Assembly: GCA_003598025.1 (NCBI GenBank) | Contig: QZKH01000004.1 | Span: 1-48,932 of the forward strand | Direction of reading: 5' to 3' | Length of the DNA stretch: 48,932 nt | From: Candidatus Omnitrophota bacterium | Lineage (GTDB): Bacteria > Omnitrophota > Gorgyraeia > Gygaellales > Profunditerraquicolaceae | Shown here: piece by piece, positions 1-48,932 of the stretch | Layout: each line of letters begins with the position of its first letter | Position numbering within the stretch: the stretch's first letter is position 1 | Notes under the pieces: model-generated | Databases searched by the model: none | The model's input: only the letters and a program-made list of their open reading frames with translations | What the model was told of the DNA's origin: nothing | Translations under genes and position numbers: made by a program

Positions 1-1190
1 ATAGACTCAAACATATATTTTGATAAGAGCGGCCAGCTTGATTACTTTACAGGTACAAATTATGTTAAGAATATTGATGGTAAGGGACAGTTTATAACTT
101 TAAATTCAACAGATAATGATGGTCAGAGGCGCATAGGTGGTTACAGATTCTCAGGAGTTCTTAAATTACAGCATAGCTTAGACAGCGAAAACAATGTTCG
201 TCTTGATGTCGCAAATATATATGATCCGGTTGCACAGCAGTATAAAGACCTTACAATTTATAATACTTATTATAGTACACTTGACGGTGTAAATATTCAG
301 AAAGCCGATATCAACACATTTTCAATAACTCCAAGGATTGATAATAAGGGTAAGACAATAACAGGTCAGGGAGATATACAGCTTACCATGGGTGGTATAC
401 CTGAAATGAATGCCCTGAATTCCGATAGGGGGGTATTTCAAACAGCGCTTAATTCTCCTTTTAGCGGCAGCCTCAAACAATTGATTAGAGAGCAAAGTAC
501 ATTGGTGACGGACAAAGGGTTTACTCTTGTTACTCCCGATGGGCTTGTTATCAATATTGATAAGAATGATCCGAGAGTAAAAGATTTAATCAAGAGGCTT
601 GATAAAAAAGCTATCTTGATAACATTAGATGATGGCACTCAAGTAGTTGCAAGCGAAGACTGGCTAAGCAGACCACGTTGGTGGAAACCTCATACTTGGG
701 GTGATTATAAAGGAGAAGCTGCTGATGGTGAAAGGGTATCATTGGATAATAGCCGTCTCATGGAGGCATATTTAGAATTAAGAAATGGCGGGCAAGGAGA
801 AATAGGTGAAGATTTAGATAAGCTTTTGCAGGGGGTGCCTGTAAAGGGGTTTATTGATGGGGTAGAGGTTATAGTAGATAGCGCAAGTTTAACCAGGACT
901 GCCGGCGCTGGCTTCTGGAATTTATCTCTTGACGACAAGGTATTTATTGATACCAGGGGAAATCAGTATTATATAGACGAAGATAGAGTAATAAAGGCCC
1001 CATGGCTTGGAAAAGATGAGCTCGCATCGTATGGATATAGAGGAGATGATATTTTAAATGAAAGTAGCAATGATTGGCAACTAATAGCAAGAGATGATTA
1101 TGGCGTGCCAAAAACAGTTTTTATAGATGGTAATCAGGCACAAGACTTAGTAGGTACTTATATTGACGATTTCCCTGATTTGTACGGCGC
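1..1190 (+). other. Beta-rich segment of the giant protein, family unknown
   Basis: The first ~395 residues in the window are rich in Asp, Asn, Gly and alternating hydrophobic residues. They include strand-like stretches such as GVLKLQHSLDSENNVRLDV, and later short FIDG/VFID segments (near 850, 940 and 1120) that look like repeated extracellular beta-hairpins. No catalytic motif is recognised. The segment precedes the Gly-rich hydrophobic region, an arrangement reminiscent of polymorphic secreted proteins (RHS or haemagglutinin type), but I cannot assign it to either. Confidence 0.4.
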
Positions 1191-4100
1191 ATGGAAAACA
1201 GCGACTAGGCAAAATATAGTTACAGGCATAGAGGGAACAGTTGATGGCGTATTTGCAGCGTGGACTGTGGTAGATGGGATTCTTATTATTGGTGGTGCGT
1301 TGACATCAGAAGTTGGTGTGGGTATCCCTGTTGCTGCTGGTGGCGTAGCTTTGGAAGGAGTAAAACAGGCATCTAGAGCAGGGATAACAAAAATATTGAC
1401 CGGGACCGGCAGGCAGATAGGGACTAAGTTAGCAGAGAGATATTTGTTTTCACAAGGTATAGGCAAAGGAAGTTTGTATTTAGGCGGTTATGTTCTAGGG
1501 CAGGTCGGATTAGCCAATGCTGTCTCTATAGGTTTTAGCGGTGATCCTTTGCCATTGAAGGATAATTTGCGTATTGGCTGGGGAGCCGTATTAACTAGAG
1601 GGCCTTCAGCAGGCCTATTAAGTGGGGCATTAAGAAGTTCTATCCCGCAATTAAAAACGCTTGCTCAGATACACCCTGTTCTTTATAATGCTGGGATTTT
1701 CGGTGCAGGAGCTGGCGTGGGTGTTACTTCGGATTATGTTGCTACCAGTTTAACAGGCCAGGAATATAGTTTTACGAGGGGCACTGCGGCTGCATTAACT
1801 GGCGGTTTAATCTTTACTGGCGGCAGTAAAATAGGAAGTTTAGGAGCTTTGAAGAGTGTAGGTTCTGGCTATAAATATGCCGCTTTAGGCGCGCTGACTG
1901 GTATAGCAAGTAATTATTCAGCATATAAATTAGCAAGTATAGGTGGCCAAAGTTATAACTATGATTGGCGGTCGCCAGTTATAAGTGGTTTGACCGGATT
2001 GGGAATTACTAGTCTGGGTGGTAAATATTTAAATAAATGGAATGGTATAAGCCTAAGCGAAGTGTCTAGTCAGCAGGAAATGCAGGCAATCAAGAATTTT
2101 GGCCGCGATTTATTAAGAAGGACAGTCTATATAGGTATACCTGGAACAGCGGCTTATAATTATATCAAATATGATCCCGCCGGATTAGTTTCGGAATACC
2201 TCTTGCCTTCCCAAAAAGATATGTTAATGAATGGGATTAAAATTGCTACAGTTTTAGGTATGACAGTAGGGTTAGGCGGCATAGGCAGAGATAATAGCCA
2301 GGGGATAAAGGCGTTATTCAGTAAGCAGAATATGGTTAATTTAAGTAAGGATTTAGGTAAATCTATTTGGTCTAAATCCGGAGCATATTGGGGAGGAACC
2401 ACTGCTTTTGTTTGGGGAGGAGATGCCGCGATAAGAAAATTTGATCTCGAACAGTATAGGCAAGCGCATACAGTAATAAGTATGGGATTATTAGCAGGCG
2501 GAATACTCGGGCCAGGAATAAAGAACTTCAAGTCTATATATTCACAAGCAGTGGGCAATGTCCATCCAATTATGTTAGCTTATCGCATTGCCAATACAAC
2601 AGCCCATATAATGCCATCTGTTACATTGATGATGGGCGTTATGCCTGAAGTTGGTAATGTGTTATCTAAATACAAGGGCAAGGGAGGCGTGTTGGATTAT
2701 ATAGGCAGGGAGATATTAGGGAATAGTTCTTTTGTAGAACTTAAACAACAAATGTTAAGTGGTTTAAAATCCCAGCTGGCTCAAAACCCAAATAATCCAG
2801 AAATATTAAAGCGAATAGAAGAAATTGAAGTAATGGATCCGGGTGGGCTAAAATTCAGGTCTTTGATCGGTATTGGTTCTGGCGCTGATAGCGTATGGCA
2901 GAGTTTATTTTTTGGCGCAACTATGTATTTTGTCGGGCCAGTATTACATAAAGGATTAATGAATATGCCAATATTGGGTCCATCCCAGAAATTCCTTGCT
3001 CAAAAGATGGGGGACCGCTTTATAAGCTTCGGAAGTTTGGCTGACAGAAAAGGAATTATTGGCGGGTTAGCCAAAGTCGCAGGCAGAGCACAGGATTTCA
3101 TATTTGAAGAGTATTTCAGGGAATGGATGTCAGGCAAAATTATACAATCTTTATTTATGAGTGCAGGTATTACAAGGAATAAAGTTTTTGGTGACGATGT
3201 GACAATTAAGGACGGTAGCCTACCGAATTTGGGTACAGAAGAAGGGAGAATAAAATACTCCCGTTTAATGGGTTACATGGAGTGGTTCCAGGAAGCATTT
3301 GATAATTTTGGTACAGGGAGAGCATATTCAAGAAAATATGTCCCTGCCAGCACAATGTATGATTGGTTAGGTAACGGCTTTGATGGTTCCGGAAGTTTAA
3401 GGCAGCGTTTGTATAGAGCCGCAGATAACAACGAAGAAATATTCTGGGATTCTGTTGATATGGCTTATGCGCGGGCAACTCGCCTGGATGTAGATAATTA
3501 TATTGATTCTTTGACTACAATGGGAAGAATCGATGATTCCGGTAATCATACATTTGATGGGATAAAAGCAGTTAGGGTGGGTAGAGATTTGGAGGTTAAG
3601 GGTTCAGTGCCTGTTTTTGCTGCTGATGGAGCAAAAGGCTTAACTAGCAGCAAGGTGAAGCACAAAGTTGATACTAGAACAGAAGAATTAAGGGGGCAGG
3701 GAGTTGCTCCTGTTGTTTGGGGAAGAACCTTTGATGGGCAGAGGATCTCCAGCCAGGAAGAATATGATAATGCAGTCTCTTCTGGCAGGAAAGTAGACTA
3801 TGTCCATTTTGAATATGTGGATAGAAATGCCAGCCAGACATTGGGGAGAAATGGCCTGGGTTATAGTGGTGTAGGCAGAAATGGAGAAAGAGTCACAGTG
3901 CTTGTTTACAACGGAGAACAATCTGTGCGTTTGCATGAATTAGGAGAGATGCGTCTAACTAGGCAGCAACAACTTATGCGGGTAGGTAGGCTTATACCAA
4001 GCTCTCCAGAGCTAAGACAAGCTTTGGGTACCATGACAGCACATAATATAACCGAGGAATTTCTTGGTTACGCAGGCCAAAGCAAAAATAGGGTTGCGCG

Positions 4101-7100
4101 GCCTTCAACAATTCCTGCAGCAGAAGCTTTAAGAATAGAGGGAGATGGTCATATCGTTTGGTTGGTTGATGCGAAAGGCAATCAGCTTGCTCAAGCAGAG
4201 ATTGAACCATTTAGAGATGGCATTGCTATAAGGCTTATGGAGGCAAAGGTCAGGGGTTTTGGATACGGGCAACAGCTTTTAGACAAACTGATGGAGAGGT
4301 ATAGGGTTATATATACAGGTAAGGATGGCGATCCAATCAGCGCTGATGCCCAGAGAATGATTTACCGTATGGCTGATAGCAGCCGCTATGCAGTTGAGGG
4401 GACAGGAGATTTTGTACGTAGGAGCCTTGCAGGTACACACAGGTTTTTAGATAAAAAACCAGCAGAGCATGTTAGGATTTCTTTAGCTCCTATGGGAGCA
4501 GTTCCTACTAATTTCAGGTGGGGACAGACTCCTAGAGAGAAACCAATTTCGATCGATATTAGTTTATGGACACAGAAGACCGGAAGAGTCTTCTTCCCTC
4601 GTCATACGTCAGTAAACGCTGATCAAACATATGCAAGTGATGGTTTGGTAGGAGAAGACATGTCTACACTGGAATCAAATCGAACTGTGGAAGTTCCGGC
4701 AGCACAGGCAGCTGAGGTTAATGCCAATAGCCCATATAAAATAGTCCGCGAGGCTTTTACCAAGCAGATCGGTCGCATTGATGATATGGTCGATGAACTG
4801 CGCGCCAGGCGCGAATTATTGCCGTCATTAGGTGGCGGAATTATAAAGACATTCCTGGGTTCCATGATGCTGAAGAATAGAATATCCAAGCTAAATGTAG
4901 TCAAGTCTTCATACGAGGATGCAATATCTGACTTAAATGAAGAATCTGCCAGCCAGCATCTTGTCGGTTGGTTAATGGGGAATCCTTTGATGTTCTCGGA
5001 AGATTTCCAGGAGGCTGCGAGGTTTAAACCTGAGGATTTTGTTGGAAGAAGGTCATGGGAAATAAGAGGTTCGCAATTTTTGAGTTATGCAGCTTCCGCT
5101 TTAAGAGGTTACGAGCTGAAAGAGAAAGAAGTAGAAAAATTGATAGGAGCGTTAAAGGGAAGAGTCGGTTCTGGAGTGATATCGCCGGAGAATGTCAAGT
5201 TTGCTTTTAGTAGGGCTTATGGCCTTTTATCTAGGCAAAGGATGTTTAATAAAGAGCAAGCATTAGGTATGATTGACACTTATGAAAGGGATTTGATGGC
5301 ACGAGGAGTAAACGTAGATAGTTTACGCCAGCAAGTCTTAGAAACAAAAGGATACTCTTTTGAACCTTTGGTAAAAATAATGAATCCATTATTACAGATG
5401 GCAGCAGAAAGGCGCAAAGAACAAGAGTTTGTAATAGGTGGTAAAACTTTGTTAGGCCAGAATGCGGGAATAATTCCGGTAGAAGTCGTTGATGGCGAAA
5501 CGCTTTCCAATACAGCAACGGGTGAAACAGTCAGTTCACAAGCGCAGCAAGATGGAGTTAAAATAAGCAGAACGGCAAATCATATGTATATACCTGACGA
5601 AAACGGAAATCTGTCAATCGGCTATGATTTAACCGGTGAATTTAATTTATGGTCAGGCAACCACGAGTTTTACCATCCTATACTTGCCAAACTTGCTAAT
5701 GGCGAGGGCAAGGTTGACTTGGATAAAGTCGCTCAGCTTCCGGATGCTGATAAGCAGAGAATCATGCGTTTACTCAGGAAGGTTTCAGAATTAACAGGAA
5801 TACGCGTTGAGGACCTAGATATATCTATGAGAGAGATGGGGGTAAATGAGCTTATTGATAGGACCATAAGTACCATGGATGCACTGGAAGCCTTAAAAAG
5901 CAATCCCGGATTAAGATTTCTGGACGGTGACATTTATTCCGATAGGCCAGAGTTTGGCTCGTTCTTTTATTATTTGCGTAATAAGGTATTAGGAGTAAGC
6001 ACTCGAAATGTAAATACGCTTATAAAGAGAGCCTCGGCTTTAAGCGATGAGGAGATGCTTGAACGGATATTTAATAATGATAGTTTTGCCAGGCAGTTTG
6101 CTTTATCAAGAAAAAAGACGGAAACTCCAATACAGCACCACCCAGGGTTAGCCACTCAACCTGCTATGTCAGCACCTACGGGTTCTGTGAATGATGATGG
6201 GAAAACTATGGGAGAAGACCTGTTGAAATCTCGTAAGGTAGAAAATTCTTCACCCGTAGTTTTACCACAAGGTAAGATTAGTTTACCTGGATTGCTACGA
6301 GCTGGTGAAGTCGCAACTTTTAACGTGCCAAACATAAGTTCGCCGATTACTAATGAAACCGGAGCGCGTGCTCCTCCGGTTGCTGTACCGGAGATTGGAA
6401 ATATCAACGCTATAACTACCCCTATCGAAGCTGCTAATATCCAGAATATACTTCCTACAACAATCGCTTTACCTATAAATAAAGCAGAGAAAGTCTTATT
6501 ACCTCATGTTTCTACCGAAAAAGAATTAACTGGCTGGAAGAAAGCTGTTACAAGTTTAGCCGGGCCGCTGGCAAGCCTTGGTATGGCAGCTGGTTTAGGG
6601 TACGTGGCTTATAAAGGTCTGCCAGTAAACAGTGTTACAGATTATTATGCAATAACTCTTGCTGCTATATCCGGCTTACAGGCTGTCGTTGATACAATGC
6701 CGCGGGAAGCTACTGTCAGCAGTGTGGGAGTGAGTAACAGCAGATATGCCCAGGCAGTAACTGCCTTGATAGCACCTGTTTTGTTTGCCCATGAAGGAGC
6801 GCATTATTTAGCTAACCGTTTGCTTGGTAACCCCGCAAGAATGCATTTGTTCATGAAGACAGATGCCGGATTAGATCCAGATGTAAAGTTAGCTAATGAT
6901 GGCTTGGCTGCGATTAGGGCAATAAGAGGTTTGGACCAGGAGAAAGTTTCTTCTCCTGTTAACCGATCAGAGATACTCGCCGCAGCATTGGGCGCTATAG
7001 CTAAGACAGAAGACATTCCTTCAGCAACTGAAGTCTCCTCACCGATAAAATTCCAGCAAGACACAGAAGATGGCCTGGAGATAACTGAGATTGTTGATAA

Positions 7101-10100
7101 GAGATATAGCACTGGTTTAATTACCCCGGATCAATATACATTCACAGTAATAAACCACGTGCAGAGATTGACGCAAGATAATATTGGTCTTAAGGAATTA
7201 ACCGGTTATACGCTGCATGGAACATCTGTTGTTAATTTACGCAACATAGCAAGAGAAGGCAAGCTTAAGACTCATCCAGGATTCTCGGGTGCTGAGGCAC
7301 CAGGAGTATTTGTTACCGTCGTAGATAGGAACACCAGACCAAGCCAGTTGTATTTAGGTAGAGGCAGGGATTACGGCTCAGTACCGGCATTATTAAGGAT
7401 CCGCCATCAGGATGTAATGGATTATTTTGCCAATAGAGGAATTGAAAAAGTATTCATACCCGGAGGCGCGAATGCTTCTCAATATACCATAGATATACCT
7501 GCCCAGTTTATAGATTATTATGATTTTACAAGGGACAAGTGGATACCTGTACAGAATCATCTGTTGGGTAACATGGATACCTATACTTTAGCAGGTTATG
7601 ATTATCAGGTTGAAGCTATTGAGGCTTTTGAGGGAGCCGGCCAGCAGGGTATAGCTGATAAGTTAAAGACCCTGCCTCCTTACGCAGAAAACAGCTATAA
7701 CAGAGTAAGGGCAAGATTACAGGAAACAGGCTTAAAGGGCGATAGAGTAGATATACTGGCTCTTGCTAAGACTCTTGAAGTAGTAGCCGGCAACCAGCAA
7801 AAACAGGCTGCTGAAGCTGTTTCATCTCCGATAGACGCAAATATATTTGATTATGCAAAGAAAGTCAGAGAGGTAGCTAATTTAAGAGAACAAGTGAGAG
7901 TTTCTGGCGCCTTGCTTGAGAGCTTAGAATCTCATCATAGGGATCCTGCGGAGATAGAGCGTACCAAGGAAGTTTTGGCTGATTTTTCAACGCAGTTAGC
8001 TGATGCAGAAGCTGTTCTTTTAGCTGAGGCTGTTCCGAATCTTTCTATAGATATGGCTTCGCTTTCACCGGTAACAGTTGAGCAGATAGCAGTATTAAAG
8101 TCACTTAGCAATGAATACCAACAGATAGTATCAGCAAAGCCTCAAGGCTGGCAGGAACAGGCTATAAATGTTACAGATTCATTGTTAGCTATCGTTGATC
8201 CTTGGATTACAAATAGTGACAACCCCGAACTTAATATTATAGGTGATAGCATAGGCACAGGCGGTGATCTTGCGGTAATCGATATACGCAACAAAGCAGC
8301 CGCACTTAAGGCAACCAGCGAGAATATGGGTAAGGCTGGCAGAGATACTAAGGATTATGAGTTTGCTCAACGTATGTTTGATGCTAGCGTAGAAGCGCTT
8401 AGTTCCGTATTGAACAAAACAGATGTATTATTAAATAGCCAAATATCTGTACCGCTCAAGATTCAAAATGATGGCAGAGTTGCTTTTGACCCTGCTTTTG
8501 TGACTAGAGTTTTAGTGGGTATTGCAGAAGCTACCCCGAATATTACAGGCGCATCAGTCAGCAGCCCGTTAATCAAAACTAATATTGCTTTGGATTTGCC
8601 ACAAACCCCAGCAGTCAATATCCAAGCCATACCTGCAGCTAAGGGAATTTCCTTAGACAGCCTTTTGGCATCAAGTGTCCCGGCTGAGTTAATAAAGACC
8701 CCAGTCATAGCTCCAATAGCAGTCAGCCCTATTGAAGAAGCGCCATTTAATCCTAATACTGCAGGTACATTAGGCTTTGGCATGGGCAAGACCCAGGCCT
8801 TACCTATAAATGTAGCAGGTGGTAGTGGTTCTGGAAATGGCGGCTCCGGGTTTGGCACAGGCTCAAACGGTTCTGGTAATGGCAATGGCAACGGCACAGG
8901 TACAGGTAATGGAGCCGGCGGCAGGCTCATAATAGAAGTAATGCCGGTTATACCTAAAGATTTGGGTTCGGTTGTAGGAGGCCTTTTAACCTCATCAGCC
9001 ATTGGAATGGCAGCGGATGCGAATAATCAGGACATGAGCACGTTCGGTGTCCAGATGCTTGGCCAGGCCGGTGGTATTAACGTGGCGGCTGCGAATCTCC
9101 CATTCGCAGGTCGTGGTAGTGAAATAAGCGGGAGAGACAATCAATATAGCAGCGCAATTAGTATCGTCAATGGTTTATCCAGAGATGATACAAGGTTTGC
9201 CCAAGGCTTGAATGCCGAAGGCAAAGGTTCAATAGTTGTAACAACAACTAAACAGGAACAAACGAATGCATCACCTGCAGCAAAAGATGTTGCAAACGTA
9301 ACAGGTTTTGGTAGCAAAACCAGTGGTTGGGCGAGTGCTACCTTAAAAGGTAAAGTAAGTTTAATAAAACCCGCATTAAATAACAGAATCCATGAATGGC
9401 TTCATGGATTATTCCTTATAAATCCAGTTGAAACCATAAGTGCTAGAGGTCCGCCATATCAAGTCACAAGGTCACAAGGTCACAAGGTCACAAATAATGT
9501 AAATTCCGCTTTAATCTCACCTATTGAGTTAGGAGCAGTGGATTTTGCTGCTTCGTCCGCTATTCAAGATATTAACAGGGAATCAACAGATAGATTAGTT
9601 CGGCCGCAGATTCCTTCCGTGGCAGGAGAAGATGCGGCTATTAACCCTCGTTACGCTCAGGATAATCCCGAGCGCAGTCGAGGGATTGTTGTTAATGAGG
9701 GCTCTTTGACGAGAGCCCCCCTCCAGGGAATGACCCCTCTTGCTGGAGCCCTCGTAACAACTACACCCCAAGTCACAAGGACACAAGGACACAAGAACAC
9801 AAAATTATTAACCAAGCCGCTGTCTGTTCCTACCGTGGCAGGTGAAACAGAAAAAGCGGCATTGTTGTTATCAGAGGCTGTAGAGCCCCATAACCTCCAG
9901 GGGACTGACCCCTCTGTGGCCTCTGATACAACTGTAACAGGAGGTGCAAAATGGTTCAGCTCAATTTTAACGAGATTGAATTTGACCACCTTGTTGAGTT
10001 CATCAAAGATAGGACAGTATTTGCAGCAGCTAGGCAGAACATTACAGGCCATATGCGCTTATTCCTCATCTTCGAAGATAATGGCAACATCTACACCCGT

Positions 10101-13100
10101 AACGGTAGAGCAGACAGCTGGGAACAGCTATATGGCGAGGATGCAAGCATCATCGCAGGTAAGATCGAAGCAGCAAAACATAACCACATCCCGGTATACA
10201 GAATCAACGGCTCGCATAATTAATGGTGGTTCGGCAGAAGCCAATGAAGAACTCGCCACAGGAGGTTTACGAGCCGTTGCTTCTTCCCCTATACCGTTAT
10301 TTAAGGATCAATATTCTCAAGGAGATCTTATTGATCCTCTGTATTGGGGGACAATTGAAAGATTTGTTTTACCGCTTCTGGATAGAGCTAAGCAGGGCAG
10401 GATTTCTTCTCAAGAGATAAAAGATACAGCAGCGCAGGCTGTAAATACTCTTCATGACCTTTTAGCAGGAAGGACCGAAGAAGAGGGCGAGCGCCAGAAA
10501 TTAGCCAAAGCAAGAGATTCTATCATTGCTGATATTCAAAATGGCTCTGACCAGCAATCGTTTGCAAAGGTAATGGCTGCTTTTATAGGTGAACAGGCTA
10601 AAGCAAACGGTAATGGAGGGTACGCCAATGTTTATTTCCCGAGAGATATGGCTCTGTGTTTCCCTGCAGACGCTGTTGTAGATTTGCTCAATGACGATAT
10701 GCCTAGCGCAGGGCTCTATTATATAAGCAGAAATAATTTTGCATATTATTCATGGATGAGCAGCACAATAGATTCATTAAATCATACCTCTCATGGCACA
10801 AAAGAACTATTAGAAGGTTTTATCAGAGCCATAAAGGAAAAGATGGAGAGCGATGCCGGATTTAAGGCAGCGATTAATAAGATAAAAGAAGAATTAGATG
10901 CATTAGGCTATGGGAAAATGAAAAAAGTGCGCTTCATCGATTCCGGTTTTAAGACATTCCCTCTGATGATGCAGGCACTTTTTGGTATATTCTACCCGCA
11001 CATTGAAACCAAAGGCTTAGTATTAGCTAGTTCGGTTCCAAATTTCTTACCTCAACTGGATAAGAAAGATTGGCGCCAGAAAGTCCGAGCTGCTATTGAA
11101 TCCAATCCTTCATTAGCAAAGCACGCTGTTCCTAATCTTGGTACAATGGAAAGCGCAGAAGATTTCTTTAAGCATCCATTTAAATATGACGGCGGCATGG
11201 TTCCTACTTCTGCGGCAGACCAGTTATTGTCATTCTGGTATCAGTTTGCTTTTGTGGCAGGTGCCATATTCTACGACAGGTTGGTAAAAGGATTAATTGA
11301 TGACTTGGAGAAGCATGGCGTTGAAGAAGAACAGGCAAAAGAATTAGCCCACAACGCTGTTAAGGATACCTTAGGTGTAGTAGATATTGAAGATGAGCAA
11401 ACCGGTGTAGAAACTGCGGTATTAGCCGTGTCTACAACCGAAGATGATAGTGAAGAAAGTACGGCTGATGATTTAGTAGCCCAGGTTGAAGCAAAATTAG
11501 CAGAAGAGGTGCCTGGGTTTAGCCTCTCAGAGGACACCAAAGAAGATTTGGCTGGTTTGGCTAAGGATAAAGCCACGGCAGATTCTACTATTGTTAAGGC
11601 AGAAAAGGCCAGGGATGATAAAAAAGACGATGATCAGAACAAAAAGCAAAGGTCGTTGTTAGCTTATATTGGCAAGATATTAAGGAATAAATATTTCAGA
11701 GTAATTGCCATAACCGTTCTCTTATTAGTAATCTTCCTTAAATCATGCCTGCCAATGACAGTAGATAGAAATAATGGTAAGGCTACCGTAGAACCTAAGG
11801 CACCACCTGCGGTTGTATCAGTTTTACCTGAACCTGTTACGCCTGTCCAGGTAACACGCACAGTCCCTATTTCTTATGAAGATAAGGTTGATGAATACGG
11901 ACATGTGTATCATTATGATCCGATAAGTGGAAGATATTATACGGATATCGATGCCACATGGACAAGCAAGAACCCTGCTAAATTTACCACTGGAGGTATT
12001 GCCAGGGGTTCCAGAAACGCTGGCGTGGGAAATGAATACCCTGCGTTGTATTTTGATGGTGTAAATCAGGTGGTGAACGATACGGCGAATATTGATAATA
12101 ATTCGGTTCCTCCGCAGTATATCACTCATGTTGGAAACAGATTTTATGTTGGCGAGGTTTTACCAAGCACAAAGACAGAAACCGTTATTGAAGAAGGTAA
12201 TGCCCCATCTTCAGAAGAACCGTCAGTAATCCCGCCATCCGAACCTCAGCCGGAAGATGGCACAACAAATACAAATCCTGAGACTGATTCGGAAACACCA
12301 GTTCATGAGAATACCAATAATTATTTATTACCTATATTATTAGCCGGTGCAGGCGCTGCACTTCTTGGGTTGGCTGCTATACGTAGGGTATTTAAGAATA
12401 AATCTGCTCCAAAGGCAGCTGAAAAAGGCCAAGAAGAAGCTGCAGCCAAAGGACCAGCTGTGACTTCTACAACTGCAGCTACAGCTGATTCAGCCTCAAC
12501 AGATGATTCCGCAAAAGAGTCCCCGGTTACAACCGCAGCCGAAGGCGATATTACCAGTGAAGAAGCCGCTGAAGAAGAAGCCATAAAAGCAGAACAGGCA
12601 GCAATTAAGGCTGTTGCCGATAGAGAGTTAGCCGAAGAAAGAGCTATGCAGGATGCGCTTGAAGCAGGCCCTGTAAGCTTGCCAAAAGCCAATGTTCCTA
12701 ACGCCGTTAAGAAAAGTTTAGATAAGATTAGGAGAGCTAGGACAGAGGAAGAAGTAGAAAACGCCAGAAAAGCAGCATTGCAGTATATTAACGGCAGAAA
12801 AGGACAGGGAGTAAGCGCAAAGAATAAAGCTTTGACTGAGGCAGTGGTTAACGAGGAAGCAGATAACGCCATTTTAAGATTAAGGGCTAAAGCCAACGGT
12901 ATAAAGACCAGGGCTGAAGAAGCAAAGGCAAATGCCGCCATATCTGAAATAGCAAATAGAGCCAGGGATTTTGCAGCAGCAATAAGCATCGATGAGCTCA
13001 TTAGATTGCATACTGAAGCCATAGAAGCAGTAGGGGCAGCTTACTTAAGAGGTGATATTGATGAGGCAACAAGAAGCAACCTCTTAGCAATGCTTAAAAA

Positions 13101-16100
13101 TGAAAAGAAGGCCGTTGAGAAATCATTAAAGCAGGAATTAAAAGATAAGAAGGCTGCCGAAGAAACAACGACTGCCAAACAGCCGGAAGAGGAAGCCGTA
13201 GAGCCTCAAGAACAGAAATCCGCAGAAGAAATAGCTAAGATTAAGAAAGCAGCTGCCAAGAGGCAGAAGAAAGCCCAAAAACAGGAAATAAACAACTGGA
13301 TCAATGAGCTGAATAATTTTGAACCCGAAGTAGTCAATGATGAAAACAGACCTGAGTTACAGGCTGAAATAGATGATGTCCGTAGCGTAGCCTTAGCTGC
13401 TATAGAAGAAACAAGCTTAAGCGCGGAAGATAAAGCTCAGTTACAGGAATCAGTAGAGGATGCTTATGCTCGCGCACAGGAAAGGTTAAATAGCGTAGAT
13501 TTGGTATATGCTTCAGATGCATCAAGTGAGCCGTTCAATGGTATTAATTTAGGCCAGGTAGCAGCAGAGCAGGGCCAACACGAAGAAGAAACAGCCCCTG
13601 GAGCCGGAAACAATAGCCAGAAGAAAAACATTGGAAAAGCAATTTCTGCCTTAGAGGAAGTAGTCAATACCGAAGAATTAGAGGAAACTGTTGCAGGGAT
13701 AATGCAAGATATAGACGGGTCAACTTTAAAGGATAACACCAAGGATGCATTATTAAATAAATTACAGAGAGCTTATACTGCTGCTCAAGAAAGAATTAGG
13801 CAGTCAGCTGTTGATGAAGCTAATGCTAAGGCAGAAGCAGCCAAGGCCCAACAGGAGGCGATGGAAGAAGAAGCCAGAGAAGACAGAGCCCTTAGAAGAG
13901 CAGTAGAGCTAGATGTTGAAAAGAACATCTCACTTTTTGCCGCTGCAGAAAACATAGCCGAAGTAAATAATTTAGCTGTTGATGTTGAAAATGAAATTAG
14001 TAATTCCGGGCTATCGGGACAAGCAAAAGATAAATTAATGGCCAAGCTAGAAAAAGCCAAAGCCAAGGCAATAGCAAGGTTAGAATATGAGGCAAGGAAA
14101 GCTTTAGAAGAAGCCAATCCGCTATTATCAATCTTGCCTAGAGAGCAGGCAGAAGCACTTTTGAATTTAAAGGATAGGTTATCCGATAGCAGGGAGGCTG
14201 TAGAAGATGCATTAGTCGAAGCCCAAAGAGGCAATGATGAAGTATCAAGATTGGCAGAGGCGCAAGAAATAATAGCTGCAGAAAGAGCCTTAAGGCAGCA
14301 TGAAGCCGAAGTTTCTCAGGCTCCAGTTGTAAAGGCAGGACAGCCAAGAGGCTTATTCGGTTGGGTCAAGAGAATGTTTGGCTTTAAGGGTAGCTCCAGC
14401 CCGATAAGAGAAGATAAGCAAGATGGGGCGTCGTCACCGGTAAAATTAGCCAAAGATACAGCTATAACATACAGTCATGGAACCTCAAGCCCTATCGAAG
14501 TCAATTTTGACGACAAGGTTGATGAACAAGAAGCAAAGGTTATCAAAGGCCTGCTTGCCAGGGACGGATTCCTTACCGAAACGATAAGAAGGATATTCAC
14601 TGTTATGAGAGCCCAAGAAGATATTAGCTTTGTCTACGTAAAGAAGCATGAGCGTGGCAGCCAGAAGCAGGTTTATTATGTGGAAGTTCACACAAAACAA
14701 GAAGAAACATTTAGTTTCGCCCTTAAGAAAGAACTAAGGCCGGGCGGCTTTAGGGAAGAAGAGATTAAGAGGTTGATTGATTTAAGCGCGCGCGCTTCGG
14801 TAACTCCCAGATTCGGAATTTATATTGGAGTAGAACAGTCAGACATAGAAGGCGAATTACTTGAGTATAAAGTTTATAGTGAGGAATTCATTGACGGCGT
14901 AACCGCAGCCCACAGGATTGTAAGGGATGGTATTACTGGAGACGTTATCAGGGATATAATTAAAACATGGATGACTATTGTTGTTATGTTAAGCAAGATG
15001 AATGGTAAAGGCGCTTATTATACGGTTATGGATATGCAGCGCCAGAACATACTCTTTAGGATTAAAGACAAAGAAATAAGAGGGCCTCCTGTTGTTGTAG
15101 ATATCGGGCTTGTAATTAAAACCAGCCCTTACGCTATCTTTACAGAATTATTCAGGCATTATAATTATGATTATCAAGATGCTATTAACATTATAGCCTT
15201 AGCTATAGTAGAAGTTTTAGGCGTAACACACGCAAGAGAATTCTTTAGCAGCATAACCCACCATATCAATAATAGAAAAGCCCATGCTATCACTGCCCAG
15301 GATGTTCTTATTAAGAAGGCATTAGAAGGTATTATAACCTCTCTTAGCCAAACCGATTCTTCAGAAGAGCAGTCATCCAGCCCGATTACAGAAACTCAGC
15401 ATGAAAAACTCGTAGCTTTATATCAGAATTTAATAGCCGAACGTGAAATGCCTATAGATTGGCCCAGGGGCTCGATATATAGAAGGACAATCGCAGAGCA
15501 TTTTAGGTATAGTTTAGTTGACAATGAGCATGCGCAATTTTCTACTGCAGTTGTATTGATCAAAAGCGGCATAAGTGTTTATGAGGTATTTGAAAACTGG
15601 AAGATATTTATTAATGGTATCAAAGATAGTGAAGTAACCGGTACTTATGATTGTTATGCCTGTGTTGGTTATGCAGTATCTGCTTTAGATAATAGTGGCA
15701 ATAGGGTTTTGGTGCTTGGCCATGCAAGGCCGAAAGATTTTGCAAAAGCGATAAATCATGATATAGAGCAAGTTGCGAAGGTTGCGAGAGGCAAAATCAC
15801 AGTAGTTGTTTCTTATAACGAAGCAAATAAAGGTAATCCAAATGTTGGTGCTGAAGAGCTGTTCGAAAACTTAAACGCAAGTGAAAATATAGATTTACAT
15901 GTCCTTCCAAGAGCAAAAGATACGGTTGCTGCATTAATTGCTACAGGCGCAGGTGTAAGCCATATAGTTGTGCCTGGGGATTTGCATAATTCTTCAGCAC
16001 CTAAGGTTGAGGCTTACGGTAAAGTTGCTATAGCAGAGACAGTATTATTTAATATTTCTTCTTCGCCGGTTAAGCAAATAAAAATACAGGTGAAAGTCCA

Positions 16101-19100
16101 GACAGCTTGGGAAATCATGAAGGCCAAGGTCAGTTTAAGCAGGATTACCGATAATAGCCCAGCTACAAAATATTCGTTGAATGTTTATAGAAGCAATAGG
16201 CCTCAGGCATATGCAGTTAGAGACATAAAGAGGAATATCGTTGAGGTGAATTTGTCTACGGGGTTAATAGATATGTTAGATGAAGCTGAAATTGCTTTTG
16301 TTATTGGCCACGAGATGTACCATGCCTTGACATCAGCTAATGAGGGTTTATTGGTTAAAATATATAGTGTATTAAAAACTATATTGTCGTCTGGTTACCG
16401 CAGAGGGTTAATAGCAGATGAATTTAGCGCAGACATATTTAGTTTCAATTTAACAATCCATCCATATGGAGAGATAAAGGCAGCTTATGCGCCAGAAGCA
16501 GTCTTAGGGATATTCGAAAAGGCAAAGACGGTTAAGACACCTATTTTCCATGATATTCTTAATCCCCATCCGCCGGTTGAAAAAAGAGCCCAGATACTTA
16601 GGGCATTAGCAGGGCTGCCGGAAAGTGAAACAAGAGGAAGTGTTGTTACCGAGCATGAAACTAAACAGTCAACCATAACAAGAAGGGACATCCTTTTAGA
16701 CATATTAGGCGGGCTGCTGTTTGTTTCTGCTGTAGGACATATGGTCGGGCCATGTTTTAGAAGCAATAACGAGCCTGAACAGCCAACCCGTTTGACTGTT
16801 GCTGTTGAACCTGAGCCTTCGGCAGAGTTCGTATATGACCCCAGCAGGTATTATAGTCTGTGGTATGCATATGGCCAGGATGAAAGCGCGTTCCTCGATT
16901 TTGGCAAGAGAGACAGCTTGCCAGCTGCTATAAAGGATGAATTATTCGGTGGAAATAGGACAGGTAAATATCTTTTGAATGAATTGTATTATGTTGTGGT
17001 GTTTGCGTTATTTGCTGACGTTGATCCAATTTTTGCTCTTGCTCACTATATTAAAGAAGGCCGTGCAGATTTCGGCATGAACTTTGCTTTTGCTAATACT
17101 GGAGACGGATCATTACACCAAGATTTCTGGGAGAAGACAGTACAGCCTCGGTTCAGAGAGATTTATGGAGAAGAGATATCCTATGGATTCTCTAATTGGG
17201 AGCAAATGCTTTATGATCCTTGGATAGGGCCCTATGTCTACAGAAGCTTGTTAGAAGATAAATTAATTGGTTACGCAGAAGAATTGGCAGGCAAGGGGAA
17301 CAAATTCAAGATTATAACCAATTGCCAGATATTAGAGGAAGCAGCTAAGACCTTGCAGCTTTATCAGGGCTGGGGTAGCGTAAGAACGAAAGGAAGTAGT
17401 GTTAATTATACCAGCAGAAATTCATCATATAGATATGAATACGGATATTCTATTTTGGCAATTATGTTGTTATTGCAGATGCCAGAAAACAAAGCTGTTA
17501 TAGATGGTGTTATCGAGAAAGCCAAGCAGAATACAATGAGTTTTAGGTCAGAATTCAACTCCGGATTTTCCACTATATTCGGAATTGATGTTAACAAATT
17601 AGCCTCTAGCCCGATTAAAGAATCAGGAGAAGCTTCTTCGCCAATATCTCGTGAAGAAGCAATCGAGGTCAGATTGTCTGAATTAGTTGAATTAAAGATT
17701 ACGCCTCTATTCAGGGATTCCAAAAGATCCCGCATGTTAAACAAATTGGTGGCTATTGCTGCAACAGATATTTTAGACAGAGTTCTAGATGAATTTGAAG
17801 TTACTCTGGATGATATAGAGATAGCTTACAAATTGCAGGTTATGTTGAATAATATAGGAATAGGAGATTTTAAGGTCGTCAAGCCCACCATAAAACACAG
17901 GCCTTATTTTGTCGAATATAAATCAGGAGCATCGTCCCCTATTAAACTCGATGAATTAAGCGGAGAGCACCGTCAGGCAGTACTTGAGTTGTTTACCCAA
18001 AAGTTCATCGCCGCTGCCACAGAAGATCGTTCCAGCGTTCCTGCCAGAGAAGCTGCCAAGCAGCTCTTTGATACAATGTGGGAGCAGGAAGATTTTGTTT
18101 CTGAAAATAAAACAGCTATAAGTGATGAATTAATAGATAAAGTATTTACCTTAGATACTTACAACAGGGCGCAGCAGGCAAAAATAACCAGGGAATTTAT
18201 GGCAGCGCTTAAGACTGTTGTTTTTGCAGAAGGCACACCAATAAGAGAAGGCGCAGAAAATGTATTTGAGGAGATGTGGGGTAATTGGGAATTTAACGCT
18301 TCAGAGGAACTTAAAGCAGAATTAAAAGCAGATTTTGTAATTGATGTAGTCGGCCTTGACGCCCTAAGGGAAGAGGCGCGAAATCAGGACTATTATTTAT
18401 ACCAGATGATCGCAGCAGGCAAAGGCACATATATAGGTAAGATATTTAAGGCGATAGGCTGGAATGTCCCTGTTTGTTACAATGATGCACACGGGCTCAT
18501 TCTCATCGGAGATATCAGAGAATATGAGTCAGGTAAAGGCGGATTAAGCCATGGTTCATGCCCTGAGTGTTTATTTGATCATCTGCTAAGCATTAAAAAG
18601 GACTTAATAAGATCCGGACATTCAAAGGGTTTCAGCGAGGAAGATATTGCAGAATTAAATGAGCTCTTGCATAAGATTACCGAGCAGTTAAGGATTACAA
18701 AAGCCGCTATTCAAATACCAGTTGCAATAATTGCAGAAGGCGAAGCTTCAAGCCCCGTAGGGCCGGATAATGCTTATTTCTATCTTGCTTTATTAGAGAT
18801 GTTACCGGGTATGATTATGTCCGGAATTAGGGCAGAAGAGGAAGCGCAGGCTGCAGAGTATAATTATAATTTAAGCTTACTGCTTGATTTATTAATTGAA
18901 TTTTATTCTTTAAGAGATTTCGGAGTAGCAGTATTTGGTAATTTAACCATGACTTTAGGTACACAATCTACCGTGATTATTATTTCCTCCAGCCCGATCA
19001 GAATCCTTGTGGTTGACGATGAAGAACCTCTTAGGGAATTTATGGGCACGACTTTAAAAAGAGGTTTTAGAGCTATGGTTGAGGATGTTGTTGTTGCCAA

Positions 19101-22100
19101 AGAAGGCAGAGAGGCGCTTGATTTGTTTGTGGCTGCAAGAAATGAAAACAGACCGTTTAATTTGATTGTTACTGATGACAGCATGCGCGGGGAATATGAA
19201 GAAGAACTTATGAATGGACATGAATTAGCGCGCGCTGTTAAAGAGGTCAGCCCGACAACACCAATTATAATGGTTAGCGTGCAGACGGTTGATGAACGCG
19301 GGCCTGATTACTATCTTGCGGAAAAAATAATAGATAGATTCCTTAGAAAGTCACCCGATTTTTATGATGATTTGTTAGTTATAGCTAAAGAACTGATTGG
19401 CGTTTCTCTCCAAAGTGAAACTAGTCACGCCTCAGACGAAGAGGCATCCAGCAGCCCGATTTCGCATAATCAATACAGGGTTTTGGTTGTTGATGACCAT
19501 GCTGATACTTTGATGATGCTGCCTGTAATGTTAAAAGGCATGGAGGATGATTTAAAGGTTAGATTTGAAGTAATTACTGCAAGTAATGGTATATCGGCTT
19601 TAAGTAAATTCAAGGAAGCATTAACTCAAGGCGGGGTAGATTTTATAATTACCGATATCGGGTTACCGGATATAAGCGGTAACGAACTCACAGCCAGAAT
19701 CAAATCTGAGGCACCTGTTTATGTTATCAAGATTACTGCTTACGAGGAAGACGCAGCCTTAGGCCAAATGGATGATTTTATCCAGAAGCCATTCAGGTTC
19801 TCCAAGCTTGAAGAAGCCGTAAGGAAGGCTATAGAAGCAGTAAATGAGAGAGGCGCTTCAAGCCCGATTGATAAAAAGGCGGCCTATGATAGATATGATA
19901 AAATACGTGGCAAGATACGTACGTATGAGCGTAAAGTTACTGAAAAGAGCGGATTAATTGATGATGCTGCTGTAGGATTAAGTGAGGCGATAGCAGGATT
20001 AGAGACAGTTATAGAATCGGCTTTTGAGAGGATAAACAGTTCTCTGCGCGAGAATTCTTCTTTAAATATATTTGATATTATGGAAGACTTAGGTGTAGAG
20101 GGTGAGAATATCTATTCAGTTCAAACTTTAGATAAGATTTATCAGCATATCGAAGATGCTCCAGATGTTGCATTCACCAATACAAATTACCGATACACAA
20201 TTCTTAACGATCTAAAAGAAATAGCTCCTGTGTTCTGGAAGAGGGCGGAGAAAGTAGCCAAGCTTAATAAGAGGCAAGAAGCTTTTGAAAGCATAGCTGC
20301 AGAATACTTACCATCAAGAAGCGAATTATCATTCTATACTATAATCTCAAAGTTTAGGAGAATTATTAAAGATAGGAAATATGTCTTAACTGCCAGGGAG
20401 CGTTTGGATTTGTTAATTTCGTTATTAAGAGATGAAGTAAGAGATGAAGTAAGAGATGATATAGAAAAGATATTTGCAGATGCCCAGGAATATTTAAAAC
20501 AGAGTGCAGGAACTATGAAAACGATGAGAGGGTGGGCTAACTTAATCGAGGAAGTTAGGATGGTTACAGCTGATAAGATAAAACAAGCTATAAAGACCAA
20601 GCTTCCGAGTCTTTTCTCGCACCAGGATATCATTTATATTATCCTTCTTACCATTTTAGAAAGAAATAGTGAACTTACTGACAAAACTATATTGGGTGTT
20701 ATAAAAGCCAATAATATTGAAGATATAGTTACAGATGGTGTTTTAAGAGACTACGGTTTATTGAATACAAAACGTGATGTAAATAGTCGGCTTATTAGAG
20801 TGCTTGATGCAGTATTACCAAAGATAACTCGAAAAGAATATTTTTATCATAGAGTATTACCAGCTGTTGGCGTGGCGTTAGTAGCTGTCGTTGCTGGAGT
20901 AGTCGCTTTCTTATTATTGCCTATGAAGGGAGCATATGCGGCTACCACAAGCGGACAAGCTTATTTACCTCTATATAACTTTGGCTCTGATGTTTCTGAT
21001 TTTGGTTATGGTATGCCCGCTCCTGAAACTATCACCGACTTTACTCAATTTGAAGATTATTTAAACACTTGGGCACAGCAGCAGTTAGTTACGTTAGCTC
21101 CGGAGGTTGCAGAAGCTGAAGATGCAGCTCCAGCTGTTGATGCAACTATATCCGGCAATGCTACAGAGCCTGCGAACGTTAAATACACGGTAGTTTCAGG
21201 TGATAATCTCTCTAAGATTGCGAAGAGGCATTTGGGTAAAGCAAGCCTTTGGCCGCAGATATATGCAGCTAATAAAAAGGTAATCGGCAATAATCCTGAT
21301 TTAATTATGCCAGGGCAGGAGCTTACTATAGAAAATATAGGTCACAAAGTCACAAAGTCACAAAGTCACAGTGAAGAAGCTCCGGCTAATGCAGCTCCAG
21401 TAACGACAGATAGGACTGAGGCGGTAGCGTCGGTTAAAGTAGAACCGCAGCCTGCGCAGGATGCAGAGCCGGTAGTAGCAGCAACTCAGCCTCAAGTAAC
21501 TCCAGAGCCGGTTGCGGTTGATAGAGAAGAAGATCATAGTAAAGACGCAGTAGCCCAACAGGAAATAAGGGCTCCTCCTGCAGGTTTCACAGCTGAAAGC
21601 CTCTTAGCAAAGATCCTATTCTCTGATCCGCGCATTAAAGCTGATACAAAAGGTAACTATGCAGTTCCCGAAGGCCTTGCCGCCGCAGTAATCGCCGAAC
21701 ACCTCAAAGATGCATTAAATTTAGAATATTACGAAGTCCCGGCAAATATAGCCGGCAGGCTATATTTTGAGAAAGTCGCTAAAGGAATACAAGCTCAATA
21801 TCCAGGCTCAGCAGTTGTCGAAGTGCACCTTAATTCAGATGAATATATCGGTTTATTCTATCATAACGCAAATGGTGATACCCGCTTGTTAACAGTCCAG
21901 GAAGGAAGAGTTGTTGACCTTCCTTGGAGCGCTAACGTTTCCGATATCTTAAAGAAAGATAATGTAGCTTTACTGGAATTTGGTTCAGCGGCAAAATTAC
22001 CTAAACTTACCACAGAGCAATTTAATGATCAGGTTGAACAAGCAAGAAAGTTGGTTGACTATTACAAAACGGAAGTTTTAGGCTTGGATGAGAAAACGGA

Positions 22101-25100
22101 AGTGGTTTTGGCTGCCGGACACGGCGGAAGGAATTATGATACTTCATGTGCACAGAGGCATAAATTGTTCAAGATAGTCAGAAGTACAGGCGGACCGGTT
22201 GAAGTAACCGCAGAAAGAGCAGGAGAAATAAAGAATATCGCTGAAGGTAATGTGGCAGATACAGAAGAAGAGCCGGTTGTTGAACAGAAGCCTCTGGTCG
22301 TTGTTGAACCTTTACCTGTACCTGCTCCTGCAAAGCCCGTAGAGGCAGCAGCTACTGAGGCATCTACAACAGAGGCTACGGCTGAAAGACCAGCAGTAGG
22401 GATAGATAGAGAGGATTACGTTGAAGATAAGGCACGATTAAGTGTATTCGAGTTAAAACAAGCCAGAGAGGTCAAATCAGATAAGATTGAACCGGTCTTA
22501 ATAAATATCGATTCCATCCCCATAGCTATAAGAGACCTTATTAATTTAGGTGCCTCTAATCTTTATGAGGGAAACTATGAAGAAGCGGTATCTCAATTAA
22601 CCAAGGCAATTGTTATATCGCCGGAATATTCACAGGCTTATTATTTAAGAGGAATTGCTCTTTTTGCTACTAATCAGTTAGACGCCGCGATCGGGGATTT
22701 GGAAAATGCGCTTAGGTTTAATCCAACGCCATATATTAAGAAAACAGTAGAAATAAACTTGCCGATTTTGAAAGATTTAATGGCAATACCAGAAACTGAA
22801 TCTACAATTCAAGAAGGTATGGTGGTTTCCTTCGTGTTTAATTCAGGAGTGAACAAAGAGCTTGTCGAAGGAGATGTTTCTGGCGATTTAGAAAATAGGC
22901 TTACACATGGAAGTTTGGCAGCGCGTGTATTAAGAAATGTTTCTCCGGATGTGGAAATTGTTTCTATATGCGTTGAGGATAACGGTAGGAAATTTGATTA
23001 TAAGTTAACCGAAGGGTTGTTTAAGGTTTTGATTTATATGCGGCAACATCCGGAAGTAAGAGCTGGGGTGGTTAATTTCAGCGCTGGGAATAATGTTCCA
23101 GATCCTTTTCAACAGGCAATAATAAGAGAATTGCATAGTAGAGGAGTGGTGATTGTTGCTTCTGTAGGTAATGATAATAGTATGGAGATGACTTATCCTG
23201 CTGCTTTTGATGAGGTTGTTGCTGTTGCTGCGGTAGATAGGTTGAATAACAAAGCTGAATATTCAAACTATGGTAGATATGTAGATATTTGTGCTCTTGG
23301 AGATATCCAGGGAATTTATAACGGCTATTACCTTAAAGCGCAAGGAACTTCAGTAGCTGCGCCTCGTGTTGCTGCTCTAATTGTCCAGATGTTGCAAGCT
23401 AATCCAGAATTAACTCCCCAGCAAGCTTTTAGAATTATTAGAGATACAGCAGTACCTATAGACGACAAGCACTTCAGGGAAAATTTGTTAGGTTCAGGCG
23501 TAGTTGATCCTAATAGGGCTCTAGCTAAAGCAGGAGATTTTGATAATAACGTAAATAGAGAGAACACATTTCCCATAAATCAAGAGTCTATGTGTCCCAG
23601 ATTAGATGTAGAAAAATATTTTATAGGCTTAGTCAATAACCAGACAAACGACAGTTTTGCAGAACCAGCTAACTCAACAATAAGTACCCATGGAAGAAGC
23701 TTTAGCGAATTAGTTAATATCTTGCAAGATCCTTGGTCGCGGCAGTTCAAGGATAGCGCATGTATTTCGGCCATATCCGAACTTACTAAATATAACGATC
23801 ATAGAGTAGTAGAAGTGCTTAGTAGCATTTTGTTAGAAAAGGATTACGACTGGGATCTAGGTACTAGATATGCAATTATAGATGCATTAGGTAAGTCTAA
23901 CGATCCGCGCGCAATAAGTGTTTTACTCAAGAAAGTGAACAGTGAATTTGATGGCATATGTGCCGCGTCGATATGTGCCTTAGGTAATTTGATAAACGAT
24001 GAAAAATGCAATGCTGAATTTATGAGATTGGCAATAGACAATTTTGATTTATTTTCTAGAATTCTGGAGAAAAGAACATCTCCTTCTATAAGAACAGAGG
24101 TGACTGAAGAAAATTTGGTAAGAATATTAGATGCTTTAAGGTGGTCTCCAAAAGGTATTAATGAGGAAGTGTTGTATCTTATTGCGAAAAAAGATTGGGG
24201 AAGAATCGTTGAAGTAGGAAAACCAGCAGTTGAATACTTGATTAGAGAATTAGCCAATGAATATAGTCTAGGAATTTGGGAGGATGTTGCCGCTACGCTC
24301 AGTAAAATAGGTGATAATAGAGCAGTGGAGCCTATTAGTAAATTATTAATTAGTTCTAACTTAAAAGGTAAATTTAGTTTACAAATAGCCATAATTAAAG
24401 CTTTAGGTGACTTCAAGGATTCGCGTGCCATTGATTCTTTAATTGGAATCCTTCAAATCTATAAATATCAACCAGACGTAAATCCTTATATATATCCGGG
24501 GGTAGTACGTGCTGTGCACGTAGATTATAAAGTTCATATAGCAGCTATAGAAGCCCTGAGTAACTTTAATAATGAGCGAGTTATTAAAATCCTTACTACC
24601 ATTTTAAACAATACCCAGAAAAAAGTTGACTCTTTTGATGCCTATAGGCGTGAAGCAGCAGCTTTGGCTCTAGGAAATATTAGAAATGATTCTGCTATTA
24701 ATTCGCTCTTGAAAGCAGTAGAGAACAAGGATGAGGAATTCTTTGTACGAACAGCCGCTATTCAGGCTTTGGGTAAGATAGATAATGATAGTGTGCTTGA
24801 GGCGCTTAAATTGATTACTGAAGATAAAAATGAAGATTTCCATGTAAAAGAAGAAGCAAGAAGAGTAATTGAATTATTCAAAAAAAGAACTATTAGGTTG
24901 CAGCATGACATTAATGAGAATAGCTCGCATCTCGATACTTTTATAGTTACTAATAATTATGCAGAAGCTATCAGTTTGGCAGAAAAATATGCTGAAGACG
25001 GTCGAAGATTATTATTTGAAGGTAGGGAGAAAGAATCAAAAGCAAAATATGAATTAGCTGCTGAGTGGTTTATAGCTGCAGAATCGTTAATGGATAGAGA

Positions 25101-28100
25101 AGCTGGAGTAGTTAAAGAAAGAAAAGAAGAAACGAGTAGCTTGATGGTTAAGAAAGCAGAGTTAGAAAAGATTGTTTTCTTGCAAGTCAGAGATGAGATT
25201 AATCCGAGAATCCAGAAATCTCAAGACGGCGAGTACGCAGCGAAATTGAGATTGGCTCAACGTTGGTTAGAAGAACTGTATAATTCTAGTTTACTCCAGA
25301 TAGATTCTATACATAGAAGTGTTGAATCACAGAGTAATTATAATACTGTTGAAATGAAGATTACCCAATCAAATACTCACGAAGAAGCAACAAAGCCAAC
25401 CGGACTCTGGGTAAGCCACGTTGGCGGAGCAATAGAGAATAACCAGGCATTCACTTATGATCAGGCAGCAAGAATAATTCTTTCAGTGAATAATCCTCAG
25501 CCGGCATTCAGTGCAGAAGGATTAGATGAGAATTTAGGTCTTTATTACAGCTTAAACGTAGAATCAGCTAAGGCCGCGCTCGATTTTTATCTAAGAGAAT
25601 ATACGAGATTAACAGCGGATGGGAAAGAATTCCACGGTTTTGCATGTGCTTATGATGCCGGAAACGGCAAGGAAGCAGAGTTTGTTGTAAGGGCCGGCCC
25701 TAATGCCTGGCTTGCGATGGCAATACTTACTTATACGGCAAGGACTAATGACAATACATATTTACCTGTAGCTATTGCAATTGCCGATGCATTAATAAAA
25801 ATCCAGGATGAAGACGGCGGTATAGAGCTTGGCTACAATATAAGCGCAAATAAAGAAGCGACAGCTTATTCATTATTTACCGGCCATGCGACAGAAGAGA
25901 ATATTGATGCTTATGCGTTATTTAATATGCTTTCTCAGATGCCGGGGATTACGAACCCTGAAAAATATTCAGCAGCAAAAGAGAAAATTGCCAACTGGCT
26001 GGCAACATCTGCTTATGACAAGAAAGAGCACAGGTTCTACCGCGGATTAAAATTAGACGGAAATGGCGACCATTGCTTTGCTACGGACACAGCTTCCTGG
26101 GCGATAATCGCTCTGGGCAGGGATAAATTGGCAAGTATGGGCATTGACCCAGAGGCATTATTAAGAGCCGCGGAAAAAGAAACAAAAGTTAAGGACGAAT
26201 ACTTAATTCCAGGTGAAAAAGAAGGGACAAAGGTCGAAGGTTTTGATTTTGCCAATCCAAAAGATGCAGGCAGGAAACGCAATCCTACCGTAACCCCTGA
26301 ATGGACTGCCGGGATGGTTTCTGCATATCAGGCAATGGGCATGCAGGATAAGGCAGATTATTACCTTGGCCAGCTTGATAGTATCAGGCGTGAAGGCGTG
26401 CTTCCTTACGCAACAGATAATAATATACCTACCGGCCATGGATGGAACACACCGGATGCTAGAGCTTCGGTTGCAGGCACTATCTGGTTCTACATTGCAA
26501 AATCAGGGGATAATCCTTTTACTATCGCTAATGAAGGTAAGGCAACAGACATACCGGATGACATCGGCTTGACTTTTGTTTCCAGAGAACAGAGATATTT
26601 AAGCATCGGGCAACTTGAAGCAAGCATAGATAATGCCCGCCAGAACACAGTCAACCAATTAAAAAGGCTGCAGGAAGTAATCGCACAGCGCAATGAAGAC
26701 AGGGAAAAGGATATTATGCAGATATTGCTTACCTTAAATACCCAGACTTCTAATTCATTGTTAAGCTTTAAGGCAGGCAATAACCTGTTTATTGGTTTAG
26801 GCGTTGGCGGTAAAGGCTATGATTACGTAAATGCAATAAATATCCTGACCGGCTTATTTGAAGCCGGCAGCATTGATGTTTTTGGCGGCTTGTCCTTAGT
26901 CGATAGTTTATTAAATATAATCCAGCAGCCAAGGGTTGCTAAGGCAGAGCGTGACGGCGCAGTATTGTTTATTAAAGAGCCTCCTTCATTAGATCTTAAA
27001 ATAATCGATATCGGCCTTGGAAAATTGTCGCTCTTCGGAGGCCGCCTTACACTGTTGAATTTACAGCGTAACGAATTTGCCTACTTCCCGCTGATTGACT
27101 TAGAAAATGAGCAGGTGGTTGAACAGCATAGCAAAAAAGGCGTAAACTTAACCATACCCGGCGAAGACCTCGGTAATTTCTTTAAGAGCATATTTAAAGG
27201 CGAGAAACACAAAGAATATCCGGCAATAGTAATCTTCTCAGCAAGGCAGAAAGCCGCCCTTGAAGAAGCAATGTTAAATACCGATCCTTCTTATATATAT
27301 TGGATTGAAAGAAAAGGGAATAACCAGATTATTATAAGGAATAATATTGATACCGGCGAGCGCACAACGCTCTCGGTCGCCAATATGTACCATGATTTTA
27401 CAAAGGATTTCTTGGTTGACCAGGGCGCGTGGATGGAAGAGGGCGCTTACAGGATCCCGTCACTGGTAGATTACATGAGAAACGGCCAGTATATGAGCGC
27501 GTTACTCGGGTTTGGCGGAGAAGTTAATTTGAGAGACAGGGAAATAATAGTCTATCAGTCAGAGCAGGAGATACCTGTTGCGGCTGATGGTATTGCCCCT
27601 GTTGAAATATTCAACACCTATTTCTATAATCCCGATGGTTCTGTAAAAACAACGCCATTAAACGTGCCTATCAATCCATATACAGGCAACATAATTATTC
27701 CTTCACTGCATATAGCTAAGCTTGAATATTTGGCATTAACCAGGGGCCTTGTAGGTAAGCAGTTTGTCGTTAATCCGGATAACGCAAGGGGCACATTAAA
27801 CGTTGTTGATCCTGCTAACAGGCCGGAAGTTATAACTCTTCCGCAGGGCACAGAGATACAGGTTAACACCGGTAAGAAGATAAAGGCCCAGACTTTAGAA
27901 AATGACTGGCAGATAACCTATGATGCAAGATTTACTGAAGGCACAAAATACAGTATTGATGGAAGGCCTTTTGCCAAAGTTAAAGCTGAAGAGCTCGATG
28001 TGCCTTATGCCATAATCAGGACATTTAGAGCAGATGTTCCCAGGACTGTATTTATCCATGATTCTTCGGTGTTAAGAGGCATACCTGTAGATGTGCTGGC

Positions 28101-31100
28101 TGATGAAGTAACGATTAGTTTTGGTAATGGCTTAAAGATCACATTAAAACCCGGCACAGTGGTGACATATCACAGCCAGTTAACAGCCAAAGGCGCAAAC
28201 GGCAGCTTAATACCTGCTATAGTTGAATACGCGGTTGACCAGGAAGCAAAAGGCAAATACGCAGTATTGATAGATGAGAACGGAAACAGAAGGTATCTGG
28301 ACGCTCCTCCCGCCGGATTAATCGAAAGAAGAGATATAGAGGAAGCAAGAATTAATATTGAGAGAAGGCGCGGCACAGGCGAAATCAAGCTGGAAAGAAA
28401 TGGAGCGCCGCTGGATTTTGAATATACTCCGGCATCGCAGGAAGATTACGAGGCATATGTAAAAGGCGTATTGGAATATGTAAGAAAAGTAGCTTATTGG
28501 AGGGCTGGTAAGACATACAACGAATGGTTAAGAGGCGTTTATCAGGAACTGCCCCGCTCAATGGAATCTGCCCGTATTGATTTAGATAATAAAATGTATA
28601 TGGAATATATTATCAAGCAGTTTGAGGTAGAGCAGAGAGAAAGGATAATCTTCCTTACTAAGCAGTTATTGCAGGCACAGGTTAACCTCAATGATGCAAT
28701 GGGCTTCTACAATAACGAGCTTGGCAGGGCAAGAGAAGGAGTCGATTTCTTAACAGAACAAATCAGCAGGGTTAATGGCAACATTTCCAACTTCACTGAT
28801 TTGATCGCTCAGTATGTTTCAGAAGGAAATGACGGCTTGGCGGATTATTACCGTGAATTACTGGAATCAGCGTACAATGAACTTGAGTATTATAACGGCG
28901 AACTTGAGATCTCCCAGAATTGGTTAGGCAGGCTTACCGCCTTAGAAGACGAGTCTATTGACGCGGTATATAATGTGCTTACCGGAAGAAGAAATGTAGC
29001 TATGTATAGCGGTCAGTTAATACGCGCCTCTGCTTTAGCTAATGTCAATTGGTATGGTTCACCGGATAACGCCAGGCGCGCTTTAGAGGCCTATACCGCT
29101 GAGTCAAACCTGCAGATAGCGGAATCAATATTGAATGCCCAGAGAGGCGTAGCATATTATGAGCATCTCCTTGAGATAAGCGAAAACGATATGGAAGATT
29201 TAGCAGCAAGAATAGAAGAATCAGAAGCGGCAAGGAATGCTTTGATTGAAGAACTTAACGCATTAAACGGAAGCGCAGATACAGAATGGAGCAGGGAGTG
29301 GATAAGGGCCCAGCTTGAAGCAGCCAGAGGAGATTTGGATGATGTTACAAATGGAGAATGGGGAATTTCAGGTTTACAGCAAAGGCTTGAAGAAGCTAAT
29401 CAGGAATTAACCGCACTTCTAAACCCTGATACAACAAGCTGGGGTATTGCAGGCCTTATGGCAAGGTTAGACCAGGCAAGAGATGACCTTTCTTCAGTAG
29501 AAACCGGAGATTGGGGTATACCGGGCCTGGAGGCTAATTTATCAGAATCACAAAGCGCATTGAATAGCCTCTTAACAGATACAGAATGGGGCATACCCGG
29601 ATTAGAAGCGCAGCTTTTAGATGCCCAGCAGAACGGCTCAGAAGATGATGTTGAATACTGGCAGGGAAGGGTCAATGAGGCTTACGAATATAGAGACCAG
29701 CTTGTTAATGAAGATATACCTTACTGGGAAGGAAGATTGACCACAGCTACTGAATACAGGGATGGCTTAAGAACAGTAGATGTGCCTTACTGGGAAGGCC
29801 GCCTTCAGGATGCAATTAATTACAGAGATGAATTGGTAAACGAAGGTATACCTTACTGGGAAGGCCGTATTGATGAGGCAGAAGCTTACCGCGACTCATT
29901 AGTTGATGGAGACGGTGTTGAGTATTGGCAGGAGAGGTTTGACGCAGCAAACGCAAGGTTAGAAGACCTTACTTTTAACTTAATACCTGCTGCTTCCGAA
30001 TATAATGTCTGGTTAGACGACCAGATGGCCAATTGGTTAAGATACAATAGGCAGCTGCAGGAAGACTTAGCTAACGCGCAGGAATACTTAAGAGAGCAAA
30101 TAGCAAATGCAGTAGAGGCCAGAGAATTTGTACAACAGAGAAATGACAGAATAGCTGCAGCGATTGATATGCTTGAGAAATTTATACCTGCAAGGGAAGA
30201 GCTGCTTGATAACTTAGACAGGATTATGGAATCAGGCCTCGGCACAGAAGCCCAGCGCCAGGAATTAATCAGGACAGAGGATGAGCTAGTAAGACAAGGC
30301 GAAAGCTTAAGAAAACAGATACCACACGGCTTCTTCCTTAGCAAAAAAGATTTTAAAGAAATAAGAGAATCCAGAAGGCCGCAAGGTTCAATTGGCTCGT
30401 TCTTTACTCAAGGCCTCTTAGGTAATCAGGCAGTGGCAACAGATGTGTTTATGCTCGGAAATTCCGCAGTTGACCTGGCAGTAAATGCTATGCAGCTTGA
30501 TGAGGGCGCTCCTCAGACGAAGGCAGTTGCATTAGGTATACGCACGCCGATAGGCGAGACCGGAACAAACCTCTTTAAGATAGAAAGGGCCGAAAGAAGC
30601 GGGTATCGTGAAACAGAACCCGGTGAATATGAGCCTTATAAAGAAACCCACTGGGTAATATTTGACAATGCCAATTTCGTATTTGACACAGAGCACCATA
30701 TAATAAAATTAGCAATTGCCGGTGTAATCGATGTTCAGGAAGGCGATGACGGCCAGATTTATGCGGTAGGATTCCACTTTGATGATGAATTTAAGAAAGA
30801 AGTCTTTAATAATTTCAGGGCATTCATTGAGGCAAAGGGCGGAATCGCAGGGTACAGCGATACAGATACAGTCCAGATTGCGATGCATGAGCCTTTTACT
30901 GGCCAGCAATTTTATGTCCCGCAGGATATATTCGTGCGCGAAGGGTTTAGTTTCGGCCAGGTAGGATTCGGTTTAAGAGACAGGGAAAATGACAGGGAAT
31001 TTAAAGTATTTGTCCGCGCTGAGCATGACACAAGCAGATGGTCACCCGGAGATTTTGCTTATATAGGCGCGGCATTTAAAGGTAAGATTTACGGGCCTGT

Positions 31101-34100
31101 TTCAGCTTATGCTGAAGTTATGAGTGGAAGCGCAACCAAAGCCAAAGGCTGGGTTGAGGTTCAATTACCTAAGGATGCAGCTATTAGATTAGGAGGTATG
31201 TATAACGAAAGATACAATTTAAGCGCGCTTCAGGCAAGCCTGTTATTGCCTCTGCCCGGTAAATCAGATTCAAGGATGGAGATAGGGTATGAAAAAAGGA
31301 TGATTAATGGCCGTGATTTCGACAACTTCAGTATTAATTTCCCGATACTTTCATTCGGCGGCAAGACTTATGAAGTCCCAAGAGACGAAGCCGGCAGGAT
31401 CAAAGGCATACCTACACAAGACACAAATATCGGCAGGATACAGGAAGCTGTTTACGAACCTATGCGCGCGATTGAAGCGGCAGGTTTACCTGAGACACGC
31501 GCTCCTCCAAAGGCCAAGGCTGATTATGTCACCTTAGACGGCAGGAGCTATTTGGTAGTCTGGGGAGATGAAGCAATAAAAGACGCTAAATTATTGGAAG
31601 GTTTTGGAGTGAAGCATTATCTTGATGGAACACGGCCTGAAGCACTCACCGAAGCAGAATGGAAACACACCAAAGCAGTAGGATATATGAGCGAAGAAGA
31701 GCTTCGTTCAGTCGGAATTATACATGAAGGAAATGACTACTATATTATTATAAACGGCAATAAAGTTTCCTTGGGTAAATATGCAAGAGACATAATCGTA
31801 TTAAACCAGGCACGCAACGGTTTACCTGTAATTATAGATTTAGGCCGCAGAGCTTTAGAGGTTGCTCAGGCAGATATTGAAGGAGTCGGCCCAGTATATG
31901 ACAGGAATGCCGGAAGAGTAGATTTAAGCGCTGAGCAGGTTAAGCAAGCAATAGATACAGGCCACTTATTTACAGTCCCTGCAACCGATGAAAACGGGGC
32001 AGTAAAGAAGACACCTTACGGTATAGTTTACAGGTTCCAGATAAGAGGTTTTGAAGGTATCAGCAATGGTGATTGGGTTCCCGGTAGAGCAGGCTATGCT
32101 TTATTGAAAAGTATGTCCGAAGGTAAATTCGCCTTAACAGATCCTAAGACAGGTGCTTCTCGTTACTACAGCGAAGCAGAATTAGCTAGGAACTTCGATT
32201 CATTAGGCCTGACTGCAGTAATTGTTACAAGAGATGGAGTAGAAGAGATATTGCTGGCAGTCCCAGATGCTGATGGTAAATATCAGCCTGAGTTAGGCGA
32301 TGTCAAACATAAAGGCAAGCCTTATCGTCCTATTCTTATACCTGTCAGCATAATTGAAAGAGATATAGCGCTTGCAGAAGAAAGATTATTCTTTGATGAG
32401 AAGACAGGCTTCAATACTGATGGTGAAGGTGCTAAAGTATTTATGTTAGCAGACTCACCGGATGTAAAGAGAGGATACTTAAATACACCGTTAACCGAAG
32501 ATACATTAAAAGAACAGTGGGATGAGCTTATTTCTCAATATGTCGGTACACCAGATAATGATGTAGAAGGACAGTTTTCTGTTGATACTAAAACAGATGC
32601 TCCGGCAAATGAGGCGCCAGCAGTAACTCAGCCTGCACCTAAAAAAGAATCAGTTGAAGCTGTCCCAGAAGCTGCTCAGTCGGCTGAAGCTACCAATCCA
32701 TCAGAGAATAAACAGGCAAGCTTAGAAACATCCGATGATCATAGAGAAGAAGGACTGCTCGCTAGAATCGGTGATGTGATCTTAGACCTTATATTCGGCG
32801 GAGAGAAAGCCTACGCTGAAGCAATAGAGGACACAAGCATAACTGAATTACCTTTATCCATGAACCAGGCAAGTGGTGAAAGATGGGCATCTGAATGGAT
32901 TACCGGGCCATTTGACGTCCAGGGTAAACAGAAATTAACCTTTACCGTTAGCGGAGAAGGCAAATTTATGCTCCAGCTATTACCTAAATCAGCAAATGAA
33001 AACAGCCCGACAGGATTACAAGGGCTTTATACATTAACTAAAGAACCAAAAACAATAGTTGTTGAGGCAGTAGATTTAAGTAATATTAAGCGCATAGCTT
33101 TCCATACCGGAGAAGAGGCTTTTGGCAGGAAGATTAATCCTTCAGGAAGAGCCGTCTTAAATGTTGATAGTATTACTGCCGAGGGTAATGGAAGGGCTTC
33201 CGAAACACAAAAAGCAACTCCAGCTGTAAGGGATATGCCGAAAGTAACAGGCGCAGAAGGTAATGTTAAAGCCACAGATGAAACTATACCTGCTCAGCAG
33301 TCTGTTGCTCAAGCTGATATACGCGCTCCTCCGCAAGGAGAAATAGAACTCGTAAATGTCAGCAACCTTGGCTGGGCATTTGTTGAGAAAGATGAACAGG
33401 GTAAGCCAAGATTGTTATTCGCTCTTGGCTCAGCAGAACAGAATACAGGTAACAGCCATATTTCAAGCTATCATACAGATTTCATGCCCGTAGTTGAACC
33501 TATAGAGGCAGTTGCCGAAATGCTTGCCGGCCAAGGCAACAACGTTTATAAGGTCTACCTGCCTCCGAATAATCCTACAAATAGTGATTTCAAATCCTTA
33601 AAAGATTTAATTACAAGAGTCCATGCAAAGACTAACGGCAGGATGCATGCGGTAGTATTGCATTTTGCCGGGCTTTATGCTGGCAGTAATAATAATTTCT
33701 ACCTCGCAGATCCTACAGCAGAAAACCTGAAGCAAGTCAGAAAGAGTGTTGAGCGTCTGGCAACTGAAATGAAAGGATTAGGGGATGCAGTATTATTCGT
33801 ACAACTTGGCAATGAGAATGACTATTATGTCCCGGGTGCAGGCACAACTCAGTTTGGAAGCGGAGCATGGGATACAGTGAACATGAGCGCCGAAGAATAT
33901 TACAGGTTTATGAATAGCCTGGCAGCAGCTTATAAAGCAAAAGACTCAAACCATCTGGTGTTTTTAGGGCATGGCGGGATGAGTGAGAATATTGCTGAGA
34001 TGATGAGGCCGAATGTTTCTAATTTTGACGGTATTGCATTGAACTTATATCCTAACTGGAATGAAGGCAGGCCGGCAAAAAGAGTAATGGGCGCCGATGA

Positions 34101-37100
34101 ATTAGCGGCTGAATTCGGTTATCACATCAGATTAGCAGCCGGTTTAGGTAAGCCAGTAGCAATAGGTGAGTTCGGTGAATCGTCTTATGGTTCAATAGGC
34201 AAAGAAGGCCAGGCAGAATTTGCCAGGAACGCAACCGAAGCTTTATCAAGATTTATGGCCGGCAACAACGATCCTCAATATAAAGATTATCCTAAGGTTT
34301 TGGTAGGAATGATCTGGCATGAAAGAAGAGGCGAAAGTTGGAAGAATAGAGATATCAATCCTTCCGAAGAAGACCTGGAGTTATTTGATGATAGCGGCAG
34401 AGCTAAACCGGTATTTAACGCACTTTCAAAAGGCTATCAGGATGCAACTAAAGGGTTAACGGGTGTCTCAGCCCAGCAAGAAGTTTCAAAGCCAGTTGCC
34501 CAGACTCCAGAGGTTGAGCTAGCCCAAGCACAAGAGGCTGTCGCTCCTGTAGAATTAGAGCCAGTCCAGCCAGCTTCAGGCGTAACCTCAGATACAGCTG
34601 TAAGCCCAGAGCTGAAAGCCAGGGAAGAAGCATTAGTTAAAGCCGCAATAGGATCTGCAGAGAGCAGATATTTTGTACAGGTTTATACTCCTGAAGGCGC
34701 AACGGATAAAGAAGTAATTATGGGCTTTATGGTTGATAGAAACGGAGAGTTATTCATTGCTCCGCATTTTAATAGTAGTAAGCCGGTAGAAAGCGCATGG
34801 ACATGGTTAGGCGTAAATTTAGGCGATAATCCGGTTGAAGAGTTAAGGAATCGCATTGCCGGGTCCGAAGCAAAGGGTGAATTGGTTGAAGTCGGCAGAG
34901 AACAAGAAGAGGCGGTTGAGGCAGAGCCAGTAGTTGTTGCTACTAAGCCTGTTGAAACAAAACCGGCCGGAGTAAAAGCAGTGGGAGTTGCTGATACTAC
35001 AGCAGCAAAACCTGCGGAAGCACCGGCACCAACAGAAGAAACACGGGCCGAAGAAGAACCTGTCAAAGTTACTGAAGAAGAAACTCCAGCTTCCGAAACT
35101 CCTGTCGTTCCGGCAGCAAAGCCTGCACAGCCAGAAACCCCAGCAGTAACCCCGAGGTTTGAAGGCAAAGGTCCGTATGTATGGTATTTTGATGCCAATG
35201 AGAACGGAAGATATGATAAAGGTGAGAAGAAAGTCAAAGGACTCAACCCAGACGAAAGAATACCGGAAGTAGAAGATGCATTATTGGAGGGATGGAGGCC
35301 GTTAGTTGAATTAGGTATAAAGATTAATGGCAAGTTCTGCACTGTTAAGATGAACCAACTCGGAAAAGATTTCTTAGAGGCGAGATACCAGGAAAACTTA
35401 TTATTAGCATATTCTGATGGCACATCCAGATGGATTCCTAACAGCGACTTACTTGATAGGGCAAAACGCATTGCTTTAGCCCAGGAGATATATGATGGCG
35501 CCAGCTTAATGCGTTTAACCACAAGAGAAGACAAGCCCACCGAATACTATTATCCTTCAGCAAACTTAGATGAGTCTTATGTCATGGTTGTTGCACCGGC
35601 TGAAAGAGGAGTTCCTGTTTATAGAATGAATGCAGATGCAACCGGATTTACCGGTGAACCTGCTCATTATGCTCAGGAAATTGGTATAAGAGAGATCAGA
35701 TATAAAGCCGGGACCGAAGATAAAGTTAAGAGAGTCATAATCGTTCAGAACGTTGATGAAGAAGGTAATCTTATTGATTATCTTGGCTATGATGCCTGGG
35801 GTGTAGTTAGGGTAGATCCCTATATGAGTAATGGGGATGTCAGGAGAGTAAGTGTTCGTATCGATGGAGAGACTTCAGACTTGATTGGAGGAGAAGCCGC
35901 AAAGAGAGGGCTAACAGGAAAAGAGCCAGTAGCGCGCACTTATTCTGATTTTGATCGTAATGCAGATGATGAATATACATTTAACTTAAGTCAACAGACC
36001 GGTTGGGTAGTAGATTTAGGGGAAAATATTCTGAGAATTAATCAGGGTAACGATCAGCATATAGATATTTCATTCAACATAAAAAAAGAATTCAGCCAAG
36101 ATGGTAAATTCATAAGAGAATTCGGTATAGCTGGGGGAGAAGAGATAAAACTTAAGTTTAGCAAAGGATTATTTATAATACCAGGCAAGGTGCTTGGCAT
36201 AGATAGAGATGTCGCGTATATAACAAAGATTGTCGATGGTATTTTTGTTGCTGAGACGGCAATATCAGAGTCAGTAAATGTCAATTATGAGGATCTTCCG
36301 AATGGATGGGCTGATAAAATAGGTGTCATTTTGGGGAACCTTAATTCACATCCTGAACTAGGAATAGTTAATCCCAGTGATTTAAAATGGGCTAAAATCT
36401 TATTTATAAATCCTAAAACAGAAGTCCGTTTTAATCCCTCTTATCAAGCGTTTGAAGAAAGAGGTGTATTAAGCGATGATCCGGTAATAAAGATATCTGA
36501 TGAGGGCTTAGCGGATATTGAGTTTAATTATGTCCATAACGGTCAAGAGCATATAATAAGTTTGCGTTTTGATTTAACAGGTGATTCGAAAGAACCAGTG
36601 GCTTTAAGTTACCGTATAGATGAAAACCAAAAGCTAGTTGTTGATCTGTACAAGCATCTTTTATTCATTGATGTTCGTGATGAACATGAGGGTTACTGGA
36701 AATATAGACTTCACCTTACGAAGAACGGGCTGTTTGGCAAGACTTGGGGAGAGATGTTGGCAGAGTTGCCTGACATAGCAAAATATAAGATTGAAAGAAC
36801 AGAGCAGTTTAATTATGAAAATAATTTGTTCAATCCCGCATTGCTTAAGGCGCTGGATGTTAGCTACGAGACCAACACATCCTATCATATTTACAATAGT
36901 CACAATTACGCAGTAGAAATAGGTCATGGAACTTTAGATAGGATTGATTGGGATAATAATATAATAATATCAAGCAACTCGGTAATATTTTATGCAGATC
37001 AGGCTGGAGATAAGGAGGCTTTCAGGATTTGGTATAGGGCATATAGAGATTTTGATGGAAATGTAAGACTGCAGGAGTTTTATGGTAGAGATGATAAAGG

Positions 37101-40100
37101 CTTCGTTGATTTCAATAGACCTATATTGGCTATATATGTATTTGATTTTGATAATCAAGGCATAGGTAGAGAATCGGTTGTTATTGTTAGAGACCAGAAA
37201 GGTGGTTGGTATCCTTTAACAACAGCTTCATTTGATCAAGCCACTGAAGCTGTTGTTAAAAACGCTAAAGGGCATAGTTATACTGATCGTCTGTTTATTT
37301 TTGATGTTACTACTATAAACAGGCGCATGAATATTGACGTTGATATTAATAATCCTATAGAAGGTTATGTTGATGCGCAAAGGCTGACTGAGACTCTTAA
37401 AGCCCCTGAATATATCAGGGAGAAATACAGACTAGGTAAAAGTGGCGAAGGCAAGATTGCGTTGAGAGCGGATGGTTATGACATTGATCCTGATACCGGT
37501 GAACTAATTGGCGATCCGCTTTGGATTACCTTAGGTTCTTTCAACACAGATATATTCAACGCAACAGAGGCTGGACCATTACATTTTGGATATGGTAAAC
37601 AAGGGTATACATATAGATATAGTAGGGAAAATGGTTTTGATGCTGACAAGTATGTTACAAAGACTTGGGAAGATAGTAATTGGGTTGCTAGAGTTTTTAA
37701 TCTTAGAGCTGAAAATGAGAAATTTGTCTATGAAAATCAAGACAAGAGAGAGAATAAAAGGGATATTGTTGAAATAACTCTTTATCCGGACGGCAGGCTT
37801 TATAGCCAGCTTTCTATGGATAGAGATCCATCCTTAGGTTTAAGAAGGCCAGGTGTTTATTATGAAAAAGAGGTATTCTTCGATGAATTTGGTGTTGCTA
37901 AAGAAACCAAGGTCGCTGACAACGATTGGAATCATGTTACTGATATAGCCCATGTGAGATTCGGCCAGAGCGCAATGACCGGCAGGACAATTAATCATAC
38001 TACGATAGTATTGCCGGATCACCCAGGTTATATGCTTGTTGCTGATAATGATAATGGCGAAGGGACTATTGATTATTTAGGTAATTATGTTGACGGTAAT
38101 TATGGTCCGTATTTTGGGGAAGATCGCAAGTTGTTATTAGCCAGGGCGGGCCAGGATCCTGATGAGGTGTTGTTATCCGGGAAGATCGTCCTTGAAGATG
38201 GCCAGGATTATAAGTTTGAAAAAGGAGTTCAACTGTTCTTCCAGGGAGAAATCATAAAAGAACATAGTAATAGGTTCAGACCGGTAATGCACAGACAGTA
38301 TAATGAAGAGGGGTTAGTTGACAAAGCGAATGAATTCTCTGAAATACATATATCCGAACACTCTAAAAATAATTTAATCCATAATCTTTTCTTAGACAGA
38401 AACGAGCGTCAAACAGTAAAGCCTTTGTTGATTATTGTAGGCGTAGGTTTTGCTATCGTGACAGTAGTTCTTCCTATAGCGTTAATACTCTTTACCAAAT
38501 TCCTATACATAGTTAGTTTCTTCGGTAATCTTAAGAATTTGTTCTCTTCGCCTAAGAAGAGAAAAGGGCAATTAGCTGATTTAGCTCTCGAGCCCGCTGA
38601 TGATGCAGAAGCGAGAATAAGCGATGTCAATAAGATGCTTTATCAGAAGATAAGAGCAAGGCTTGCCGATATCGATAGACACTTGTATCTTATTGGCCAC
38701 TTATCCCACTATCTTAAGAAATTCTATTTAATAGCTGATAAGGCTACTTTAGAAGTTACAGTTAAAGGCGATGTTAATAGCGATAAGAAGGGCTTCTATC
38801 CACAAGGCCATCCTAAACACGATGAAGTTGTTGCTGACCTAGGTGCGCTTAATTTCGATGATATAGACGCCCGTTATCTGTTTATAGAGCAATGGTTTAT
38901 CAAACCAATTTCATACTTGTTATTTGCTTTAATTCTTACTCAGCATGATAAGTGGGAAAATTATAATAAGGGAAAAGTCGAGAAAGGTAAAGAAGGATAT
39001 TTACCTTTTAGGGATCAGGATTTAAGAAGGTTAGCTGAGTTCCTTGATGATCTGATATTGGATTTAGGGTTGCAGGATTACTTACTGCTGGGAAAGGAAG
39101 ACAATATCAAACAATACGTAGAAAAGATAATGAAGATTGCCGAGCAGGAAATATTAGGTTCTTTGGATGTAGAAGAGGCAATCACCGATTACCTTATGCA
39201 GATACACAACTTAAAAGCAGAGGTGATTTCCTCAAGCAGCCCTATATCAGAATTGGATTATAGAATCTCAAGGATGGAGAATATAGTAGCCGGTATAGAC
39301 CCCATGCTTCTTAGTGACCCCAATATATCTGTGGCAGTAGGCGAAATCAATAAGGCTAAGGCAGAGAAGACAACAAAAGTAGCAGAATTAGAGGCTTTAA
39401 TCAAAAAGTCTGGGGATAAGCTTGAAGAAATAGAGGAGAAGAAAAAGGAAATAGCAAAAATAGATAAAGAAATCGAAACGCTGGTAAAACAAGTTAAAAC
39501 AAGAGTCATAGGTTCGCTAAAGAATATTGGATCTGATAGCGATAGACTTGTAGTTAATCTCAGGCTGCGTCTAGCCAAAGAATATAAAGATAGAAACTTA
39601 TCTTATCCCAGGTATCCGCTTAAGATCCGTATGCCCGGTAAAGTTTTTAAGGCCATTGTCTCTACCTTCGCAGTTGCTTTTGCCCTGTTTATGGGTGTGC
39701 CACTTCTCGGTAAAGTTGGATTAATCTGGTCCAGCCAGCTTCCTACAACAGCCTTAGCAATGAAAATTATATGTACAGCTTGGCTTGCTCTATTCACCAG
39801 TCATTTTGTAGCGCTTGTTTTTGGAGTCTCGATCGCCGTATTAATAATTAAGGAGGCTCAGCACACAGGAAAATATGTGGATTTCCATCTTATAGATTGG
39901 ACAAAAGGCATTTGGAAAATAATGACATCCAAGAATACCCAGGAATACAAAGAACGTTATCAGAATGATCCGAATTTCAAGGATAAGATGGATACCAAGA
40001 AAGCATTTTTTCATAGGTATTTTTTCTGGGTTGCCGCTTCCAATATTGTTATGTGGTTATTTACTATGTATTTTGGCGCAGGTTTAATTCCAGCGGTTGT

Positions 40101-43100
40101 TACCACTTTAGGCATCTCGGTTTTGGTTACAGGTGTTTGGGCATTAGCCAGGGCTACTACTATAGACAATGATTTTGTGCGTAGAACAGCCATTGTTGTG
40201 GCTGTGACAGTTATAACTCTCAGTGTTATTATCACCGGATTAGGTGTGGCAAGCGTATTCTTGAGTCAAGGGGTATTCCCGTGGTTTGGTTGGTTAGTAG
40301 CATTTCCTATTCTTATTATGACTGCCAGAGAGTCGACAAGAACTTGGTGGTATCTTATGGTTGAAGCAAAAGCTATACAGTTAGAAAAAGAAGGCAGATG
40401 GGATACTATTAGTGCTTATCAGGAGATAACCGTTGGTTTCTTGGATAGAATAAGAATGTTGCCTGGTGATGAGAGTGACCCAGTAGTCTGGGCAGAAAAA
40501 GAATATTTGCAGAGGATTTTCTTACATAATGTTATAGAGGGGTCGTTATTTAGGCATTTCCTTATAGATGATGCAGAGCGCACAGCTTTAAAGAATATTC
40601 TTAAGGGCAAAGGGCTTCCTTATCTTGCTGATCCGCGCGCACGCAGGGAATTAATTATGTTCTTTAATCTTATCGTTATGTTTGAGAAAGGAGAAATAGG
40701 TACTTATATAGCGGCATTAAATTTAGATCTGCTGCCTCCGTGGATTTATAAGGGCACGGGTAAGAAAGACATAGTTCGTCCTGATCTCCTGGACATCAAG
40801 GAGGCCAAGATGTCCGGAACAACTGAACGCATACCAGTATTAAAATCTCAATTCCAGATTATTAAAGAAAACTTTATGCATTCTTGGAGAGAATATTTGA
40901 CTAGGTTATTAAAAGAATTTTCTGCATTTGATAATAATCTCCTAAACGAATTATCTAATATAGAGTTGCCTTTCTCTGCGACTATTGATCGCATCGCAGC
41001 TAAAGTAAGCCAAGATAAAGAGAGTGCTTTCCGGGCTATAAAAGAGCATTCCATGGACTCATGGGTTGAGTATTTAAGCCGGCTATTAAGCCAGCTCGGC
41101 ATTTCTGATGAGGAATTTTTGGTTGAATTATCAGATGTGAATCTTCCTTTTTCAGCTACCATCGATCGCTTGGTAGAGAAAACAGGGCAGAAGAGGAACG
41201 AGATTGAAAAGAAAATCATTCGTGATTTAATTGAGATAAAGGTTATGTATGACTTCATTATTTTCCGCGCAGATGGTTTCTTAAAGACGCAGATTTTTGC
41301 TGAAGAAGCTGCTCTGGCAGCATACAGGAGTTTCCTCGGAGCTAAATTCTTAATTGATGCCAGGAAAGAGTTTATTAAGGCTCGTGGTGAAAGGATTCCT
41401 ACTGATGAAGAGTTAAAGACTTTACGCGCCAATGCCGAGATAAGAGCAGGCCAGGAGCTTTATAAGTATTTAATGCTGGTTACTTGCCATGAGGATATAG
41501 ATCCGGATAAACCTGAAGATAGTCCTATCGATGTCTTGATGACGCACTTAGTAAGAGCGCGTGGTTGGGAATTGAATCAAAGAACTCGAACAAGCGACGG
41601 AGTTTATAAGGTTTTAGTTTCTAAGAATGATAGCGATGATACGGAAAATCCCGCTTACTATTCATTCCCGGTTAAGGCAGGCAAAGGCTGGAAAGTTAAG
41701 ACCAACACCTGGAGCGTTACTGCAAGATTTATTGAGGATTACCTATTAAGGATTGCTGAGGAAGATGGCGCAGTTATAAAGGATGACGCGGTTATCTGGA
41801 ATGTTGATAGAGACCATTTCTTCCATCCATCAACTACATTCCTGATGCCGTTTATTGCCGCAAGATTTGGTAGTGATAAAAAATTAGGGTGGTTATGTAC
41901 CCGTTTGGAAGTATTTGTAGATGGATTTATGCCTGCAGCATCTGATCACCGTGTTGCCGAAGATAATTGGAATACAAGGGTTATTCCTGTTGAAGCCGAT
42001 TCCGGTATGCAGGCTTTCTATGGGCCAGGAGTTGTGCGTTGGGCAGTAATGCGCGGTTGGGCTTCTTATATGGATAATATTGAAGATACCGGCGGTGCAA
42101 TTGAAGCGCTAAAAATGCCATGGGAAGGTGATGATGTCTCAGAGGCCAAGAAAATGGGTTGGGGGGATGGCCATATTCCTGATACACAGAGAATGGGTTG
42201 GAAGGGTGGTTATACTCCTTGGATGAGATGGTTCAGGCCAAGAGAGATGGTTATGGGATCTCTTCCGGCATTCCAGGCTAGGTATGCAGGCCTTGTAACT
42301 GATACATTCTTACAACCGCATTTCCAACAGCTTTTAGCAAGTGATAGATTGGACTGGACGGAGAAGCTTACTCTCTTTGAGAACTTCGATTTCTATTTTA
42401 ATAAGCCGATTGTCCCGCGCTATAACTTAGCAATATTCCTTTTTGCGATGTTCTTGACTTTTACGCCTTTCGCTTTCTTAGCTGCTCCTTTATTCTTTAT
42501 CAGCTTACAGTATGTTTTCTCTCAGGCAATTACAGCTGGAGGTGTAAGATTATTTATTAATCAGCCTAAGCCTAATATGCCTAAATGGATGCCGAGAATT
42601 TTAGTAGGCCCGTTGAACTGGTTAATAGGATATGCATTGTATCTAAAGAGATTATGGAGTTTAGTATTTACCTTCCTGCCGTTTATTACTATGCATGATG
42701 AAAAGATGCTCAATGCCTTTGAAGGTAAAGCCGGTTTATTTACTTCCGGTATCAAGGATATTTATTATCCGATGATCAGTTTCTCAGAGCTATATGAAGT
42801 ATTCGGCTTGGCGGTGAAGTTTGCGGTTATATTGGGTGCGATTACGCTTTTCTCGCCAATTCACCCGTTTGGGGTACTTGGCGCATTCTTCTTCTATATG
42901 TTTATTATTGCTTCTATATTCGGTCCGTTTATGAAGAACGGTTACACCAATAAGGCAACTATTGCAAGCCTTATTGCATCAATTGCGCTTATGGTTGTAG
43001 GTTTATTCATTCCTGTTGTTATGTTTACAGTACCGGTACCTTGGATTATTACGGCTATTTACATGTTCGTCGCGAACAAAGGCAGCATTAGTACAACCTA

Positions 43101-46100
43101 CAATTATTTTGCTACTGACAGGATAGTAAGGGGTCTGGTACAGGGAGTTTTAGCAGCAGGTTATGCCGTATTAGAATTGATTCTAAAGGTGGATATCTTT
43201 GCATGGTTTATAAGGACGGTTGCTTCTACCAGCGAAGATAAAAAGAAGAAAGAAGACCCGGCGCATTCTGTCTTGACTTTGAAAGACTTTTTCAGTGATA
43301 AGTCCAGGTTTGCCAAGAAAAGCCACTATGCTATTGGTTCAGACAAAAAGATTAAGCTGTGGTTTGCAAAGAGGACCAGCGATAACGGCCTTGCGGAAAG
43401 GAATTTGAATAAAGTGCAATTAGCCAATGCCATAGTTGATAGCGTATTAATTACGGCATTAGGCATAGGGATACTTACTTCATTGCTGCCGGTAAGCCCG
43501 CTTTTGATTACAATAGCAATAATAGGCGTAAATACAGTATTTGCATTTATATATATGCCGCGGTTTACCGGCGCTATGGATGCCAGCGGCAAAAAAACGC
43601 AAAAATGGGAAGCATTTAGATTAGCTTTGATTTGGAGTTTTGTTGTGCCAGCATACTGGTTATCCGCAGGCCTCTGGATTGGAACTCCTGTTGCTAAGGC
43701 TAAGACTTCCGACAAGCCCAAAGATAAAGCGAGTTCACCGGTTAAAAATGATATTAATAATGATAGTTTAGCGTTGAAGAATAGTTCTTCACCAATAGCT
43801 ATTTTATTGGCTGCTCTTAGAACAATTAGCTATAGCGTTATCTTAACAAATTATCAGGTTGCCAATGAATCAGCACGTACAAATGCTCCTCCAATAGTAA
43901 ATGGCAATGTTTTATCTCCAATGTTAACTACTTTAGTTTTAGCTGGTGTTGTAGTTTTAGGGTTAAGTGTTATTTCGTTCTTAGCCATTTGGCGCTTTGC
44001 ATTTCCAGTGAGTTGGTTTGAACATAAATTAAGAAGAGCTTACGAGAATCAAGAGGCTAAGGAAGCCGTGATGGCTTTAGGCAGGATTGGAGATGACAAA
44101 GCTATTGGCATATTGATAGATACTTTAAGTTCTAGCTATTGCGGATTAGCAGCTGAAGTACTCCAGAAGATAGAAGTTGAGAGAGAACGAGTATTTGAGG
44201 GTTATATAAAGGCGTTAGAAAGTCTAGATGATGTGCCGAGACGGCATGCATGTGAAATGTTGGGTGGATTTGGTGATGAAAGGGCAGTCATACCTTTTGA
44301 CGGTGAGATTAATGAAGCCGCTTGGAACACAAGAATGGTTCCTTCCCAGCCGGTCATAATCAACGGTTCTGTATTGTACGGTTCAACTGTAGCAGAATTT
44401 AACGAAGCTGCTTGGAACAAGAGATTTGTATCTCCTCAGGCCACCATTGTGGAAACTGTTTGCTATGGGCCAAAACCAATTTTAATTAACGAAGCTGCTT
44501 GGAATAATAGAATTAATTTAAAACGGGATCAAGATAGTGATTCATCTTCTCCAATCTTTCTCAATTCCCCATTATCTTTGGTGCCGTCTGCTTCATCAGT
44601 GCATGAGAAAAATCTTGTAGTAATTACTGGGTATTCTGGCGCTGGCAAAAGCACTATTTATCGTTTACTCAAGATATTGTATAGCGGGGAAATAGTAAGG
44701 ATACCTTTATATATGGATAGAAAGCCTCGCCTTGGAGAGGTACAAGGGCGCGATATGGTTTCTGTCAATGCAAATGAAATCAACGTTATTTCTCGCAACC
44801 AAAAAGATTTTATATCTGCAATGCTCAAGGATGGTAGATTCTATTCTGTTTCGAAAAATGAAATAAACAAGGTACTCAAGATGGGCAAGATAGCCTATAT
44901 CGAAGTGCCTATTGAAATTTCTAGCCAAATGAAGCAATCGCATTATAGGCAAGCAAATTACATTTTTGTTTCGCCGCTCTCTACCGAAGAAATTAAGGCA
45001 GCAAGACAACAAGGTAAGAGCGAAATAGAGGCCATAAGAGAGGAATTGAGATTTAGGTTATGGCTTAGGGCATCTGATAGTGGTAGCGCCATAGGATCTA
45101 GGCTGAAGAGGGTTGAGGAAGAATTAGAGGAATCTCGTAACGGTTATAAAGTTATTGCAATGACAAGATGGGGAATGCAAGAAGCTGTTAGAAAATTGAT
45201 GGATAGTATAGGAAGGTCCGCTGCCGTTGTTTCGCTAGATAAAGTGACTGGTGAGCTTGAGCAAAATTATCAGATAGTAAATACTAATGATAGAAATAAT
45301 TTGGTACGTTTATATGAAGAATTTGACAAATTAGCTGGTAAAAGAATTGGGATAGTATTAGATGCCGAGATAATTTTTACAGTCCAAGGAGTAAAACATA
45401 TCTTAGCTAGGCTAAAATATGCAGGTTGTGTTATCCTAGTTCGAGCGCATAACGAATCACAGTTAGATTATCTGAAAAAGGTGTTTGCGAATAACGATAG
45501 TAGTTTAATTTCCGGGATGATGGTTAACCCTCGCGAAGCCAGTATCATTGATTACTACGAAGAAAAGGGAGTTAGCTTTAATTATATTGGAGTAGTTGGT
45601 GTACCGTTTTCAAACAAGTTTTATGCAGTAGAGATTGGATTCAATCAGCAGTTTTCTTTAAATGGAGTTTTAGCTGATTTATTCATGGCAATAAGAAAAA
45701 CAGAGAATAACCGCAGAGTTGAGGTTGCTAGAGAATCATTACGTACAGGAATGAAACTGGCAAGAGACGATATAAGAGAGGGATATGTTTTGTCTGTTGC
45801 CAAAGGGGGCGCATTTAATATAACCTTGTTCATAATGAAAGACAATGGGGGTATTATAGTTAGAAAAGAAGTAGATAGAAGTCTTCCCTCGGGAATGCAG
45901 CGTATTGCGGGAATCCGTCTCGCAGGAGAAATTGAATGGTTGTTAAACAACAGAAATACATATCCATGCATTGATGTGATTGCGTATGAACAGAGGGAAG
46001 ATTGCTTATTTTATGAAATGCATTTTTGGGGTAGTTCATTGCAAGATTCTATTTTAAGCGGTTCACTTGACTTTGATAATGCACTGATGTTATTTAGGGG

Positions 46101-48932: not shown

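Follow-up and report, generated by a model that had tools for sequence, protein, structure and literature searches.

The window analysed here, a stretch of 48,932 bases that is the complete contig C4 of an Omnitrophota genome, lies in the middle of a giant gene comprising at least 42,787 codons. The gene lies at the distal end of a Tad (type IVc) pilus locus and shares a leader and a core with its relatives, and its cargo modules are set apart by a recurrent Ser-Ser-Pro-aliphatic motif. As judged from sequence and predicted structure, the product is, on balance, probably exported and linked to the Tad pilus, serving as a cell-contact scaffold that spans the envelope and bears dozens of enzyme and signalling modules separated by SSP[IVLM].

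One reading frame across three contigs

The frame occupies the window from end to end:
1..48930, + strand: uninterrupted frame, middle part of the giant gene (codons 1-16,310 of contig C4)

A six-frame check of the whole window counted no stop in the 16,310 codons of frame +1, as the preliminary description had stated, and 529 to 1,707 stops in each of the remaining five frames, where the longest open run is at most 287 codons. Given the base composition of the window, ln P for zero stops in 16,310 codons is approximately -1,158. A codon-usage comparison trained on the genome's ordinary genes, with stops ignored, covered 54 blocks of 300 codons and favours frame +1 in 53 of them; the coding signal continues throughout. 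TAA, TAG and TGA terminate 50, 21 and 18 ordinary ORFs of the genome, respectively. With all three in ordinary use and frame +1 free of stops, no recoded genetic code is needed, in agreement with the earlier claim, and recoding was ruled out. Two further candidates were rejected: an intron or RNA element, since the frame contains no Rfam element, and internal ribosome starts at the modules, since few exist and none is near the motifs described below.

Because the window is the whole of C4, start and stop necessarily lie outside it. The genome (1.69 Mb in ten contigs, estimated 96.6% complete) was searched by reading the ends of all contigs and seeking exact end overlaps, which join C2-C9, C5-C6, C6-C3, C3-C1-C8 and C8-C10. 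Long open frames are found at four contig ends only (C9 right, C4 left, C4 right and C5 left), so that C9 -> C4 -> C5 is the sole arrangement these contigs allow. At the right end of C9, a frame of 1,146 codons runs off the contig; the approximate start is a GTG at C9:137,425. The left end of C5 carries 25,332 codons followed by a TAG stop at C5:75,998-76,000. Extending the contig both ways, as had been proposed, therefore located both ends of the gene. The codons add up to at least 1,145 + 16,310 + 25,332 = 42,787, or about 128 kb and 7.6% of the genome. No exact overlap was found at the C9/C4 and C4/C5 joins, and two short gaps thus remain. Comparison with relatives suggests that roughly 0.7 to 1.7 thousand residues are missing at the C9/C4 gap, and the C4-to-C5 join is based on scaffolding and relatives. 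A 433-aa beta-propeller-type (PD40) gene with an AGGAGG site (L016:16009-17310) lies 8 nt past the giant stop and is likely part of the same operon. Elsewhere in the assembly, contig C1 (26,763 bp) ends in 99-bp inverted repeats, the outer 55 bp of which also end C3 on the right and C8 on the left, so that the C1 segment may invert; contig C7 (13,271 bp) has 97-bp inverted ends.

Relatives carry frames of comparable build. With N, W and C denoting the C9, window (C4) and C5 parts of the gene, G137 has N then W in a single frame of 17,608 codons, G040 has N and W inside one frame of 42,913 codons, G256 has N, W and C in order in one frame of 35,009 codons, and G029 has W and C within a frame of 57,099 codons. 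Long frames in independent relatives, with parts in matching order, argue against both an assembly artefact and recoding. The G029 frame (G029:C6:1-171300) is longer than the present gene and opens in a QKEVLGGKIDE tandem repeat at an assembly break; the N-terminal part is on C7 of that genome, and joining the two would give about 59,000 codons. In G326, a single open frame of 25,048 codons fills the whole of contig C111 (75,147 bp).

By its sequence, the gene belongs to the published class of Omnitrophota giant ORFs, defined as uninterrupted ORFs >20 kb (Seymour et al., 2023; PMC10066038); the window alone holds 48.9 kb of the ~128 kb total. This bears out the claim that it is among the largest bacterial gene classes, and it also means that length alone is not new. 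The present giant has phylum, size class, transmembrane helices and mostly unannotated sequence in common with that class, from which it differs in its many recognised enzyme domains. The best-described member, from Candidatus Velamenicoccus archaeovorus LiM, encodes 39,678 aa according to the same paper; the frame counted here in NZ_CP019384.1 is 39,687 codons, part of which is given as the letter N.

Tad linkage, leader and conserved core

Upstream of the start and on the same strand are genes for a T2SSE ATPase, two T2SSF proteins (TadB/TadC type), and pilin-like and TadE/G-like proteins. The giant gene thus occupies the distal end of a Tad locus, and its product is not itself a known Tad component. 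Neither this linkage, located outside the window, nor the conserved core had been noticed in the preliminary description. A scan for the T2SSF family in 48 genomes was swamped by PilC matches and was replaced by inspection of fetched upstream DNA. This revealed TadB and TadC upstream of the giant, on its strand, in 27 of 28 other genomes of the class; the 28th offers just 11.7 kb of upstream sequence, in which TadE/G-like and pilin-like genes are still present. The Tad locus published for V. archaeovorus spans 12,382-29,832, and its giant frame begins at 29,823. The portion of Seymour et al. (2023; PMC10066038) drawn on here handles Tad loci and giant ORFs apart and makes no statement on synteny.

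The N-terminal 246 residues comprise a hydrophobic leader ending ...FLPEQVAQAVEY and a C39-like domain, in which Cys129 is invariant and His220 near-invariant. Leader and C39-like domain were found in 84 of 293 class genomes, a count in which the weaker matches span the C39-like part only, and mostly head long frames. Among 35 leader-type frames examined, ten are complete, with a stop inside the contig, and span 4,919 to 42,913 codons; the other 25 run off their contigs. A GTDB scan of 84,980 species returned 61 loci of the leader type, including that of V. archaeovorus (NZ_CP019384.1). Nearly all are labelled Omnitrophota; two are labelled just "bacterium" and one Planctomycetales.

The window contains the following domains and regions:
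16153..16605, + strand: M48 metallopeptidase with HExxH and ADEFSAD (Pfam PF01435, E 4.9e-11; motif inspection)
19003..19350, + strand: first response-regulator receiver, extent approximate (two Response_reg stretches reported; sequence)
19480..19824, + strand: second receiver, with phospho-acceptor Asp, Thr and Lys (PF00072, E 1e-24)
19870..39234, + strand: punctuation-free conserved core (0 SSP[IVLM] in ~6,460 aa; collinear relatives)
21184..21330, + strand: LysM, peptidoglycan-binding type (PF01476, E 4.7e-7)
22561..22737, + strand: TPR repeats (PF07719, PF00515, PF14559)
22933..23466, + strand: subtilase-like (S8) domain with His and GTSxA Ser (PF00082, E 2.3e-22)
24628..24837, + strand: HEAT repeats (PF13646, E 3.3e-29)
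25438..26580, + strand: (alpha/alpha)-toroid sugar-enzyme-like domain (AlphaFold2 and Foldseek)
30427..31338, + strand: outer-membrane beta-barrel-like domain, ~19 antiparallel strands, behind long helices (AlphaFold2, Foldseek)
33580..34230, + strand: possible clan GH-A (GH5/GH53-like) glycosidase, weak (PF00150, E 0.0058; PF07745, E 0.013)
38431..43995, + strand: cluster of hydrophobic (TM-like) helices after the core (hydropathy)
44608..45048, + strand: guanylate-kinase-like domain, P-loop intact (PF00625, E 4.6e-12)
46876..47409, + strand: HAD-type phosphatase with DxDxT and GDxxxxD (PF00702, E 3e-18)
48376..48609, + strand: DUF218 (PF02698, E 8.1e-8)

The core is collinear, in part or whole, over window aa ~8,470-12,640 in G040, G256, G137, G029 and V. 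archaeovorus. The V. archaeovorus giant matches, in order, residues 26-261 of the N part and 4824-5092 and 8870-12018 of the W part, and the search for homologues among Omnitrophota giants thus found both the N-terminus and the core. The toroid piece (aa 8,480-8,900) was modelled by AlphaFold2 with pLDDT 83.8 and pTM 0.84 and has Foldseek matches to GH76, epimerases and cellobiose phosphorylase. Relatives of this domain occur in 161 of 293 class genomes, and ~650-aa proteins that are common in the class end in a related domain. The one examined, a free-standing 625-aa protein (L195:619-2496), combines PilZ, a transmembrane segment, a coiled coil and the toroid domain of the core; relatives of ~650 aa are found in many of the 161 genomes. 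The barrel-like model is moderately confident only (pLDDT 61, pTM 0.51); all 50 of the listed Foldseek matches are membrane beta-barrels, at TM-scores of just 0.18-0.37. Ten of 293 class genomes contain this piece (aa 9,990-10,490), which in every case is part of a large open frame of 1,344 to 57,099 codons. Directly ahead of it, window positions 27898-30267 encode long helical hairpins (YWEGRL... repeats).

The domain list of the preliminary description, comprising signalling proteins, peptidases, glycan enzymes and small-molecule kinases, was confirmed for the most part by Pfam. Its glycan enzymes are weak by sequence; for one of them, structure prediction gives a sugar-enzyme fold. Both Pfam matches of the GH5/GH53-like stretch are below cut-off; a PDB GH53 match has E 0.047, and NE and GEFGE can be recognised by eye. 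The active-site motifs of the M48, receiver, guanylate kinase and HAD domains look intact in the sequence. In the subtilase-like domain, the Asp position is Asn (SFVFNSGVN), which makes activity doubtful. The guanylate kinase of the window was ruled out as the sole copy, as a separate ordinary enzyme is encoded at C9:37606-38139. In the C5 part, Pfam identified radical SAM/SPASM twice, two histidine-kinase-type ATPases, alpha-amylase, GH77, PHP, HD, an HTH array, cation efflux, GNAT, HAD, methyltransferase, EamA and HEAT. The HTH array comprises several HTH_3/XRE-type domains within the giant frame (L014:13503-20000; C5 codons ~12,779-13,133). A search of NCBIfam added nothing useful. The Pfam matches in window and C5 include no condensation, adenylation, ketosynthase or carrier domains of NRPS/PKS type.

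A simple hydropathy scan found 41 TM-like segments in the giant; 42 helices are predicted for the V. archaeovorus giant (PMC10066038). Up to aa 15,750 of the joined chain, a point just past the helix cluster, cysteine makes up ~1.6 of every 1,000 residues, and beyond it 8.0; the mean of ordinary ORFs of the genome is 11.7. A step of like kind occurs in five of six relatives tested together (six of seven giants including the present one; for V. archaeovorus, over the first 19,400 residues) and also in G193 and G295, which were fetched later. The position of the step was fitted post hoc, and p-values are thus optimistic. From hydropathy and cysteine content, we infer that the first third may be extracytoplasmic and the remainder cytoplasm-like, a topology the parity of which is made uncertain by helices ahead of the core.

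Ser-Ser-Pro punctuation of the cargo

The joined chain of 42,787 residues contains 92 copies of SSP[IVLM], whereas composition predicts 2.2 and locally shuffled sequences give 3.1, with 8 at most. The motif is confined almost entirely to the cargo, with 18 copies in the pre-core part of the joined chain, none in the 6,458-aa core and 71 in the post-core part. In the window, the zones are:
6247..10293, + strand: pre-core cargo, first part (SSP[IVLM] at nt 6247, 6337, 6949, 7036, 7822, 8560, 10282)
14395..19869, + strand: pre-core cargo, second part (SSP[IVLM] at nt 14395, 14431, 14485, 15376, 16060, 17605, 17635, 17932, 18748, 18988, 19450, 19858)
39235..48849, + strand: beginning of the post-core cargo zone (SSP[IVLM] at nt 39235, 43732, 43786, 44545, 47578, 47704, 47836, 48838)

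The motif draws on every one of the six Ser and four Pro codons. Codons scattered in this way rule out an underlying DNA repeat and, together with the variable flanks, indicate that the constraint acts on the peptide. SSP is followed by I, V, L or M in 92% of cases versus 29% expected, and the residue ahead of the motif is Ser or Ala in 66 of 91. TSP[IVL] is absent from the chain, ASP[IVL] occurs at chance level, and ordinary ORFs of the genome contain three copies of SSP[IVLM] in 54,545 aa. The flanks are slightly hydrophilic.

The motifs coincide with module borders. None of 91 falls inside the 27 Pfam spans (within C5, P ~4e-4). Using the wider form [SA]SP[IVLMA], 11 of 46 ends of homologous modules are at most 10 aa from a motif versus 2.9 at random, a number reached in none of 5,000 simulations, and five motifs fall inside homologous-module blocks versus 24.5 expected. 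The first receiver begins directly behind a motif (SSSPI-RILVVDDE), and the second has one 6 aa ahead and another 12 aa behind. The median segment between motifs in the C part is 298 aa, and the GH77 module is a whole 4-alpha-glucanotransferase; some segments are just 20-40 aa.

The punctuation varies between lineages. SSP[IVLM] occurs 103 times in G029, 16 in G012, 11 in G027, 15 in G040 and 12 in G326; in a later test set, G223 has 12 versus 0.5 expected, with the same zoning. V. archaeovorus prefers SSPA (32 versus 0.5), G029 has ASP[IVL] in addition (53 versus 2.7) and G040 has SSS[AV] (37 versus 1.7). The core region is also motif-free, or nearly so, in G029, G040, G012 and V. archaeovorus. 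The motif was not found in G193, G236, G109, G295 and part of G286 of the later set, nor in G256 and G137. It is thus lineage-patchy and is not required in every such giant. We read SSP[IVLM] as a putative protein-level recognition site, for cutting or as a standard hinge.

Possible roles of the giant protein

In the scaffold model introduced above, a Sec-type leader would export the N-terminus. The core, with its LysM, toroid and barrel-like domains, and the ensuing helix cluster would anchor the chain across the envelope, and the C-terminal two-thirds, with ordinary cysteine content, would remain cytoplasmic. Giant and Tad pilus together would form a cell-contact device bearing the dozens of enzyme and signalling modules, separated by a motif that may be either a cutting site or a hinge. 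Published data from V. archaeovorus support a contact function with Tad: Tad is expressed in co-culture, and peptides of the giant protein increase 3-fold in attached cells (PMC10066038).

How the motif is used bears on whether one protein of more than 16,310 residues is made, as had been claimed. The continuous frame stands; a single intact protein is not established, since punctuation at module borders makes cutting into many proteins a live alternative. One quite conceivable use of the motif, if somewhat short of probable, is as the favoured linker or hinge of an intact, unprocessed mega-enzyme. The hydrophilic flanks fit a structural role of this kind, as does the retention of the same core in giants devoid of the motif, but a generic linker should admit Thr, Ala and Gly, which the counts of TSP[IVL] and ASP[IVL] contradict, and the motif is rare in ordinary ORFs. 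Rather unlikely, but backed by several observations, is a bacterial polyprotein in which the chain is cut at ~90 SSP[IVLM] sites into proteins of a few hundred residues, with N-terminus and core being structural. The excess over shuffles, selection at the peptide level without Thr variants, the recurrent site at module borders, the median segment length and the complete GH77 enzyme all point in this direction, and the lineage variants SSPA, ASP[IVL] and SSS[AV] resemble what co-variation with a recogniser would produce. The shortest segments and the six related giants that have no motif speak against it. A bolder version, and a slightly more doubtful one, is an exported, Tad-linked polyprotein of >42,000 residues from which ~90 modules would be freed at a lineage-variable Ser-Ser-Pro-aliphatic site, leaving an uncut core that spans both membranes.

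Two conventional explanations fare worse. A surface adhesin of the usual giant kind would suit a host group described as predatory or symbiotic (PMC10066038) and the Tad linkage, but is very improbable: TRF detected trivial repeats only and internal protein repeats are nearly absent, which rules out arrays of adhesin repeats in the window, and Pfam returned no family of adhesin type in the parts scanned. The domain mix is thus unlike that of repeated adhesins, as had been noted. Ordinary separate genes, with stops lost through assembly or base-calling error, would account for domains that are ordinary enzyme kinds. This is barely credible in view of the independent genomes with equally long frames and homologous parts in order, the scarcity of in-frame starts with strong ribosome sites, and the lack of a Met excess after SSP[IVLM] motifs.

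Among known systems, MARTX multi-effector toxins offer an analogy only, as one exported chain with several modules. These are at most ~5,200 aa and release their modules by a built-in cysteine protease (PMC5218395); RTX repeats and C80 protease, characteristic of MARTX, are absent from the Pfam matches of the present giant in window and C5. The V. archaeovorus giant is much closer. Its leader and C39-like domain are homologous to those of the present giant, as are its core pieces, which are arranged in the same order; a Tad locus lies directly upstream, and Ser-Ser-Pro punctuation, as SSPA, occurs outside the core. It differs in its cargo modules and motif form. Giant genes of Omnitrophota reportedly reach ~85,000 aa in a preprint by West-Roberts et al., which is said to propose a role in predation or the cell wall. 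Apparently new are the shared plan with its Tad linkage, the conserved core and the punctuation, none of which was found described in the literature covered by the search. Tad synteny, a conserved core and punctuation of giants are not mentioned in the portion of Seymour et al. (2023; PMC10066038) drawn on here. The bulk of giant sequence has been described as unannotated and poorly conserved.

In conclusion, Omnitrophota giants share a plan of leader and C39-like domain, cargo, conserved envelope core, membrane cluster and further cargo. Together with their fixed place behind Tad and the punctuation, this makes them testable. The plan suggests which parts of the chain may be outside, which inside, and where it may be divided. 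If the motif is a cutting site, bacteria would possess large-scale polyproteins, a strategy best known in viruses.

Follow-up and report, generated by a model that had tools for sequence, protein, structure and literature searches.

A conserved small gene nested out of frame in a giant Omnitrophota gene, behind a two-hairpin element

A small gene inside a giant reading frame

The window analyzed here is one whole contig (G000:C4, 48,932 bp) of a Candidatus Omnitrophota genome. Its forward strand carries part of a giant open reading frame (ORF) of 16310 codons (positions 1 to 48930, frame 1, codon starts equal to 1 modulo 3), which is free of stop codons over this whole span and open at either end of the contig. 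Genes of this kind are among the longest known in bacteria. Within this frame, on the same strand, we observed a small gene in frame 3 (positions 9951 to 10223) with 90 open codons from ATG 9951 and a TAA stop codon at 10221 to 10223; its predicted product is a small alpha/beta protein. A Shine-Dalgarno (SD) sequence, AGGAGG, is located at 9939 to 9944 on the forward strand, with six bases between it and the ATG. Relative to the small gene, the giant frame is +1, and it reads the small gene's bases 9952 to 10223 as Ser/Thr/Gln-rich text, as the initial annotation had described. Beyond the nested gene, the giant frame has its first SSPI linker at 10282 to 10293 (forward strand). The idea that such GGASSPI linkers might be decayed SD or start sites was dropped; the codons of the linkers vary.

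As a chance baseline for out-of-frame ORFs preceded by an SD, we shuffled the giant gene synonymously 100 times. In the two remaining forward frames, the shuffled versions contained on average 0.17 such ORFs of at least 60 codons and 0.04 of at least 85 codons. In the 48,932-bp window itself, the small gene is the only forward ORF out of frame with the giant gene that reaches 60 codons and has an SD. Scans for sigma-70 promoters and terminators at the small-gene locus gave hits at chance level only, and a search for a conserved terminator 3' of the nested gene revealed hairpins in some relatives only.

A protein search identified homologues of the small protein in 47 of 108 genomes (31 genera) of the same Omnitrophota family, which, together with the SD and ATG, bears out the earlier proposal that the small gene is real and has an SD of its own. 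The best family match had an E value of 8e-43 and 73% identity, and identities ranged down to about 35%; the genome of the window holds one copy. A profile search of the whole phylum recovered homologues in 72 of 384 genomes. The carriers in a public scan were Candidatus Omnitrophota, and the carrier records labelled Woesearchaeota and Nitrospirae are probably misbinned. No relative was found in the viral contigs searched. Tandem copies or paralogue arrays inside one giant gene were observed in G343, G213, G014, G041 and G105. Judged from these sequences, the small gene is real, and its age and spread exceed what was first guessed.

The family copies examined lie on the same strand inside a long ORF in the +1 relation, and the +2 relation was never seen. 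Exceptions to nesting were a copy at a contig start in G035 (G035/L166), with only 112 open codons, and three weak matches that lie in frame within ordinary proteins (G014, G015). The nested +1 relation was also found in loci from the public collection and in five further families of the order. Both SD and ATG are kept in 52 of the 54 nested copies of the family, giving the nested gene its own translation start signal. The gap between SD and ATG is 5 (42 copies) or 8 (9 copies) in 51 of these 52, and 3 to 6 in free-standing homologues. Since the two nested spacings differ by a step of three, the giant frame is preserved.

The giant ORF is complete in G069, where it has 30,185 codons and the nested gene lies at codon 6019. 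In G049, G051, G075 and G036, the nested gene lies at codons 5261 to 8222 from the ORF start. The N-termini of the giant proteins of these five genomes are alike (FKAWIRVVAFIVVAVFLPEQVAQA...), so the host seems to be one orthologous gene. The end of another contig of the window's genome, C9, carries a likely giant-gene start with the same N-terminus as in the relatives, from which we infer that C9 and C4 are parts of one giant gene. The giant-frame text 3' of the nested gene could not be aligned among relatives.

Maintenance of both frames and the upstream element

Over the 54 nested copies, the giant frame contains 0 stop codons, versus 254 expected when codons were redrawn from giant-gene usage and 43 expected when the codons of each gene were permuted; the copies are related, so the product of their stop-free probabilities is not a p-value. 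The +2 frame of the same copies has 402 stops. The corresponding frame of the free-standing homologues (n = 20) has 1 to 9 stops, indicating that openness of this frame is not built into the small-protein family. In the small frame, identity at the three codon positions was 0.65/0.74/0.41, and dN/dS was 0.03 to 0.13 in close pairs, a sign of strong purifying selection on the small protein. In the giant frame, the ratios exceeded 1 in close pairs, as expected if constraint acts on the other frame alone, and amino-acid identity over the small gene was 0.32 versus a null value of 0.29. The lack of stops combined with this near-null identity indicates that the giant frame over the small gene is kept open, yet is otherwise almost free text. 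The locus thus combines a conserved small protein with an open second frame, as an out-of-frame nested gene should. The initial annotation was right that both frames are kept open, and the pattern that would speak against the gene, a frame +3 lacking homologues within a conserved frame +1, is the opposite of what was found: the small frame is conserved and the giant frame is not.

The palindrome reported directly upstream was found to be a conserved two-hairpin element (9816 to 9934, forward strand; about -55 kcal/mol; 89.7 bits) that ends just 5' of the SD. Two further copies precede it on the same strand, namely, a degenerate second copy (9645 to 9763; 36 bits) with a REP-like sequence within it and no small gene behind it and a weak third fragment (9603 to 9644; 25 bits). 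Compensatory changes were observed in 25 of 42 pairs of the element among 11 relatives, although the structure was guided by folds of the same sequences, which favours that structure somewhat. Covariation as high as that observed was reached in 0 of 500 shuffles, and slid structures scored far lower. Moreover, 140-base stretches upstream of nested genes fold with a mean z of -4.0 compared to -0.3 for the background. Structure is thus kept by compensation upstream of the start, as in a cis-regulatory RNA leader. The second hairpin carries an invariant CCUCC complementary to the SD, and we hypothesize that it could mask the GGAGG of the SD.

A covariance-model search recovered 57 copies of the element in 42 of 108 genomes, nearly all near a nested gene, and a search of the window's genome placed the element and its degenerate copies at the small-gene locus only. 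The palindrome had initially been taken for a REP; instead of the many dispersed extragenic copies of a REP, we found a structured element at one locus of the genome and almost only beside nested genes. The element also occurs at nested genes in other families of the order, and it was absent from the class-level nested genes and the free-standing genes checked. An Rfam search of the element and its flanks returned nothing at the gathering score. In the closest relative, L145 (72% identity), the element could not be detected and the upstream stretch shows no fold; the element is therefore not indispensable. In G007, the element is present with no recognisable small gene behind it.

Free-standing relatives, protein fold and riboswitch

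Other orders of the class have free-standing homologues; 19 of the 20 lie between mraZ and rsmH, with an ftsL-like gene and then ftsI downstream. We take the neighbours to be MraZ, RsmH and FtsI on the basis of sequence recognition; Pfam confirms RsmH in the order relatives. The two genes mraZ and rsmH are adjacent in the window's genome and in 12 order relatives, and the slot between them is empty there. The free-standing proteins (90 to 100 residues) score about 37 to 54 bits against the nested-gene profile, and the nested protein is by this measure a homologue of the unnamed small protein family encoded between mraZ and rsmH. In a tree built from a short alignment and poorly resolved, the free-standing genes form one clade (99/74) except for one long branch, and nested copies lie on several sides of that clade. 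Both kinds of gene are present in three genomes (G217, G303 and G362). An insertion at a remote date is a possible origin of the nested gene.

The AlphaFold2 model of the small protein is confident (pLDDT 87, pTM 0.77) and consists of five strands, one long helix and a last strand. The protein had no match in Pfam, NCBIfam, PHROGs, PADLOC or PDB sequence profiles, and the best Foldseek E values were 0.24 (PDB) and 0.01 (viral set). Likenesses to a polo-box and to PAXX, with a VIA Z of at most 5.2, were set aside as a common arrangement. As to toxins of the ToxN/CptN/TenpN type, Pfam, NCBIfam and PADLOC gave no match and the fold searches gave no clear one. Since no match by sequence or fold explains the protein, its function is proposed from the neighbourhood of the free-standing relatives, which sit in the division/cell-wall cluster. 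The protein may still be a regulator; nothing favours an antitoxin.

A c-di-GMP-I-GGC riboswitch (Rfam RF03167, gathering score reached in the five relatives and in the window's genome) precedes the giant ORF in 5 of the 5 relatives for which the start was fetched. It lies 0.1 to 1.1 kb upstream of the giant ORF in four of them, and in G051 the stop-to-stop giant frame begins about 3.2 kb after it. The riboswitch of the window's genome is located at G000:C9:137258-137350, before the giant N-terminus. Family genomes contain several c-di-GMP-I-GGC riboswitches, which are thus not exclusive to the giant gene, and as the distance from the upstream riboswitch to the nested gene exceeds 15 kb, joint control is an assumption.

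Interpretation and comparison with known systems

In our view the locus likely holds a nested gene that is ancient, lies out of frame and is independently initiated; it probably encodes a regulator that is co-expressed with the giant protein. Some ribosomes would start at the internal SD, using either the giant mRNA or a processed or internal transcript, and would produce the small protein separately; others would carry on in the giant frame, where this stretch would yield a low-complexity linker. The internal initiation is probably controlled or protected by the two-hairpin element. Less firmly, because its nearest free-standing relatives lie between mraZ and rsmH in the division/cell-wall operon of other orders and the giant gene lies behind a c-di-GMP riboswitch, the nested product would most likely be a small regulator tied to growth or division and produced alongside the giant surface protein. 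A further-reaching reading, which we think somewhat doubtful, is that a protein of the division cluster was displaced from its operon and now persists solely overprinted in the c-di-GMP-controlled gene of a giant surface protein. Its internal translation would be switched by RNA, giant-frame ribosomes would read through the covarying RNA element, and growth or division would be coupled to the giant protein.

The initial annotation had proposed the capture of a cassette of a REP and the small gene. On this reading, a mobile REP-like palindrome and the small gene would have been inserted in-frame into the giant gene, much as palindromic elements are in Rickettsia ORFs, except that this one would bring a gene with it. 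Element and gene do travel together, and the tandem copies and arrays and the unalignable downstream text of the giant frame would fit such an event. However, the arrays are explained by duplication within the giant gene, and the element is restricted almost solely to the small-gene locus instead of being dispersed and does not accompany the class-level nested genes. The frame relation is identical in all copies, the small gene is deeply diverse in the tree, and a recent date is at odds both with nesting shared by the order relatives inspected and with the older family whose members stand free in other orders. We regard capture as unlikely. A programmed frameshift, in which ribosomes would shift from the giant to the small frame at the SD-like GGAGGTG and so produce a shortened giant protein whose tail is the conserved 90 residues, appears quite improbable. 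SD-like sequences and strong hairpins in a coding region stimulate frameshifting, as in dnaX and prfB; both are present here, and the giant frame is open on either side of the small gene. Against this, the stretch from SD to ATG contains no conserved slippery sequence (GTGCAAAATG, GTGTACCATG, GTGTGCTATG, GTGCATCATG), an ATG stands at start-codon spacing in nearly all copies, and the free-standing members of the family have their own start.

The structured RNA directly 5' of the small gene, sometimes in tandem, resembles a type III toxin-antitoxin module, and two immunity proteins show a faint structural resemblance to the small protein (Z 3.5 to 3.8). The locus might on these grounds be an addiction module of an RNA and a protein, or the small protein might confer immunity to some toxic portion of the giant protein; in both cases the cell would depend on keeping the giant gene. 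Such Z values are non-specific, however, no family or PADLOC match was obtained, and the relatives in the division cluster lack the RNA element, making a module of this type very unlikely. That the small gene is the sole coding frame and the giant ORF an assembly or annotation artefact at this place would explain the almost unconstrained giant-frame residues. It is hardly credible given the missing stops in 54 copies from independent assemblies, the stops of the free-standing homologues, the spacings in steps of three and the giant-ORF peptides detected in a related organism, V. archaeovorus, according to passages of PMC10066038. Conversely, the small frame could be accidental and the giant frame the only coding one; chance alone can leave a frame of such length open, the +1 frame remaining free of stops in 1.8% of trials when the window's small gene had its own codons permuted. 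The distant homologues, the low dN/dS, the conserved SD and ATG and the free-standing members make a chance ORF next to inconceivable.

To our knowledge, few long out-of-frame overlaps of deep conservation are known except in viruses, and the cases claimed for bacteria are mostly young or weakly conserved. By analogy, the nearest precedent is comS inside srfAB in Bacillus subtilis. At 46 residues, comS has about half the size of the nested gene and is known from one group, whereas the Omnitrophota nested gene spans the order or more. Unlike comS, the nested gene has a structured element upstream, free-standing relatives and a host of up to 30,185 codons. comS is a small regulator in a distinct reading frame inside the very long srfAB, with which it is co-expressed (PMC12915044). 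REP and Rickettsia palindromic elements are likewise palindromes read in-frame within a gene, but the two-hairpin element is not dispersed, is tied to one locus and gene and shows compensatory conservation. Riboswitch and attenuator leaders similarly have covarying hairpins that end before the SD and an anti-SD-like CCUCC; in contrast to known cis-regulatory leaders, the element matches no Rfam family and lies inside the coding frame of another gene. The host gene of the window is one of the giant ORFs of Omnitrophota (Velamenicoccia and others). Passages of PMC10066038 describe ORFs of more than 20 kb in many Omnitrophota genomes and call the giant ORFs "poorly conserved," with few domains; the passages found do not mention a nested gene, a conserved N-terminus, a c-di-GMP riboswitch or SSP linkers. 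Literature searches, with bioRxiv preprints outside their scope, returned no mention of a nested gene.

With 54 homologous copies and matched free-standing controls, the locus offers a clean test case for dual coding and independent evolutionary evidence for translation through the giant frames of Omnitrophota. The nested gene, the RNA element, the riboswitch and the conserved N-terminus provide landmarks in giant genes that have been described as poorly conserved. In this uncultured bacterium and dozens of its relatives, a single stretch of DNA appears to have specified two proteins throughout a very long span of evolution.

Linkers in the giant frame

In the giant frame of the window, the motif SSP[IVL] was repeated at 27 sites across 6247-48838, and the complete giant ORF of the relative G069 carried 45 such sites across G069:C4:118493-209047. 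The codons used for the motif differed from site to site, and the motif stood between modules resembling enzymes, of the response-regulator, subtilase, M48 peptidase, guanylate kinase and HAD kinds. SSP[IVL] is possibly a protein-level linker or a polyprotein processing site. A second repeated linker, R[AG]PP, was observed in the window at 6367, 9445, 15079, 21568, 31498 and 33322; in several relatives, it also occurred a short way 5' of nested genes.

Nested genes and the RNA element

Several nested paralogues were observed within one giant gene in G343:C114, G213:C6, G046:C64, G105:C6, G014:C23 and G041:C31. Paralogues sharing a giant gene, some of them adjacent, all had an identical frame relation. 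Two contigs filed as Woesearchaeota and Nitrospirae (L158 and L169) bore the Omnitrophota giant-gene region of the nested gene and are probably misbinned. In several Omnitrophota families, the mraZ-rsmH interval of the dcw cluster encoded an unnamed protein of 90-100 residues (loci L204-L228 and L235).

A degenerate copy of the two-hairpin RNA element was found at 9645-9763 of the window, broken by the REP-like CCGAGCGCAGTCGAGGG, and short pieces similar to 9770-9810 were found at other places in the same genome. Within the giant ORF of the relative G007 (G007:C17:46487-46601), the element was followed on its 3' side by no recognisable small gene.

A riboswitch before the giant gene

A c-di-GMP-I-GGC riboswitch was located at G000:C9:137258-137350, on the contig likely to bear the 5' end of the giant gene, upstream of the conserved giant-ORF N-terminus. 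This N-terminus was also preceded by a c-di-GMP-I-GGC riboswitch in G069, G075, G049, G036 and G051. Given this upstream riboswitch, the giant gene is probably under c-di-GMP control.

What the first reader, a model, noticed from the sequence alone, without database searches (positions are those of the whole stretch)
9463..9932. Intergenic-type repeat island translated as protein: duplicated unit of 8-bp array, VAGE segment and REP-like palindrome
Two parallel units occur: array 9463 -> RPQIPSVAGEDAA -> palindrome 9688-9761, and array 9772 -> KPLSVPTVAGETEKAA -> palindrome 9864-9932. Both palindromes share GTTGTTA arms and a CTCCAGGG(G)AxTGACCCCTCT core, the type usually found between genes. 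A further hairpin lies at 9645-9684. Such elements landing in a coding region without breaking 16,000 codons suggests strong selection for the open frame, or elements adapted to lack stops.
Basis: partly seen in the sequence, partly recalled or inferred. Interest (0 to 1): 0.72.

Follow-up and report, generated by a model that had tools for sequence, protein, structure and literature searches.

The report
Hidden gene nested inside giant gene
Inside an enormous bacterial gene lies a second, small, conserved gene written in a shifted reading frame and preceded by a folded RNA leader, so the same DNA seems to carry three messages at once.

Summary
Each palindrome is the second hairpin of a two-hairpin structured RNA element. 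The second copy ends in a Shine-Dalgarno sequence and the ATG of a 90-codon gene (9951-10223), which lies out of frame inside the giant ORF. The ORF spans the whole 48,932-bp contig and the relatives are Candidatus Omnitrophota.

The small gene's family has no Pfam, NCBIfam or PDB relative. It occurs in 72 of 384 phylum genomes. Of 91 copies, 65 are nested in the same relative frame inside a long ORF. Among the 26 others, 21 have an MraZ-type motif upstream. Substitutions between nested copies fall on third positions of the small frame, yet the giant frame never acquires a stop: 0 seen in 53 nested copies, against 39 to 148 expected; 19 free copies have 58, against 59 to 66 expected. The leader covaries strongly (24 of 31 pairs show two-sided changes), has no Rfam match, and all 63 strong hits lie inside long ORFs.

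I read this as a deeply conserved nested gene, probably translated from its own start on the giant mRNA under control of the leader. The function of the small protein is unknown.

The parts
1..48930 (+). giant host ORF (frame 1), open at both contig ends, at least 16,310 codons; Pfam: M48 peptidase, response regulator, LysM, TPR, subtilase S8, HEAT, guanylate kinase-like, HAD
   Evidence: contig C4 is 48,932 bp
9463..9493 (+). octanucleotide array 1 (GTCACAAG), dispersed simple repeat, not part of the conserved cassette
9583..9788 (+). leader RNA copy 1 (no gene of its own); hairpin A about 9602-9639, hairpin B about 9687-9762
   Evidence: cmsearch 92 bits, fold z -3.61
9645..9684 (+). extra hairpin inserted between hairpins A and B of leader copy 1; insert of about 45 nt (counted by eye), a multiple of 3, stop-free
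   Evidence: alignment A2, fold; one weak further match in genome
9772..9802 (+). octanucleotide array 2
9796..9953 (+). leader RNA copy 2: hairpin A 9816-9860, hairpin B 9864-9932 with conserved CCUCCAGGG apical part and CUGACCCC side
   Evidence: cmsearch 126 bits, covariation, fold z -3.73
9939..9944 (+). Shine-Dalgarno AGGAGG of the nested gene
   Evidence: sequence; conserved in relatives
9951..10223 (+). nested gene, 90 aa, ATG to TAA; giant frame = nested frame +1

Best explanation
The island is the structured leader (in two copies) and the translation start of a small protein-coding gene nested out of frame inside a giant gene. SHOWN: the small gene belongs to an old Omnitrophota family under amino-acid selection; it has SD+ATG and a covarying two-hairpin leader; the giant frame through both is kept free of stops, so the DNA serves as giant-frame codons, RNA structure and small-gene codons. 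INFERRED: the leader folds on the giant mRNA, ribosomes start anew at the internal SD and make a separate folded 90-aa protein, while ribosomes from upstream read through in the giant frame. The conserved CCUCC of hairpin B can pair with the SD, so the leader probably holds the start closed until a ligand, a partner or a ribosome translating the giant frame opens it; that would tie small-protein output to the giant mRNA. The stretch is then a sequence-tolerant linker of the giant protein. GUESS: the small protein is a cytoplasmic accessory of the giant protein; its paralogue between mraZ and rsmH suggests an envelope or division link.
For: Small ORF: 50-73% identity in six relatives' loci, same relative frame in each. 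72 of 384 phylum genomes. 65 of 91 copies nested in one and the same frame, 26 with 1-8 stops in that frame, none in between. Stops in the giant frame: 0 in 53 nested copies versus 147.9 (synonymous draws) or 39.3 (codon permutation) expected; 19 free copies 58 versus 66.1 or 59.1; the other frame not depleted (424 versus 331.5 in nested copies). Substitutions in close nested pairs concentrate at small-frame position 3, e.g. 4/2/19 and 6/2/29; small-frame identity .98 and .91 versus giant-frame .76 and .69. Leader: 24 of 31 pairs with two-sided change, 112 such cells versus 37.9 shuffled, 0 of 500 shuffles; sliding destroys it; G-U 82 versus A-C 27, as expected of the + strand RNA. 43 of 76 leader hits are followed by an ORF; all 43 match the family, all in one frame, 42 with an SD. 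In six giant ORFs (about 314 kb) the only SD+ATG out-of-frame ORF of 60 aa or more is this gene, save one 65-aa ORF in G040. Nest lies between collinear homologous blocks of giants. AF2 pLDDT 87.6 and 88.7.
Against: No expression data of any kind. 'Nested' copies are open in the giant frame by definition, so the zero is partly definitional; the informative facts are the clean split and its size. 33 of 76 leader hits have no small ORF after them (at least one is cut by a contig end), so the RNA may have another job. Only 25 of 53 nested copies have the core within 230 nt, and distant families lack leader-model hits. SD sequestration rests on complementarity only: 37 of 43 leaders with a gene hold CCUCC, 39 of 43 hold AGGAG/GGAGG before the ATG; both are near-invariant, so covariation cannot test it. 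312 of 384 phylum genomes had no match and were not examined for assembly gaps. No promoter evidence (at chance).
Confidence: 0.85

Rival explanations
1. REP/MITE-like mobile palindromes inserted into the giant gene and were tolerated because they lack stops.
For: Palindromic arms, tandem duplication, up to several leaders per locus; the hairpin inserted in leader 1 and the 8-bp arrays do behave like insertions.
Against: No copies outside the giant ORF in the own genome; all 63 leader hits above 40 bits lie in long ORFs; whenever an ORF follows a leader it is the same gene family (43 of 43).
Confidence: 0.05
2. The small frame is not started at its own ATG: ribosomes of the giant frame shift into it (programmed frameshift) and end at its stop, making a truncated giant with this domain as C-terminus.
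For: Fixed relative frame in all 65 nested copies; hairpins can stimulate frameshifting (general knowledge).
Against: SD before the start in 42 of 43 leader-gene pairs; the small-frame ORF is open only about 8 codons upstream of the ATG in the window (98 codons stop to stop for 90 aa); the hairpins lie upstream of the start, not downstream of a slip site; free copies have their own start.
Confidence: 0.08
3. The giant ORF is not one gene; it is several genes whose spacers happen to be open, and the small gene is an ordinary operon gene.
For: Leader plus SD plus gene looks like a normal operon start; giant-frame amino acids are poorly conserved here.
Against: Zero stops in 53 nested copies against 39-148 expected; the ORFs matched at these sites in relatives reach 12,627, 42,913 and 57,756 codons; free copies of the same family carry stops at the expected rate; peptides of a giant ORF have been reported in one Omnitrophota species (PMC10066038, passage).
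Confidence: 0.04
4. The conserved thing is the giant-frame protein; the 90-aa ORF is a by-product.
For: Giant frame matches relatives at roughly 20-36% here.
Against: Small frame matches the same loci at 50-73%; position-3 bias; the family exists without an overlapping frame after mraZ; the leader core is read in two different giant-frame phases (45 and 21 of 76, 10 unassigned).
Confidence: 0.02

Closest known systems
comS nested out of frame in srfA (Bacillus subtilis)
   Same: small gene, same strand, out of frame, inside a larger gene (named as such in PMC12350097, passage)
   Different: here a different protein family, a covarying two-hairpin leader, conservation across several families of a phylum, host ORFs of up to 57,756 codons
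Omnitrophota giant ORFs (Seymour et al. 2023, PMC10066038, passages)
   Same: host gene is of this kind: ORFs over 20 kb with few annotated domains
   Different: no nested gene or structured RNA is mentioned in the passages seen; 'overlap' occurs 0 times in the main text
Translation-controlling leader RNAs with an SD-sequestering platform (riboswitch-like; recalled class)
   Same: hairpins before SD+ATG, conserved loop sequences, anti-SD-like CCUCC
   Different: no Rfam family matches; signal unknown; lies inside another ORF rather than in a 5' UTR
Overprinted overlapping genes of E. coli and Pseudomonas (PMC4683798, listing and start of abstract; olg1/olg2 named)
   Same: same-DNA dual coding in bacteria
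   Different: the E. coli case is titled as of recent origin; this one is spread over several families and has free paralogues

Membership tests
out-of-frame nested gene | complete ORF inside another gene in a different frame | tested here: met
out-of-frame nested gene | amino-acid-level selection in the nested frame | tested here: met
out-of-frame nested gene | host frame also maintained | tested here: met
out-of-frame nested gene | both proteins made | not testable with these tools
   needs proteomics or ribosome profiling
cis-regulatory structured leader RNA | conserved structure with covariation on the coding strand | tested here: met
cis-regulatory structured leader RNA | immediately upstream of a translation start | tested here: met
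   43 of 76 leader hits; 33 are not
cis-regulatory structured leader RNA | changes expression on a signal | not testable with these tools
   no experiment
known Rfam family | match above gathering score | tested here: not met
   permissive scan
REP / RAYT-associated palindrome | many dispersed extragenic copies in the genome | tested here: not met
REP / RAYT-associated palindrome | REP-associated tyrosine transposase in the genome | not tested
   not searched
Pfam / NCBIfam / PHROGs / PDB family for the small protein | significant profile match | tested here: not met
   (best Pfam hit E 0.0013, in 1 of 54 members)
known fold for the small protein | clear structural match | tested here: inconclusive
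   best VIA Z 6.6 (rmsd 3.6, 68 aligned), no Foldseek E below 0.09

The most novel reading that the evidence does not exclude
A phylum-wide gene-within-a-gene system: giant genes of Omnitrophota carry an internal translation station, namely a new RNA family plus a nested gene, whose small product is made only when the giant mRNA exists (and perhaps only when ribosomes open the leader). It would be a built-in partner or checkpoint of giant-protein synthesis, related to a division-cluster gene.
Probability: 0.35. Interest if true: 0.9.

Novelty: new variant of a known kind. Interest (0 to 1): 0.78.

Why it matters
It gives sequence-level evidence that giant ORFs are maintained as one open frame: a well-conserved independent gene sits in them and never puts a stop into the giant frame, although free copies of the same family do. 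It adds a candidate RNA family and an undescribed protein family, and an unusually widespread case of triple-use DNA in bacteria. Annotation pipelines that drop ORFs inside larger genes would miss it.

Tried and rejected
REP/MITE reading: rejected, no other copies. Known RNA: no Rfam match (one search gave only hits far below the gathering scores). Known protein: none; fold searches inconclusive. A free copy of the small gene in the own division cluster: absent, mraZ ends at 1321 and the rsmH ORF starts at 1351 of L204 (the L204 mraZ is judged by sequence likeness, not by HMM). Promoter or terminator near the nested start: at chance level. Realigning the leader (A3) gave a worse helix alignment and was not used. 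Further nested genes in the window: the same-strand scan gave only one other SD-preceded ORF, 47 codons with TTG, not pursued. Pfam scan of the region right after the nest: nothing. Literature on nested or overlapping genes in Omnitrophota: 0 papers for 'Omnitrophota'+'overlapping genes' and +'nested gene' in the held library; other searches gave nothing on it in their listings; a 2023 preprint on giant genes that I recall is not held.

Full report
WHERE. The window is the whole of contig C4 of a 1.69-Mb, 10-contig genome. One frame is open from end to end. Relatives of the small gene found in a named collection carry Omnitrophota/Omnitrophica titles in 22 of 24 loci; the other two are a 'bacterium' bin and a contig filed under Woesearchaeota. 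The window's own record is not named, so 'Omnitrophota' is inferred. The giant ORF bears M48, response-regulator, LysM, TPR, S8, HEAT, HAD and guanylate-kinase-like domains downstream of the nest.

OBSERVATION. The REP reading fails: the core occurs nowhere else in the genome, and a covariance model finds only the two window copies there. The octanucleotide array is a separate dispersed simple repeat found in and between ORFs. On the sense strand it has no stop in any frame, which follows from its sequence.

THE NESTED GENE. Directly after unit 2 come AGGAGG and ATG at 9951, opening a 90-codon ORF to 10223 in another frame. Of nine relatives' loci brought in by the giant-frame search, tblastn finds the small ORF in seven: six over nearly its whole length at 50-73% identity, and two partial copies at 38-44% in L038, which runs off its contig end. 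The giant frame matches the same DNA more weakly. A profile search of 384 phylum genomes gives 72 genomes and 91 matches. I examined all 91: 65 lie in an ORF of at least 400 codons in frame +1 relative to the small gene (38 of 39 in the own family, 9 of 9 in the rest of the own order, 18 of 43 in the rest of the class); 26 have 1-8 stops in that frame; none is in between. Of the 26, 21 have an MraZ-type motif upstream (motif recalled; MraZ and RsmH confirmed by Pfam on either side in the two loci tested). One of the 26, the own-family exception, is a domain inside a 978-codon ORF of its own frame. One nested copy (G004) has a stop in the small frame while the giant frame is still open. Three genomes (G188, G272, G337) hold both an mraZ-linked copy and a nested copy; G174, G200 and G258 hold a nested copy and a free copy in another or unknown setting. 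In the own genome nothing lies between mraZ and rsmH.

SELECTION ON BOTH FRAMES. One search used the 72 distinct copies fetched by then (one of them, L035, is not among the 91; L112, the 978-codon case, was dropped; copies fetched later were not added). The 53 nested ones have 0 stops in the giant frame, where synonymous draws expect 147.9 and within-gene synonymous permutation 39.3; the 19 free ones have 58 against 66.1 and 59.1. The remaining frame is not depleted in nested copies (424 against 331.5). Nested status is defined by openness, so the test is of the split rather than of the zero itself. In close pairs of nested copies substitutions fall on small-frame position 3, i.e. giant-frame position 2. 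So the small frame is conserved as protein, and the giant frame here is conserved mainly as an absence of stops.

THE LEADER. Many nested copies share upstream elements; 25 of 53 have the core within 230 nt. In a 26-row alignment chosen from these (two rows are the window's own copies), 31 pairs of a two-hairpin model are 86.6% paired, 24 have two-sided changes, 112 cells against 37.9 in shuffles, 0 of 500 shuffles as high, and sliding partners drops the score from 0.439 to 0.128 or less. G-U exceeds A-C 82 to 27, as expected of the + strand RNA. Rfam has no match. The model finds the leader in 37 of 79 family genomes. Of 76 distinct hits in 100 loci searched, 75 lie in ORFs of 400 codons or more and all 63 above 40 bits do; the exception is a 25-bit hit. 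43 are followed by an ORF; all 43 match the family, all in the same relative frame, 42 with an SD. 33 have none, as in window unit 1. The leader core is read by the giant frame in two phases (45 and 21; 10 unassigned), so its giant-frame peptide is not what is conserved.

SYNTENY AND AGE. In four giants with a known upstream stop the nest lies 5,262, 6,853, 8,808 and 6,020 codons in, and homologous blocks before and after it are in the same order in the giants compared, although few blocks match. A tree of 83 copies needs two label changes between nested and free against 17.4 in shuffles; 18 of the 19 free copies form one supported clade and the nineteenth (L107) is a long branch. Few columns make the deep forks weak. 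In six giant ORFs this gene is the only SD+ATG out-of-frame ORF of 60 aa or more, except a 65-aa ORF in G040.

PROTEIN. AlphaFold2 gives a confident small beta-sheet-plus-helix model. No family or clear fold match.

MECHANISM. Shown: dual coding constraint and a conserved leader. Inferred: internal initiation at the SD. Proposed: the CCUCC of hairpin B holds the SD until something opens it; passage of giant-frame ribosomes is the natural opener. Not shown: expression, regulation, function.

KNOWN VERSUS NEW. Giant ORFs of Omnitrophota are known (PMC10066038, passages; PMC11573180, passages). Out-of-frame nested genes are known but considered rare in bacteria, comS in srfA being a well-documented case (PMC12350097, passages). 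I found no paper joining the two (held library only). Hence a new variant of a known kind, with a candidate new RNA family and an undescribed protein family.

Noticed in passing
L082 and L089 (division cluster of other Omnitrophota families): The small family also exists as an ordinary gene between mraZ and rsmH, function unknown; absent there in the window's genome.
   Followed up: partly
window 9645-9684: A roughly 45-nt hairpin insert (GAGCGCAGTCGAGGG type) lies between the two hairpins of leader copy 1, a multiple of 3 and stop-free; only one weak further match in the genome.
   Followed up: partly
window 21341-21370; own genome C2, C3, C6: GTCACAAG-type octanucleotide arrays are dispersed through the genome, in and between ORFs.
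   Followed up: partly
window 8782-9160: Gly/Ser/Asn-rich linker followed by a conserved stretch (giant frame, GGINVAAANLPFAGRGS) shared with giants of several relatives.
   Followed up: no
L091, L092, L096, L102, L104 (nested copies of other families): Nested copies without the leader model often have a terminator-like hairpin just before the SD (seen by eye).
   Followed up: no
G243:C23:79881-80126 (L112): The small domain also occurs in frame inside a separate 978-codon ORF.
   Followed up: no
L126: A contig filed as Woesearchaeota carries three leader hits and a nested gene; probably a mis-binned Omnitrophota contig.
   Followed up: no

Follow-up and report, generated by a model that had tools for sequence, protein, structure and literature searches.

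Giant proteins of the Omnitrophota are counted as some of the largest proteins known, and the usual picture of them is of surface weapons that stay intact. Membrane polyproteins of RNA viruses, for example the flaviviruses, are single chains that place parts on either side of the membrane, carry internal signals and have a second, cytoplasmic class of cut sites with a short fixed motif. The bacterial frame described here is likewise a single chain with two-sided parts, internal signals and a short motif, but it is far longer than the viral ones and its cutting is proposed from sequence.

Giant ORFs of the Omnitrophota have been described by Seymour et al. 2023 (PMC10066038), among them that of V. 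archaeovorus, with 39,678 residues and 42 predicted helices. As far as the relevant passages of that paper go, these ORFs share with our locus the phylum, the size class, many helices, few annotated domains and the export of carbohydrate-type domains. Those passages say nothing of a recurrent junction motif, of internal signals (Tat, lipoprotein or Sec) or of any conflict in topology. A mid-chain twin-arginine segment is also known from the Rieske protein of Streptomyces, which, in the part of PMC13186574 used here, is polytopic and bears a Tat signal within the chain; the Tat system exports its C-terminal domain. The frame studied here differs in two ways: searches found neither TatA nor TatC, and an in-to-out signal is followed by another without a return helix.

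A giant frame encoding several complete proteins

The window, which is the whole 48,932-nucleotide stretch analysed, is a single open frame of 16,310 codons. It runs without a stop across 48.9 kb and is open at both ends, exceeding the length criterion for Omnitrophota giant ORFs (>20 kb). It comes from the same phylum, as do the related genomes G070, G273 and G313 (Candidatus Omnitrophota), and encodes several transmembrane helices and exported domains. The one frame holds several complete proteins, including proteins of different compartments. Contig C5 of the same genome carries a second giant frame, in which Pfam detects histidine-kinase ATPases, radical SAM, GH77 and HTH domains, all cytoplasmic families. 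The C5 frame is probably part of the same gene as the window's frame (C4). The features of the window are listed in Table 1.

Table 1. Features of the giant frame, in window coordinates. KD19, mean Kyte-Doolittle hydrophobicity over 19 residues
Feature	Position	Strand	Remarks
Single open frame, 16,310 aa	1..48930	+	Entire contig C4 of genome G000
SSPV motif, aa 5354	16060..16071	+	Start of the module of M48, helix 3 and domain
Peptidase_M48 domain, HEMYH present, probably cytoplasmic	16153..16605	+	Domain search and sequence
Helix 3, TRRDILLDILGGLLFVSAVGHMV	16678..16746 (hydrophobic core 16690-16746, aa 5564-5582)	+	Aligned with Tat signals of relatives
Domain of lysozyme-like appearance (fold putative), DPIFALAHYIKEGRADFG	16918..17550	+	Occurs solely in giant frames
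Hydrophobic segment LYYVVVFALFADVDPIFAL, aa 5662-5680	16984..17040	+	KD19 1.86; core of helix-3 domain
Two SSPI motifs, aa 5869 and 5879	17605..17646	+	Directly after helix-3 domain; proposed cut
SSPI, aa 5978	17932..17943	+	Motif scan
SSPV, aa 6250	18748..18759	+	Motif scan
SSPI, aa 6330	18988..18999	+	One residue ahead of receiver 1; same place conserved in G027
Receiver domain 1	19003..19296	+	41.3 bits, above Pfam cut-off
SSPI, aa 6484	19450..19461	+	Between the receivers
Receiver domain 2	19480..19824	+	57.8 bits, above Pfam cut-off
SSPI, aa 6620	19858..19869	+	After receiver 2
Helix 4 with AYA, signal-peptide-like, in to out	20863..20940	+	Hydrophobicity; AxA rule
Predicted exported stretch (LysM, TPR, S8, HEAT), no SSP[IVL]	20941..38430	+	Domains and motif scan
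Out-to-in helix or helix pair closing the exported stretch, then KKRKG	38431..38535	+	Hydrophobicity, sequence

Helices 3 and 4

The original prediction placed two successive in-to-out helices around a pair of receiver domains, with no return helix between them. The insertion scale and the Tat, AxA and lipobox rules applied below are general background. Helix 4 bears the prediction out as a strong export signal (aa 6955-6973, 20863-20919; KD19 2.93), having a positive N-flank and being followed by AYA|A and, at about 21184-21330, by the expected LysM domain. The two receivers are also confirmed. By eye, from sequence and alignment, both retain the acidic pocket, the phospho-acceptor Asp, the Ser/Thr and the Lys.

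Helix 3 is weaker than helix 4 and than had been stated, with a KD19 of 2.02, an Asp within its core and an insertion energy of about +3.4 kcal/mol. Its suggested role rests on comparison with relatives. The domain that follows it occurs in 4 of 384 genomes (its own, G070, G273 and G313), always in giant frames, and in two of these four a textbook twin-arginine (Tat) signal stands where helix 3 aligns. TRRDIL of helix 3 aligns with SRRRFF and NRRHFF of the relatives and fits the Tat consensus, [ST]RRx followed by two hydrophobic residues and a moderately hydrophobic core. Over 15 residues, this core scores 2.39, compared with 1.41-2.11 for Tat-type signals in other giant frames; a higher core hydrophobicity is expected of a Tat signal that has moved to Sec. 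TatA and TatC gave no match in the genome, which is 96.6% complete, and helix 3 is therefore not classed as a Tat substrate. Judged from these alignments, helix 3 is a degenerate Tat-type signal. The certainty of its insertion is unsupported, because the signal is degenerate and no Tat machinery was found in the genome.

The domain after helix 3 had been called GH73-like, a label that our searches do not confirm. No Pfam family falls on the domain, PF01832 (GH73) is absent from the genome, and an hhalign comparison with a GH73 of G011 was negative. Searches of Pfam, NCBIfam, PHROGs and PDB sequences returned no significant match (NCBIfam matched the M48 part only). An AlphaFold model of the domain alone has a pLDDT of 54.7 and no significant fold match (best Foldseek E 0.62, best VIA-align Z 3.7), and it supports no conclusion on the fold, lysozyme-like or other; the model of helix 3 with its domain has a mean pLDDT of 39 and is too poor for use. 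The domain contains a conserved motif, V[DE]P..ALA.YI.EGR.D.G, whose acidic part, EGR.D.G, is kept in all four genomes.

Alternatively, helix 3 could be a Tat signal that has decayed, the lineage having lost Tat. The domain would then remain cytoplasmic, like the M48 peptidase and the receivers, as would the whole of aa 4128-6955. SSP[IVL] would serve as a linker or as a site of binding or modification, and no cut would be needed here. The core Asp, the insertion energy and the missing TatA and TatC fit such decay, as does the finding that helix 3 is the sole strong segment that breaks the alternation of aa 3901-12811. We nevertheless regard it as unlikely: the core differs from those of the other giant frames in the direction expected for a move to Sec, the acidic motif is conserved, and the conflicts in G009 and G273, where successive in-to-out signals also lack a return, are independent of helix 3.

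Search for a return helix

Beyond the helix-3 domain (aa 5701-6948), KD19 peaks at 1.52 (aa 6868); ahead of receiver 1 the maximum is 1.42 (aa 6258). For comparison, the maximum in random 1,250-residue stretches of this genome's soluble proteins has a median of 1.54. The segment YSILAIMLLLQ (17446), named beforehand as the possible exception, has a KD19 of 1.17 and is a conserved helix of the domain that scores 0.10-0.64 in three relatives. The predicted lack of a return helix up to helix 4 thus holds past the helix-3 domain. Within the domain, however, the prediction overlooked aa 5662-5680, the sole candidate.

If aa 5662-5680 spanned the membrane, it would pair with helix 3 as a hidden hairpin and return the chain; the topology conflict would be resolved and a single chain would be consistent. 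The hydrophobicity of the segment agrees with such a hairpin, a path with forced alternation selects it, and the equivalent place has a KD19 of 1.82 in both G273 and G313. In G070, however, the value is only 1.22. The segment also runs into the conserved motif of the domain, contains an Asp and an Asp-Pro, and has an insertion energy of about +6.5 kcal/mol. We judge that it does not span the membrane and consider the hairpin very unlikely. Since no return lies beyond the helix-3 domain either, the topology conflict is probably real.

A junction motif specific to giant frames

The motif [SAVTI]SSP[IVL] occurs 91 times in the C4 and C5 frames, where residue composition predicts 2.0, and its single-position variants are at background. 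Ordinary frames of the same genome contain 2, with 3.1 expected (204 ORFs and 66,395 residues, drawn from about 230 kb of a genome of 1.69 Mb). None of the 91 lies within the 29 listed Pfam stretches, where 8.0 are expected; the list takes the best stretch per family above cut-off and one family per place, and excludes further HEAT, TPR and HTH repeats. Such a specific short junction sequence is a feature of processed polyproteins. Of the window's 27 copies, none falls in the exported stretch between aa 6975 and 12811 (P 6e-6 under a uniform distribution), as a cytoplasmic cut would have it. The absence of a copy between the M48 and the exported domain counts against cutting at the motif. Literature searches, in which the letters of the motif were not queried, found no paper on it.

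The motif is also enriched in relatives: in G012 (43 versus 0.80 expected), in two frames of G048 (27 versus 0.82 and 11 versus 0.37), and in G009 and G027, with lineage-specific variants. Other giant frames have little or none (4 versus 2.2 in G010; 0 in G070, G273 and G313), so SSP cutting cannot be a general rule. In G027, a homologous receiver has SSPV at the place of the motif before receiver 1, and the sequence upstream is unrelated. In the window, the stretch 17605-18990 has no relative among the other 126 of 127 genomes, and an initial contig scan with the region as query gave no match. In two relatives, the motif stands directly ahead of Tat-type signals (SSPV-MSRRNFIG). Three of the seven Tat-type signals found in SSP-rich frames start 5-6 residues after SSP[VL] (P about 3e-5), in a tally that includes a weak Tat-like match at window aa 1602. 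A fourth starts 6 residues after an ASPV variant.

Proposed separation of the chain into its parts

The reading we favour, as the probable one, is that the giant frames encode chains of complete proteins that most likely undergo cutting at SSP[IVL], each piece being sorted on its own. Observed are the frame, the domains, the motif with its specificity and its placement ahead of domains and of Tat-type signals, and the recurrence in relatives; the cutting, its enzyme and the insertion of helix 3 are the parts we infer. One chain would be translated, in which some proteins are cytoplasmic and others carry their own export signals, and the proteins would later be separated. SSP[IVL] would be the recognition sequence for a cytoplasmic cut, and signal peptidases would probably cut further at internal signals, helix 4 among them. 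Cuts at SSPV 16060 and SSPI 17605/17635 would yield a bitopic protein of about 511 residues, composed of a cytoplasmic M48 peptidase, the helix 3 anchor and an exported domain. The receivers would be set free as cytoplasmic pieces, and the next exported piece would begin with helix 4.

The original prediction held that an uncut chain is impossible and that cleavage close to the SSPI cluster would resolve the conflict. The specificity of the motif for giant frames, its location between listed domains and before Tat-type signals in two relatives, and the conflicts in G009 and G273 lend it strong, though indirect, support. The GH73 label and the certainty of helix 3 insertion are unsupported. The cut stands as a proposal. 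More tentatively, some Omnitrophota may use a bacterial counterpart of the viral membrane-polyprotein strategy, in chains of >40,000 residues that contain dozens of proteins destined for either side of the membrane. A dedicated protease, evolving together with the lineage-specific forms of the motif, would make the cytoplasmic cuts at [SAVT]SSP[IVL], and signal peptidases those on the outside. Should the giant proteins of Omnitrophota prove to be polyproteins, lengths, topologies and functions would have to be reassessed for each piece, and a bacterial system for protein processing, with its own cut motif, would be there to discover. The SSP motif makes the question directly testable.

A forced-alternation topology places all 27 window motifs inside, but solely because it pairs the 5662 segment with helix 3. 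In other frames the numbers inside and outside are 42/22 (C5), 19/24 (G012), 13/13 and 10/1 (G048a and G048b), and 3/7 and 2/3 (G009a and G009b); the frame of G010, which contains X, was left out. The motifs placed outside count against cytoplasmic SSP cutting, by a method that we judge too crude.

It is scarcely credible that the whole chain spans the membrane as written, with the receivers and other "cytoplasmic" domains outside as mere binding modules: the relevant passages of PMC10066038 do describe the giant proteins of relatives as many-helix surface proteins, but the receivers keep their catalytic residues and the C5 frame bears HATPase_c, radical SAM and DNA-binding domains. Equally improbable is the absence of a single polypeptide, through internal starts or an assembly artefact; the gene is split over contigs, but 48.9 kb are free of stops, homologous giant frames occur in other assemblies, the motif is not followed by an excess of Met, and the passage of Seymour et al. 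on V. archaeovorus (PMC10066038) also counts against it.

Two other origins of the motif find no support. First, [IVL] could be a former start Met; Met at positions +4 to +9 occurs 1, 0, 1, 0, 2 and 1 times, with 1.7 expected at each, and in G027 the Met of MSRRNF comes after the V. Second, 2A-like ribosome skipping needs conserved upstream residues, and the motif has none. At the DNA level, the synonymous codons of the window's 27 motifs vary freely, which points to selection on the peptide.

Extent of the giant gene

No stop codon interrupts the window: all 48,932 nt form a single frame of 16,310 aa, whose two ends are open. It makes up the whole of contig C4 in a 1.69-Mb genome (G000) of 10 contigs. 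Another giant frame, 25,332 aa long with an open 5' end, is found on contig C5, and a 1,146-aa frame runs off the right end of contig C9. By eye, the start of the C9 frame resembles that of a 57,756-aa giant frame in the relative G010, and the giant gene may therefore run C9-C4-C5 and encode about 42,800 aa. We infer this joining across gaps at both joints, where shared contig ends were looked for and none was found. Giant ORFs are already known in the phylum Omnitrophota (PMC10066038).

Topology of the window

Helices 3 and 4 were originally predicted to be two successive in-to-out helices that enclose two receiver domains with no return helix. Both receivers are real; inspection and alignment show that they retain their catalytic residues. 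The return helix is indeed missing between helix 4 and the domain following helix 3 (helix-3 domain): the maximum mean Kyte-Doolittle hydrophobicity over 19 residues (KD19) there is 1.52, and random soluble stretches of similar length have a median maximum of 1.54. Helix 4 looks like a signal peptide. LysM, TPR, S8, and HEAT domains lie between helix 4 and the segment at aa 12811, which returns the chain.

Positions of hydrophobic segments in the window and of GH77 copies in the genome
Feature	Position	KD19	Context
Helix 3	aa 5564-5582	2.02	In linker between M48 peptidase and helix-3 domain
Helix 4	aa 6955-6973	2.93	Positive N-flank; ends in AYA
Strong hydrophobic segment	aa 12811		KKRKG follows
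GH77 copies of G000 (inside giant gene and stand-alone)	C5 32582-34051 and C6 90256-91914

The simplest reading is that the giant frame would be a polyprotein, cut at SSP[IVL] on the cytoplasmic side and at internal signals outside. A hairpin would instead remove the conflict at this place if aa 5662-5680, the sole stronger segment (KD19 1.86), returned the chain. This segment belongs to the helix-3 domain. Its counterpart in relatives runs into a conserved motif, ALA[HQ]YI[KQ]EGR.D[FM]G, and has a KD19 of 1.22 in G070 and 1.82 in G273 and G313. The YSILAIMLLLQ stretch, considered earlier as a possible transmembrane return, is a helix of the domain, with a KD19 of 1.17 (0.10-0.64 in relatives).

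The chain start may be exported, given the signal-like start on C9, and followed by an in-to-out helix at aa 3901. Such an arrangement would add another conflict, barring a return of the chain by a weak segment, for example the one at aa 416 (KD19 1.85).

The SSP[IVL] motif

The window has 27 copies of SSP[IVL] and C5 has 64, against 0.59 and 1.40 expected, respectively; ordinary frames of the same genome have two (3.1 expected). At each of the four positions, enrichment is clear for the named residues alone; the preceding residue is usually S, A, V, T, or I, and the surroundings show no other conservation. At the DNA level, synonymous codons vary among the 27 copies in the window. The 29 Pfam stretches examined contain none of the 91 motifs, where 8.0 would be expected; some motifs abut a stretch, 1 aa before receiver 1 and 1 aa after a HATPase_c.

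The motif is present in relatives at 43 copies in G012 (0.80 expected), 27 and 11 in G048 (0.82 and 0.37; two shorter frames have none), 10, 5, and 4 in G009 (0.24, 0.07, and 0.08), 5 in G027 (0.05), 3, 1, and 2 in G024 (0.36, 0.20, and 0.15), and 4 in G010 (2.2). Its form is SSSPV in G012, [AGS]SPL in G048, and SSP[VLIAST] in G009 and G027, a drift as would be expected for a recognition site following its partner. Counting against the polyprotein, some giant frames of relatives lack the motif (none in those of G070, G273, and G313), and a crude forced topology places many motifs outside in other frames.

The window also contains RAPP at aa 2123, 7190, 10500, and 11108, and two copies of RGPP; control ORFs (66,395 aa) contain neither (0.29 and 0.28 expected). 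Short 8-bp tandem repeats of the GTCACAAG type, at 9463-9493, 9774-9802, and 21341-21370, read through three frames into VTRSQGHK-like peptides.

Position of the motif relative to protein starts

The motif indicates where proteins begin. A 1,073-aa fragment of G027 is sequentially composed of TPR, SSPI, TPR, SSPV, and, further on, SSPI, a receiver-like domain, SSPA, a receiver, SSPV, a receiver, SSPV, MSRRNFIGTMFAGVASANMLQGC, and a subtilase. MSRRNFIGTMFAGVASANMLQGC is a Tat-lipoprotein-type signal starting directly after SSPV. The receiver and subtilase are homologous to those of the window (40% identity for the subtilase), and the motif at the receiver boundary is conserved between the two. 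The giant frames of G009 carry SSPVTITRREFIAAAV, SSPLDLNRRDFMRAVAAG, and AASPVKITRRNFIL. SSP-rich frames contain seven Tat-like segments, of which three begin 5-6 aa downstream of SSP (P about 3e-5); two further SSP-rich frames contain no Tat-like segment. In C5, SISRRAFFVTAAVASVTAAFLGG lies 31 aa downstream of SSPL, and the terminal module carries LSGC, a lipoprotein signal, 68 aa beyond the last SSPV.

Conflicts in other giant frames

The topology conflict is general in these giant frames. G009 has consecutive Tat-type signals at 2218 and 2768; the interval holds five SSP sites and does not exceed KD19 1.23. In G273, the Tat signal (1595) comes after a strong in-to-out helix (1165), and KD19 in the intervening stretch goes no higher than 1.13. 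A further in-to-out helix comes next, at 3197, and the stretch separating it from the helix-3 domain stays within 1.31. The C5 giant frame holds the cytoplasmic families HATPase_c, radical SAM, GH77, HTH, and HD. GH77 is also a stand-alone gene in G000, as in most relatives; among 40 genomes searched, G000, G012, and G048 have copies embedded in giant frames. G012 and G048 likewise pair a stand-alone with an embedded copy.

The 57,756-aa frame of G010 (contig C2, L088-L097) includes some undetermined residues. Lipoprotein-type signals (LAGC, LSGC, IAGC, LGGC) occur at six internal sites in this frame, and at least two directly follow a putative out-to-in helix. This arrangement suggests that the frame is cut by signal peptidase II rather than at SSP.

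Origin of helix 3

A search for the helix-3 domain picked up 2 of 128 genomes in the order and 4 of 384 in the phylum, G000 among them, and all four copies sit in giant frames (16,310, 7,435, 6,607, and 2,634 aa). Its GH73 label was not borne out by profile tests; structure models of the domain are too poor in quality to settle the label. In G273 and G313, the domain follows KISRRRFFVLLAGTTVGAVGIGGWI and KINRRHFFAILAGTTVGAIGIGGWI, which are textbook Tat signals by the Tat consensus. Helix 3 (TITRRDILLDILGGLLFVSAVGHM) falls onto these signals in an unguided alignment; the corresponding segment of G070 is devoid of a twin arginine.

TatA and TatC are both present in G273 and G313, and neither was found in G000, G009, G010, G024, G027, or G070. 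Tat genes occur in three of nine genomes tested, and TatC was matched in 19 of 127 genomes of the order, 17 over the cut-off. Because helix 3 aligns with Tat signals and TatA and TatC were not found in G000, the best reading of it is a signal that derives from Tat, in a lineage without Tat, and that has either passed to Sec or decayed; it is not classed as a Tat substrate. Helix 3 may not insert, which counts against the polyprotein, and if it is a decayed signal the conflict at its coordinates would vanish. However, both this explanation and the hairpin leave the motif evidence and the conflicts in G009 and G273 standing.

Some giant frames (C5, at aa 20249; those of G009 and G027) contain canonical Tat-type signals, though TatA and TatC were not found in those genomes. 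The embedded subtilase of the window has Asn at 22840-22842 (aa 7614) where its G027 relative has the catalytic Asp (FNSGVN vs ILDSGVD), and is probably impaired because of this replacement.

Follow-up and report, generated by a model that had tools for sequence, protein, structure and literature searches.

Giant open reading frames have been described in Omnitrophota (Velamenicoccia and Omnitrophia), including that of a 39,678-aa protein of Ca. Velamenicoccus archaeovorus (PMC10066038), and the locus analyzed here resembles them, as they appear in the excerpted text of that paper, in its very long single frame, transmembrane helices, large predicted exterior parts and small genome. It differs from them as described in that excerpted text by a junction motif, strings of cytoplasmic enzymes and putative cutting, which are not mentioned there. 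The window, i.e. the whole contig of 48,932 nucleotides that was analyzed, is one open frame of 16,310 aa with both ends open, 48.9 kb long where a single ORF of >20 kb counts as giant; there are 0 stops in this frame and 529-1707 in each of the others. C5 is the probable 3' part of the same frame (25,332 aa). A home-made topology HMM predicted 20 helices and 5.8 kaa outside the cytoplasm in the window (Table 1).

Table 1. Features of the window (nucleotide positions; all on the forward strand).
Feature	Position	Strand	Source or remark
Single ORF, 16,310 aa, inner part of giant gene	1..48930	+	stop counts per frame
18 SSP[IV] sites: 6247, 6337, 6949, 7036, 7822, 10282, 14395, 14431, 14485, 15376, 16060, 17605, 17635, 17932, 18748, 18988, 19450, 19858	6247..19869	+	
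RAPP outside the gap	6367..6378	+	others at 21568, 31498, 33322
Second, short segment predicted outside (aa 3919-4108), without motif	11755..12324	+	holds sixth P/A/E/V/T/Q-rich linker (aa 3917-3965)
M48 metallopeptidase domain with HEMYH	16153..16605	+	SSPV ends ~10 aa before extrapolated start
Response regulator	19480..19824	+	Pfam; the end of SSPI at 19450 roughly coincides with residue 1 of free-standing response regulators
Last SSPI before the gap	19858..19869	+	
Hydrophobic helix, predicted in-to-out, then signal-peptidase-like AYAA	20845..20943	+	
Block lacking the motif, predicted extracytoplasmic (aa 6974-12809)	20920..38427	+	topology HMM
LysM domain	21184..21330	+	Pfam
P/A/E/V/T/Q-rich linker in block	21352..21600	+	
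P/A/E/V/T/Q-rich linker in block	22231..22434	+	
Subtilisin-like domain	22933..23466	+	Pfam; His and Ser motifs present, usual Asp motif unmatched
HEAT-repeat region, best stretch	24628..24837	+	Pfam
Alpha/alpha-toroid-like domain	25600..26556	+	
P/A/E/V/T/Q-rich linker in block	32557..32736	+	
Possible glycoside hydrolase, weak	33322..34470	+	PDB sequence search, best E = 0.045
P/A/E/V/T/Q-rich linker in block	34453..34626	+	
P/A/E/V/T/Q-rich linker in block	34906..35184	+	
Long hydrophobic helix, predicted out-to-in, then SSPKKRK	38410..38532	+	
First SSPI after the gap	39235..39246	+	
8 SSP[IV] sites: 39235, 43732, 43786, 44545, 47578, 47704, 47836, 48838	39235..48849	+	
HAD-family hydrolase domain, cytoplasmic-type module	46879..47421	+	domain search

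The tetrapeptide SSP[IV] occurs 26 times in the window, versus a mean of 0.31 and a maximum of 2 in 300 shuffles, and C5 has 39 SSP[IV] and 25 SSPL. The fuller form of the motif is [S/A/V/T]-S-S-P-[V/I/L] (SSP-Phi), with V/I/L/A/M/T following SSP in 299/324 cases. The other ORFs of the same genome (G000; 163,005 aa) had no excess of SSP[IVL] (5 seen, 7.0 expected). The motifs sit in short hydrophilic dips, and none lies inside a Pfam domain, where 20.2 would be expected (53 Pfam spans, 7,755 aa); a motif was found within 40 aa of 18 domain starts and 15 domain ends, versus 6.1 and 6.2 by shifting. In the relative G029, the PfkB domain has a motif 5 aa from each of its extrapolated ends, and the amylase-like C-terminal modules of C5 and G029, 28% identical, end at the same place with FTSSSPL and FSSSSPL, respectively. 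Moreover, 27 helices start within 30 aa after a motif (13.5 by chance) and 6 end within 30 aa before one (13.6 by chance; binomial 3e-4), and at six places (three in G029, one each in G005, G009 and C5) a twin-arginine or lipoprotein-type signal starts 3-28 aa after the motif. TatC passed the cut-off in G092 only; we therefore rejected Tat export as the reason for the twin-arginine signals and treated them as Sec/lipoprotein-type. SSP-Phi sits where complete proteins adjoin one another, near the natural N- and C-terminal ends of these proteins. As in polyproteins, complete proteins are joined in one frame, with domain starts and ends near a uniform junction sequence, though some junctions lack it (G029 aa 16678-19101), and the modules of the motif-rich parts are mostly cytoplasmic-type enzymes.

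A first-pass annotation had pointed out that SSP[IV] at 19858 is not followed by another before 39235, and had equated this gap exactly with a block outside the cytoplasm. The gap itself (6,459 aa) was borne out, with P = 4.5e-5 if 26 sites are placed uniformly and P = 0.0011 once sites within 60 aa are merged (19 clusters), and the single SSPL of the window, at 8560, likewise lies outside it. Both bounding helices were found where proposed, at nt 20,845 and 38,410, and the home-made HMM placed the block between them outside with a mean posterior of 0.95; the gap overhangs the block by about 350 aa upstream and 250 aa downstream, both on the cytoplasmic side, so that "exactly" should be "nearly". 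Among the domains named for the block, Pfam recovered the LysM and subtilisin-like domains and no CBM, and the glycoside hydrolase had only weak PDB matches. PDB sequence searches to identify the glycoside hydrolase and the alpha/alpha-toroid-like domain gave weak matches or none, and the EamA module had no PDB match. A free-standing G000 relative of the alpha/alpha-toroid-like domain has the order PilZ, helix, domain, and this speaks for a location of the domain outside the cytoplasm.

The proposal of two linker codes divided by compartment is partly supported, in that two junction styles are separated within the window: the predicted exported segments contain 0/27 SSP[IVL] sites and 6/6 P/A/E/V/T/Q-rich linkers (Fisher 9e-7, the linker rule having been drawn up after the window was inspected), and in the other motif-bearing giants 4/5 such linkers are in segments read as exported. 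RAPP, which had been put forward as the second code, is present at the three positions named in the gap, and also at 6367; R[AG]PP was found outside the block (aa 3149 and 5027) and three more times in C5. Found in both parts, RAPP was rejected as a second linker code and as limited to exported segments.

When the comparison was extended to homologous giants, the gap recurred: the stretches homologous to the block are likewise motif-free in G029, G004, G005 and G009, and G092, which carries a different motif, [KRQ]DGG, 55 times, lacks that one in its homologous stretch. A helix followed by LysM opens the blocks of G000, G029 and G004. Against these stand exceptions of exported type, since in G005 and G009 a lipoprotein-type signal precedes a subtilisin-like module that has SSP motifs on both flanks; in addition, a 1,030-aa protein of G000 with an N-terminal signal-like helix contains SSPV, SSPM and SSPI. 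No close relative was found for linker-level conservation, and two giants with a homologous core, G088 (same genus as G029) and G010, have no motif excess. In the whole-chain topology HMM, the mean P(out) of motifs was 0.365 vs 0.547 in the window (shift P = 0.12), 0.354 vs 0.394 in C5 (P = 0.025), 0.575 vs 0.532 in G029 (P = 0.84) and 0.38 vs 0.457 in G092 (P = 0.06). These model results, mostly not significant, speak against a strict compartment rule; the HMM also puts cytoplasmic-type enzymes of G029 (ATPase and kinase modules) outside and was therefore not relied on. Compartment alone is thus too strong as a rule, and a division into cut and uncut parts fits both the gap and the SSP-flanked exported-type exceptions.

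Therefore, we propose, with a probability of about one half, that the giant chain may be a polyprotein whose SSP-Phi junctions are recognized, and probably cut, in the cytoplasm, with the block as one large uncut exported product. The window, an inner part of the giant gene, would belong to a polyprotein in which complete proteins by the dozen, among them enzymes, transporters, two-component regulators and exported proteins, are fused end to end. The cytoplasmic agent that recognizes SSP-Phi would most likely be an endoprotease cutting after the aliphatic residue, and the putative cutting would release modules, those with a signal sequence beside the motif being then exported singly. The 6.5-kaa gap would correspond to one very large exported product between two membrane helices, the junctions inside which would be long P/A/E/V/T/Q-rich linkers instead of SSP-Phi, so that the block would stay in one piece. 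Elastase-like proteases have substrates of the AAPV type, to which a small-small-Pro-Val/Ile/Leu sequence is similar. The cytoplasmic factor recognizing SSP[IV] that the first-pass annotation had suggested is the most economical reading. Among M48, HtrA-like and S8 proteases none tracked motif use: M48 was rejected as the cutter since it is present in 15/15 genomes tested with no match to motif use, HtrA-like trypsin since it is absent from G000, G029 and G009, and S8 for its patchy distribution; M48, S8 and other HExxH domains lie in some giants, again without tracking the motif. Besides this lack of a protease that tracks the motif, the polyprotein has against it the mostly non-significant topology tests, the SSP-flanked subtilisin-like modules of G005 and G009, the motif-free stretches with complete enzymes (G029 aa 16678-19101 holds several, namely starch synthase, ROK and CofD), the two giants with no motif excess (G088 and G010) and the motif-poor cytoplasmic loops of the core. 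More generally, and with slightly less than even odds, a single polyprotein of >40,000 residues might in some bacteria give rise to many of the enzymes, regulators and secreted proteins, the cytoplasmic cutting being at a short motif that is specific to the lineage (SSP-Phi in some species, xDGG in another), with a site-free giant exported product spared via other linkers.

Conserved linkers without cutting would also explain the position of the motif at junctions. SSP-Phi could then be a short cytoplasmic linker and the P/A/E/V/T/Q-rich type a periplasmic one, the whole chain threading the membrane; this is consistent with motifs in hydrophilic dips and at domain junctions and with the division of linker styles by predicted compartment in the window. 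We consider it rather unlikely, as a plain linker needs neither a fixed V/I/L after Pro nor another fixed motif in G092, intact lipoprotein-type signals directly after motifs make little sense in an uncut chain, and the whole-chain topology leaves ATPase and kinase modules of G029 outside. The motif might instead tell the age of segments, marking modules recently added by gene fusion, with the motif-free block as an old core assembled otherwise. The motif-free stretch of G029 (8090-14812) does extend over the membrane-embedded conserved core, including cytoplasmic loops that lack motifs. Such an origin appears improbable, since the parts of the block without a G029 BLAST match (aa 7147-8490 and most of 10577-12128) are joined by P/A/E/V/T/Q-rich linkers or RAPP, not SSP, and two stretches unmatched by the block are also motif-free, namely the C-terminal 1.3 kaa of C5, which follow a lipobox-like signal, and the opening 6.2 kaa of G009, downstream of a signal peptide.

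Binding or phosphorylation of SSP[VIL] by a cytoplasmic partner that organizes the giant chain, with no cutting, would suit a short, uniform, giant-specific sequence in a hydrophilic context, and Ser-Ser-Pro could be a kinase site. We regard it as very unlikely: there is no known partner, placement follows module termini, and an unrelated motif stands in for SSP in G092. Recurrence at junctions and the codon bias of the G092 motif (GAC in 49/55 versus 164/223 in other Asp-Gly pairs) could also suggest a DNA-level repeat or in-frame insertion scar. This origin, hardly credible, was rejected on codon diversity and on the Ser-Pro codon control: SSP uses all six Ser and four Pro codons, both Ser codon families included, and other Ser-Pro pairs largely show the same bias. 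The varying codons indicate that selection acts on the protein.

A motif at the junctions from which the ends of mature pieces can be predicted allows a direct test, with existing proteome data, of whether the giant chain is made and used whole; it also shows annotators where giant frames may be split, and it points to a cytoplasmic protease or binding factor that has yet to be described. Literature searches, with bioRxiv outside their scope, found no paper on SSPV with Omnitroph or on polyprotein with bacteria and Omnitrophota. If cutting is confirmed, this would be a polyprotein system in cells whose size has no precedent. The locus shares with viral polyproteins the complete proteins in one frame and a short uniform separator that differs between species, and is unlike them in its cellular genome, its tens of thousands of residues, its host-type metabolic enzymes, its having no assigned protease and a cutting that is only putative. 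The P/A/E/V/T/Q-rich linkers of the block are similar to those, Pro/Thr- or Pro-rich, that secreted multidomain enzymes have, whereas the SSP-Phi junctions differ from these in being short, sequence-specific and located in other parts of the chain.

The window, which makes up the entire contig C4 of the 1.69 Mb genome G000, is a single frame of 16,310 aa that is open throughout, and its other five frames contain 529 to 1,707 stops. A comparable open frame runs from the start of contig C5 of this genome to a stop at base 76,000 (25,332 aa), and a frame that runs off the end of contig C9 shares 53-62% identity with the beginnings of giant frames from the related genomes G009, G010 and G088. Judged by its sequence, the C9 frame probably represents the beginning (5' end) of the giant gene in G000, and it is likely that C9 frame, window and C5 together form a single gene coding for 42,788 aa or more.

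We found SSP[IV] 26 times in the window against a mean of 0.31 in composition-preserving shuffles, with SSPL adding one site outside the gap described below; C5 holds 39 SSP[IV] and 25 SSPL, and in the other G000 ORFs (163,005 aa) SSP[IVL] is at chance (5 seen, 7.0 expected). With eight SSP-bearing pieces pooled, 299 of 324 SSP are followed by V, I, L, A, M or T, and the residue preceding SSP in G000 is mostly S, A or V. Every Ser codon type is present at SSP sites, with a codon bias close to that of other Ser-Pro pairs, so the repeat is maintained at the protein level. In a survey of 17 pieces from 15 genomes, SSP[IVL] was strongly enriched in G000, G029 (97 vs 2.65), G004, G005 and G009; enrichment was weak in G038 and G103 and absent from G010, G088, G062, G033 (46,449 readable aa of 70,450), G042, G006, G092 and G114. 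G092 uses another uniform junction motif, [KRQ]DGG, which occurs 55 times, together with 12 RGPP; DGG is found 91 times vs 14 expected, and helix starts are frequent directly after it. G114 has 10 [KRQ]DGG in 18,434 aa.

Positions of the features in the giant frames and in related proteins
Source	Position	Feature
Window	aa 6974-12809	motif-free block
Window	19450	SSPI, directly before the position of residue 1 of free-standing response regulators
Window	22933-23466	subtilisin-like domain, Asp motif not recognisable
G029	9055-12215	block homologue (BLAST)
G004	1748-6167	block homologue (BLAST)
G005	1828-3870	block homologue (BLAST)
G009	8817-9187	block homologue (BLAST)
G092	9067-9698	block homologue (BLAST)
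G029	6730-7017	block domain outside the block, between motifs at 6562 and 7056
G029	3241, 4447, about 6593	signal starts after motif
G005	about 768	signal start after motif
G009	7344	signal start after motif
C5	20250	signal start after motif
C9	137422-140859 (L031:16563-20000)	frame running off contig end; signal-like helix at start, C39-like domain
C9	18424-21513 (minus strand)	1,030-aa protein with SSPV, SSPM, SSPI; signal-like helix at N-terminus, methyltransferase-like part (judged by eye)
L017	6662-8608	648-aa protein: PilZ, helix, alpha/alpha domain
G033 C2	L042-L052	70,450-aa frame with TPTP repeats, SSP not in excess; 72 kb masked
G092	L064-L073, aa 6680-48264	[KRQ]DGG and RGPP range in 48,300-aa frame
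G088	L093-L099	giant frame
G029	L053-L061	giant frame

The motif marks the borders of modules. Among 53 Pfam spans (7,755 aa) taken from window, C5 and the greater part of G029, no motif fell inside a domain (20.2 expected), and a motif lay within 40 aa of 18 extrapolated domain starts and 15 ends, for which shifted motif positions give 6.1 and 6.2. Motifs stand 5 aa from both extrapolated ends of a G029 PfkB kinase, a motif follows 0-23 aa after the end of four of five histidine-kinase ATPase domains, a C5 SSPI lies some 15-30 aa upstream of the N-terminus of solved 4-alpha-glucanotransferases, and an amylase-like C-terminal module, 28% identical between C5 and G029, ends in FxSSSPL in both. 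Across four frames, the DGG sites of G092 included, starts of hydrophobic helices were counted 27 times within 30 aa past a motif (13.5 by chance), and ends of such helices 6 times within 30 aa ahead of one (13.6 by chance). Signals of the twin-arginine or lipoprotein type begin 3 to 28 aa past a motif at six places; a strict scan gave six matches in SSP-bearing giants, four of this motif-adjacent kind and two in multi-helix parts far from any motif, and seven more in giants without SSP. TatC was above the cut-off in only one of the 15 genomes (G092), and therefore we took the twin-arginine-type signals as Sec or lipoprotein signals.

The gap pointed out by the first-pass annotation is real: the SSP[IV] sites at 19858 and 39235 are adjacent, with 6,459 aa between them (P = 4.5e-5 for 26 sites placed at random; P = 0.0011 with sites less than 60 aa apart merged into 19 clusters). 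No homologue of the block in G029, G004, G005, G009 or G092 contains the species' own motif. The longest motif gaps measure 6,722 aa (G029) and 6,766 aa (G004), each reached in 0 of 20,000 random placements, and 5,388 in G005 (P = 0.005); in G009 the longest (6,267, P = 0.04) is the N-terminal part after the signal peptide, with the core homologue inside the second (5,047), and G092 likewise has an N-terminal longest gap (6,679, P = 0.02) with the core in the second (5,064). C5 (P = 0.93) and the pieces G005b and G038 show no significant gap. Helix and LysM open the blocks of G000, G029 and G004, and single block domains also occur outside the block. The alpha/alpha-type block domain is also found in a free G000 protein, where it follows PilZ and a helix, an order which argues that the domain lies outside the cytoplasm. 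Of the 108 genomes of the family 101 have a match, most of them with a similar stand-alone ORF of some 650 aa among the matches listed, and the giant genes apparently captured this domain. The G005 and G009 homologues of the subtilisin-like domain match none of three simple catalytic patterns, and the domain is possibly inactive.

It had further been suggested that two linker codes are separated by compartment, with SSP[IV] in the cytoplasm and RAPP outside. A chain that stays uncut and carries compartment-specific linkers is possible, and in the window the two linker styles stand apart: all six P/A/E/V/T/Q-rich stretches lie in segments predicted to be exported (five belong to the block, the sixth to a 190-aa segment, aa 3919-4108), and none of the 27 SSP[IVL] falls in such segments (Fisher 9e-7). 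The linker rule was drawn up after the window had been read; it had no match in C5 or G029, a single one each in G092 and G004, both in the block, two in G009, both in parts read as exported, and one, cytoplasmic-looking, in G005, and a looser rule gave four more of ambiguous placement, three from G029 and the fourth from G005. With a home-made topology HMM over whole chains, the association of motif and topology had P = 0.025 in C5 and 0.06 in G092, and was not significant in the window (0.12) or G029 (0.84). The HMM places the PfkB, methyltransferase and histidine-kinase modules of G029 outside, which is unlikely for ATP- or SAM-dependent enzymes. The subtilisin-like module, which in the window is part of the block, carries a lipoprotein-type signal in G005 and G009 and has SSP on both sides there; this arrangement, the 1,030-aa C9 protein with its signal-like helix and motifs, and the conserved core behind the block, with cytoplasmic loops that are likewise motif-poor, speak against a strict compartment rule, as do the HMM results. 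RAPP did not hold up as an exported-side code, being present inside and outside the gap; in G010, G088 and C5 it stands in recurring contexts such as KLLGRAPP and GLAARAPP, which suggests a repeated domain and not a linker code.

We propose instead that the giant chain would be cut at SSP-Phi in the cytoplasm. Cutting would release modules with cytoplasmic enzymes, modules with motif-adjacent signal sequences would be exported separately even when motif-flanked, topology would not be propagated through the whole length, and the block would be a single large exported product without sites. If so, cytoplasmic cutting would fit all of these results. G088 and G029 belong to one genus and their giant frames share a homologous core (SSP[IVL] 1 vs 97), and the absence of the motif in G088 fits none of the explanations considered.

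A small-small-Pro-Val/Ile/Leu sequence resembles the substrates of elastase-like proteases; no protease tracking motif presence was found across the 15 genomes. We found no literature on this motif or on polyproteins in Omnitrophota, and the available portions of PMC10066038, PMC12057145, PMC11573180, PMC12583861 and PMC13153191 make no mention of a junction motif of this kind. PMC12057145, which cites the West-Roberts 2023 preprint, calls it unclear whether proteins of this size stay intact. Gene size and genome type suggest that G000 itself belongs to the Omnitrophota. Giant ORFs have been described in Omnitrophota, with functions called hard to assess, and the same report gives a protein of Ca. 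Velamenicoccus archaeovorus with 39,678 aa and 42 predicted helices (PMC10066038).
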